NCBI GenBank assembly: GCA_012838585.1 | Contig: DUPB01000043.1 | Span: forward strand, 1 to 43,148 | Direction: 5' to 3' | Source: Bacteroidales bacterium | GTDB taxonomy: Bacteria; Bacteroidota; Bacteroidia; Bacteroidales; Dysgonomonadaceae | DNA: 43,148 bases | In this document: one piece after another, positions 1-43,148 of the stretch | Numbering within the stretch: the first letter of the stretch is position 1 | Layout: each line of letters opens with the position of its first letter | The notes under the pieces: model-generated | What the model saw: the letters and a program-made list of their open reading frames with translations, nothing else | Database searches by the model: none | What the model was told of the DNA's origin: nothing | Translations under genes and position numbers: made by a program

Positions 1-659
1 ACCACGAAGAGCGTCTCTTGCGGGTTGACCGCCTTCTTGATCGACTCGATCTCGTTCATCATCTCCTCGTCGATCGCGAGGCGACCGGCGGTGTCAATAA
101 TGACCAGGTCCCTGCCGTAGGTTCGGGCATGCTGAACAGCGTTCCGGGCAATTTTGACCGGGTTTTTGTTCTCCTCCTCCGCGTAAACGGGTACGCCAAT
201 CTGCTCACCCAGCACTTTCAACTGCTCGATGGCCGCCGGGCGGTAGACGTCGGCGGCGACCAGCAACGGGTTCTTCCCCCGCTTGCTCTTGAGCATGTTG
301 GCCAGCTTGCCGGAGAAGGTGGTCTTACCGGACCCCTGGAGACCCGACATCAGGATTACGGCGGGATTGCCCTTGATATTGATCTCCGCGGCAGTCCCTC
401 CCATCAGGACGGCCAGCTCATCGTGGACAATCTTCACCATCATCTGCTCCGGCCTCACAGCGTTAAGCACGTCCTGACCCAACGCCTTCGCCTTCACGGT
501 CTCCGTGAACTCCTTGGCCGTCTTGTAGTTAACGTCAGCATCCAGCAAGGCGCGTCGCACCTCTTTCAACGTTTCAGCCACGTTGATCTCGGTAATCTTA
601 CCTTGCCCTTTTAATATCTTGAAGGACCTTTCTAACCTTTCGCTTAAATTTTCAAACAT
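1..659 (-). CDS. ffh: Signal recognition particle GTPase Ffh, N-terminal part (runs off the window)
   Basis: The minus-strand frame from the ATG at 659 is open to the window edge and gives the first 219 residues. Ffh binds 4.5S RNA and signal peptides and, with FtsY, delivers membrane proteins to the translocon. Visible are the helical N domain (starting MFENLSERLERSFKILKG), the P-loop GLQGSGKTT near residues 106-114, the AADVYRPAA segment and the G3 motif DTAGR near residues 189-193. The rest of the G domain and the RNA-binding M domain lie outside. P-loop and DTAGR would fit FtsY too, but the MFENL start without an acidic A domain is typical of Ffh. A TAnnTTTG box sits about 150 bases upstream. 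Confidence 0.95.
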   Translation of the reverse strand, partial: MFENLSERLERSFKILKGQGKITEINVAETLKEVRRALLDADVNYKTAKEFTETVKAKALGQDVLNAVRPEQMMVKIVHDELAVLMGGTAAEINIKGNPAVILMSGLQGSGKTTFSGKLANMLKSKRGKNPLLVAADVYRPAAIEQLKVLGEQIGVPVYAEEENKNPVKIARNAVQHARTYGRDLVIIDTAGRLAIDEEMMNEIESIKKAVNPQETLFV

Positions 660-808
660 AGTGTTGTTGTAATTATCGCTCTATCCAAACCCCTTTAACT
701 TAATCTGCCCAAGATTAATCGTTCTCTATTTGGGTTTTCCTAATCAAGGGCTTGTTCTATGAAATGCCCCGCACACCTATTCATGAGCGGGCGTACCATG
801 ATGGCGTA

Positions 809-816
809 CAAAGATA
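809..816 (-). promoter_or_regulatory. Candidate -7 box for ffh
   Basis: The minus strand reads TATCTTTG, a perfect match to the Bacteroidota -7 consensus TAnnTTTG. I see no clear -33 TTTG at the usual distance, so the call rests on one box. It would give ffh a leader of roughly 140 bases. Confidence 0.4.
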
Positions 817-934
817 ATAAAAATATCCTTTATATCGCTGTCGTTTTCTTCTCGCTCGCGCGTGGGCAGGGCAAATAGCGGGTGCAATATTATAGAAAAT
901 GTTTGTAAATACGGGATAAAATATAAAAAATGAA

Positions 935-951
935 ACTTTTACGGTAAAAGT
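935..951. promoter_or_regulatory. Perfect palindrome, candidate operator upstream of GH18 gene
   Basis: ACTTTTAC-G-GTAAAAGT is a perfect 8-base inverted repeat with a one-base centre, 107 bases before the GH18 start. The near-absent loop suits a dimeric repressor site better than a terminator. No regulator gene adjoins it, so its partner is unknown. Confidence 0.35.
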
Positions 952-1058
952 GCTGCAAGCTTGAAAAATATGCCTATTTTTATTAAAGCAAACGGGTAAA
1001 AATCGTTCCGGAGGCCTGTGAGGCCGGTAAGACAGGGTTTAAAAAATGAAATAATCGT

Positions 1059-2078
1059 ATGAAAATCTGGTTGTCGCTTTTCGTCGTTTTGACCACCCTT
1101 TTGGGGTGTTCCCCCCGAGGGAGTGAAAAAACGGAGGTGGATGCCAATAGGGTGGTGCTGGCGTACGTTACCTCCTGGAGTCAAATCATGCCCGATCCGG
1201 CGTATGTTACGCATGTTAACTACGCGTTTGGACATGTAAACGATGGGTTTAACGGTGTTCGCATTGATAATGAAGAGCGACTTAAGTCGATTGTTGCATT
1301 GAAAAGGGAGAGCCCATTCTTAAAGGTCCTGCTCTCAATAGGTGGATGGGGCAGCGGTCGTTTTAGTGAAATGGCGGCCGATGAAGCCAACCGCGAAGCC
1401 TTTGCCGCGGACTGTGGCCGGGTAGTGGAACAGTTTGGTTTGGATGGCATCGATATGGACTGGGAATACCCGACCAGTTCCTCGGCCAATATCTCATCTT
1501 CACCCGATGACACACGAAATTTCACGCTGCTGATGCAGGATATTCGCAAGGTAATCGGCCCAGGGAAACTGTTGACTTTCGCATCTGCCGCCAATGCCTG
1601 TTACGTTGATTTCAAGGCGGTTGAGCCTTACGTGGATTTCGTGAATATCATGACGTACGATATGGCTCGCCCCCCGTTTCATCACGCGGGTCTTTATCGC
1701 TCATCATTCACCCAACACCATTCGGTGGAAGAGTCGGTAGATCTACACGTGAACGCGGGTATTCCGGCAAATAAGCTTGTCCTGGGTATCCCTTTTTATG
1801 GCAGGGGGAGCCATGGGGTACCCAACTTCATAGACTATAAGGATATTATTAAACTAACCGACTTCACGCCCCATTGGGACGATGTGGCCAAAGCACCTTA
1901 CTTGACCGATAAGGACGATACGTTTGTATGCACGTATGAAACCCCTCGGTCGATCGCGTATAAATGCGCGTTTTTACGCGAAAAGGGGATGCGGGGTGCC
2001 ATGTACTGGGATTACAACGGTGATGATGAGCAGGGAACCTTGCGGAAGGCGGTGTATAAAGGGGTAACCGCTGATTAA
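1059..2078 (+). CDS. GH18 family glycoside hydrolase (chitinase-like lipoprotein)
   Basis: 339 residues. A lipoprotein signal peptide ends at LLGC (Cys17), so the protein is probably anchored in a membrane facing the periplasm or cell surface. The GH18 barrel shows LLSIGGWGSGRF (residues 91-102, the SxGG motif), the catalytic motif DGIDMDWE with proton donor Glu136, MTYD at 198-201, and a final GAMYWDYNGDD strand. GH18 enzymes cleave beta-1,4 N-acetylglucosamine links (chitin, peptidoglycan or N-glycan cores) by substrate-assisted catalysis, and the DxDxE set is intact. It is a single-domain protein without a carbohydrate-binding module, so small oligosaccharides are as likely as crystalline chitin. 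The start context AATAATCGTATGAA recurs at two other genes in the window. Confidence 0.93.
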   Translation: MKIWLSLFVVLTTLLGCSPRGSEKTEVDANRVVLAYVTSWSQIMPDPAYVTHVNYAFGHVNDGFNGVRIDNEERLKSIVALKRESPFLKVLLSIGGWGSGRFSEMAADEANREAFAADCGRVVEQFGLDGIDMDWEYPTSSSANISSSPDDTRNFTLLMQDIRKVIGPGKLLTFASAANACYVDFKAVEPYVDFVNIMTYDMARPPFHHAGLYRSSFTQHHSVEESVDLHVNAGIPANKLVLGIPFYGRGSHGVPNFIDYKDIIKLTDFTPHWDDVAKAPYLTDKDDTFVCTYETPRSIAYKCAFLREKGMRGAMYWDYNGDDEQGTLRKAVYKGVTAD

Positions 2079-2152
2079 AGAGATAGGGATTAAGTTGATA
2101 AAATGCTTTTTTTTGCTTACATTCGTAGTTATAACGGTATAAACTAATTATT

Positions 2153-2755
2153 ATGAATCGATTTATTATGTTACTTTCAATTTCTTTGATGGCATCGTGG
2201 GTGTCCGGGCAGGATATCCAACTGCCTGCCCCCGATCGAGCCGGGGGGAAACCTTTGATGCAAGCACTTAACGAGCGCCAATCCAACCGCTCTTTCCAGG
2301 ATAAGCCGCTGACTGTTCAGCAGCTGTCGAACCTGCTGTGGGCGGCTAACGGGTTTAACCGTGACGATAAAAGGACGGTTCCCACGGCGAACAACCGGCA
2401 AGAGCTGGAGTTGTACGCGGTGACGAAGGAGGGCATCTACTTTTACGACGCGAAGAACCACCTCTTGAAGGAGGTGAAGAAGGGGGATTATCGTGCCCAA
2501 ACGGGAATGCAGGAGTTCGTGCCCGATGCGGCGCTGAACCTGCTCTTCGTCTCCGATTCGGAGAAGGCATCGAGTCAACGCTACGCGTTAATCGATTGCG
2601 GCTACGTGTCGCAGAATGTCTACCTCTACTGCGCGTCGGAAGGATTGGGTACGGTGGCCCGGGGATCGTTCGACAAGGAGGTGCTGAGCCAACTGTTAGG
2701 GTTGCCCTCTAACCAGGAAGTACTGTTAACGCAATCGGTGGGCTATGTCAAGTAG
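2153..2755 (+). CDS. Secreted nitroreductase-family (SagB/ThcOx-like) oxidoreductase
   Basis: 200 residues starting with a signal peptide (MNRFIMLLSISLMASWVSGQ). The body fits the FMN-dependent nitroreductase fold in its SagB-type branch: an ERQSNRSFQDKPLTVQQLSNLLWAANG segment of the R-S-R-x-F type near residues 42-66, NNRQELELYAV near 78-88, and a C-terminal Y-C-ASEGLGTVARGSF stretch near 161-175. Such proteins bind FMN and oxidise or reduce small molecules. An exported version is common in Bacteroidota but its substrate is unknown. The stop lies 4 bases before the preferred GH78 start, so the two genes are probably co-transcribed; no functional link between them is evident. Confidence 0.8.
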   Translation: MNRFIMLLSISLMASWVSGQDIQLPAPDRAGGKPLMQALNERQSNRSFQDKPLTVQQLSNLLWAANGFNRDDKRTVPTANNRQELELYAVTKEGIYFYDAKNHLLKEVKKGDYRAQTGMQEFVPDAALNLLFVSDSEKASSQRYALIDCGYVSQNVYLYCASEGLGTVARGSFDKEVLSQLLGLPSNQEVLLTQSVGYVK

Positions 2756-2759
2756 AAGA

Positions 2760-5573
2760 ATGACCCTTTTCCAGTGCGGCCTTTCTAAGGCCGCATTTTT
2801 CGTGATAGCCCTCCTTGCGGCGTTTCAGGTGAGCTTCTCAAGCTGCACGATGGAGCGGGCATCGGTGTTGCCTGAAAATCTGACCTGCGAGTACCTGGTG
2901 AACCCGATGGGGCTTGATGTGGCTACTCCCCGGTTCAGTTGGACGTTGACGGCGACCAATCCCAAGGCGTTCGGCCAGCGGCAGACCGCTTACCGGGTGC
3001 TGGTGAGCCTTTCTCTGAAGGAGTTGAGCGGCGAGGTAGGCGACGTGTGGGATTCCGGTTGGGTCGAGTCCGACCAGATGCGGCTGATCGAGTACGGTGG
3101 GGAGCCGCTGCAATCCGACAGGGATTACTACTGGATGGTGGCCGTGAAGGACGAGGTGGGCAACGTCTCCCGCTTTAGCGAGGTGGCGAAGTGGAGCACC
3201 GGCCTCTTTTCGGGTGATGAGTGGATCGCTACATGGATTGGGACGGATGAAGCGTATAACCCGGCGGAAGGTCCCAATAAAATGCAGGACCCGTGGTTTA
3301 GAAAGACCTTCGACCTGGATAAGAAACCGGGTAGGGCCACCCTGTTCGTCGCCTCGGTGGGCTACCACGAGGTGTACGTGAACGGGAAAAGAATAGGTGA
3401 CCACGTGCTGGCACCGGCGGTGACGGACCATACGCAACGGGCACGCTACATCGCTTACGATATCGCTCCCGCCCTGACACGGGGAAAAAACGTGATCGCT
3501 CTCTGGCTGGGAACCTCGTGGTCTATCTTCGCCCCTTACGCGACACCCGATAAGCCGCGGACGCCGCTGGTAGCCGCGCAAGCGAATATATACGATAAGG
3601 GTGGTGAATTGCTTACGCAAGTGGTGACCGACGGATCGTGGAAGACGCACCCGAGTCCCAACCGGCTGATGGGTAACTGGGGCTTCGGCGTAGGCGGCTA
3701 CGGGGGTGAGATATGGGATGCCAACCTGGAGGTGGAGGGCTGGAACTTGGCTACCTTTGATGACAGTGACTGGAAGGATGCATCGACCTACAACCCTAAC
3801 CTGACCGTGTCGGGACAAAGGGTGGAAACCAACGTGCTGCTCGACGAGATTACACCCGTCGCCATTGAGACGCGGCCCGATGGAAGCTACCGGGTGGATA
3901 TGGGGGTGAACTTCGCGGGGTGGACACGTATCCCGGTCAAGGCGAACCCCGGCGATACCGTCCGCTTCCTCTTCTCGGAGAGGGAACAGGATGAGATGAC
4001 GTTCGGTTTGTGGAATGAATACGTGGTGGGACCGACCGGCGAGGGGGTCTTCGAAAACCGGTTCAACTACAGCTCGGGGAGATGGATCACCGTGAAAGGG
4101 GCGACGGTAGTGCCCGAGAAGAGTGCCATCAAGGGGTGGCTGGTGCGGACCGATTTCGCGGACGCCTCCCGCTTCGAGTGCTCAGATCCGCTGCAGAGTT
4201 GGATCTACAACACCGTGAAGTGGACGTTCGAGAACCTGGCACTCGGCGGGTTTATCGTGGACTGCCCCCAACGGGAGCGCTTTGGCTACGGTGGTGACGC
4301 GCACGCGACCTCCGAGACGGGATTGTTGAACTACAAGCTGGGTGCCTTCTATACCAAGTGGTTGGAGGACTGGAGGGATGTGCAGGGAACGGAGCCGATG
4401 GTGGGGAACATGAACGACCCGGGATGGGCCCGAAAGCAGGAAGGAAGCGGGCGCTACATGGGTGGCGGCGTGCTTCCCCAAACCGCGCCGACCTATCATG
4501 GGGGTGGCGGACCCCCTTGGGGTGGGATCGTGGTGACGCTCCCCTGGTTCCTGTATGAGTATTACGGCGATACCCGGGTTCTCCGTGAGAACCTGCCAAT
4601 GATAACGGGGTGGCTGGAGTTCCTGGATAGCCACGTGGAGGATGACCTGCTGAAACGGTACGGTGGGGTGTGGGACTTCTTGGGCGACTGGCTTTGGCCG
4701 GGAGCAACCGCCCAGGGGATGAATAACTACTCCGACGAGACGATCTTCTTTAACAACTGTTACCGGGTTTATAACCTAAGGACGGCGGCGAAGATTGCCC
4801 ACGTACTGGGTGAAACCGCGCTGGCCGAGAAGTGGGAAGAGCAGGCAAACCGCTCCTCCCAGGCAATCCATGCCCGCTACTGGCACGAGGAGGATAATAA
4901 CTACTCCGACCGATCGATGCGGAGCTTGGCCGCGGCGCTTTATGGCGACGTGATGCCGCCGGAGCTGCGGGGCAAGGTGATGGACCGGTTGGCGGAAGAG
5001 ATACTCGTGAACAAGAATGGGCATATCGACGTGGGGATTACCGGTGGTGCGATGCTCTTCAAGGTGCTGCGAGAGGAGGGGCGTGACGACCTGATCTACG
5101 CCATGACGTCGCAAACAACCTACCCGAGCTGGGGCTTGATGCGCGAGAGCGGGGCGACCACCATATGGGAGATGTGGGAGAAAGATCTGCCGGGTCACTC
5201 CCTTCTGCATAGCTCCTACCTCTACCCGGGCGCGTGGTACATCGATGGGGTGGCAGGCATACGCCGGACAGCCCCGGGATTCAAGTCGTTCGACATACGG
5301 GTGCCCCGCTTGCCGGAAAACTCCATCGACTGGGTGAAAGCCTCTTACGACTCACCGATCGGTACTATCCATACCTCCTGGAGGAGAGAGAATGGGGCGC
5401 TGGATCTGGAGGTGACGGTGCCGCCCAACTGCGAGGCGACCGTCTACTTCCCCGCGGAAGAGGGGAAAACAGTGACGGAGGCGTCGGGACACGCCAAAGC
5501 CGAGGGCGAAACGGCAGGGTATACCCTGTTTAAGGTTGCCGCGGGCAGTTACAGCTTCTCCAACGGCAGCTAA
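2760..5573 (+). CDS. GH78 alpha-L-rhamnosidase (lipoprotein)
   Basis: 937 residues from the ATG at 2760. An ATG at 2745 lies inside the previous gene and would only add five residues ahead of the signal. The signal ends at SFSSC (Cys29), suggesting a lipoprotein. Domain order follows GH78: N-terminal fibronectin-like region (NPMGLDVATPRFSWTL), beta-sandwich domains with NFAGWTRI, then an alpha/alpha barrel with the hallmark DCPQRERFGYGGD starting at residue 501; the Glu of RER (506) is the expected general acid. A C-terminal beta domain follows. It releases terminal L-rhamnose, for example from rhamnogalacturonan or arabinogalactan side chains. Base composition is G/C-rich and uniform with the adjoining genes. 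Confidence 0.95.
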   Translation: MTLFQCGLSKAAFFVIALLAAFQVSFSSCTMERASVLPENLTCEYLVNPMGLDVATPRFSWTLTATNPKAFGQRQTAYRVLVSLSLKELSGEVGDVWDSGWVESDQMRLIEYGGEPLQSDRDYYWMVAVKDEVGNVSRFSEVAKWSTGLFSGDEWIATWIGTDEAYNPAEGPNKMQDPWFRKTFDLDKKPGRATLFVASVGYHEVYVNGKRIGDHVLAPAVTDHTQRARYIAYDIAPALTRGKNVIALWLGTSWSIFAPYATPDKPRTPLVAAQANIYDKGGELLTQVVTDGSWKTHPSPNRLMGNWGFGVGGYGGEIWDANLEVEGWNLATFDDSDWKDASTYNPNLTVSGQRVETNVLLDEITPVAIETRPDGSYRVDMGVNFAGWTRIPVKANPGDTVRFLFSEREQDEMTFGLWNEYVVGPTGEGVFENRFNYSSGRWITVKGATVVPEKSAIKGWLVRTDFADASRFECSDPLQSWIYNTVKWTFENLALGGFIVDCPQRERFGYGGDAHATSETGLLNYKLGAFYTKWLEDWRDVQGTEPMVGNMNDPGWARKQEGSGRYMGGGVLPQTAPTYHGGGGPPWGGIVVTLPWFLYEYYGDTRVLRENLPMITGWLEFLDSHVEDDLLKRYGGVWDFLGDWLWPGATAQGMNNYSDETIFFNNCYRVYNLRTAAKIAHVLGETALAEKWEEQANRSSQAIHARYWHEEDNNYSDRSMRSLAAALYGDVMPPELRGKVMDRLAEEILVNKNGHIDVGITGGAMLFKVLREEGRDDLIYAMTSQTTYPSWGLMRESGATTIWEMWEKDLPGHSLLHSSYLYPGAWYIDGVAGIRRTAPGFKSFDIRVPRLPENSIDWVKASYDSPIGTIHTSWRRENGALDLEVTVPPNCEATVYFPAEEGKTVTEASGHAKAEGETAGYTLFKVAAGSYSFSNGS

Positions 5574-5636
5574 AAACGGGAATGATTAGAAGCCTAAAAT
5601 GGGTGCCTTTGTGTGCTGTTTGAAAAACGAGATGCA

Positions 5637-6542
5637 ATGAAAGCGAGACCCCTTCACTCGTTTATTTACCTCTCCATCGGGGCGGCGGTGGTTACCATCC
5701 TGCTCAAGTTTCAGGCGTACCGTACGACTGGCTCCATGGGGTTGCTGTCGGATGCCCTGGAGTCGCTCGTGAACCTGTTCGCGGCTATCTTCGCGCTGAT
5801 TATGCTCAACCTGTCGAGGAAACCGGCCGACAAGAAACACGCGTTCGGCCACGGTAAGGCGGAGTATTTCTCCAGCGCGACGGAGGGGGCACTAATCCTT
5901 ATCGCCGCCTTCTCCATTATCTGGACGGCCGCCCCGAGGCTGGTCGACCCGCGACCCATCGAGAACGTGAACGTGGGGCTACTCTACTCGTTCGCGGCCG
6001 CGGGGGTCAACCTGATGGTGGGGGTTATCCTGGTAAGGAACGGGAAGAGACGAAACTCGCTGCTCCTGGAAGCGGACGGTAGGCACTTGCTCACCGATGT
6101 GCTCACCACCGTGGGGGTAATCGTGGGGGTCGTGATCGTGAACTACACCGGCTGGTACATCATCGACCCGATCATCGCCATCGCCGTTGCCATCTATATC
6201 CTTTACGCGGGGTACAAACTGATTAGCCGATCGGCTAACAAGCTGATGGATGCCGCCATCCCCGAGGAGGAGATGGTGCGCATCGTGGCTTACCTGGACT
6301 CCTTGAAACCGGAGCAGGTCGAGTATCACTCCCTGCTAACCCGGATGGCGGGACAGCGGAGGTTTATCTCGTTACACCTGCTTGTCCCGGGAGAGTGGAG
6401 CGTGCAAAAAGGACACGACTACGCGGACCGGGTCGAGGAGGCCATCGTGAATATGTTCGATGGGCCGATGACCGTGCAGACGCACCTGGAGCCGATAGAA
6501 GATCCCGCCTCGATGCGCGATATCGGTCTCGATCGGCAGTAA
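5637..6542 (+). CDS. Cation diffusion facilitator (CDF) metal exporter
   Basis: 301 residues from the ATG at 5637; a GTG at 5613 would add eight residues. CDF proteins export Zn, Fe, Mn or related divalent cations across the inner membrane in exchange for protons. Visible are about six membrane segments, the helix-2 metal-site region SDALESLVN, the HAFGHGKAEYFSS loop, the helix-5 motif DGRHLLTDVLTT and a cytoplasmic C-terminal ferredoxin-like domain (HLLVPGEWSV..HDYADRVEEAI). The C-terminal HxHLE-type sequence (TVQTHLEP) is typical. The metal cannot be assigned. It starts 63 bases after the rhamnosidase and is followed by a MATE exporter on the same strand. Confidence 0.93.
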   Translation: MKARPLHSFIYLSIGAAVVTILLKFQAYRTTGSMGLLSDALESLVNLFAAIFALIMLNLSRKPADKKHAFGHGKAEYFSSATEGALILIAAFSIIWTAAPRLVDPRPIENVNVGLLYSFAAAGVNLMVGVILVRNGKRRNSLLLEADGRHLLTDVLTTVGVIVGVVIVNYTGWYIIDPIIAIAVAIYILYAGYKLISRSANKLMDAAIPEEEMVRIVAYLDSLKPEQVEYHSLLTRMAGQRRFISLHLLVPGEWSVQKGHDYADRVEEAIVNMFDGPMTVQTHLEPIEDPASMRDIGLDRQ

Positions 6543-6634
6543 GGGAGGGGGGTAAAGGGGAGCTCTTTCACAACGGCGATAAGCAAGACTGGCTTGTTTC
6601 CACGTGTGGCACTGTTTTTGCCACATCTCCTCCT

Positions 6635-7933
6635 ATGGACAAACGGATCTTTAGGCTGGCCCTGCCCAATATCATCACCAACGTGACGGTTCCGCTACTG
6701 GGGATCATCGATATCGCCATCGCGGGGCGGTTGGGCTCGCCTGTCTATATCGGTGCCATTGCACTGGGTTCCAGTATTTTTAACGTGATCTACTGGAACT
6801 TCGGATTCCTTAGGATGAGTTCCAGCGGGTTTGCCGCGCAAGCGTACGGCGCGAGAGACCTGCCGGAGGTGATGAACGTGTTTGCCCGTTCGCTCGCCAT
6901 TGGCTTGGGTAGCGGGGTTGCAATCGTCTTGCTGCAGTACCCCATCGGTGCGCTCGCGTTCAAGTTGGTGCAGTCGGGCCCCGAATCGATCCAACATGTG
7001 AAGACCTACTTCCGCTACGTGGTGTGGGGGGCGCCGGCGGTGCTGGGTATGTACGCGTTCAAGGGGTGGTTTATCGGCATGCAGAACGCCCGGACCCCCA
7101 TGGTTATCGCCATCTTCAACAACGTGCTTAATATCGTGCTGAGCCTTCTCTTCGTTTATGGCTTCGGGATGAAGATCGATGGCATTGCGCTGGGAACCAT
7201 GCTGTCGCAGTGGGTCTCATTTTTGGTGGCAGCCGCGTTCTGGTGGAACTACTACCGCAGGTTGTTGAAGTACCTTCGTAAGGAGTCCATCTGGGACAAA
7301 GAGGCCATGCGCGACTACTTCAGGGTAAACAGCGATATCTTCGTGCGTACCCTCCTCCTTTCACTGGTGACCACCTTCTTCACCTTCGCCTCCTCGGCGA
7401 TGGGCGAGACCATACTCGCTGTGAACGCCTTGCTCATGCAGTTCTTCATGCTCTTCTCCTACTTCATGGATGGGTTTGCCTACGCGGGTGAAGCGCTCAC
7501 CGGTAGGTACGTGGGTGCCAAGAACGGGGAGTACCTACGCTGGATGATTCGTCGGATTTTCTTTTGGGGGACGGTGGTGAGCCTCGCCGCGGTGTTGATC
7601 TACGCGCTCTTCCCCGATCTTATCCTTCGCGTGATGACCAACGACCTCTCGATTATCGACCACGCCAAGGGGTACATGTTCTGGACGTTGCTTATCCCCA
7701 TCACGGGGTTCGCGGCTTTCCTTTGGGACGGCATCTTCATCGGGGCCACCGCATCGAGGGAGATGCGCGACGCGATGCTGTTGTCGTCGCTCCTATTTTT
7801 TGCCGCTTACTTCGCGTTGACCCCCGTATGGGGGAACAACGGCCTCTGGTTCTCCTTTATCCTCTACCTCCTCGTGAGGGGGGTGGTGCAGACCTTCTGG
7901 GCAAAGCGAGCGTTAACGCTTGACCCCGCGTAA
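6635..7933 (+). CDS. MATE family efflux transporter
   Basis: 432 residues from the ATG at 6635 (MDKRIFRLALPNIITN). The frame is open further upstream to 6395, but that stretch overlaps the CDF gene and reads as Arg-rich nonsense. MATE proteins export cationic drugs or metabolites using Na+ or H+ gradients. The 12-helix pattern is clear, with two homologous halves: LALPNIITNVTVPLLGIIDIAIAG in the first and NALLMQFFMLFSYFMDGFAYAGEALTGRYVGA at the start of the second. Length is normal. It lies 92 bases after the CDF gene and converges on the efflux operon that follows. Confidence 0.93.
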   Translation: MDKRIFRLALPNIITNVTVPLLGIIDIAIAGRLGSPVYIGAIALGSSIFNVIYWNFGFLRMSSSGFAAQAYGARDLPEVMNVFARSLAIGLGSGVAIVLLQYPIGALAFKLVQSGPESIQHVKTYFRYVVWGAPAVLGMYAFKGWFIGMQNARTPMVIAIFNNVLNIVLSLLFVYGFGMKIDGIALGTMLSQWVSFLVAAAFWWNYYRRLLKYLRKESIWDKEAMRDYFRVNSDIFVRTLLLSLVTTFFTFASSAMGETILAVNALLMQFFMLFSYFMDGFAYAGEALTGRYVGAKNGEYLRWMIRRIFFWGTVVSLAAVLIYALFPDLILRVMTNDLSIIDHAKGYMFWTLLIPITGFAAFLWDGIFIGATASREMRDAMLLSSLLFFAAYFALTPVWGNNGLWFSFILYLLVRGVVQTFWAKRALTLDPA

Positions 7934-7998
7934 TAGAGATTGGTATTTAGGTTTTCGCTTTGAAACCAAAAACAAACGTGGGTGAAAAGTCAAGTATT

Positions 7999-9630
7999 TT
8001 ACGGTTCCAAGTAACGATTGATGGTGCCGCTAAGCTGCAGCAGCGAGATCTCGCACTGCTTGGTGTTGAACTGCGCGGTGAGGAGTCGCTGTTCTGCTTC
8101 AATAAGGCTGTTCTGCGCCTCCCTTAACTCCAATCCCGAGAGGTCGCGCACCTTGTACCGCTCCATGGCGATCTCGTAGTTGAGCTCCGCGTTCTTCAGG
8201 CTTTCGGTCTCCAGGTTGGTCAGTTCGATGTTGTTTTGGTAGGCCATCCACATGTTGGCGAAATCGCTCTCCAGGGCTAACTGAAGCTGTTCGGTTTGCA
8301 GTTCCCTGTTTTGGATCACGATTTGCGCGTTGCGCTGCTCCCGTCTTCGGTTGAGTCCATCGAACAACGTGATGCCCAGCGTGACGCCGGCGGTGGGTCC
8401 CCACGTGCGTTGACGGTTCAAGGAACCGCTGTTGTAGTTGTAGTGCGTGAAGCCGTAGCTGCCGTTTAGTCGAAGGTACGGGTAGTTGCGGCTTTGCAGC
8501 GTTTTCAAGTCGAGTTCGCTCAACCTCTTATTTTTTTCGCTGAGCAGTAGGCGGGCGTTCTGTTGCAGGGTTTGGTCGTGCAGTTGCTCTTTCGGCAGGT
8601 TTCGGTCGAACCTGATGGTGCTGTCTGCCGCCACGAACTGCAGATCCACGTCGACCCCCATCAATTCGTTGAGCCGTATCCTCGAGCTGTTCAGCTTCTC
8701 GTACTGCTGGATAAGTAGGGAGCTGTCGGCATTGAAGTAGACCCGCGCCTGTTGAAGGTCGAGCCTCGAAAGCGCCCCCACCTGGTAGCTGGCCTCCACG
8801 ATGCGAAGCCGCTCTTTAGAGAGCGATACCGCGTATTTCAGGTTGTTCAGCCGGAGTTGTTGCTGCACGTAGTTGTAGTACTCCGCCGTAAGCGTAGCGA
8901 TCAGACTTTCTATGGCCAGGCGGGTGTTGAGTTCCCCTACCGACTGCAACTCTTTCAACCGTTTGTAGTTGGTTTGTACCCGGAACCCCTCGAAGAGGGT
9001 CCAGGAAAGGTTCACCCCCGCGTCCAGTGCCCCCGTGTTGGAAGAGCGGCTTTCTACGGGTTCGCCGCCATTTGATGGGAACTGGTCGCTATTGTTGCTT
9101 CGCACCGTGTAGCCGGAATTGAGGTTTACCGCGGGAAGGAAGCCCGCGTTACCCAAGGTGACGTTGTTGTCGGCGATTTGCTCTTCGTTCCGGACGATCT
9201 GGATCTCGTAGTTGTTCTCAAGACCAATGCGTAAGCACTCCTGGAGGTTTAAAATGGGAAGAACGGTTTCTTGGGCTTGTGAGGGAGCCTGTGTAACATA
9301 ATCGGTTTGCCCGGTTTGCCCGGGCTGAAAGGTCTCTGTCCCATGACCGATTGGTTCAATCGATGTGGTTTGAACTGCTTGACCGGTTTGTGTGGCCTGT
9401 GTGGTTTGCGGGATGAAAGTTAATGTGGCAAGTAGGAGGGCGATAAAAAGGAAGAACGAATATGTTTTAACTCCTTCCGTTACGCCCGCCTCCGCAATGA
9501 TTACACCCGGTTTAGCCGCCCCCGGGTTGACCCTATCTGTTCTTGCTGCCATCGATTTTACGGCTTCGTTGTCGACCATCCACAGGTAATCATCCCTTTT
9601 TAACAGTTTATCTCTCATCGTCTTCATCAT
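7999..9630 (-). CDS. TolC-family outer membrane efflux channel
   Basis: 543 residues from the ATG at 9630, which has A-rich sequence upstream and overlaps the end of the RND gene, suggesting translational coupling. TolC proteins form the trimeric outer membrane channel of tripartite pumps. Evidence is the LNLQECLRIGLENNYEIQIVRN repeat start near residue 127, long amphipathic helices, and a second homologous half (LKTLQSRNYPYLRLNGSYGF.., ..LRLREAQ-like ending). Odd features: the hydrophobic signal segment (TYSFFLFIALLLATL) starts only near residue 56 after a charged extension, and a Thr/Gln-rich stretch (about 75-120) separates it from the domain. A later start would shorten the extension, but no ATG is near the hydrophobic segment. 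Confidence 0.9.
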   Translation of the reverse strand: MMKTMRDKLLKRDDYLWMVDNEAVKSMAARTDRVNPGAAKPGVIIAEAGVTEGVKTYSFFLFIALLLATLTFIPQTTQATQTGQAVQTTSIEPIGHGTETFQPGQTGQTDYVTQAPSQAQETVLPILNLQECLRIGLENNYEIQIVRNEEQIADNNVTLGNAGFLPAVNLNSGYTVRSNNSDQFPSNGGEPVESRSSNTGALDAGVNLSWTLFEGFRVQTNYKRLKELQSVGELNTRLAIESLIATLTAEYYNYVQQQLRLNNLKYAVSLSKERLRIVEASYQVGALSRLDLQQARVYFNADSSLLIQQYEKLNSSRIRLNELMGVDVDLQFVAADSTIRFDRNLPKEQLHDQTLQQNARLLLSEKNKRLSELDLKTLQSRNYPYLRLNGSYGFTHYNYNSGSLNRQRTWGPTAGVTLGITLFDGLNRRREQRNAQIVIQNRELQTEQLQLALESDFANMWMAYQNNIELTNLETESLKNAELNYEIAMERYKVRDLSGLELREAQNSLIEAEQRLLTAQFNTKQCEISLLQLSGTINRYLEP

Positions 9631-12600
9631 GTAATCTTTTTTCTTCCATCCTCTTTCTCTTGGCTTCACGGTCGGTAGAGAAGTACATGTACATGGCCGG
9701 GATCAAGAAGAGGGTCAGCAGGGTGGAGATAAGCAGTCCACCCACCACGGCGGTACCCATCGCGATGCGGCCGTTGGCACCTTCCCCGGTGGCGAACATC
9801 AGCGGCATAAGCCCCAGCACGGTAGAGATACTGGTCATCAGGATGGGGCGCAACCGCAGCATAGAGGCCTCCACGATGGCCTGGTACCGGCCGATTCCCG
9901 CGTTTTGTCGCTGGTTGGCGAACTCCACGATCAAAATCCCGTTCTTGGTGACGAGGCCGACCAGCATGATGATCCCGATTTGGCTGTATATATTCATCGT
10001 CACTCCTCTTGCCCACATGAACAGGAGGGCACCGAAAACGGCGAGGGGAACGGTGAACATGATCACGAACGGGTCTTTGAAACTCTCGAACTGCGCGGCC
10101 ATCACCAGGAAGATAAGCAAGAGGGCTAAGCCGAAGGCGAACAAGAGGCTCGATGAGCTTTCCCGGAAGTTGCGCGATTCCCCTTCGAGGGCGGTTCGGA
10201 AGGTCTCGTCCAGCACGTCGGCCGCGATGCGGTCCATCTCCTCTAATCCCTGTCCCAGCGAGTAGCCGGGAGCCAATCCCGCGGAGACGGTCGCCGAGTT
10301 AAACCGGTTATAGCGGTAGAGCTGGGGAGGGGCCACCGCCTCCTCGAGGGTCACCAGGTTGTCCATCTGGATCATCTGCCCGCTCGAGTTCTTGATGTAG
10401 ATGGTTCGCAGGTCAACAGGCGTGTTGCGCTGCTGCCGGTTAATCTCTCCCAGTATCTGGTATTGCTTGCCGTTCATGTAGAAGTAGCCCATCCGCTGCC
10501 CGCTCAGCGCGTATTGTAACGTCTGCCCTATATCGCGGGTACTTACCCCAAGCATGGCCGCCTTGTCGCGGTCGATGTTGACGCGGGTCTCCGGCTTGGT
10601 GAACTTCAGGTCCACGTCGCTCATCTGGAAGTGGGGACTCGCGTTCACCCGGTCCATGAAAAGGGGGATGAACTCCTGTAGCTTGTCGATGTTGGGCGCT
10701 TGCAACACGTAGCGGATGGGCATGCCCCCGCGGCGCCCACCGAAGGTGGACTGTTGTTGCACGAAGGCGCGGGCGGCGGTCTCGTTCTTCACGCCGCGCG
10801 TGAGCGCTTCCGCGATCTCCATCTGCGAGCGCTCTCGCTCCCGCAAGTCAGGCAGCACCATGCGTACCATCCCGAAACCATTGCGGGTCATCGTGATATT
10901 TGACTCACGCTCCGGTGCGACGGAGTCTGCGATCGCGGAGATGCGGTCGGTATAGTCACGTACAAACTCGTAGGTGGCTCCCTCCGGGGCGGAGCTACGT
11001 ATCATTACCTGCGACCGGTCTTCGAGTGGCGCCATCTCGGCAGGAATCACCTTCCACAGGAGGGCGATGATAGCCGCCGAGAGCAGGATGATGGGAAGCA
11101 CCAGCCACTTGCGCTGCAGGAACGCTTTGAGCCATCTGTTATAGTAACGGTTCATGCCATCGAATACCACCTCGCTCTTTTGGTACAGGCGGCTCTTCTT
11201 TCTCCTCTTCACCAGCATCTTGGACGACAGCATCGGCACGAAGGAGAGGGCGACGAACGCGGAGATGATGACCGCACCCGATATCACGATGCTGAATTCA
11301 CGGAAGAGCCGTCCGGTGAGTCCTTCTAGGAAGATGATCGGGACGAAGATGGCCACCAGGGTGATGGTGGTCGATACCACCGCGAAGAAGATCTCTTTTG
11401 ATCCGGTAATGGAAGCCTTCTCGGGGTCCATCCCATCTTCGATCTTGTGGTAAATGTTTTCCGACACCACGATGGCGTCGTCCACCACCAACCCCACCGC
11501 GAGTACCACCGCGAGCATCGATAGAACGTTGATGGAGAACCCCACGAGGTACATCACGAAGAAGATGCCAATCAGCGAGATGGGGATGACCAGCGTTGGT
11601 ATGAGCGTCACCCGCCAGTTTCTCAGGAAAAGGAAGATGATGGATATCACCAGGATAAACGCGATGATTACCGTGGTCTTCACCTCGCGGATGGAGGCAC
11701 GAATAAAGCGGGTGTTATCGAACGCCACGTCGATGATCACGTCACTGGGAAGGTCCTTGCGCATCTGTTCCATGCGCAGCCTCACCTCATCAGCGATCAT
11801 GATATGGTTGGCCCCCGGCTGTGGGATGATCACGCAGCTCACCATCGGTGTGCCGTTTCGGCGAAGGATATTGTTCCGGTTGGCGGCATCCAGCTCGGCA
11901 TACCCCACGTCCCGGAAGCGCACAACCCGGAAATCGTCCTCGATCAGGATCAGGTTGTTGAACTCTTCCGGTGTCTGCATCAACCCCATCGTTCGAATCG
12001 ACTGCTCGATATGGTCACCCTCGATGCTTCCCGCGGGGAGCTCGATATTCTCCCTATCCAGGGCGCTTTTGATGTCCATGGGGGTGATGTTGTAGGCCGC
12101 CATCTTGATGGGATCTAACCATAGACGCATGGCGTAACGGTACTCCCCCCATATCTCCACCGCGCTCACGTTGGAGATGGTCTGCAGCCGCTCCTTGACC
12201 GTGAGGTCGGCTATCTCGGAGAGTTCCAGGAGTGACCGTACAGGACTCTGCACGGTGATCTGCATGATGGGGTCGGAGTCGGCATCGGCCTTGGCGACCG
12301 TGGGTGGGTCGGTATCGCGTGGCAGGTAGCGTTGAGCGACGGAGACCTTGTCCCTCACGTCGTTCGCCGCCGTCTCCATATCGACGCTCAGCTCGAACTC
12401 CACGGTGATGCGGGCGCTCCCCTGGCTGCTTCGGCTGGTGAGCGACCGGATACCCGGGATGCCGTTGATGTTCTGCTCAAGAGGCTCCGTGATCTGGTTC
12501 TCGATCACCTCCGCGTTGGCCCCGGGGTAAGAGACGTGCACGGTGATGATGGGGTTGTCCACGTTGGGATATTCCCGAACCGGTAGGTTCGTGTAGCCGA

Positions 12601-12679
12601 TAAAGCCGAAGATGAGGATGATCAGCACCATCACCGTCGTCAACACCGGTCGCCTTATGCTCAGTTCCGATAACGTCAT
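9608..12679 (-). CDS. RND multidrug efflux pump, inner membrane subunit (HAE1/AcrB type)
   Basis: 1023 residues, normal for the family. RND pumps use the proton gradient to move drugs, bile salts or lipids from periplasm or membrane into the TolC channel. The sequence has the N-terminal MTLSELSIRRPVLTTVMVLII, the porter region (VREYPNVDNPIITVHVSYPGA), the proton-relay GLVVDDAIVVSEN in helix 4 with both Asp, and the second membrane half (MLVGLVTKNGILIVEFANQ, LRPILMTSISTVLGLMPL). The start lies four bases after the fusion-protein stop, and its end overlaps the TolC start, so the three genes form one operon. Confidence 0.97.
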   Translation of the reverse strand: MTLSELSIRRPVLTTVMVLIILIFGFIGYTNLPVREYPNVDNPIITVHVSYPGANAEVIENQITEPLEQNINGIPGIRSLTSRSSQGSARITVEFELSVDMETAANDVRDKVSVAQRYLPRDTDPPTVAKADADSDPIMQITVQSPVRSLLELSEIADLTVKERLQTISNVSAVEIWGEYRYAMRLWLDPIKMAAYNITPMDIKSALDRENIELPAGSIEGDHIEQSIRTMGLMQTPEEFNNLILIEDDFRVVRFRDVGYAELDAANRNNILRRNGTPMVSCVIIPQPGANHIMIADEVRLRMEQMRKDLPSDVIIDVAFDNTRFIRASIREVKTTVIIAFILVISIIFLFLRNWRVTLIPTLVIPISLIGIFFVMYLVGFSINVLSMLAVVLAVGLVVDDAIVVSENIYHKIEDGMDPEKASITGSKEIFFAVVSTTITLVAIFVPIIFLEGLTGRLFREFSIVISGAVIISAFVALSFVPMLSSKMLVKRRKKSRLYQKSEVVFDGMNRYYNRWLKAFLQRKWLVLPIILLSAAIIALLWKVIPAEMAPLEDRSQVMIRSSAPEGATYEFVRDYTDRISAIADSVAPERESNITMTRNGFGMVRMVLPDLRERERSQMEIAEALTRGVKNETAARAFVQQQSTFGGRRGGMPIRYVLQAPNIDKLQEFIPLFMDRVNASPHFQMSDVDLKFTKPETRVNIDRDKAAMLGVSTRDIGQTLQYALSGQRMGYFYMNGKQYQILGEINRQQRNTPVDLRTIYIKNSSGQMIQMDNLVTLEEAVAPPQLYRYNRFNSATVSAGLAPGYSLGQGLEEMDRIAADVLDETFRTALEGESRNFRESSSSLLFAFGLALLLIFLVMAAQFESFKDPFVIMFTVPLAVFGALLFMWARGVTMNIYSQIGIIMLVGLVTKNGILIVEFANQRQNAGIGRYQAIVEASMLRLRPILMTSISTVLGLMPLMFATGEGANGRIAMGTAVVGGLLISTLLTLFLIPAMYMYFSTDREAKRKRMEEKRLHDEDDER

Positions 12680-12683
12680 CTCT

Positions 12684-13790
12684 TTACTCTGCTCGGTTTT
12701 CCTCCATGCGGTCGATAACCACCGGCATCCCTGTCCGTAGCTGCATCACGCCGGTGGTCAACAGCGTGTCCCCTATGTTTAGGCCACTTACCACCTCTAC
12801 CGATGAGGCGGTTCGCATGCCGGTGATGATCTCCACTTCCCTGGCCGTCCCACCCTGGTAGACGTAAGCGATATCGCGTCCCATCTCTTTTACACTGGAT
12901 ATGCTGGGAATCACGATGGCGTTCTCTATCTGGTCGAGGCTAACGCGAATGTTGGCCGATTGCCCCGGTTTAATCTTGCCATCGCTGTTGTGGTAGCGGG
13001 CGCGGGCGAAGAGGCTAAGCGTCCGCAGGTCCAAACGCGATTCCACCGCGTAGACGGTCGCGTTATACTCCTGGAGGTCGTTCTTGACCTGAAAAGTGAT
13101 CTCCGTGCCAGGCCTTATCTCGTTTACGAAGTTTTCGGTTAGCGAGAACTCGATTTTAAGTGGGGAGAGTTTGGTGAGCGTGGAGACGACCACCTGTGAT
13201 GAAGCGTAGGCACCCTCGCTCACCAATCGCAGCCCGATTACCCCATCAAAGGGTGCTCGTAGCTCGGTTTGGCGCAGGCGTGCTTTCACCAGCTCGATAT
13301 CGGCTTTTAACGTCTCAAGCTGGGTGGCGACCGACTGGTAGGTCTCTTGACTGATGGCGTCTTTCTCGAGCAGTGTCTGTTGCCGGTAAACCCGGTCTTG
13401 GGCCAGCGGTAGCTGCGCTTCCAGTTTTTTCAACTCGGCCTGTAGCGGGGCATCGTTTACCTTGGCGAGCAGCTCCCCCTTTCGCACGCTTGTCCCCTCT
13501 TGGAAGTAGATGTCGGTGATCCTTCCCGAGGTCTCGAAGACCAGGTCTACCTCTTCATCGGGGAGTAGCTTCCCGGTAATGCGGAAGAGGTTGTTCAAGG
13601 TTTGTGGTTTTAGTACCGTCGCGCTGACCGATAGCGGTGCTCGTCCGCCCCCGCCGGGGGAGGATTCTCCCGGTGGCATATCGCTCGCTCCGCCGGTACC
13701 TGCCCGTTGCTTGATCTTCGGGAAAAAGATGATCCCAAGCAGAAGCAGCACGATGGCGGCGAGAACGATCGCTTTGGTTTTTTTACTCAT
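12684..13790 (-). CDS. RND efflux periplasmic adaptor (membrane fusion protein, HlyD/MdtA type)
   Basis: 368 residues from the ATG at 13790 (MSKKTKAIVLAAIVLLLLG). The open frame extends to 13934 but that extension has no domain character. One N-terminal membrane anchor is followed by a Gly/Pro linker, a lipoyl-like half (ETSGRITDIYFQEGTSVRKGELLAKV), a helical hairpin (LPLAQDRVYRQQTLLEKDAISQ..), the second lipoyl half (LRAPFDGVIGLRLVSEGAYAS) and a beta-barrel/membrane-proximal region. It links the RND pump to TolC. It is the first gene of the efflux operon; no adjacent TetR or MarR regulator was seen. Confidence 0.95.
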   Translation of the reverse strand: MSKKTKAIVLAAIVLLLLGIIFFPKIKQRAGTGGASDMPPGESSPGGGGRAPLSVSATVLKPQTLNNLFRITGKLLPDEEVDLVFETSGRITDIYFQEGTSVRKGELLAKVNDAPLQAELKKLEAQLPLAQDRVYRQQTLLEKDAISQETYQSVATQLETLKADIELVKARLRQTELRAPFDGVIGLRLVSEGAYASSQVVVSTLTKLSPLKIEFSLTENFVNEIRPGTEITFQVKNDLQEYNATVYAVESRLDLRTLSLFARARYHNSDGKIKPGQSANIRVSLDQIENAIVIPSISSVKEMGRDIAYVYQGGTAREVEIITGMRTASSVEVVSGLNIGDTLLTTGVMQLRTGMPVVIDRMEENRAE

Positions 13791-13936
13791 CTGATTTGTT
13801 TTTTCGCTTGCTCTTGTATGATTGGTGCACGCCAAAGAGAAGGCCTTTACCATGCATTTGCCTGAGCCGCTACCGTTCATCCAACTGTTTGCGCATACGA
13901 AAGACAAGATCTTGGTAACAGGCCAAGAAAACAAAT

Positions 13937-13944
13937 CAAAAGTA
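13937..13944 (-). promoter_or_regulatory. Candidate -7 box for the efflux operon
   Basis: The minus strand reads TACTTTTG, a match to TAnnTTTG, about 147 bases before the adaptor ATG. If used, transcription would begin inside the upstream extension of the adaptor frame, which supports the shorter start. No convincing -33 box. Confidence 0.4.
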
Positions 13945-14005
13945 CCTATTTATACCAGAAAGGAGGCTTGTTGCATGCCGATTTTAGTTTTTTTATAGCA
14001 ATTAA

Positions 14006-14030
14006 TCGACATACCGCCGGAAAATGTCGA
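14006..14030 (-). terminator. Hairpin downstream of the fimbrillin gene
   Basis: TCGACAT (14006-14012) pairs with ATGTCGA (14024-14030) around an 11-base loop, about 60 bases after the fimbrillin stop in the direction of its transcription. No T-run follows directly, so intrinsic termination is uncertain. Confidence 0.3.
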
Positions 14031-14092
14031 CGAACGAGCCTCCCTTTACGTGTTAAAACAGCCTTTTTCTATAGCGGCGTCACGCGGCAAAA

Positions 14093-15361
14093 CTAATCGA
14101 TAAACTCGTACTCTTTGGCGCCTTTGAGTCCCATGGCGGAGTAGTATGAGTCGATGTTTCCCTTGATCTTTACTTTTTTGTTGAAGTTCGCGGGGTTGTC
14201 CTTTAGGTTAAGTGCCTTTCTAACCGCTCCCGCGGGGAGCTCGACAGGTATGACCTTCTCCTTGTCGGTCTCGTTTTGGGTATCGGCCAGTGCTAGACTG
14301 GTAGCAGATGTGGCTGTAGCTTCGGGGACAAAGCTGTTTATCGAGGTGCCTTTAAAGGAGCCGACGATGTAGCCCTCCACCCAGACCTGGGGTTGTCCCA
14401 CGCTCGCTTGCGCCTCCGCTACGGTGAAGGGCGCTTTTTTAGACCCTTTCACAACGGGTGGGGTGTCACCCGTACGGTTAGCGGTCACGCTTGCCGTGGG
14501 GCCCTCCACCCAAGGGGTGATGCTCCCTTCCGCGGCGATGGTTGTCTCCTGCGCGAAGAGGGTCACGTTGTACGTGTATTTCGTGCCGGGTTGAAACGCG
14601 TTGATCTCCAATACTTCGCCGAGCGGAAAGCTGTACACCTCTATCTCGTCGCCAATCACGAACCAGAGCTTCACCGCGCTAAGGTTTGATTGCGGCAGCA
14701 GGATGGCCTCCGCGGAGGTTCCCCCGTTACCCATCCGAAAGGGGATGTCACCCTGTTTGCTGGGCGAAGACAGCATACCGGTAGCCAGGTCGAACGTGGC
14801 CTCCGTGTTCGCGTTGCTGATGATCACGCTGAGCTCGCTCAGGTTCACCGACTGTCCCGGCTCTATATTTAGCACCACTTTCGTTAGTTGATGGGTAAAC
14901 TGCATGCCCACGTGCGGGTTCTTGTCGTTTAGCCCCTGCGTGTTGTTGGAGTAGAGCAGGTCGATTTGAGACTGTGAGCTTTGGTTGCTCACGTTCACAG
15001 GGTAGCTGTGATTCGATATATTATCCCGGTAGGGGTGGTAGCCGATGAAGTCGACGTCCGAGCCATCGAATGGGAAGATGATTTGCTCTTTCTCGTTGGC
15101 CGGCGTGAACGAGGAGTTGCCCGTGGTGCTGTACTTCACGTTATCTCGAAGGACCGATGCGCTCAGTGAGCCCCCGGATGGGATCATGTAAACGCCGATG
15201 GCATCGCCCTTCTCCCAGGTGGAGTTGGTGACGCGGGTTCGCATTCCCGCTATTTCGGCAGAGAGTTCAATGGGGCGGCCTCTCAACGCGGGGTCAATTA
15301 CATCACCTTCGCACGCGATTAGCGCCAGAAGTAACAATGGTATTAACGATTTAAGTTTCAT
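14093..15361 (-). CDS. Fimbrillin-family lipoprotein with C-terminal DUF6359-like domain
   Basis: 422 residues. The signal peptide MKLKSLIPLLLLALIAC ends in a lipobox with Cys17. Residues about 30-290 fit the fimbrillin (FimA/Mfa-like) fold: an ELSAEIAGMRTRVTNSTWEKGDAIGVYM start, a HPYRDN/NDL-type core, the FTHQLTKVVLNIEPG strand near 150 and KYTYNVTLFAQE near 260, ending in ITPWVEG. In fimbriae these are donor-strand pilins exported as lipoproteins. The last ~110 residues (APFTVAEAQASVGQPQVWVEGYIVG .. NFNKKVKIKGNIDSYYSAMGLKGAKEYEF) resemble DUF6359, an OB-like domain. A stand-alone fimbrillin fused to this domain suggests a tip or surface adhesin more than a major subunit. No neighbouring fimbrial gene is present. 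Confidence 0.8.
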   Translation of the reverse strand: MKLKSLIPLLLLALIACEGDVIDPALRGRPIELSAEIAGMRTRVTNSTWEKGDAIGVYMIPSGGSLSASVLRDNVKYSTTGNSSFTPANEKEQIIFPFDGSDVDFIGYHPYRDNISNHSYPVNVSNQSSQSQIDLLYSNNTQGLNDKNPHVGMQFTHQLTKVVLNIEPGQSVNLSELSVIISNANTEATFDLATGMLSSPSKQGDIPFRMGNGGTSAEAILLPQSNLSAVKLWFVIGDEIEVYSFPLGEVLEINAFQPGTKYTYNVTLFAQETTIAAEGSITPWVEGPTASVTANRTGDTPPVVKGSKKAPFTVAEAQASVGQPQVWVEGYIVGSFKGTSINSFVPEATATSATSLALADTQNETDKEKVIPVELPAGAVRKALNLKDNPANFNKKVKIKGNIDSYYSAMGLKGAKEYEFID

Positions 15362-15377
15362 GATACAGTAGACAATA

Positions 15378-15413
15378 AGTAAAAAGTAAACAGTAAACAG
15401 TAAACAGTAAAAC
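15378..15413. repeat. 7-base tandem repeat (AGTAAAC) upstream of the fimbrillin gene
   Basis: Three exact AGTAAAC units (15385-15405) plus imperfect flanking units (15378-15384, 15406-15413). On the coding strand this is a TTTACTG ladder 17-52 bases before the fimbrillin ATG, in the promoter/leader window, and just after the GH127 stop. Confidence 0.8.
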
Positions 15414-15430
15414 AGTAGCCGGTGTGCCGG

Positions 15431-17338
15431 TTACTTGTAATCAACCCACACCTTCATTTGCCCGGCTTCGCGGTTGTCCCAGGCGTAATAGGGGATAAAG
15501 GTGATCGTTTGATCGCCCGTGACCGCCTCGATGGTGGTCACCCCGTTGAGGAGTGAGGGAACAAATGCCGTGTTAAACCGCGTGTCGGCTGAAAGGGTTA
15601 GCTCGTCGAACGAAGGGTTATCCACCTCCTCCATGCAATAGACGAGGGGCCCACGTTGCACGCTCCGTTTGTCGATGTTCTCTTTTACCCGGGGATCGGC
15701 TTGCACCATCTTCACGGGCATATCCATCGTGAGCGTTATTTCGTCATTCTCGTTCCAGAGCCTATCGATGACCGCGTATCCCTTTTCAACCGGTACCCCT
15801 TCAATCGCTTCCCCGTTCACCGCGATCGAGTAGTTCTCACACCAGTCGGGGATCCGCAGGCGAATCTCTTTTTCCATTGGCTTCCGAAGTGCTTTCACGC
15901 TCAGCTTCACGTTTCCATCCCATGGGTAATCGGTCGCCTGCTGCAGGGTGAAACGCTCCTTCCCCTTTTTCCCGGTTTTGATCTCCGCGTTGTTGCCCAC
16001 GTAGAGGTTGACCCATACCGCGTCCTCGGACAATCCGTATATATAGTTCCCGATGGAGGGCAGGAAGCGGGATACCTGGCTCGGGCAACAGGCCGTGCCG
16101 TACCACGCGCGGCGGTGATGGTCACCGTGCGAAGCCAGGGGGTTCACGTAGAAGAACAGGTCGCCACGCAATGAGATCCCGGCAAGCGCACCGTTGTATA
16201 GTGAGCGCTCCAAGACGTCCACGTACTTGGCATCGCCGGTGAGCTCGTTCATTCGGGAGTTCCATAACACCATTCCCACCGAGGCGCACGTTTCGCAATA
16301 GGCTTCGTAATTGGGTAAGTCGTACGGCTCGGTAAAGCCCTCGTTATGCCTTGAAGAGCCAATGCCGCCGGTGATGTACATCTTTCTGAGCACAACATCA
16401 TCCCATAGGCGATCCAGTGCCCGCATGTATCCCTCATCTTGCTTCAAGGCGGCCACATCGGCCATCCCGCAGAAGAGGTACATGGCGCGTACGGCATGGC
16501 CGGTTATCTCCTCCAAATCCCTTACCGGCACCTCGTCCTGGTAATAGATCGGGTTCCAGGTACCCTCCGAGCCTTTGCTGCCATGTCCATGCCCGCGCTC
16601 CTCAAGCAGCCAGTAAGCAAAATCAAGGTATTTCTCTTCGTTGGTTACCTTGTACAGCTTCACCAATGCCAGCTCGATCTCTTCGTGTCCCGGGACCCAG
16701 TGACGTTTGTCGGGACCGAACAGGCTCATCATATGCTCCACCATTCGAATCGATACATCCAGCAACGTGCGTTTGCCCGTGGCTTGATAGTAGGCCACCG
16801 CTGCTTCAATCATATGACCGGCACAGTACATCTCGTGCTTGTCCATGTTATCCCACCGCTTGTTCAGATCGGTCAGCGAGTAAAAAGTGTTGATGTAGCC
16901 ATCCGGCTCTTGTGCCGCCGCGAATTTTTCGATCCACTCGTCGCACTTCTGCTCCAGTTGGGGGTCAGGGTAGTTGATTAGGCTATAGGCCATTCCCTCC
17001 AATGCTTTGTAGACGTCGGAGTCATCGTAAAAGATGCCCGAGTGCTCCCCGCTCTTGTTGGCGGCGTTCTCGAAATTCCGGATCCTTCCCGTCTTATGTT
17101 CAATTTGGTCGATGCAGACGGGGAGGGTAGTGGTCACGTGGCTCTTCAGTCGTGGCGACCAGAAATTATCGGTAATCTTTACCTGTGAGAAGTCTACCTG
17201 TTGGATCCTCTTCGAGGAGAGAGCCTGTTCCCCTTTACCCGTTTTCGTCGTGCAGCCTAAAACGAAAAATAGGGGAAGGAGTATGATCCAATACCTGTTC
17301 AGGGTGGATAGTGCGTGGGTTCGATTTGAAAATGTCAT
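15431..17338 (-). CDS. GH127 beta-L-arabinofuranosidase family lipoprotein
   Basis: 635 residues with a lipoprotein signal (LPLFFVLGC, Cys29). GH127 enzymes use a zinc-bound cysteine as nucleophile. The full set is visible: Glu349 and Cys351 in YCETCAS, and Cys417-Cys418 in YGTACCPSQ, matching the Glu/Cys/Cys-Cys arrangement of the characterised bifidobacterial enzyme. The N-terminal alpha/alpha barrel has SDVYKALEGMAYSL and QEPDGYINTFY; C-terminal beta domains follow. Known activities are release of beta-L-arabinofuranose and, in one rhamnogalacturonan-II system, an aceric-acid linkage, so substrate is not certain. It diverges from the GH2-GH51 pair with a shared ~140-base promoter region. 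Confidence 0.93.
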   Translation of the reverse strand: MTFSNRTHALSTLNRYWIILLPLFFVLGCTTKTGKGEQALSSKRIQQVDFSQVKITDNFWSPRLKSHVTTTLPVCIDQIEHKTGRIRNFENAANKSGEHSGIFYDDSDVYKALEGMAYSLINYPDPQLEQKCDEWIEKFAAAQEPDGYINTFYSLTDLNKRWDNMDKHEMYCAGHMIEAAVAYYQATGKRTLLDVSIRMVEHMMSLFGPDKRHWVPGHEEIELALVKLYKVTNEEKYLDFAYWLLEERGHGHGSKGSEGTWNPIYYQDEVPVRDLEEITGHAVRAMYLFCGMADVAALKQDEGYMRALDRLWDDVVLRKMYITGGIGSSRHNEGFTEPYDLPNYEAYCETCASVGMVLWNSRMNELTGDAKYVDVLERSLYNGALAGISLRGDLFFYVNPLASHGDHHRRAWYGTACCPSQVSRFLPSIGNYIYGLSEDAVWVNLYVGNNAEIKTGKKGKERFTLQQATDYPWDGNVKLSVKALRKPMEKEIRLRIPDWCENYSIAVNGEAIEGVPVEKGYAVIDRLWNENDEITLTMDMPVKMVQADPRVKENIDKRSVQRGPLVYCMEEVDNPSFDELTLSADTRFNTAFVPSLLNGVTTIEAVTGDQTITFIPYYAWDNREAGQMKVWVDYK

Positions 17339-17449
17339 ACAGTAATCTTATTAAAGGGTGCGTGCCTATTTTTTAGTCTGACGACTAAGTTACAAAAAAT
17401 AAAGGACAATCTTCGCCTGTTTTCGTTTTCATCTTCGAAAGAATATCAC

Positions 17450-17457
17450 TAATTTTG
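17450..17457 (+). promoter_or_regulatory. Candidate -7 box for the GH2-GH51 operon
   Basis: TAATTTTG matches TAnnTTTG and lies 24 bases before the ATG at 17482. Its position argues against the TTG at 17455 as the GH2 start, since that codon overlaps the box. The -33 region is only T-rich (17421-17430). Confidence 0.55.
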
Positions 17458-17481
17458 TTAAGAATAATAAACCATAAACAG

Positions 17482-19977
17482 ATGCGGAGGAAATTTCAAT
17501 TATTGGCTGTGTTGCTGTTAGCTTGCTTCGCCCCCACGATAAGGGCGCAGGTCTCTTTTGGGTCGCCGGAGAAGATAAATAACGACTGGAGGTTCACGCT
17601 TAACGATGTGAAGGATGGGCAGGCTGTAGAGGTGAATCACACTCGTTGGCAACGTGTGATGCTGCCTCACGACTGGAGCGTGAAGGGGCAGTTAAGTCCC
17701 ACGCTGGCCAGTTGTACCGGTTACCTGCCGGGCGGGATAGCCTGGTACCGCAAGGATATACATGTCCCCGCGGAGAGACAGGGACAGCGGGTCTACCTCT
17801 ATTTCGAGGGGGTCTACAACCGTAGCGAGGTGTTCCTTAACGGCCAATCGTTGGGTAAACGTCCCAACGGCTATATTTCGTTCATGTTCGATGCCACGCC
17901 CCACGTGAAGTACGGGGAGGATAACGTGGTAGCCGTGCGGGTGGATCATAGTCGGTTCGCCGATTCCCGCTGGTACACCGGTTCGGGAATTTACCGCGAT
18001 GTCTGGCTGGTGTACGCCAACCCGATACATATCGCGCAATGGGGTGTGTATGCCTACCCCGAAGAGGTAAAGAACGGCTACAGGCTCAACGTGGAGGTCG
18101 AGGTGACCAACCACGAGACAGATCCCGCTTCCTTGACGGTACTCAACGAGTTGTTCTCGCCCGAAGGAAAGCTGGTCGCTAAAGAGAATCAGCGGATAAC
18201 GGTGCTGCCGGGTGACGGGAACAAGGTAATGACTGCCCTGTTCGTTAAAAAACCGCAGCTCTGGTTCCTTGAGGATCCTAACCTGTATGAGCTAAGGACG
18301 ACCGTGCTGAAAGGGAAGACGGAGGTTGACCGGACAACCACCCGTACCGGCTTTCGCACCTTCACCTTTAATCCGGATAAGGGTTTCGCACTCAACGGGG
18401 AGTGGATGAAAGTGAAGGGGGTATGTATCCACCATGATGCAGGGGTGTTAGGGTCGGCAGTCCCCAGAGCGGTGTGGCAGCGGCGGCTGCAGACCTTGAA
18501 AGAGATCGGGGTGAACGCGATACGGACAAGCCATAACCCGCAAGCGCCAGACTTGTACGAGTTGTGTGATGAGATGGGGATGCTGGTAATCAACGAGATG
18601 TACGACGAGTGGGTCTTTCCCAAGCGCAAGTGGTTAGAGGGTTGGAACGTGGGTACACCCGGCTACCAGGGGTCGTACGATATCTTCAAGGAGTGGAGCG
18701 AACTGGATTTGGCCGACCTGGTTAGGCGGGACCGGAACCATATTTCGGTGTTCGCCTGGAGCATCGGTAACGAGGTGGACTACCCGAACGACCCCTATTC
18801 GCACCCCATCCTCGGGGGAGAGAAAGCGGGGTTCACGCAGGCTACCTACGGGGGATATAACCCCGATGCACCCAACGCGATGGATTTGGGAGAGATTGCG
18901 AAGCGACTGGTCAACGTGGTGAAGCAGTACGATCGCTCCCGCCCCGTGACGGCGGGTCTGGCCGGCGTGGCTATGTCGAACGAGACGGAGTACCCGGGAG
19001 CGCTGGATATTGCCGGCTATAACTATACCGAGGAGAAGTATGATAGCGACCACCAAAAGTACCCCGATAGGGTGATTTACGGTAGCGAGAACAGGCACGA
19101 TATGGGTGCCTGGAAAGCGGTTCGTGACAAGGAGTTTATTTTCGGGCAGTTCCTCTGGACGGGTATCGATTACCTTGGCGAGTCGGGCAGGTGGCCCACC
19201 CGGGGTTTTTACTCGGGGTTGCTCGATTTCGGGGGCTTTATCAAGCCGAGGGGTTATTTCAGACAGTCGCTCTGGACCGACAAGCCGATGGCCTACCTGG
19301 GTACCTACCCCACGCCCGGGCGGGGTGCCCGGAGCCAATCGAGGGACGTGCTGTCGCAAACCGAAGCGGGGAGCACGGGCGACTACGTGGAGCGGGTACC
19401 CTCGATGGATGCGTGGCCCATCTGGAACTACCAGGAAGGGCAGTCCATCCGGGTGGTCTGTTACACCAACGCGGCCAAGGCCAAGCTGTTGCTTAACGGT
19501 CAAGAGGTGGGCGAAATAAAAGCGTACGACGACAACAGCGGTATCATCTTCTGGGATATCCCCTACAAGGCTGGCAAACTGGAAGTGGTGGGTATGAATG
19601 GGGATAACCAGCCTATCTCTGGATATACCATTCAGACATCGGGTCGCCCTTACGCGCTCACGGTGATCCATGCCGAAGAGCAGATCGACAAGGAGCGGGG
19701 ATTGGCCCACGTGGTGGTGCAGGTGGTGGATGAGAACGGCGTTCCGGTGATGCTGTCTGACGACGAGGTCACCTGCCGCGTATCCGGTCCTGCAAGGCTG
19801 CTTGGCCTGGAGGCAAGCAACAACACCGATATGAGCGATTATACCGACAACAGACACCGCGTCTATCACGGGCGCATCCTGGCCTACGTGGAGGCGACGG
19901 GAGACGAGGGGGAAATAGAGATCGGATTTACCTCTCCCTGGCTAAAACCGGCAACGGTCACGATCGCTGCTCAATGA
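17482..19977 (+). CDS. GH2 beta-galactosidase-like glycoside hydrolase
   Basis: 831 residues from the ATG at 17482 with a cleavable signal peptide (LLAVLLLACFAPTIRAQ). GH2 order: sugar-binding sandwich (INNDWRF.., LPHDWSV, VYLYFEGVYNRSEVFLNGQ), immunoglobulin-like domain, TIM barrel with MKVKGVCIHHDAGVLG and AIRTSHNPQ, acid/base Glu431 in WSIGNEVDY and nucleophile Glu536 in YGSEN, then WTGIDYLGE. C-terminal DUF4982-like and bacterial Ig-like domains follow. Beta-galactosidase is the commonest activity for this architecture, but arabinopyranosidase or glucuronidase variants exist. It is followed 71 bases later by GH51, implying arabinose/galactose side chains as substrate. Confidence 0.92.
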   Translation: MRRKFQLLAVLLLACFAPTIRAQVSFGSPEKINNDWRFTLNDVKDGQAVEVNHTRWQRVMLPHDWSVKGQLSPTLASCTGYLPGGIAWYRKDIHVPAERQGQRVYLYFEGVYNRSEVFLNGQSLGKRPNGYISFMFDATPHVKYGEDNVVAVRVDHSRFADSRWYTGSGIYRDVWLVYANPIHIAQWGVYAYPEEVKNGYRLNVEVEVTNHETDPASLTVLNELFSPEGKLVAKENQRITVLPGDGNKVMTALFVKKPQLWFLEDPNLYELRTTVLKGKTEVDRTTTRTGFRTFTFNPDKGFALNGEWMKVKGVCIHHDAGVLGSAVPRAVWQRRLQTLKEIGVNAIRTSHNPQAPDLYELCDEMGMLVINEMYDEWVFPKRKWLEGWNVGTPGYQGSYDIFKEWSELDLADLVRRDRNHISVFAWSIGNEVDYPNDPYSHPILGGEKAGFTQATYGGYNPDAPNAMDLGEIAKRLVNVVKQYDRSRPVTAGLAGVAMSNETEYPGALDIAGYNYTEEKYDSDHQKYPDRVIYGSENRHDMGAWKAVRDKEFIFGQFLWTGIDYLGESGRWPTRGFYSGLLDFGGFIKPRGYFRQSLWTDKPMAYLGTYPTPGRGARSQSRDVLSQTEAGSTGDYVERVPSMDAWPIWNYQEGQSIRVVCYTNAAKAKLLLNGQEVGEIKAYDDNSGIIFWDIPYKAGKLEVVGMNGDNQPISGYTIQTSGRPYALTVIHAEEQIDKERGLAHVVVQVVDENGVPVMLSDDEVTCRVSGPARLLGLEASNNTDMSDYTDNRHRVYHGRILAYVEATGDEGEIEIGFTSPWLKPATVTIAAQ

Positions 19978-20048
19978 AATTTACGCCAGAAAAGGCAATG
20001 AGTTGAAACAGTTACATGCGAAAGTTCAATAAAGATAAAAATAATCGT

Positions 20049-21590
20049 ATGAAGAGAGTAAAAACGTATGTATGGATCGCGGCTTTAATGATGATAGGTC
20101 TCTCCGCGACCGCGCAAAACCGACTGATTATCGAGGCGGATAGGGGTGAGTATACCATTAACCGCCATATTTACGGCCATTTCTCCGAACACCTGGGTCG
20201 CTGCATCTACGGTGGCTATTGGGTGGGGGAGGATTCCGATATACCCAATACCCGGGGGATTCGGAACGATGTCGTTCAAGCGCTCAAAGATATACGTATC
20301 CCTAACCTGCGGTGGCCCGGTGGCTGTTTTGCCGATGAGTACCACTGGATGGACGGCATAGGTCCCCGGGAGAAACGGCCCAAGATGATCAACACGCACT
20401 GGGGTGGGGTGGTGGAAGACAACAGTTTTGGTACGCACGAGTTTTTAGACCTGTGCGAGCAGTTGGACACGGAACCCTATATCACCGCGAACGTGGGCAG
20501 CGGCACCGTGGAGGAGATGTCGAAGTGGGTCGAGTACATTACCTTCGACGGCGAGAGCCCGATGGCGAACCTGCGTCGAGAGAACGGGCGCGATGAACCG
20601 TGGAAGGTCAAGTTTTGGGGCATTGGGAACGAGAACTGGGGGTGCGGCGGCAACATGACGCCCGACTATTACGCCGATCTCTACCGCCACTACGCCACGT
20701 ATACCCGCGATTACGGTGGCAACCGCCTTTACCGGATCGCTTGCGGTGCCAACGGTGGGGACTACAACTGGACGGAGACCGTGATGAAGAACGCTGGTCG
20801 CCATATGCAAGGACTGTCGCTGCACTACTACACGGTGCCCAAGCACTGGGGCGATAAGGGGTCGGCGACCGACTTCAACGAGCAGGAGTACTTTACCACC
20901 ATCGAAAAGACGCTCTACATGAAGGAGCTGATCGCTAAACACGCCGAGGTCATGGATCGGTACGACCCCCAGAAGCGGGTGGGGATGATTATCGACGAGT
21001 GGGGAACGTGGTATAACGTGGAGCCCGGGACCAACCCCGGCTTCCTGTACCAGCAAAACACCCTACGCGATGCCATCGTGGCCGGTATCAACCTGAACCT
21101 GTTCAACGCGCGGTGCGATCGCGTTCAGATGGCCAACCTGGCGCAGACGGTGAACGTGCTGCAGTCCGTGGTGCTGACCGATGAGGAGAAGATGATCTTG
21201 ACCCCCACCTATTGGGTGTTTTACCTCTATAAGGTACATCAAGACGCAACCCTGCTGCCGGTTTCGCTGACGAGCACGAAGTACCGATACGGCGATAGGG
21301 AGTTCGACGCGGTAAGCGTTTCCGCTTCAAAGGATGCAGAGGGTAAAATCCATATCACGTTGGTCAATGCCGACCCGAATAATGAACAACGTGTGGATAC
21401 ACGACTGGTGGGAGCGTCGGTCAGCAAGGTGAGGGGGAAGGTGCTTACCTCTGGCAAGATAAACGATTATAACAGTTTCGAGGAGCCCTCTAAGGTGACG
21501 GTGAGTGATTTTAACGGGGCCACCCTAAGTTGCGACAACCTAACGGTAACGCTGCCGCCAAAATCGCTGGTGCTGGTGGAACTGCGATAG
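20049..21590 (+). CDS. GH51 alpha-L-arabinofuranosidase, exported
   Basis: 513 residues from the ATG at 20049; an upstream ATG at 20016 adds a charged leader without function. The shorter start has the recurrent context AATAATCGTATGAA and leads straight into a signal peptide ([20 protein letters not shown]). GH51 barrel: [33 protein letters not shown], acid/base Glu195 in [11 protein letters not shown] and nucleophile Glu317 in IIDEWGTWY; a C-terminal beta-sandwich closes it. It removes alpha-L-arabinofuranose from arabinan, arabinoxylan or arabinogalactan. Second gene of the GH2-GH51 operon, ending 15 bases from the convergent AraC gene. Confidence 0.95.
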
Positions 21591-21605
21591 CCGGTTTCTC
21601 ACGGA

Positions 21606-22499
21606 TTACACCTTTCCCAGGTTTCGGTATTCTAACGGGGTATACCCAACTTTTTTCTTGAAGAAGGAGAGGAAATATTCGTAGGAGCTGAAGTTCAACT
21701 TGTAGGCAATCTCTTTAATGGAGAGTTGGGTTTCGGCCAACATCTCTCTTGCTGCCCTTAGCTTTAGCTCTTGAAAATATTGCGCCGGGGCATACCCCGT
21801 GTACTCCTTGAAGTCCTTTCTAAACAGAGAGTAGCTAATCCCCAAGCTGGTCGCGATCCCCTTGATATCAATGTTCCTATGGATGTTTTCGGCCATGATG
21901 ATTTTGGCGCGTTCAATTTTTTGGGAGGAGTCTTTGGTTTCGAAGTTCTTGTTTTGAGCCAGACACAAGAGCATGCCCAATATATTGACCACTATTCCTG
22001 CCAGGTGTTGTTGGGAGGCACCCTTCTCTTCCTTGGCCACACGAATGGCCGTGGAGAAAAGGGTCACGAGGTCTTCGTTAACGCCTACTTTCAGAACTTG
22101 GTTCTCGGGTGAGATAAACCCGTTTGACACGATCTTGTCGATGATCTCTCCGTTAAAGCCAATGTAGTACTCGTTCCACCCCGTATCCTTAAAAGGGGCG
22201 TAGGTGTGCCATTGTCCCGGAAACAGCAGGATGGCCATCCCCTTGACGATGGTCGTTTTTTTCGTGGAATCGGATTGGAAATAACCTTTCCCTTTGCTGA
22301 TGTAGAGGATTTGGTATTCCGATAATATCCTTCCTTTATCGGGTTTGAAGTAGTAGCTCTTGGGGTGCTCGGTGGATGGGTATAGGCTATTCTGTGCGAC
22401 AGGCTGAAAGCCAACTGTATTGACGGTTAAGCCGAATTTTTTATCTCTCTCATTGACCAGCAGGTATTTGATGTCTATGCCGAGATCGTTGTACCTCAT
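21606..22499 (-). CDS. AraC-family transcriptional regulator
   Basis: 297 residues. The N-terminal half is a cupin-like ligand-binding/dimer domain (GRILSEYQILYISKGKGYFQ.., AILLFPGQWHTYAPF). The C-terminal ~100 residues are a double helix-turn-helix: NIDIKGIATSLGISYSLFRKDFKEYTGYAPAQYFQELKL, then SIKEIAYKLNFSSYEYFLSFFKKKVGYTPLEYR, a complete AraC signature. It probably senses a sugar released by the neighbouring enzymes and activates one or both flanking units: the convergent GH2-GH51 operon and the divergent GH141-like gene. Copies of TTTCACG in its upstream region are candidate sites. Confidence 0.93.
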   Translation of the reverse strand: MRYNDLGIDIKYLLVNERDKKFGLTVNTVGFQPVAQNSLYPSTEHPKSYYFKPDKGRILSEYQILYISKGKGYFQSDSTKKTTIVKGMAILLFPGQWHTYAPFKDTGWNEYYIGFNGEIIDKIVSNGFISPENQVLKVGVNEDLVTLFSTAIRVAKEEKGASQQHLAGIVVNILGMLLCLAQNKNFETKDSSQKIERAKIIMAENIHRNIDIKGIATSLGISYSLFRKDFKEYTGYAPAQYFQELKLRAAREMLAETQLSIKEIAYKLNFSSYEYFLSFFKKKVGYTPLEYRNLGKV

Positions 22500-22511
22500 A
22501 TACGTTTAGTT

Positions 22512-22645
22512 TTTCACGTTTGTCACGAAAGTGGCTGTAAATATAAGAAAAAAAATCGAAAGTATAACACGGTTTCTTAATATACTTGAAAATATCATGT
22601 GAAACTTTTTGTATCTTTGACTTCAATAATTGATCCACCGTGAAA
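22512..22645. promoter_or_regulatory. Candidate AraC-regulator sites in the divergent promoter region
   Basis: TTTCACG (22512-22518) and its reverse complement CGTGAAA (22639-22645) flank the intergenic region, with a near copy TGTGAAA at 22599-22605 and TCACGAAA at 22523-22530. The spread of copies around both starts is what an autoregulated divergent AraC system would show, but seven-base matches in a short region may be chance. Confidence 0.3.
22612..22619 (+). promoter_or_regulatory. Candidate -7 box for the GH141-like gene
   Basis: TATCTTTG matches TAnnTTTG exactly. A TTG at 22586-22588 is a possible -33 element with slightly long spacing. It lies 60 bases before the preferred ATG at 22680. 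Confidence 0.55.
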
Positions 22646-22679
22646 TATGATCATGTTACAAACTGTAAAACATACAGCC

Positions 22680-24695
22680 ATGACAAATAAAACTTCCCCT
22701 TTGTTTTTTCCTGTATATCTCATCCTGATGCTTCTTTTTAGCGCTTGCGCTCAGCATGTGTCGTTGTACGTCTCTCCCACGGGAGATGATGCCAACGTGG
22801 GAACCAAGGGGCAGCCACTGAGGAGTTTGGAGGGGGCAAGAAAGGCTGTGCGGGTTGTCTTAAAGGAAAAGCCGGGAGCCACCGTCACGGTCTACCTGTC
22901 CGGGGGGATATATCCGGTTACCCAACCCGTTAAGTTCAATGGCGAAGATTCAGGGAGCGAATCATCACCGGTGACCTATAAGGCTATGAAAGGCGAAACT
23001 CCCCTCTTCTCCGGTAGCAAACCCATTGGCCAATGGGAGCTAGCCGATACTGATAGCCTGTATGACAGGCTTAAGGGTACGATGCGTGGAAAAGTGTTCA
23101 TCGCTGATTTGCCGAAAAACGACATTCTCGACTATGGGGACCCTGCTGACGCGGGTAAAAGGCCCGAGTTGGTATGTAACGGGGAGTTACAGATGTTGGC
23201 CCGGTGGCCGAACGAGGGTTTTGTTACATCGGGCAAGGCGATGGGAAAGACGCCAACTCCTCCCAACTACATGGGTACGTCCGGTACCAGGGAAGGTGTG
23301 TTTGAATATATCGATGCTTATCAGGACCGATGGGCGGGAGAAACCGATATTCGCTTAGGTGGTTATTGGTTTTGGGATTGGAGTGAAGAGCACCAAAGGG
23401 TGGAAAAGTGGGATTCTTCTTCACGTACCGTACATATCCAGGAACCTTACCACCCGTTTGGATATAAGGATAGCCTCAACTATTTTGGGTTCAACCTCTT
23501 TTGCGAGCTGGATCAACCCGGTGAATGGTACCTCGACAGAGAGAAGGGGAAACTGTATTGGTATCCTCCCGAAGGGATCGACCCGAAATCGGCGAATGCC
23601 ACCTTAACCTATTTCAGCGATCCATACATGATCGAGTTGGAGGATTGCGCTCACGTGAGGTTCGAAGGGCTCACCTTTATGGAGGGTAGGGGGTCGGCAA
23701 TCCTGATACGGGACGGTGAGAACAACCTGCTGTCAGGATGCCGTGTGCTGCGTTTCGGGGAAGATGGCATCCATATTCAGAATGGCAGGGGACACGGCGT
23801 GACCGGCTGCTACCTTTCATCATTCGGGCACGGGGGCATGAAAATCAAAGGTGGCGATCGGAAGACGCTTGAACCCGCGGGACATTTCGTAGAGCACACG
23901 GTTATCGAGCATTTTTCACTCTTCAAGCGCACTTATCAACCTGCCATCCATCTCGACGGTTGCGGTATACGCGTGGCGAATAATCGTTTTAGCCACTCTT
24001 CGTCTTCGGCCATGAGGCTCGAGGGAAACGATTTTATCATCGAGTACAATGAAATTGCCCATGTCGTGAATGAGTCCGATGATCAGGGGGGACTGGACAT
24101 GTGGAACAACCCCTCTTACCGGGGCAATATCATACGCTACAACCGTTGGTCAGATATACAGGGCGGCACCAACCACGGTGCTGCCGGTGTTAGGCTGGAC
24201 GACATGATATCAGGCGTATTGGTTTATGGGAATCTTTTTGAGCGGTGCGGCTCCCTGGACTTCGGTGGTGTACAAATACATGGTGGAAAAGACAATATCA
24301 TCGACAACAATATCTTTTTCCAGTGTCCTTACGGGGTCTCATTTACGCTTTGGGACAAAGAACGGTGGCTGGCCAGGCTGGATGCTCCCGAAACACAAAG
24401 CAAATTGTATAAAGAGGTGGATATAAATTCCTCCCTTTACCGGGAAAAATACCCGAGGTTGCAACAGTTACGAGAGGACGTGGATGTGAACACCATCACG
24501 AACAATCTGATCATCGATGCCCATGAGAATTTCTTGCGCATCAATGATACCCAAAATGTGGCAAACAACGTGTCGTTAAAGTCCGAGGGGAAAAAACCGG
24601 AAGCGTTCTGCACGAAAGAGGTGACGGAAAAGTATGGCCTGCAGCCCATCCCGGTTGATGCAATGGGACCCAAAAACAATCCATGGTTGAAGTGA
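22680..24695 (+). CDS. Right-handed beta-helix glycan enzyme, GH141-like lipoprotein
   Basis: 671 residues from the ATG at 22680, which directly precedes a lipoprotein signal (MLLFSAC, Cys23). An ATG at 22647 gives eleven extra residues. The mature start VSLYVSPTGDDANVGTKGQPLRSLEGARKAV is the usual opening of secreted beta-helix enzymes of this type, and many helix turns follow (VRFEGLTFMEGRGSAILIRDGENNLLSGC, NNRFSHSSSSAMRLEGNDFIIEYNEI, DNIIDNNIFFQ). Size and layout resemble GH141, which includes an alpha-L-fucosidase acting on rhamnogalacturonan II and a xylanase. A polysaccharide lyase of beta-helix type is the alternative. It is divergent from the AraC regulator and probably controlled by it. 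Confidence 0.75.
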   Translation: MTNKTSPLFFPVYLILMLLFSACAQHVSLYVSPTGDDANVGTKGQPLRSLEGARKAVRVVLKEKPGATVTVYLSGGIYPVTQPVKFNGEDSGSESSPVTYKAMKGETPLFSGSKPIGQWELADTDSLYDRLKGTMRGKVFIADLPKNDILDYGDPADAGKRPELVCNGELQMLARWPNEGFVTSGKAMGKTPTPPNYMGTSGTREGVFEYIDAYQDRWAGETDIRLGGYWFWDWSEEHQRVEKWDSSSRTVHIQEPYHPFGYKDSLNYFGFNLFCELDQPGEWYLDREKGKLYWYPPEGIDPKSANATLTYFSDPYMIELEDCAHVRFEGLTFMEGRGSAILIRDGENNLLSGCRVLRFGEDGIHIQNGRGHGVTGCYLSSFGHGGMKIKGGDRKTLEPAGHFVEHTVIEHFSLFKRTYQPAIHLDGCGIRVANNRFSHSSSSAMRLEGNDFIIEYNEIAHVVNESDDQGGLDMWNNPSYRGNIIRYNRWSDIQGGTNHGAAGVRLDDMISGVLVYGNLFERCGSLDFGGVQIHGGKDNIIDNNIFFQCPYGVSFTLWDKERWLARLDAPETQSKLYKEVDINSSLYREKYPRLQQLREDVDVNTITNNLIIDAHENFLRINDTQNVANNVSLKSEGKKPEAFCTKEVTEKYGLQPIPVDAMGPKNNPWLK

Positions 24696-24760
24696 CCCCC
24701 ATGCGTTTCGTGAAAACAGGTGCTTTACCACAATACCGGATGAAATAGTAGACTGAAGTG

Positions 24761-24780
24761 ACACCTTTTTAGGTGTTTTA
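24761..24780 (+). terminator. Intrinsic terminator after the GH141-like gene
   Basis: ACACCT (24761-24766) pairs with AGGTGT (24771-24776) around TTTT, followed by TTTTA. It lies 66 bases after the GH141-like stop and 19 before the next start. The stem is short, so read-through into the esterase gene is possible. Confidence 0.55.
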
Positions 24781-24798
24781 AGATAATGGGATTTTAAA

Positions 24799-26790
24799 AT
24801 GGATATTATGGTTACCTGCAAAAAGAAATTATGGATTTTGTTGTTATTGTTGGTTAATTTGCCCTTGACGCTCGGCGGATCAGCGTCTGATTCAGACAAC
24901 CCGGCTTTGCCCCGCGTGCTGCTAATAGGAGATTCAATATCAATGGGCTACACGGATGATGTGCGTGAAATGTTGAAGGGAATAGCGAATGTGCATCGAC
25001 CTCCGCTCAACTGCATGTATTCAGCCTATGTCGCGGAAAATATCGAGAAGTGGTTGGCTAAAGGCAAATGGGATGTTGTTCATTTTAACGCGGGAATATG
25101 GGACTGCCATTTTCTTGATAAAAACGGTGAAATCGTTTTCGGTGTAGGGGAGGACTCCGTTAGTGACCCCTCTAAGTATAAACAACAAGTAAATAAAATA
25201 TTAACAGGTGTTGGTAGGGACGCCACCGGACACCCCTCAAAAGTTGATCGAATACGAACCTCATTTGAAGAATACGAGAAAAATCTTGCCATTATTCTTG
25301 ATGCAATTATCGCGGCGGGTGCCAGACCTGTTTTTGCCACCACCACCATGGTGCCACGCTGGAATAGTACACAGCGTGCTCATTTGCTTCGTCTTAATGA
25401 GATTGCCATTGATTTGATGACTCGCCGGCAGGTTCAAGTGAATGATTTGTATACCTATTCTCTCCCTAACCTGGAAGAGTGGCAGGCGGAGGATCGTGCG
25501 CATTTCACCCCGTTAGGCTATAAACATCTAGCCAAACAGGTTTCGGAGGAGGTACTAAAAGCGTTAAACTCGGAAGCCAAAATTCTGGATTGGAAGCCAG
25601 TACAAACATCCCAAGAGACGATAGGTAGCAGAGAGGTTGCTCGTTATGAGCATGAGTGCCTTAAACGATGGGGGTACGTGCAACCGCACAACGAGTTTTT
25701 TTATGTTATGAAACCCAATCGGTCGCTTGCCAAGAACCCCTTGGTGGTGTTTTTGCATAGCGCGGGGGGGAATGCAGCGTCAGAACTGGAGGGGAATGTT
25801 AATCGTGTTGAGGGCTATGGTGAAGAGTTTGTCGGGCTGTTGTTGAATAGCCCCTTAGCCCTTGATGAATATCCGGAAGAGATGGTTGATTACGATTGGT
25901 GGTGGGGAGCCAAGGCTATAGAAAAGCACCCTGCGCAATATCTCCAAAAAATGACACCCATCGAAAATCGTCTGCTTGAAACTGTTGAGTGGGTCATTCA
26001 AAACTATAATATTGACCGTAACAGGGTCTATTTAAGGGGGATATCAATGGGCGGTTCAGGTGCGCTTGGTATCGGTCTCGCACACGGGGATATTTTTGCC
26101 GCGTTACAGGCTGAGGTGTTCGCGGGTGTGGAGCATGCCATGTATCGGCTACAAGATAATACTTTTGATCCCCCTTACTTGTCGATGATCTTTTCTCACC
26201 TTGACCCATGGTCAAAAGGTGCGGAACAGCTGTTGGAAAAAATCTCAACAGAACAGTTGGGCGCAAGTTACGCGTGGGATATTTACGGACATGATCACAG
26301 GGCTCACCACCAGCATGCCAATCAGTTTGTAGTAAACTTTCCATGGCTCTCAATTCGTCGTGATCAAGCCTACCCGGTATTTATGAACGCATCCAGTGAT
26401 GATACTTATCCCGGTCATATGGGTAAAGAACCGGATCAAAAGGGGCAGAAAAATGCCTTTTTTCGCTGGAGTGTATTGGAAGATACTGCCGACAGATTTG
26501 TTATTGAGCTTAGATTGGCCAATCAATTGCGGTTTATGAGGGATTACCCCTCTTCAGAGGAGCTGAGCCAATTGCAGGTGCCAATAACTGCTGATGTGAC
26601 GTTACGCCGATTGCAGCATTTTAAAGTTCTTGATAACTTGAACACTTCTTATTTATGGGTCATCGAAAGAGAAGGAAGTATGCAGTCAAGCGGTCAAATA
26701 TCACCCAACGATAAAGGACTTTTAACCGTTGAAAACGTGAAAATAGGCTTGACTCCCACACGATTAATGATTACAGAGATTGTAAACTAA
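24799..26790 (+). CDS. Two-domain esterase: SGNH hydrolase fused to an alpha/beta hydrolase
   Basis: 663 residues with a signal peptide (KKLWILLLLLVNLPLTLGG); start at 24799 or the next ATG at 24808. Residues about 38-255 are an SGNH/GDSL hydrolase: GDSI with Ser46, a HFNAGIWD block near 95-102 and the Asp232-x-x-His235 pair in DRAHFTPLGY. Residues about 290-520 are an alpha/beta hydrolase of the esterase/PHB-depolymerase kind: VVFLHSAGG oxyanion region, nucleophile Ser416 in GISMGG, and a histidine cluster YGHDHRAHH. The last ~140 residues look like a beta domain. Such enzymes deacetylate or de-esterify plant glycans. Composition is visibly more A/T-rich than the genes before it. Confidence 0.8.
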   Translation: MDIMVTCKKKLWILLLLLVNLPLTLGGSASDSDNPALPRVLLIGDSISMGYTDDVREMLKGIANVHRPPLNCMYSAYVAENIEKWLAKGKWDVVHFNAGIWDCHFLDKNGEIVFGVGEDSVSDPSKYKQQVNKILTGVGRDATGHPSKVDRIRTSFEEYEKNLAIILDAIIAAGARPVFATTTMVPRWNSTQRAHLLRLNEIAIDLMTRRQVQVNDLYTYSLPNLEEWQAEDRAHFTPLGYKHLAKQVSEEVLKALNSEAKILDWKPVQTSQETIGSREVARYEHECLKRWGYVQPHNEFFYVMKPNRSLAKNPLVVFLHSAGGNAASELEGNVNRVEGYGEEFVGLLLNSPLALDEYPEEMVDYDWWWGAKAIEKHPAQYLQKMTPIENRLLETVEWVIQNYNIDRNRVYLRGISMGGSGALGIGLAHGDIFAALQAEVFAGVEHAMYRLQDNTFDPPYLSMIFSHLDPWSKGAEQLLEKISTEQLGASYAWDIYGHDHRAHHQHANQFVVNFPWLSIRRDQAYPVFMNASSDDTYPGHMGKEPDQKGQKNAFFRWSVLEDTADRFVIELRLANQLRFMRDYPSSEELSQLQVPITADVTLRRLQHFKVLDNLNTSYLWVIEREGSMQSSGQISPNDKGLLTVENVKIGLTPTRLMITEIVN

Positions 26791-27115
26791 ACTGTCTCTG
26801 CTTCCATCACGTTAACCCTTGTTGATTTTAGTGCATCGATAAAGAAATAATCTGATATTTATTGTTCGAGCTTGATTTATTGTTAACCGGCTGTTTTGTA
26901 GCCATATAACAAGGTGCGTTTAAATAATTAAGTTTATTTAACAGAAAATTTAACTTTTATATGGTCTGAAAATGAAAATTAATGATTTAATTTGAAAAGT
27001 TTCATTTTGGTTTTTGTTTTTTCTGTTTTCTGGGCTTTTTGGCTTTTTGGCTTTTTGACTTTTTGACTTTTTGATTATCATGAAGGTGAAGTGTCACGGT
27101 AAAGATAACTAAACT
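26791..27115. other. A/T-rich noncoding region before the sugar-phosphate gene cluster
   Basis: About 325 bases without a gene, strongly A/T-rich, ending in an eight-base tandem repeat (27033-27072) just ahead of the first gene of the plus-strand cluster. It must hold the promoter of that cluster, but I find no clean TAnnTTTG box; TTTAATTTG at 26987-26995 is the nearest. Confidence 0.6.
27033..27072 (+). repeat. 8-base tandem repeat, five units (GGCTTTTT/GACTTTTT)
   Basis: Three exact GGCTTTTT units followed by two exact GACTTTTT units and a partial unit. It lies 44 bases before the ATG of the SIS-domain gene, in the presumed leader. Units of eight bases at this place could vary in number and change promoter spacing or leader structure. 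Confidence 0.9.
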
Positions 27116-27721
27116 ATGAATAAACAGGCACGGGAAATTCTTTTACAACGCGCGGTCGATTCGCTCAAGATCGAGAGTAAATCCATTTCAGATATCATTG
27201 ATTATTTGGATGCGGATGCATTTTGTAGGGCGGTTAAGGTGTTGAGTAGCTGTCCCAAGATAATCACTTGCGCCAGCGGCTCTTCGGGTATTGCGGCTAA
27301 AAAGTTTTCGCACTCTTTGTGCTGTATTGAACGGAATGCCCAGTTTCTATCACCCTGTGAAGCCATTCACGGCGGGATGGGATGCATGAAAAAAGGCGAT
27401 GCAGTGGTTGTTGTTTCCCGTGGAGGTAAAACGGCAGAACTGCTTCCCATTATCGAGGTGTGCAATAAAAAAGAGGTCATTCTTATAGGGGTTACAGAAA
27501 ACTTGGACTCCCCTTTGGCGAAAAGTGCACAAATCGTCATCCCGATGAAGATCGAGAGGGAGAGTGATCCCCTGAATGTTATGGCGACATCGAGCTTTAT
27601 TGTCACCGTTGCTCTTTTTGACGCCCTTTTGGCTGCCATCATGGAAGAAACAGGTTACGAGCTTGATCAATTCGCGCTTATCCACCCAGGTGGGGCAGTA
27701 GGGCAAAAACTTAATAATTAA
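27116..27721 (+). CDS. SIS-domain sugar-phosphate isomerase-like protein (KpsF/GutQ type without CBS)
   Basis: 201 residues, a single SIS domain. Family members interconvert aldose and ketose phosphates such as arabinose-5-phosphate and ribulose-5-phosphate. Visible are ITCASGSSGIAAKKFSHSL (50-68), SPCEAIHGGMG (79-89), VVVSRGGKTAEL (98-109), RESDPLNVMATSS (148-160) and the C-terminal HPGGAVGQKL with His190. The layout matches KdsD/KpsF, but the CBS pair is missing and Ser56 stands where those enzymes have GxGKSG with a Lys. His190 and the Glu residues (108, 149) are kept. This suggests a related but different sugar phosphate. First gene of the cluster; seven bases before the TIM-like gene. 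Confidence 0.85.
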   Translation: MNKQAREILLQRAVDSLKIESKSISDIIDYLDADAFCRAVKVLSSCPKIITCASGSSGIAAKKFSHSLCCIERNAQFLSPCEAIHGGMGCMKKGDAVVVVSRGGKTAELLPIIEVCNKKEVILIGVTENLDSPLAKSAQIVIPMKIERESDPLNVMATSSFIVTVALFDALLAAIMEETGYELDQFALIHPGGAVGQKLNN

Positions 27722-27728
27722 CATCGCC

Positions 27729-28427
27729 ATGTATAAAGGATTAACGATTGAACCCCCGTTTTTTGAGATAGGGCCAAAGGCTTTTTTTTACGGTGAACGT
27801 ATGTTGAAGTTGGCAAAAGCGGCTGATAAGGCATCCGTTGAATATGACGTGCGCATTATATTAACCCCACAACCCACCGATATATACTTATTGGCGCAAG
27901 AGACGGAGCACGTTCACATATTTGCACAACATATGGACCCTATCACGATTGGTCGCGGAAACGGCTTTATACTCCCGGAGGCAGTAAAGGCAGCGGGTGC
28001 CACGGGGGTCATATTGAATCACGCGGAAAAGCCAATGACGATGAGCGATTTGTATAAAGCAATCAGGCGCGCGGATGAAGTAGGGTTAATTACCCTCGTG
28101 TGTGCCGATTCTATTAAGGAGGCCGAGGCCATCGCGCATTTCGCCCCGAATATAATCGTTGCCGAACCCACGGAGCTGATAGGTACCGGGCAGACCAGTG
28201 ATGAAGAGTACGTGGTTGCCACGACTTCGGCGATTAAAAAAATCAATCCCGAGATACAGGTCCTTCAAGCGGCGGGCATTAGCAACGGTCAAGATGTGTA
28301 CAAGGTTATCAAGGCGGGTGCCGACGCGACGGGAACCACCAGCGGGATTATGTTGGCGAAAGACCCTGAGGCCATGTTGAACGAGATGATGAGTGCACTT
28401 AGGCGGGCCTGGGACGAAATGCATTAA
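27729..28427 (+). CDS. Triosephosphate isomerase-like protein, archaeal-type short form
   Basis: 232 residues. The sequence follows archaeal-type TIM: PPFFEIGPKAFFYG with Lys17, FAQHMDPITIGRGNGFILPEA (65-85), ILNHAEKP with His98, CADSIKEAEAIA, and VAEPTELIGTG with Glu146, then GADATGTTSGIM for phosphate binding. All three catalytic residues (Lys, His, Glu) are present, so it should be an active aldose-ketose phosphate isomerase. Its place between a SIS isomerase and a kinase, and its unlikeness to the ~250-residue bacterial enzyme, argue for a dedicated catabolic role, perhaps on tetrulose or another short sugar phosphate, as seen for TIM paralogues in erythritol use. Confidence 0.85.
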   Translation: MYKGLTIEPPFFEIGPKAFFYGERMLKLAKAADKASVEYDVRIILTPQPTDIYLLAQETEHVHIFAQHMDPITIGRGNGFILPEAVKAAGATGVILNHAEKPMTMSDLYKAIRRADEVGLITLVCADSIKEAEAIAHFAPNIIVAEPTELIGTGQTSDEEYVVATTSAIKKINPEIQVLQAAGISNGQDVYKVIKAGADATGTTSGIMLAKDPEAMLNEMMSALRRAWDEMH

Positions 28428-28446
28428 GTAGCTACACGCGTATTTT

Positions 28447-28482
28447 TTTAATAATAGGAATCAATTTAATAATAGGAGTCAA
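28447..28482 (+). repeat. 18-base tandem duplication upstream of the YjbQ-like gene
   Basis: TTTAATAATAGGAATCAA is followed directly by the same unit with one change (GAGTCAA). It lies in the 78-base gap between the TIM-like and YjbQ-like genes. Confidence 0.9.
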
Positions 28483-28494
28483 TCAAATCAAAAA

Positions 28495-28502
28495 AAGGAG
28501 GG
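28495..28502 (+). promoter_or_regulatory. Strong Shine-Dalgarno sequence at the YjbQ-like start
   Basis: AAGGAGGG ends three bases before the ATG at 28506. Bacteroidota genes rarely use a strong Shine-Dalgarno sequence and none of the other genes here has one this good. It fixes the start, although the spacing is short. Confidence 0.6.
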
Positions 28503-28505
28503 AAA

Positions 28506-29006
28506 ATGAAACTTTACAGGGGAAGCATCCCGCTTCAATCGAAAGATTACAGGCCCGATTTTCATAACGTAACGGACAAGGTCAAGGAGATCGTACGGGA
28601 GTCCGGTATCAAAAACGGGATTTGCGTGGTGTACTCGCACCACACCACCTGTTCGGTAATCACGCAGGAGTGTTCTCACGATTTGAACTTTTTCGGTCGA
28701 GAATATTTGCAACAAGACCTGAACAACATCATGGAGAAGTTGATACCCACTTGTAGGACGGAAGGACAGTACCTGCACCCGGGGCCTAAGCACATTGAGT
28801 TCGCGCTCACTTTTCCAGATGAAGAACCCAAGGGCAGTTTAAACACGGACGCTCACCTTCGCTCGGTCTTTTTTGGGCGTTCGGAAACGATACCCCTCAT
28901 TGATGGCGAACTATCGCTGGGAGATTTCGGGTTCATCTATTTTATTGACTGGGATCAGATCCGTGAAAGGAAAAGGGTGTGTGAAGTACACATCATTGGT
29001 GAATAA
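28506..29006 (+). CDS. YjbQ/UPF0047 family protein, extended form
   Basis: 166 residues against about 135-140 for the usual family member. The family core is clear: VYSHHTTCSVITQE (42-55), DLNNIMEKLIP, TDAHLRSVFFGRSETIPLIDGELSLGDFGFIYFIDWD (118-150) and a final RKRVCEVHIIG. Extra residues are around HPGPKHIEFALTFPDEEPKG (92-111), between the two halves. Family members have been linked to thiamine-phosphate synthase activity in vitro, but the real role is unsettled. The conserved His of SHHTT and NTDAH suggest a metal or phosphate site. Twelve bases before the FGGY kinase and downstream of two isomerase-like genes, it more likely handles a sugar phosphate. Confidence 0.85.
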   Translation: MKLYRGSIPLQSKDYRPDFHNVTDKVKEIVRESGIKNGICVVYSHHTTCSVITQECSHDLNFFGREYLQQDLNNIMEKLIPTCRTEGQYLHPGPKHIEFALTFPDEEPKGSLNTDAHLRSVFFGRSETIPLIDGELSLGDFGFIYFIDWDQIRERKRVCEVHIIGE

Positions 29007-29018
29007 AACGTTTTTCAC

Positions 29019-30398
29019 ATGAGATGTTTGGTAGGTATAGATATTGGCACAAGCACCACCAAGTGTTTGTTGATATCGGAAAGCGGAGAGGTCATCCATC
29101 TATCTAAGCGGGCAAACAGCTATTTTACCGATTTCCCCGGCAGGGTTGAATTTGATGCCGAGGCGCGGTACAATGGTATTTGCTCGTTGATTAAATCGGC
29201 CGTACGCTCATTACCTGCTCAATATCACGTGGTGGCGGTCGCCATCTCTGGTGCAAGTGGAAACACGCTTTTGTTGGATGAAAACAAAAGCCCCATCCGT
29301 AACGCGATTGGCTGGCAAGACGAGAGGGCGAAAACGTTTTGTCAATCCGATGGATTCCCGTTCACTTCCGAGCACGTGCGTTCCATTTGCGGGTGGAGAA
29401 TGAGTGCCGGCTTCCCCTTGGGTATCTTAAGCTGGATGAAGCAAAATAGGGCGGATCACTATTTGTCCGCGACGTACCATGCAACCGATTTCGTATATTA
29501 CAACTACAGGTTATCGGGCAATTGGGCAATAGACAGGTCAACGGCGACGAACTTCTATTTGGTTGACCAGGTTCGTATGGAGTATCATCAACCGTTTTTA
29601 GATTACCTGCAGATAGAAAAAGAGACCCTTCCATGCATTATCGGCAGTGGACAGCCAATCGGCAGGATCACGAAGCAAGCTTCGTTAGAAACTGGTTTAC
29701 CCGAAGATACGGTAATCGTGGCGGGTGCCTTTGATCACCCATCATCGGCCAGGGGAACGGGGATGATGAACGTGGGTGATTTGCTTATATCTTGTGGAAC
29801 ATCGTGGGTAGGATTTTTCCCGATGAAATCGAGGGATGAAGTATGGCGCCACAACATGTTGATCGACCCGTTTTTAGCACCGGAAGGAGCTTGGGGAGGG
29901 ATGTTCTCGTTTACCAGCCTTGGCGATTACATCAACCGTTACATTCGTATCCTGTTTAATGATTCGGAAGATCGATACAAGAGGTTTGAGGCAGCAGTTA
30001 TACAGGCCCTCGATTCGAGCAACAAACCTTCGTTCGATGTAATGCAACAGGGGGTTCACCCCGAAAGGTACGTGTCAAAGATGCTGGAACTGTATGAAGT
30101 TCCGGAGCTCTGCTTGTCGATGTTAGTCTCTGTCGCCGATATGCTGTATAAAAGGATTGAATCATGCAAGCAATCAGGTATCCCCGTTAAGCGTGTGACC
30201 CTTGTTGGAGGGTTCGCGGAGATGGAGGTTTGGAAAGCTATTTTTAATGAGAAGTTGGGTTTGACTGTCAATGGTATGAAACATGGCAGCCACAGTGGAT
30301 GTTTTGGAGCCGCTATGCTTGCAGGCATGGGGGTAGGTATTTTTAATAACGAGTGGGATGGATTTACGAAAATGCATCTAAGCACTATGATTCTGTAG
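29019..30398 (+). CDS. FGGY-family carbohydrate kinase
   Basis: 459 residues. FGGY kinases phosphorylate sugars or ketoses with ATP in the cytoplasm. Visible are the N-terminal phosphate loop GIDIGTSTTKCLLI (4-17), the substrate region GWQDERAK near 97-104, the catalytic Asp239 in AGAFDHPSSARGTGMM, ISCGTSWVGF, and the second ATP-binding part VTLVGGFAEMEVW and HSGCFGAAMLAGMGVG. It is slightly shorter than typical xylulokinases (about 490). Substrate specificity is not readable; in this cluster it would phosphorylate the ketose made by the isomerase-like protein at 41336. Immediately after its stop, in the same frame, lies the tail of a lost oxidoreductase gene. Confidence 0.92.
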   Translation: MRCLVGIDIGTSTTKCLLISESGEVIHLSKRANSYFTDFPGRVEFDAEARYNGICSLIKSAVRSLPAQYHVVAVAISGASGNTLLLDENKSPIRNAIGWQDERAKTFCQSDGFPFTSEHVRSICGWRMSAGFPLGILSWMKQNRADHYLSATYHATDFVYYNYRLSGNWAIDRSTATNFYLVDQVRMEYHQPFLDYLQIEKETLPCIIGSGQPIGRITKQASLETGLPEDTVIVAGAFDHPSSARGTGMMNVGDLLISCGTSWVGFFPMKSRDEVWRHNMLIDPFLAPEGAWGGMFSFTSLGDYINRYIRILFNDSEDRYKRFEAAVIQALDSSNKPSFDVMQQGVHPERYVSKMLELYEVPELCLSMLVSVADMLYKRIESCKQSGIPVKRVTLVGGFAEMEVWKAIFNEKLGLTVNGMKHGSHSGCFGAAMLAGMGVGIFNNEWDGFTKMHLSTMIL

Positions 30399-30515
30399 AT
30401 GGATAAGCAGTCACTGATCAATATGGAGATGGCCCTTAATTTGACCGTAGGGGGGATTGTAGCACATCAATCGGCCCTGAAAAATGGGGAGCTGATGAAG
30501 ATCCCACAATTTTAA
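30399..30515 (+). pseudogene. C-terminal remnant of a Gfo/Idh/MocA oxidoreductase gene
   Basis: Directly after the FGGY stop and in the same frame is a 38-codon stretch containing MALNLTVGGIVAHQSALKN and ending GELMKIPQF, then TAA. It matches the C-terminus of the intact oxidoreductase at 38167-39450 (MALNMTVPGAVAHQSALRN, then GKILKVPHF) at about two-thirds of positions. No N-terminal or NAD-binding part precedes it, so it is the tail of a second, deleted copy. An ATG at 30399 could start a 38-residue peptide, but a functional peptide is unlikely. Confidence 0.85.
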
Positions 30516-30528
30516 ACTTTGCAGAATG

Positions 30529-30548
30529 GCCCACCTTAAATGGTGGGC
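30529..30548 (+). terminator. GC-rich hairpin after the remnant, before susC
   Basis: GCCCACC (30529-30535) pairs perfectly with GGTGGGC (30542-30548) around TTAAAT. No T-run follows. It could be the old terminator of the lost oxidoreductase gene or an attenuating or RNA-stabilising structure that sets SusC/SusD output apart from the upstream genes. Confidence 0.5.
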
Positions 30549-30632
30549 GAGGTGAATGGTCCCGTATAACTTATTTTAATAATGAATCTGGATGAGAGAC
30601 CAAATGTTAATGAAGGAGTAAGGGATTTTAGT

Positions 30633-30656
30633 ATGAGTAACAAAAAAATTGAATGA
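30633..30656 (+). CDS. Possible seven-residue leader ORF (MSNKKIE) before susC
   Basis: ATG at 30633 opens a seven-codon frame whose TGA ends one base before the SusC ATG at 30658. It could couple or tune SusC translation. So short a frame may be chance. Confidence 0.25.
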   Translation: MSNKKIE

Positions 30657-30657
30657 A

Positions 30658-33600
30658 ATGAAAAACAAAATCTGTTTTGTACTTTGTCTCACCCTGCTTT
30701 TCCCACTTTATCTCTCCGCGCAAGATAGGATGATAAGGGGGAAAGTGATAGAGGCAGAAACAAACGAACCCCTACCCGGGGTGAGTATCTTGATCGAGAA
30801 CTCCACTAGAGGGGTTACAACGGATATTGATGGAACTTTCGAGTTAAGGGCAAGCGCTTCAGATAACCTGGTCTTCTCTTTTCTCGGGATGGAGTCGCAG
30901 ACTTTGAATGTAGGGGACAAAACCTACCTGGAGGTGACAATGAGTCGTCAGGTAAGTGATTTGGAGGAGGTAACCGTCGTGGGCTTCGGTAGGCAAAGAA
31001 AAGAAAGCGTGGTGGCCTCCATTACCACGGTAAGGCCATCTGAACTGAAAATACCTTCAAGCAACCTTACCACCGCGCTATCGGGACGGGTGGCGGGTAT
31101 GATCTCCTACCAGCGAAGTGGTGAACCCGGTATGGATAACGCAGATTTTTTCATTCGGGGTGTAACCACTTTCGGGTACAAGGTTGATCCCTTGATATTG
31201 ATTGACAACGTTGAGGTTACGCCTACGGATATGGCGCGCCTTCAGGTTGATGATATTGAGAGTTTTTCCATTATGAAGGATGCTACCGCTACCGCTATTT
31301 ACGGCGCAAGGGGGGCAAATGGCGTTATACTTATTACCACCAAGGAGGGGCAGGAGGGTCCGGCCAGGGTGAACTTCAGGGTAGAAAATGCCATGTCGGC
31401 ACCCACGAAAAAGGTGGAGCTGGCAGACCCGATTACCTATATGAAGCTTCATAACGAGGCTGTTTTAACGCGGGATCCCCTGGGGGTGTTGCCCTACTCG
31501 TACAAGAAAATTGATAATACCGTTATCGGGTCGGGAAGCTTAATGTACCCCACCACCGATTGGCAAGATCTGTTGATGAAAGACTATACCATGAATCAAC
31601 GGGTAAACCTGAGCGTGCGGGGTGGGGGAAAGGTGGCTCAATATTTCGTTTCCGGCGCGTTTAACCAGGACAACGGTATTTTGAAGGTGGATCAGAGGAA
31701 TAATTTCAACAGCAATGTTAACCTCAAGACGTACAGCCTACGTGGGAATATCAATATAAACCTTGGAAAAACTACCGAAATGTCGGTAAGGATGAACGGC
31801 TCCTTCGATGATTATATCGGGCCGCGTCAAGGGGGTACTCAAGTCTATAACGATGTTATGATGACGAACCCCGTGTTATTCCCGCCCTATTACCCGGCCG
31901 GGGAGAGGTATCAATACGTGAAACATATCATGTTTGGCAATGCTTCGGGAAGCAAGATGTTCCTAAACCCGTACGCCAATATGGTAAGCGGGTACAGGGA
32001 GTACTCCAGGGCCATGATGTTGGCTCAGCTTGAATTGCGACAAAATTTAAAAAGCATTACCGAGGGGTTGAATTTCAGGCTAATGATGAATACGACCCGA
32101 AATTCATTCTTCGATCTCACCAGGCAGTACAACCCTTTTTACTACTCTTATCAAGGTCTGGGTAGCAAAGGTCCAAACGACCATATCTATTACCTGATTA
32201 ACGAGGACAGCGGAACGGAATACCTGAACTACAGCGAAGGTGGCAAGCAGGTTAGTTCGGTGTTCTACATGGAATCCGCGTTAGACTATAACCGCACGTT
32301 TCAAGACAAGCATACCGTTAGTGCCCTGCTGGTTTACATCATGCGCAGCCAGTTGGACGGGAACGCGGGTAGTCTTCAGCTCTCGTTACCCTTCAGGAAT
32401 ATTGGACTTTCCGGTCGAACCACTTACGCGTACGACAAGCGCTACTTTCTTGAATTCAACTTCGGGTTAAATGGCTCAGAGAGATTTCACGTAAGCCAGC
32501 GATATGGCTTTTTCCCGTCCATTGGGTTGGCGTGGACGCTCTCGAATGAGGCATTTTGGGAGCCCGTGAAAAAGGTAGTGTCTAACTTCAGGCTACGAGG
32601 TACGTACGGGCTGGTAGGGAATGATGCTATTGGTAGTCCCGCTGACCGGTTCTTCTACCTGTCGAACGTGGTGATGCAGGAACCTGCGCGAGCCGCTGCT
32701 TTTGGTAAAGACCTCAGTTACCGCCATAACGGTATCTCCATCACGAGGTATCCCAATGAGGACATCACTTGGGAAACCTCCTACAAGACCAACCTGGCCC
32801 TTGAGGTAGGGCTGTTCGAGAAGACAAACATTCAGGTTGACCTGTTTAGAGAGTATAGGAGAAATATCCTGATGAACCGTTCCAATATACCCACCTCGAT
32901 GGGCTTGAGCGCCGCGATTGCTGCCAATGTGGGCGAAGCCTCCAGCAAGGGTGTTGATTTTTCGATCGATCATTCGCAGGCATTTAGGAACGGGTCGTGG
33001 TTTCAATCACGCGTGAACTTCACCTACGCTACCAGTAAGTACGAGGTCTATGAGGAACCACAGTACAAAGAGCCATGGTTGTACCGGGCGGGGTATCCTA
33101 TTCGCATTAACAGGGGATTAATTGCCGAACGGTTATTCATCGATGACCAGGATGTCAGCAACTCTCCCAAGCAGCATTTCGGAGAGGTGAGGGGTGGCGA
33201 TATTAAATACGTGGATGTGAACAAGGATGGACAGATCACGAACTTAGACCGTGTGCCCATTGGTTATCCAACCACGCCCGAAATAAATTACGGCTTTGGT
33301 TTTTCGTACGGTGTGAAAGATTTCGACCTCTCGATGTTTTTTCAGGGATCGGCTCGCTCGTCGTTCTGGATAGATCCTAGTGCAACGGCCCCCTTCGTGG
33401 AAAGAACCAGGGGAGGCTTCTACACCCAGACTCAGCTGCTGAAATCTTACGCGGAGGATTACTGGTCAGAGTCAAACCAGAATATTTACGCCTTGTGGCC
33501 TCGTTTAAGCGAAACGATCGTGGAAAACAACATCCAGACCAGTACATGGTTCATGCGCGATGGTACGTTTTTACGACTCAAGCAGCTTGAACTAGGTTAT

Positions 33601-33777
33601 ACTCTCCCTGAAAAATTGACGAACAATTTAAAAATGAGTAACCTGAGGTTTTACGTGAACGGCACCAACTTGCTGCTCTGGAGCAAATTTAAGTTGTGGG
33701 ACGTGGAGATGGCAGGCAACGGATTGGGGTATCCCATCCAGAGAGTCTACAACCTGGGTCTTCAATTATCATTTTAA
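30658..33777 (+). CDS. SusC/RagA-family TonB-dependent outer membrane transporter
   Basis: 1039 residues from the ATG at 30658; a TTG at 30649 is a weaker start. Signal peptide (CFVLCLTLLFPLYLSAQ), then a CarboxypepD_reg-like domain (IRGKVIEAETNEPLPGVSILIENSTRGVTTDIDGTFEL), the plug (EEVTVVGFGRQRKESVVASITTV, FFIRG, LILIDNVEV, SIMKDATATAIYGARGANGVILITTKEG) and a large barrel ending in YNLGLQLSF. SusC proteins import oligosaccharides with a SusD lid, powered by TonB. This is the only SusC/SusD pair in the window. No sigma/anti-sigma or hybrid sensor gene adjoins it. Confidence 0.97.
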   Translation: MKNKICFVLCLTLLFPLYLSAQDRMIRGKVIEAETNEPLPGVSILIENSTRGVTTDIDGTFELRASASDNLVFSFLGMESQTLNVGDKTYLEVTMSRQVSDLEEVTVVGFGRQRKESVVASITTVRPSELKIPSSNLTTALSGRVAGMISYQRSGEPGMDNADFFIRGVTTFGYKVDPLILIDNVEVTPTDMARLQVDDIESFSIMKDATATAIYGARGANGVILITTKEGQEGPARVNFRVENAMSAPTKKVELADPITYMKLHNEAVLTRDPLGVLPYSYKKIDNTVIGSGSLMYPTTDWQDLLMKDYTMNQRVNLSVRGGGKVAQYFVSGAFNQDNGILKVDQRNNFNSNVNLKTYSLRGNININLGKTTEMSVRMNGSFDDYIGPRQGGTQVYNDVMMTNPVLFPPYYPAGERYQYVKHIMFGNASGSKMFLNPYANMVSGYREYSRAMMLAQLELRQNLKSITEGLNFRLMMNTTRNSFFDLTRQYNPFYYSYQGLGSKGPNDHIYYLINEDSGTEYLNYSEGGKQVSSVFYMESALDYNRTFQDKHTVSALLVYIMRSQLDGNAGSLQLSLPFRNIGLSGRTTYAYDKRYFLEFNFGLNGSERFHVSQRYGFFPSIGLAWTLSNEAFWEPVKKVVSNFRLRGTYGLVGNDAIGSPADRFFYLSNVVMQEPARAAAFGKDLSYRHNGISITRYPNEDITWETSYKTNLALEVGLFEKTNIQVDLFREYRRNILMNRSNIPTSMGLSAAIAANVGEASSKGVDFSIDHSQAFRNGSWFQSRVNFTYATSKYEVYEEPQYKEPWLYRAGYPIRINRGLIAERLFIDDQDVSNSPKQHFGEVRGGDIKYVDVNKDGQITNLDRVPIGYPTTPEINYGFGFSYGVKDFDLSMFFQGSARSSFWIDPSATAPFVERTRGGFYTQTQLLKSYAEDYWSESNQNIYALWPRLSETIVENNIQTSTWFMRDGTFLRLKQLELGYTLPEKLTNNLKMSNLRFYVNGTNLLLWSKFKLWDVEMAGNGLGYPIQRVYNLGLQLSF

Positions 33778-33789
33778 CAATTAACGGCT

Positions 33790-35685
33790 ATGAGACATAT
33801 AAAAAGAATTTTTTTAACGATGGTCGTGGTTACAATGTTGTTGGCATCTTGCGATGACTTCATGGATATCGTGCCTGACAACGTGGCCACGCTTGACCAG
33901 GCCTTCTCCATGCGCAATACTACTGAGCGCTACCTGTTCACGTTGTATTCGATGATGCCAAGGCATGGTGCGAATGACCAAAACGGTTTCATGCTATCCG
34001 ATGAACTGTGGGGGGTATACCCCTACAATACCAACGTGGCATGGAGAATTGCACGCGGGGAGCAAAATGTGGTGTCGCCCATTCAAGATTACTGGAATGG
34101 GGGAAACGGTGGTCGGCGTCTGTTCATAACCATCAGGGACTGCAACGTTTTTTTGGAGAATGTTGTCAAGGTGCCCGATATAGAAGAGATGGAACTGGTG
34201 CGATGGAGCGCGGAGGCGAAATTTATAAAAGCGTACTGCCTCTATTGGATCTTCGAAAAGTATGGTCCCATACCCATTATGCGTGAAAATTTGCCCATAG
34301 ACGCTGGCGTGGAAGAGGTGAAGGTAAGGAGGGAACCGGTAGACGATGTGATCTCCTACATCGTTGACCTGATGGACGAGGCCATACCTGGCCTGCCCGA
34401 TGTGATCGAGAGCGAGGCAACGGAACTGGGACGCTTGACCAAGGTGGCCGCGATGGCGATTAAGGCGAGGGTATTGGTGACGGCCGCCAGCCCGCTGTTT
34501 AACGGGAACACGGATTACGCCCATTTTGTTGACTACCATGGAAACCCTTACTTCAATCAAGAGTATAGCGAGGAGAAGTGGCGCATCGCTGCAGAAGCCG
34601 CCAAAGAGGCCATTGATTTCGCCCATGAAAACGGGCATGAACTGTACTACGCGGAGACCGGGAGGTTGGGGCAAGTCAAGTTGTCCGATACAACCATTAT
34701 ACAGCTTGGCATACGAGGTAGCATCACCGAGAGGTGGAATTGCGAGCTCCTATGGGGAGATCCGAACAACAGGCTTGCACAGGTCGTGTATACGCCCCGA
34801 AGCTGGGATCCGCAAATAAGCCTATATGGTCTTTCAGGAAGGTATGGTCCTCCCTTGAAAATGATAGAGCAATTTTATACCGATAACGGTGTACCCCTGG
34901 ATGAGGACAGAGAGTGGGATTATCGCGGGAGGTACGAGTTGGCAGTAGCGGAGCATTCCGATAGGTACAACATCATGGAGGGATACACAACCGCTAAACT
35001 GCACTTTAAACGAGAAAACAGGTTTTACGCGAGCATCGGTTTTGACGGGGGCGTGTGGTACGGACAAGGAAGGTTTAACGATAACGATCCGTTTTACTTG
35101 ATGGGCAAAATGGGGCAATCAGCGGGCGTGATCGACCGCGAATTTCATAGTCCCACTGGCTACTGGCCTAAAAAGATGGTGCATCCCGAAAACGAAGTCC
35201 GTAACACCGGCTACGTGCAGGTTTGGTACCCTTGGCCAATTATTCGTCTGGCCGACCTCTACCTGCTCTACGCCGAGGCGGCCAATGAGTATGGCGGCCC
35301 TTCCGATGAGGTGTACCAATACATCAACTTGGTCCGGGAACGAGCCGGGCTCCCCACGGTACAGGACTCGTGGAGCAACTACTCTACGTCACCGGATAAA
35401 TATTTGTCGAAAGCGGGACTTCGGAGTATCATCCATCAAGAGCGAACCATTGAAATGATGTTCGAAGGGTATCGACATTCCGATTTAAGACGTTGGAAAA
35501 GGGCGGTTGCAGAGTTGAACGGCAACTTTATCTCTGGCTGGAATATCAGGCAGTCGGAGGCTCCCGCGTACTACAAACCGCGTGTTATTTTCGTTCAAGA
35601 ATTCACGCCCAAAGAGTACCTGTGGCCTCTAAGTGAACACTCGATTTTGGTTAACCCCAACTTAGACCAAAATCCAGGATGGTAA
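33790..35685 (+). CDS. SusD/RagB-family surface glycan-binding lipoprotein
   Basis: 631 residues, with a lipoprotein signal (VVTMLLASC, Cys21) followed by DDFMDIVPDNVATLDQAF, the standard SusD opening. The TPR-like helices (KFIKAYCLYWIFEKYGPIPIM; AAMAIKARVLVTAASPLFNG) and the C-terminal signature (RLADLYLLYAEAANEYGG .. INLVRERAGLP .. IIHQERTIEMMFEGYRHSDLRRWKRA, ending LDQNPGW) are all present. It forms the lid over SusC and selects the glycan. Length is slightly above average. Starts 12 bases after the SusC stop. Confidence 0.97.
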   Translation: MRHIKRIFLTMVVVTMLLASCDDFMDIVPDNVATLDQAFSMRNTTERYLFTLYSMMPRHGANDQNGFMLSDELWGVYPYNTNVAWRIARGEQNVVSPIQDYWNGGNGGRRLFITIRDCNVFLENVVKVPDIEEMELVRWSAEAKFIKAYCLYWIFEKYGPIPIMRENLPIDAGVEEVKVRREPVDDVISYIVDLMDEAIPGLPDVIESEATELGRLTKVAAMAIKARVLVTAASPLFNGNTDYAHFVDYHGNPYFNQEYSEEKWRIAAEAAKEAIDFAHENGHELYYAETGRLGQVKLSDTTIIQLGIRGSITERWNCELLWGDPNNRLAQVVYTPRSWDPQISLYGLSGRYGPPLKMIEQFYTDNGVPLDEDREWDYRGRYELAVAEHSDRYNIMEGYTTAKLHFKRENRFYASIGFDGGVWYGQGRFNDNDPFYLMGKMGQSAGVIDREFHSPTGYWPKKMVHPENEVRNTGYVQVWYPWPIIRLADLYLLYAEAANEYGGPSDEVYQYINLVRERAGLPTVQDSWSNYSTSPDKYLSKAGLRSIIHQERTIEMMFEGYRHSDLRRWKRAVAELNGNFISGWNIRQSEAPAYYKPRVIFVQEFTPKEYLWPLSEHSILVNPNLDQNPGW

Positions 35686-35704
35686 CCTTTAAAAAGTATG
35701 TGAG

Positions 35705-36907
35705 ATGAAAAAAGCATTAAAAATATTCACGGAACCAATTTCATTACTCTCCCTCGCGGTTGGATTGTTGGTTCTTGTTGGTTGTAAAGAAGAGGTACAT
35801 CAACCCCTCTCTCCAGGGATAAAGCCGGGTGTCGTGACCAACGTAAAGGTGGAAAATCGAAACGGCGTATCGGTCATCACCTACAGCCTTCCCAATGAAG
35901 GGGCCTTTTACGTGGTCGCTGAATATGAACCGAGGCCCGGTTTAAAACGGCAAACCATATCGTCGGTGTATAAGCAAGAGCTGGTTCTTGATGGGTTTGA
36001 ACGAGCCGCCGAGTACGATGTGGCTATTTACGTGGTAGGGCTGGATGAACAGCGCTCAGACGTGGTAAAGGTAAAGGTAAACCCGTTAACGCCTCCCTAT
36101 ATCGTAACATTCAACACGTTAGAGGTGAGTGAAGATTGGGGTGGAGTGAGCGTGAAGGCCATCAACGAGGAGCAAAATCACCTGGTGTTTGGTGTGTTCA
36201 CGTTAGATGAAAACAACGAGATCGATACGCTCGTGATGCACTACACGGAACAAGCCCAGGTTAAGTTCGCGGTGAGGGGACTGGAATCGAAGAACACGAA
36301 GTTTGGACTGTTCGTGAGGGACGCTTGGGAAAATTTTAGCGATACCATGTATCAGGAACTTAAACCGCTGTTCGAAGAAGAGCTGGATCGCTCTAAATTC
36401 AAGCAGGTAGACCTTCCCACGGATATGAACCTTTCGCACGCGCAGATGAGCACACCCATGCACTACATGTGGAATGACGAGATTGCTAACCGTAATATCC
36501 TGTTTCTTACACGGCCCAACGCGGCACCCATTCCCCAATGGTTCACGTTTGATTTGGCCAAGAAGAGCAAGTTGAGCCGAATGAAATTATGGCACCGGAC
36601 CACTTTTTTATTTGAGGGTGGAAACTTAAAACGCTTTGAGGTTTACGGAAGCAACGATCCCAATCCGGATGGCTCTTGGGAGAGCTGGACCCTGTTAGGG
36701 TACTTCGAGTCGTTTAAGCCTTCAGGTCTGCCCGTGGGGCAACTTTCAAATGAGGATATAGAGTATATCAACGCGGGTGAGGAGTTCGTGTTTGACCTTA
36801 ATATCCCCCCCGTGAGGTACTTGAGGATCAAGACCCTGGAGGTGTGGGGAGGCGTAAGCTATATCTCCATTCAGATGATGAAAATTTGGGGAGAGGTGGT
36901 TGAATAA
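35705..36907 (+). CDS. Surface lipoprotein, DUF4959-DUF5126-DUF5000-like
   Basis: 400 residues with a lipoprotein signal (LLVLVGC, Cys27). The N-terminal ~100 residues (GVVTNVKVENRNGVSVITYSLP .. FERAAEYDVAIYVVGLDEQ) fit a DUF4959-like immunoglobulin fold. The middle (TPPYIVTFNTLEVSEDWGGVSVKAINEEQ) fits DUF5126. The last ~150 residues fit DUF5000, a galactose-binding/discoidin-like sandwich (WNDEIANRNILFLTRP.., RFEVYGSNDPNPDGSWESWTLL, RYLRIKTLEVWGG). Such proteins follow SusD in many polysaccharide utilisation loci and probably bind glycan at the cell surface. The C-terminal part is shared with the next protein, suggesting duplication. Confidence 0.82.
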   Translation: MKKALKIFTEPISLLSLAVGLLVLVGCKEEVHQPLSPGIKPGVVTNVKVENRNGVSVITYSLPNEGAFYVVAEYEPRPGLKRQTISSVYKQELVLDGFERAAEYDVAIYVVGLDEQRSDVVKVKVNPLTPPYIVTFNTLEVSEDWGGVSVKAINEEQNHLVFGVFTLDENNEIDTLVMHYTEQAQVKFAVRGLESKNTKFGLFVRDAWENFSDTMYQELKPLFEEELDRSKFKQVDLPTDMNLSHAQMSTPMHYMWNDEIANRNILFLTRPNAAPIPQWFTFDLAKKSKLSRMKLWHRTTFLFEGGNLKRFEVYGSNDPNPDGSWESWTLLGYFESFKPSGLPVGQLSNEDIEYINAGEEFVFDLNIPPVRYLRIKTLEVWGGVSYISIQMMKIWGEVVE

Positions 36908-36927
36908 GCATTAAACAGGTGTAGAAT

Positions 36928-38148
36928 ATGAAACGAAATATAGTACTAAACTACAAGCATTTATTGTTGTCGGTCGTGATGGTACTGACATACGCTTGTA
37001 CAAAACAGGACCATTTTTACAAGGAGTTCGTGGAGGATAGGGTACAGCACTACGCGGGAAAAGCAGATAGCCTTAGGGTTTTCCCGGGTGACAATCGGGT
37101 TATGCTCAAGTGGTATCTGTTTGATCCCCTTGTGAATGCTGCATCCATTCATTGGAATAATAAGCGAGACTCGATGTTCGTGGAGCATGCAACGGGAACT
37201 GACTCCGTTGAGCTGATAATCAGCAACCTGCCAGAGACAACGCACACGTTTACCATCGTTACACGGGACAGAAACGGAAATAAGTCTATCCCGGTAACCA
37301 TTTCCGGGAGTTCCTACGGCAGCAACTTTAGGAAGACGATCAGCAACCGAATGATCAGGGATCTGGTATACCAAAACAAGAAGTTGTCTGTTAAGTGGCA
37401 GCCTGAATTGTCGGAAACCGCGCTGTTTACCGAGGTCGTTTTTTCTGACACGAACGGTAATCGCGAAACGGTAATCATGCCGGTTGATGAAAATGATTGC
37501 GTGTTGCCCGGGTATAAAGGCGGTTCATCCATTGAATACCGCACCGCTTTCGTACCCGAAAAGAACGCTATCGATACGTTTTACACGGAAGTAGCCGCGA
37601 TTACCCCGGAGGTGTACGAACTGCTCGACTGGTCGAAATTCAGAGAGGTGCGTCTACCTACCGATACCTATCAAGAGCACGCGACGTTAAAAACATCCAT
37701 GCCTAAAATGTGGAATGATGACATTACAAGCTCTTCCAATCTTTTCTTAACGGTTCCTAACTTGTCACCGATACCCCAATGGTTCACTTTTGACTTGGGC
37801 GTTACGGCTAGCATAAGCCATATGAGAATTTGGCATAGGGCAGGTTGGTATTATAACTTGGGTAACTTGAAACGCTTCGAGGTTTACGGGAGCAATGAGC
37901 CCAACCCGGATGGTTCTTGGGAGTCATGGACATTACTGGGAACTTTTCAATCCACGAAACCCTCCGGCTTGCCACTGGGGCAGACCTCCCAGCTGGACTT
38001 GGATTATATCTTGGCGGGTGAAATGTTTGTTTTTGAAAAGAACCTACCCCCGTTCCGGTACCTCAGGGTGAAAACGCTGGAAGTATGGGGTACCGTTAAA
38101 TATGTATGTATCCAAAAAATGCAAATCTGGGCAAACATTCCCAATTAA
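36928..38148 (+). CDS. Surface lipoprotein, DUF4998 plus discoidin-like domain
   Basis: 406 residues with a lipoprotein signal (VVMVLTYAC, Cys24). Residues about 40-220 (VQHYAGKADSLRVFPGDNRVMLKWYLFDP .. FTIVTRDRNGNKSIPVTISGSSYGSNF) resemble DUF4998 with paired fibronectin-like folds. The last ~150 residues match the DUF5000-like end of the preceding protein almost block for block (NLKRFEVYGSNEPNPDGSWESWTLLGTFQSTKPSGLPLGQ; RYLRVKTLEVWG). It is expected on the cell surface as a glycan-binding accessory to SusCD. The catalytic role is none or unknown; no acidic active-site motif was recognised. Confidence 0.8.
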   Translation: MKRNIVLNYKHLLLSVVMVLTYACTKQDHFYKEFVEDRVQHYAGKADSLRVFPGDNRVMLKWYLFDPLVNAASIHWNNKRDSMFVEHATGTDSVELIISNLPETTHTFTIVTRDRNGNKSIPVTISGSSYGSNFRKTISNRMIRDLVYQNKKLSVKWQPELSETALFTEVVFSDTNGNRETVIMPVDENDCVLPGYKGGSSIEYRTAFVPEKNAIDTFYTEVAAITPEVYELLDWSKFREVRLPTDTYQEHATLKTSMPKMWNDDITSSSNLFLTVPNLSPIPQWFTFDLGVTASISHMRIWHRAGWYYNLGNLKRFEVYGSNEPNPDGSWESWTLLGTFQSTKPSGLPLGQTSQLDLDYILAGEMFVFEKNLPPFRYLRVKTLEVWGTVKYVCIQKMQIWANIPN

Positions 38149-38166
38149 GTATAAATTACAAAAATC

Positions 38167-39450
38167 ATGAAAGGTAAAATGAAAACTTCAAATTTGGTGG
38201 ATAGTTCGGGTCAACTCTCCCCAACCTGTTCCTTGTTTGACCGGCGTACCTTTTTAAAATCGATGGGTATAGCTGTTCCCGCCCTTGGCTTAATAGGTTG
38301 TTCAACTACACGAAGGGCATCACAAGCCATGGAGGTGATGCCGGACAACGTTCCCGGGTTTGAAAAGGAGGTGGCTACCGCGGCCACGTACGAGGGCTGG
38401 GTACCGGTGTCTGACCGCAAGATAAAGTTTGGAATAATTGGACAGGGGGCTTCGAGATTTGGTTCCGCCTTCGGGTTTCAAGATCATCCCAATGTTGAAA
38501 TTGTCGCGGTGAGTGATCTGATACCAGAGCGTAGGGATGATTTGGCAAAGGCTTGTCGTTGCTCCAAGACCTACGACTCGCTGGAACTGCTCTTGGAAGA
38601 TAACGAGATAGAAGCCGTTTGGATCGCCACCGATGCCCCAAGTCACAAGGATCACACGATCAAAGCGTTGAAGAGGGGGAAGCACGTGGCTTGCGCGGTA
38701 CCTGCCATTTTTGGCTCCGTGGATGATGCTTACGAGCTCTATGAAGCGGTTAACGCGAGTGATCGCATCTACATGATGTTTGAAACGTCGATGTTCCACG
38801 AAGACCTGTGGGCGATGCGTCAAATTTATAAGGCCGGGGGTTTCGGGGAAATCATCTATTCAGAAAACTCCTATTACCATTACACCGGTCAAAAACTCAC
38901 CCCCTCATACAAAGAGTGGCGCAAAGGGTTACCGCCCATATGGTATCCTACCCACGCGACGGCTTATTACGTTGGGGTGACGGATGGTTATTTCACAGAG
39001 GTCTCCTGCAGGGGCGTGAAAAGCATTATCGAACACAGCATGCCCCAAAATAACCGCTATAAAAATCCTTTCAGGACTCACGTGGCCCAGCTTGTTACCA
39101 ATACCGGTGGGGTGAACAACACGGTGATTAGTTGGGACTCCTATGGGTTTGGGCGAGAAGGAGGTACGGTTAGAGGGCAGTTTGGTTCCTATCAAGGCAG
39201 CTATCAAGGTACGATGGAAAATCTGCCGAATGTAACCAGGCCCGCGCTTCCCGAGGGCTTGAGCGCTGGAGGACATGGCGGTTCGCACGGGCGACTAACG
39301 GATGAATTCGTTAGGGCCATCCTTGAGGAGAGGAAACCGCTTGTGGATATAGCCATGGCATTGAACATGACCGTTCCGGGGGCTGTAGCGCATCAGTCGG
39401 CCTTGAGGAATGGGAAGATTTTGAAAGTACCCCATTTCAAAAGCCGCTAA
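38167..39450 (+). CDS. Tat-signal Gfo/Idh/MocA-family (GH109-like) protein
   Basis: 427 residues. A twin-arginine motif FDRRTFLKSMG (Arg26-Arg27) leads a hydrophobic stretch to a lipobox LIGC (Cys45), so it is exported folded, presumably with NAD(P) bound, and possibly anchored. The Rossmann motif is FGIIGQGASRFG (88-99), followed by VEIVAVSDL. The usual catalytic EKP is replaced by Ala177-Val178-Pro179, like the xVP of secreted GH109-type NAD-dependent glycosidases, and an SENSYYHYTG segment resembles their ENxxY motif. GH109 members cleave alpha-N-acetylgalactosamine through a 3-keto intermediate, but many relatives are uncharacterised. It should act in the periplasm on the SusC/SusD-imported glycan. 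Alternative start at 38179. Confidence 0.85.
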   Translation: MKGKMKTSNLVDSSGQLSPTCSLFDRRTFLKSMGIAVPALGLIGCSTTRRASQAMEVMPDNVPGFEKEVATAATYEGWVPVSDRKIKFGIIGQGASRFGSAFGFQDHPNVEIVAVSDLIPERRDDLAKACRCSKTYDSLELLLEDNEIEAVWIATDAPSHKDHTIKALKRGKHVACAVPAIFGSVDDAYELYEAVNASDRIYMMFETSMFHEDLWAMRQIYKAGGFGEIIYSENSYYHYTGQKLTPSYKEWRKGLPPIWYPTHATAYYVGVTDGYFTEVSCRGVKSIIEHSMPQNNRYKNPFRTHVAQLVTNTGGVNNTVISWDSYGFGREGGTVRGQFGSYQGSYQGTMENLPNVTRPALPEGLSAGGHGGSHGRLTDEFVRAILEERKPLVDIAMALNMTVPGAVAHQSALRNGKILKVPHFKSR

Positions 39451-39507
39451 ACTAGTACATTGCAGTTAAAGTAATCTTGGTTTTAAAGTTTTCTAGGGTA
39501 CCTTTCA

Positions 39508-39537
39508 CGGGATATACAGGCTCACCTGTATATCCCG
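39508..39537 (+). terminator. Strong 13-base-stem hairpin between oxidoreductase and SSS genes
   Basis: CGGGATATACAGG (39508-39520) pairs perfectly with CCTGTATATCCCG (39525-39537), loop CTCA. No T-run follows. Located in the only gap over 100 bases between SusC and the end of the window, it may partially terminate or process the message between the envelope genes and the SSS-isomerase genes. Confidence 0.6.
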
Positions 39538-39594
39538 GTGGGTGCCCATGAAATCACCCCTGGGGGGATTAAAACCACTTAACATCTTGTCATA

Positions 39595-41322
39595 ATGGGA
39601 GACTCAGGTAACATTCAATTGGTCTTTTGGGATTACGCTGTATTCTTTGTTTACCTTGTTCTTATTTCGCTGATAGGCTATTACTTCGGAAGGAAAAAAA
39701 AGAAAAGCTCGTCAGACTTTTTCCTCGCGGGTAAGTCGCTGCCATGGTACGTGATTGGCAGCTCGTTCACCGCGGCGAATATCAGCACGGAGCATTTCAT
39801 TGGCGTGGTGGGTGCCGCGTTTATTTACGGGATAAGTATCGCGATGAGTGAATGGGCAAACGTTTTGTCCTTTACCCTTCTGATATGGATATTTATACCT
39901 TTTTTAATGGCATCCAAGGTCTTTAGTATTCCCGAATTCCTTGAGAAACGGTTTAACAGTACTATCCGACAGATCTTCGCGGTTGTTACCATAGCCACCA
40001 ATATCCTGGCCTTTTTGGCGGCCGTTCTCTACGGTGGAGGACTCATATTGCAGAAGTTGTTCGGTATTGATCTGATGATCTCTATTTTGATCATTAGTGC
40101 CATATCGCTTGCGTGGGCCGTGTATGGAGGGTTAAAATCCCTTGCCTGGATGGACGTGCTAACCGTGGCGGTTATGGTAATAGGGGGGCTATTGGTAACT
40201 TTCCTCGGTCTCCATTATCTCTCAGGCGATTCCCATTCGATCATCGAGGGTTTTAAGATCATGCTTGAGCGCAATCGTGCGGAAACGGGTATTTGGCGCG
40301 AGGTGGTGCAGAAAAATATCCCCAATATGCTCGACTCGAATATTACCTCGTATAATAGGCTGTCGGTTGTCCAGCCTATCTCCCATAAGGTGACGCCGTG
40401 GCCCAACCTTATCCTGGGTGTATTCACCATTAGCATTTGGTATAATTGCTTAAACCAGTTTATGATTCAACGCGTGTTGGCCGCGAAAAGCACGTACCAC
40501 GCGAGAATGGGAATCGTGTTCGCCGGTTACCTAAAGGTGTTGATGCCCATTATCATTGTGGTTCCCGGTTTGATCTTGTTCGCCTTATACCCCGAAGTGC
40601 TCAACCTCGAATGGAGTGAAGTAAGGCCCGAGGCCGATAAGGGATACATTCACCTTATCCAGCTTCTTATTCCCATTGGAATAAAAGGAGTGATACTGGC
40701 CGTGCTGGTGGGCGCGATTCAATCAACCATCAGCGCGGTGTTAAACTCAACCTCTACCGTTTTCACGATAGATATATACAAGCGCATGATAAACAAAACC
40801 GCGTCGGAAAGTCGTTACGTGGCCATTGGAAGATGGAGCTCCGTGGTGGTTATGATTGTCTCCATCCTCATCGCTTTCTGGATCGCTAAAAGCAGCAGTA
40901 GCTTGTTTGTTTATACACACACCTTGTACGCCTTTTTCGCCCCTCCGTTTTCAGCGGTTTTCGTGCTTGGGATCCTGTTTAGAAGGATGAACGGAAAGGG
41001 TGCCCTCACAGCCGTTATAGCTGGATTCATTTTGGGGATATTGATCAAGGTATACGTGGAGGTGTCACCCGCGCCGCTGAGTTGGCTGGAACCGTACAAT
41101 ATGCAAGCTATCGTGGTCTGGTTTTTCAGCGTTATCGTCTGCGTGCTGGTCAGCCTTCAAACCGAGAGACCACGTCCTGAGCAAGTGAGCGACAAGCTGA
41201 CGATCAACTGGAAAAAACTGAACTTGTTCCATGACTTAGGCGATAGGTGGTATAAGAACGTGGTGTTATGGTGGGGAATCTTCGTGTTAATAGTGGTTGC
41301 CCTGGTCATCTATTTCTTCTAA
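39595..41322 (+). CDS. Sodium:solute symporter (SSS/SLC5, SGLT-like sugar transporter)
   Basis: 575 residues with 13-14 membrane helices. Family signs are DYAVFFVYLVLISLIGYYFGRKKKKSSSDFFLAGKSLPWYVIGSSFTAANISTEHFIG near the N-terminus (the sodium-site helix 1 region), LAWAVYGGLKSLAWMDVLTVAVMVIGG, and LVGAIQSTISAVLNSTSTVFTIDIYKR near residue 380, the SGLT-type helix 8 with STISAxLNS. Bacteroidota use such transporters to bring monosaccharides or uronates from periplasm to cytoplasm with Na+. Thirteen bases before the isomerase-like gene, it most likely supplies that enzyme's sugar. Confidence 0.94.
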   Translation: MGDSGNIQLVFWDYAVFFVYLVLISLIGYYFGRKKKKSSSDFFLAGKSLPWYVIGSSFTAANISTEHFIGVVGAAFIYGISIAMSEWANVLSFTLLIWIFIPFLMASKVFSIPEFLEKRFNSTIRQIFAVVTIATNILAFLAAVLYGGGLILQKLFGIDLMISILIISAISLAWAVYGGLKSLAWMDVLTVAVMVIGGLLVTFLGLHYLSGDSHSIIEGFKIMLERNRAETGIWREVVQKNIPNMLDSNITSYNRLSVVQPISHKVTPWPNLILGVFTISIWYNCLNQFMIQRVLAAKSTYHARMGIVFAGYLKVLMPIIIVVPGLILFALYPEVLNLEWSEVRPEADKGYIHLIQLLIPIGIKGVILAVLVGAIQSTISAVLNSTSTVFTIDIYKRMINKTASESRYVAIGRWSSVVVMIVSILIAFWIAKSSSSLFVYTHTLYAFFAPPFSAVFVLGILFRRMNGKGALTAVIAGFILGILIKVYVEVSPAPLSWLEPYNMQAIVVWFFSVIVCVLVSLQTERPRPEQVSDKLTINWKKLNLFHDLGDRWYKNVVLWWGIFVLIVVALVIYFF

Positions 41323-41335
41323 TAATTAACGCTGT

Positions 41336-42724
41336 ATGCAACATGAAATGAAAGCCAAAATAGGCCTGCTCCCCATGTACCTGGAGTTGTACGATGAGGT
41401 GTTGCCTGAAGTAAGAAAGGAGTTTACACCCTTTATCAAACGACTTCAGCAGGAATTTGAAAGTCGAAGTATCGAGGTGGTCCTAGCCAATATATGTCGT
41501 TTGGCGAATGAGTTTGAAGAGGCGATTCATCGCTTTGAAGCTGAGGATGTTGACTGCATTGTCACGCTGCATCTTTCCTATTCACCCTCCCATGAATGCA
41601 TTGATGCACTGAGTAACACGCCATTGCCTCTGATCGTGTTTGATACCACGAAAGACAATCGCTTTGATTCAGCCTCCCTCATCATGGGCAATCATGGAAT
41701 TCATGGCGTGCAGGATATGTGTAACCTCTTGTTACGCAGGGGGAAGGATTTTTTCATCGAGGTGGGACATATCGATTCTTCTGATGTGTTGGATAAAATA
41801 GAGACCCGAATTACAGGTGCGCGGTTGGCAAAGGTATTCAAGGAGGGTAGAATAGGTCAAGTGGGAGGGTGGTTCAAGGGTATGGGCGATTTTCAAGTCA
41901 CCAGTGATGTGATTGCTGACAAGCTGGGATTTGAGGTCGTTCAGTCAACCGCCGAGGAATTTGAGCCATTCCTGCCGCGAAAAGATGCCCCTGAAGTTTT
42001 GGCGGAGATGGCGAAAGATCATGAGCGATTCGATCTCTCCGAGGTAAGTGAATCGGCCCATAACGCTTCTGTCGTGGCCGGCTTAGCTCTACGTAGATGG
42101 ATAGAGAAGGAGAACTTACTGGGCTTTACCGTCAATTTTCTCTCGATCTCCCGTAACGCCGGTTTATCCCAAATGCCGTTTTTGGGAATCGCTAAGGAAA
42201 TGAGCCGGGGGATTGGATATGCCGGCGAAGGAGACGTGCTTACTGCCGCACTGGCGGGAACGGTATCGCGGGTATTGGGCAGTGCCTCTTTTTCGGAAAT
42301 GTTTTGCCCCGACTGGTCAACCGACACGATATTTCTAAGCCACATGGGCGAAATGAATATCTCTCTCGTGGATGGTCAGGTCGTGTTATATGAGAAACCT
42401 TGGGCCTTTACAGACGCGGACTCACCGGTTTGCCCCTCCGGATGTTTTAAGGAGGGGGAGGCCGTTTTGATCAACCTGGCACCCGGGAAAAACGATACTT
42501 TTTCGTTAATCGTATCACCTGTAATGATGGTAGGGGAGATGTACGGGAACGCGATGGAGGGGAAGGTAAGGGGATGGTTCAAGCCGAGGTTATCGATTAT
42601 TGATTTTCTCAAACAGTATAGCCTTGCTGGGGGGACACACCACTTGGTGATCGCGTACGGGCAGCCTATAGGGGAGTTGATAACGTTTGCCGATATCATG
42701 AAGTGGAATACGGTGGTGATTTAG
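41336..42724 (+). CDS. L-fucose/L-arabinose isomerase-family protein
   Basis: 462 residues, cytoplasmic. The opening KIGLLPMYLELYDEVLPEVRKEF, the CIVTLHLSYSPSHECIDAL block near 78-96, GNHGIHGVQDMCNLLLRRGKDF, and the late GEGDVLTAALAGTVSRVLG and THHLVIAYG blocks follow the fucose/arabinose isomerase fold, which interconverts aldoses and ketoses with a divalent metal. The acidic ligands probably include the Glu of the AGEGD block. It is shorter than classical FucI (about 590) and divergent from AraA (about 500), so the sugar is unknown. It would feed the FGGY kinase of the same cluster. Start at 41336; ATG at 41348 is possible. Confidence 0.85.
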   Translation: MQHEMKAKIGLLPMYLELYDEVLPEVRKEFTPFIKRLQQEFESRSIEVVLANICRLANEFEEAIHRFEAEDVDCIVTLHLSYSPSHECIDALSNTPLPLIVFDTTKDNRFDSASLIMGNHGIHGVQDMCNLLLRRGKDFFIEVGHIDSSDVLDKIETRITGARLAKVFKEGRIGQVGGWFKGMGDFQVTSDVIADKLGFEVVQSTAEEFEPFLPRKDAPEVLAEMAKDHERFDLSEVSESAHNASVVAGLALRRWIEKENLLGFTVNFLSISRNAGLSQMPFLGIAKEMSRGIGYAGEGDVLTAALAGTVSRVLGSASFSEMFCPDWSTDTIFLSHMGEMNISLVDGQVVLYEKPWAFTDADSPVCPSGCFKEGEAVLINLAPGKNDTFSLIVSPVMMVGEMYGNAMEGKVRGWFKPRLSIIDFLKQYSLAGGTHHLVIAYGQPIGELITFADIMKWNTVVI

Positions 42725-42769
42725 CAGGTACGGCAGGTGCGATGGCGAACATAAAGATAAAATAATCGT

Positions 42770-43148
42770 ATGAAAGATCTGTTTGAAGTTAAACAGGTAG
42801 ATATCGAGTGTTATCAAAAAAACATCAGGGACTTCCTCCCTCCAAAGATTGTCGATATCCATACCCATGTTTACGTGAATAACGATGCCGTGAGCGACAG
42901 GTCACTGGACTCCAGGTTGGTAAGTTGGACCACCAAGGTGGCTAATCAAAACCCGGTAGAAGATCTATTCGAGACCTATCGCCTGATGTTCCCGGATAAA
43001 GTGGTGATCCCTTTAATGTTTGCGCATCCGAGGTACGCGGAGGATATCAATACGGTTAACCAGTATATCCTTGATGGTTCTCAAGAAGGTAAAGCATACG
43101 GCTTGCTGTTAAGCAAACCGGAATGGACTCCTACGCGGTTTGAGGATG
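42770..43148 (+). CDS. Amidohydrolase-family protein, N-terminal part (runs off the window)
   Basis: The frame from the ATG at 42770 is open to the end, giving 126 residues. KIVDIHTHVYVNN (26-38) holds the His31-x-His33 metal pair at the first barrel strand, typical of the amidohydrolase-related superfamily (COG2159-like). VVIPLMFAHPRYAED could be the next strands. Members hydrolyse amides, lactones or decarboxylate acids; in a sugar cluster a lactonase is one option. The start context AATAATCGTATGAA is the same as at the GH18 and GH51 genes. Forty-five bases after the isomerase-like gene. Confidence 0.8.
   Translation, partial: MKDLFEVKQVDIECYQKNIRDFLPPKIVDIHTHVYVNNDAVSDRSLDSRLVSWTTKVANQNPVEDLFETYRLMFPDKVVIPLMFAHPRYAEDINTVNQYILDGSQEGKAYGLLLSKPEWTPTRFED

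Follow-up and report, generated by a model that had tools for sequence, protein, structure and literature searches.

The L-arabinose AraBAD pathway combines an AraA-family isomerase, an FGGY kinase and AraD, and the LSR pathway of autoinducer-2 degradation uses LsrK and LsrF. The accessible part of one report (PMC5992420) describes an erythritol route in which three isomerases, among them the TIM paralogue TpiA2/EryH and the RpiB-type EryI, act alongside a dehydrogenase and an erythritol kinase. The D-apiose cluster is recognized, in the available text of PMC13001218, by the kinase AplK and the two transketolases AptA and AptB; its isomerase is ApsI. YjbQ/UPF0047 is a family of 'unknown function' in the consulted section of a 2021 review (PMC7954711), according to which overexpressing yjbQ rescues an E. 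coli pdxB mutant from its PLP auxotrophy, an effect suggested to arise upstream of SerC, near the C4 phosphates.

The window analyzed here is a 43,148-nucleotide contig of a Bacteroidales bacterium (Dysgonomonadaceae), and its last genes (27116..43148) share components with each of these pathways. An AraA-family isomerase and an FGGY kinase are common to the locus and AraBAD, but the isomerase falls far below the AraA cut-off, AraD is absent from the locus and there are extra isomerases. The FGGY kinase is also shared with the LSR pathway, and an aldolase of related loci is closest to MJ0400 and LsrF, but the locus differs in its aldose isomerase entry, TIM and YjbQ, with no aldolase in the window. 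The SIS fold is shared with the arabinose-5-phosphate isomerases KdsD and GutQ (129 bits to GutQ), whereas the locus protein has 201 aa and consists of the SIS domain only. Similarity to the erythritol EryA/EryB/EryC/EryH/EryI system, as far as the available text of PMC5992420 and PMC10190533 describes it, lies in a kinase accompanied by several phosphosugar isomerases including a TIM paralogue (genes at 27729 and 29019, with tpiA separate). Unlike that system, the locus has an archaeal-type TIM with an active-site Asn to Gly replacement, an added YjbQ, an AraA-like entry enzyme and an SIS protein, with no RpiB-type isomerase (EryI) found among the window genes scanned; its relatives also have aldolases. 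The D-apiose ApsI/AplK/AptA/AptB pathway (PMC13001218, available text) is alike in its isomerase, its kinase and possibly a plant sugar, but two transketolases near the kinase were not found among the window genes scanned, and the apiose route has no step for TIM, YjbQ or SIS. A literature search for the SIS-TIM-YjbQ set found no published description. From its gene content, the locus probably serves the catabolism of one sugar or oligosaccharide through SusCD/SSS uptake, the AraA-like isomerase, the FGGY kinase and SIS/TIM/YjbQ.

Locus organization and uptake genes

The locus consists of 11 intact genes and one gene truncated by the contig end, all on the plus strand (Table 1). The initial annotation had counted twelve intact genes, which holds for 11; the window and the contig both terminate within the 12th, the amidohydrolase gene. 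Its gap sizes (7-45 bases except 78, 144 and about 260) are borne out by the coordinates, the gaps in gene order being 7, 78, 12, 250, 12, 19, 20, 18, 144, 13 and 45 bases. The 250-base gap separates the FGGY and SusC genes and becomes 259 if counted from the next ATG. Two further SIS-TIM-YjbQ sets are present in the same genome, and FGGY and SIS are fused at its locus L005.

Table 1. Genes of the locus and the basis of their assignment.
Feature	Coordinates	Strand	Basis
SIS-domain sugar-phosphate isomerase-like protein, 201 aa	27116..27721	+	PF01380; KpsF/GutQ-like below curated cut-off
TIM-like isomerase, archaeal type	27729..28427	+	PRK04302, 1hg3 alignment, clade comparison
YjbQ/UPF0047 protein	28506..29006	+	TIGR00149
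FGGY sugar kinase, divergent	29019..30398	+	Family profile match
SusC-like TonB-dependent transporter	30649..33777	+	CarbopepD_reg_2 and Plug domains
SusD-like lipoprotein	33790..35685	+	PF07980 (198 bits), PF14322
Lipoprotein-like, DUF4959-DUF5126-DUF5000	35705..36907	+	Domain matches
Lipoprotein-like, DUF4998-DUF5000	36928..38148	+	Domain matches
Gfo/Idh/MocA oxidoreductase	38167..39450	+	PF01408; signal read from translation
Sodium:solute symporter (SSS)	39595..41322	+	TIGR00813 (316 bits, cut-off 184)
AraA-like aldose-ketose isomerase	41336..42724	+	Family matches; identity to Clostridia-class isomerases
Amidohydrolase, cut by contig end	42770..43148	+	PF04909 in relatives

The SusC-SusD pair that marks a Bacteroidota polysaccharide utilization locus is present at 30649-35685. 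The translated N terminus of the Gfo/Idh/MocA protein has a twin-Arg stretch (DRRTFLKS) followed by a lipobox-like LIGC. SusC, SusD, SSS and one DUF5000 protein had no match in 44 regions (L070-73/L140-179), so the uptake genes are tied to the module by position only; the Gfo match in the same regions is weak (24-25%). The initial annotation's sugar catabolic locus is well supported by association for its enzymes, while its uptake genes were not found in the Clostridia-class loci.

Recurrence of the gene set and its partners

The survey comprised 95 non-redundant bacterial loci collected via the TIM-like gene, with neighbors counted within 10 kb. YjbQ was found in 83, FGGY in 69, SIS in 53 (leaving 42 loci without SIS), AraA-like in 41, NagB-like proteins in 18 and FSA in 14. 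In 65 loci YjbQ and TIM share a strand and lie within 500 bp of each other; in 18 YjbQ is farther away or on the opposite strand, and 12 have no nearby YjbQ. At archaeal TIM loci YjbQ, FGGY, SIS and AraA-like each scored 0/10. Isomerases related to that of the window accompany TIM, YjbQ or SIS in Clostridia-class loci, and one such locus (L177) contains Gfo, FSA, SIS, an SGNH gene, YjbQ, TIM, YjbQ, isomerase, FGGY and amidohydrolase in a single run. Recurrence elsewhere was a check proposed by the initial annotation, and the outcome that would have counted against its reading, a lack of co-occurrence in other genomes, did not arise; these data show that the window genes form a real set, beyond chance adjacency.

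The enzyme trio TIM/YjbQ/SIS recurs in unrelated bacteria. Its entry enzymes vary by locus, being an AraA-like isomerase, NagA plus NagB-like proteins or an SDR, each of which is a usual way to a 2-ketose. Two Mariniphaga loci have a 1,252-bp TIM-YjbQ block with 98.3% DNA and 100% protein identity, and they differ in entry enzymes, kinases (29% identical) and exits. The TIM-YjbQ pair forms a reusable unit of two genes. The initial annotation's statement that there is no aldolase is correct for the window genes, but relatives encode one: an FSA-type aldolase in 13 SIS-bearing loci, with FSA-type residues in 13/13 of these proteins (on a numbering that we assume), an MJ0400/LsrF-type aldolase in 15 loci without SIS and a class II aldolase in seven. 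Exit enzymes mostly track clades: leaving out loci that lack an exit enzyme, the four states give 5 changes, and all six groups together give 16. Because they are largely clade-bound, their exclusivity does not represent 82 independent events.

These partners bear on a tetrose pathway, which would pass through the erythrulose-type intermediate raised by the initial annotation and which we consider unlikely. The AraA-like enzyme would convert an aldotetrose to erythrulose and the FGGY kinase would form erythrulose phosphate, which would yield erythrose 4-phosphate, with TIM acting as a tetrulose-phosphate isomerase like EryH and SIS replacing EryI. The TIM paralogue in the available account of the erythritol route (PMC5992420), the placement of the yjbQ effect near C4 phosphates in the consulted review text (PMC7954711) and a dhaL-annotated kinase close to the Shinella module are consistent with this pathway, but the NagB-like proteins and the relatives' aldolases would suit a chain of more than four carbons and RpiB is missing from the window genes scanned.

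The TIM-like and YjbQ proteins

The TIM-like protein scores as a triose-phosphate isomerase, matching PRK04302 with 199 bits (cut-off 132). Alignment to 1hg3 shows that the catalytic K17, H98 and E146 of triosephosphate isomerase are all retained, with Gly in place of the Asn of the N-x-K motif. The Asn to Gly replacement occurs in 84/93 module TIMs; this site is Asn in 10/10 archaeal TIMs and in 7/93 module TIMs, those of the seven loci where the aldolase is of class II. Because tpiA is separate, elsewhere in the window's genome, and most module TIMs have the replacement, the module TIM does not appear to be the glycolytic enzyme, and in Gly-type loci it is probably something other than a triose-phosphate isomerase. 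Plasmid records annotate the module TIM as triose-phosphate isomerase.

The window YjbQ scores above the TIGR00149 curated cut-off of 67.75 and belongs to a subfamily marked by an insert and by invariant residues of its own. Nine relatives have solved structures, one of which is titled 'putative thiamin phosphate synthase', and one paper announces such an activity in its title. Eight loci hold two YjbQ genes each. It is improbable that TIM merely converts aldolase-derived DHAP to G3P next to an unrelated, thiamine-related YjbQ. The retained Lys, His and Glu, the Asn of the class II aldolase loci and the structure and paper titles agree with that arrangement, but the separate tpiA, the prevalent Gly, the close same-strand spacing, the subfamily residues and the paired copies argue against it.

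Isomerase, kinase and the predicted route

The nearest solved structure to the SIS protein is 3fxa, an 'SIS domain protein'; its scores against GutQ (129.3 bits, cut-off 481) and KdsD (115 bits, cut-off 505) reach neither cut-off. The FGGY kinase is 25-32% identical to the kinases of L172, L173, L176, L177 and L179 and shares 20-24% identity with the set A5 module kinases, with a near-identical kinase in a same-genus genome (G080). The AraA-like isomerase is 37-49% identical to isomerases of eight Clostridia-class loci, in 6 of which an amidohydrolase immediately adjoins it, and 14-26% identical to the module isomerases of set A2. Its E298, E321, H336 and H435/H436, which we take to be metal ligands, align with L-arabinose isomerases. 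At strict limits, the remaining 394 genomes in the class sample yielded no homologue of the window kinase or isomerase. The 126-aa amidohydrolase fragment matched nothing in Pfam and was therefore named PF04909 from relatives; it is 26-40% identical to the amidohydrolases of nine related loci.

A locus for L-arabinose or another common pentose, with SIS-TIM-YjbQ merely neighboring, is quite improbable. Genes for a GH127 β-L-arabinofuranosidase and an α-L-arabinofuranosidase lie upstream in the window, and a 543-aa FGGY kinase, read as AraB-like, is elsewhere in the genome. Canonical AraA is present in 19/39 genus genomes and was not found in this one, which makes the AraA-like protein its only AraA candidate. 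However, the isomerase scores 82.9-86 bits against the AraA profile (NCBIfam cut-off 622), isomerases related to it occur together with TIM, YjbQ or SIS at Clostridia-class loci, and the genome search for aldolase II (PF00596) gave no clear AraD, yielding a two-domain 434-aa protein (C126) and a 99-aa piece (C239). At C3, apulose lacks the hydrogen that a TIM-type step requires. Apiose from rhamnogalacturonan II, suggested by the initial annotation, is very improbable and not supported, despite pectin-side-chain glycosidase genes upstream (one of the α-L-rhamnosidase type) and an isomerase and a kinase in the locus, since AplK and two transketolases mark the published cluster in the available text (PMC13001218) and a transketolase domain was not found among the window genes scanned.

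For the catabolic route that we favor, what was observed comprises the protein families, the retained catalytic residues, the association of the genes and the exchange of partners around an unchanged TIM-YjbQ pair; the reactions, their order and the sugar are what we infer. SusCD and the two lipoproteins would carry the sugar or oligosaccharide across the outer membrane. The sugar would be altered or freed by the exported Gfo/Idh enzyme and taken into the cell by SSS. The AraA-like enzyme would convert the free aldose to a 2-ketose, which FGGY would phosphorylate and SIS, the TIM-like enzyme and YjbQ would rearrange by a carbonyl shift and/or epimerization. The product would then enter central metabolism, in relatives through the FSA-type aldolase. 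The initial annotation's predicted sequence of aldose, ketose, ketose phosphate and further isomerizations is well supported by gene association in the Clostridia-class loci and by co-occurrence.

One tentative version of this route, which we think unlikely, is a 'carbonyl walk'. The kinase would phosphorylate a 2-ketose at C1, and dedicated isomerases would move the carbonyl stepwise away from the phosphate, with TIM working next to the phosphate, YjbQ mid-chain and SIS at the far end, and the sugar's original stereochemistry would be erased. The small carbonyl released alongside glyceraldehyde 3-phosphate by FSA-type cleavage would be glycolaldehyde or dihydroxyacetone, and hydroxyacetone in the case of 6-deoxy sugars. 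With the stereochemistry rewritten, a single core could handle many rare aldoses as well as alditols and N-acetyl amino sugars; the swapped entry enzymes also suggest one core for many substrates. The loci with MJ0400/LsrF-type or class II aldolases and the 42/95 loci without SIS are unexplained by this scheme.

In the class sample of the window, the module TIM is present in 1/395 genomes, the window's own. It is present in 47/391 sampled genomes of the class containing a sheep-colon Clostridia MAG, and therefore the route may be common there. The module suggests a role for YjbQ, which would be a phosphosugar isomerase if the carbonyl walk is true. Across phyla, the module associates a single subfamily of YjbQ with a sugar kinase and a TIM-like enzyme, which makes the function of YjbQ testable.

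Distribution and residues of the module TIM

A collection of genomes (84,980 species) was scanned with the three TIMs of the window's genome to give 59 loci, 10 of them archaeal. The window, the two sister loci of its genome, 4 plasmid records out of 14, and 40 regions of genomes in the class that includes the sheep-colon Clostridia MAG holding L024 (matches in 47/391 genomes; 41 of 56 places taken in) were added, and dropping one duplicate left 95 bacterial loci. The neighbors at ≤10 kb from TIM and >100 bits were YjbQ (83 of 95), FGGY (69), SIS (53), AraA-like (41), ceramidase-like (28), NagB-like (18), MJ0400/LsrF-type aldolase (15), FSA (14), AP2-type epimerase (7), class II aldolase (7), and Gfo (6); because the neighbor profiles were built from these same loci and the loci were chosen by their TIM, these counts show the company of this TIM and not overall family frequency. 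In 65/95 loci, YjbQ and TIM share a strand and are no more than 500 bp apart; YjbQ is more distant or on the opposite strand in 18/95 and is absent from 12/95. YjbQ, FGGY, SIS, and AraA-like genes were found at 0/10 archaeal TIM loci, and an FbaB-type aldolase at 3/10. The module TIM occurs in 8/101 genomes of the family of the window and in 1/395 sampled genomes of its class, which is its own genome. This co-occurrence of the module genes across bacterial loci supports the outline of the initial annotation, which interpreted 27116..43148 as a possible sugar catabolic locus.

The ceramidase-like proteins are of the PF04734 type and accompany sugar kinases in these 28 module loci. Paired YjbQ genes are present in L170–L174, L176, L177, and L179, either side of TIM in five loci and one with TIM and one with SIS in three. 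L071, L072, and L073 are plasmids of Enterococcus and Lacticaseibacillus that encode class II aldolase, TIM, and YjbQ; no module kinase was found in these three loci, and a PTS is directly upstream of the set in L072 and L073.

The module TIM is distinct from the glycolytic TIM. The canonical tpiA is on a different contig of the window's genome (324 bits). Module TIMs retain the Lys, His, and Glu. The Asn two residues before the catalytic Lys contacts the substrate in known TIM. It is conserved in 10/10 archaeal TIMs, and the readable module loci have Gly (84/93), Asn (7/93), or Ser (2/93) at this position. The seven Asn-type enzymes are those of the class II aldolase loci (L071–L073, L166, L167, L169, L178). 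Because this Asn is a substrate contact, the Gly type likely acts on a larger or different substrate, judged from this residue.

The window locus and its relatives

All twelve genes described as intact are where the initial annotation placed them, but the last is truncated because the window is the entire contig G000:C222. Genes for an α-L-rhamnosidase type enzyme, GH127, GH2, α-L-arabinofuranosidase, and an AraC regulator lie upstream in the window.

Coordinates of features in the window and the compared loci
Location	Feature	Context
Window 24799-26790	Protein whose N terminus weakly matches the GDSL/SGNH type; a second part looks hydrolase-like from its sequence	Just upstream of the locus, adjoining a beta-helix gene
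Window 27033-27074	Short tandem run rich in T (ggcttttt/gacttttt)	5' of the SIS gene
L005:9845-11908	Single 687-aa reading frame, FGGY kinase + SIS	Sister locus; separate genes in L004, the other sister locus
L016:9998-11249	1,252-bp block, TIM start to YjbQ stop	Mariniphaga sediminis
L017:9998-11249	1,252-bp block, TIM start to YjbQ stop	Mariniphaga sediminis
L096:10164-11714	Ceramidase-like protein	Adjoining FGGY kinase
L152:793-3465	GH38 α-mannosidase	Near module
L179:9359-12436	GH38 α-mannosidase	Near module

The TIM-like genes of the two sister loci are 76–77% identical to that of the window, and both loci have the gene order DHDPS-like, MFS, NagA-like, NagB-like, ceramidase-like, FGGY, SIS, TIM, YjbQ. 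The SIS-TIM-YjbQ set is therefore shared among loci whose upstream enzymes differ, its partners in the window being a different kinase and an AraA-like isomerase. A same-genus locus (L007, also numbered L082; G080:C127) matches the SIS-TIM-YjbQ-FGGY part piecewise at 97–100% DNA identity, with short stretches absent between the matching pieces and Gfo-like sequence 3' of the kinase; an assembly fault, decay, and transfer are alternative readings of this copy.

The window isomerase has relatives of 37–49% identity over near full length in L160, L163, L170, L172, L173, L176, L177, and L179, and is 23% identical to the L171 isomerase. Amidohydrolases resembling the window's piece (26–40%) occur in nine loci, at ≤84 bp from the isomerase in six and separated from it by one kinase gene in L176 and L177; L174 has the amidohydrolase, and no isomerase was detected there. 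The window kinase is 25–32% identical to those of five of the eight isomerase loci (L172, L173, L176, L177, L179). L177 holds Gfo, FSA, SIS, an SGNH gene, YjbQ, TIM, a second YjbQ, isomerase, kinase, and amidohydrolase in a single run. SusC, SusD, SSS, and the one tested DUF5000 protein had no match in the 44 regions compared (L070–L073, L140–L179); these look like Bacteroidota uptake parts tied to the locus by position only.

Proposed route

In the most likely scheme, the AraA-like enzyme, whose key residues are kept, would turn the imported aldose into a 2-ketose, which the kinase would then phosphorylate. TIM, YjbQ, and SIS may rearrange the phosphorylated product, which would enter central metabolism, perhaps via an aldolase encoded elsewhere. 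Among known pathways, the closest chemistry is that of erythritol catabolism, which uses a kinase, a dehydrogenase, and three isomerases (PMC5992420).

The boldest reading is a carbonyl walk, a stepwise shift of the carbonyl to give an FSA substrate, which is in line with how many isomerases the SIS loci have, misfits loci with other aldolases, and is considered unlikely. A role in common-pentose (arabinose) use is given a slim chance, which it keeps because the window's AraA-like protein is the only one found in its genome, even though 19/39 genomes of the genus have a true AraA; this protein scores 86 bits against a cut-off of 622. Apiose, suggested initially as one example of a possible sugar, is judged an unlikely substrate.

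Swappable entry and exit enzymes

Exactly one exit enzyme (SIS, MJ0400/LsrF-type aldolase, AP2-type epimerase, or class II aldolase) is present in 82/95 loci, none in 13, and two in 0. Exit types mostly track clades on a quick TIM tree with 31/99 inner branches open, requiring 5 changes among four states when loci without an exit enzyme are excluded and 16 with all six groups. FSA occurs together with SIS in 13 loci, and FSA-type residues, numbered against FsaA, are present in 13/13; the protein of the 14th locus counted, L178, is transaldolase-like.

The entry enzymes are an AraA-like isomerase, NagA plus NagB-like proteins, or an SDR with AP2. Each of these is a common means of making a 2-ketose, and on that basis the module core is interpreted as a funnel that receives a 2-ketose. 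The MDE stretch is retained in 16/17 NagB-like proteins, and the STGAS of two Glucosamine_iso proteins in the data is replaced by PNP in 14/17 and by PNQ, GNP, or PVG in the others. If STGAS is the phosphate loop, its replacement hints at an unphosphorylated amino sugar as the substrate.

In Mariniphaga sediminis, a single contig carries the TIM-YjbQ gene pair as a duplicate in two module loci (L016 and L017) separated by 203 kb. The blocks are 98.3% identical at the DNA level and 100% at the protein level, and comparison of the two 20.7-kb stretches gave no match outside them. Kinase identity between the loci is 29%, and one locus has an isomerase and an MJ0400/LsrF-type aldolase where the other has NagA/NagB and SIS. 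The same TIM-YjbQ pair thus occurs in two pathways. These two loci are the strongest single fact on swappable parts.
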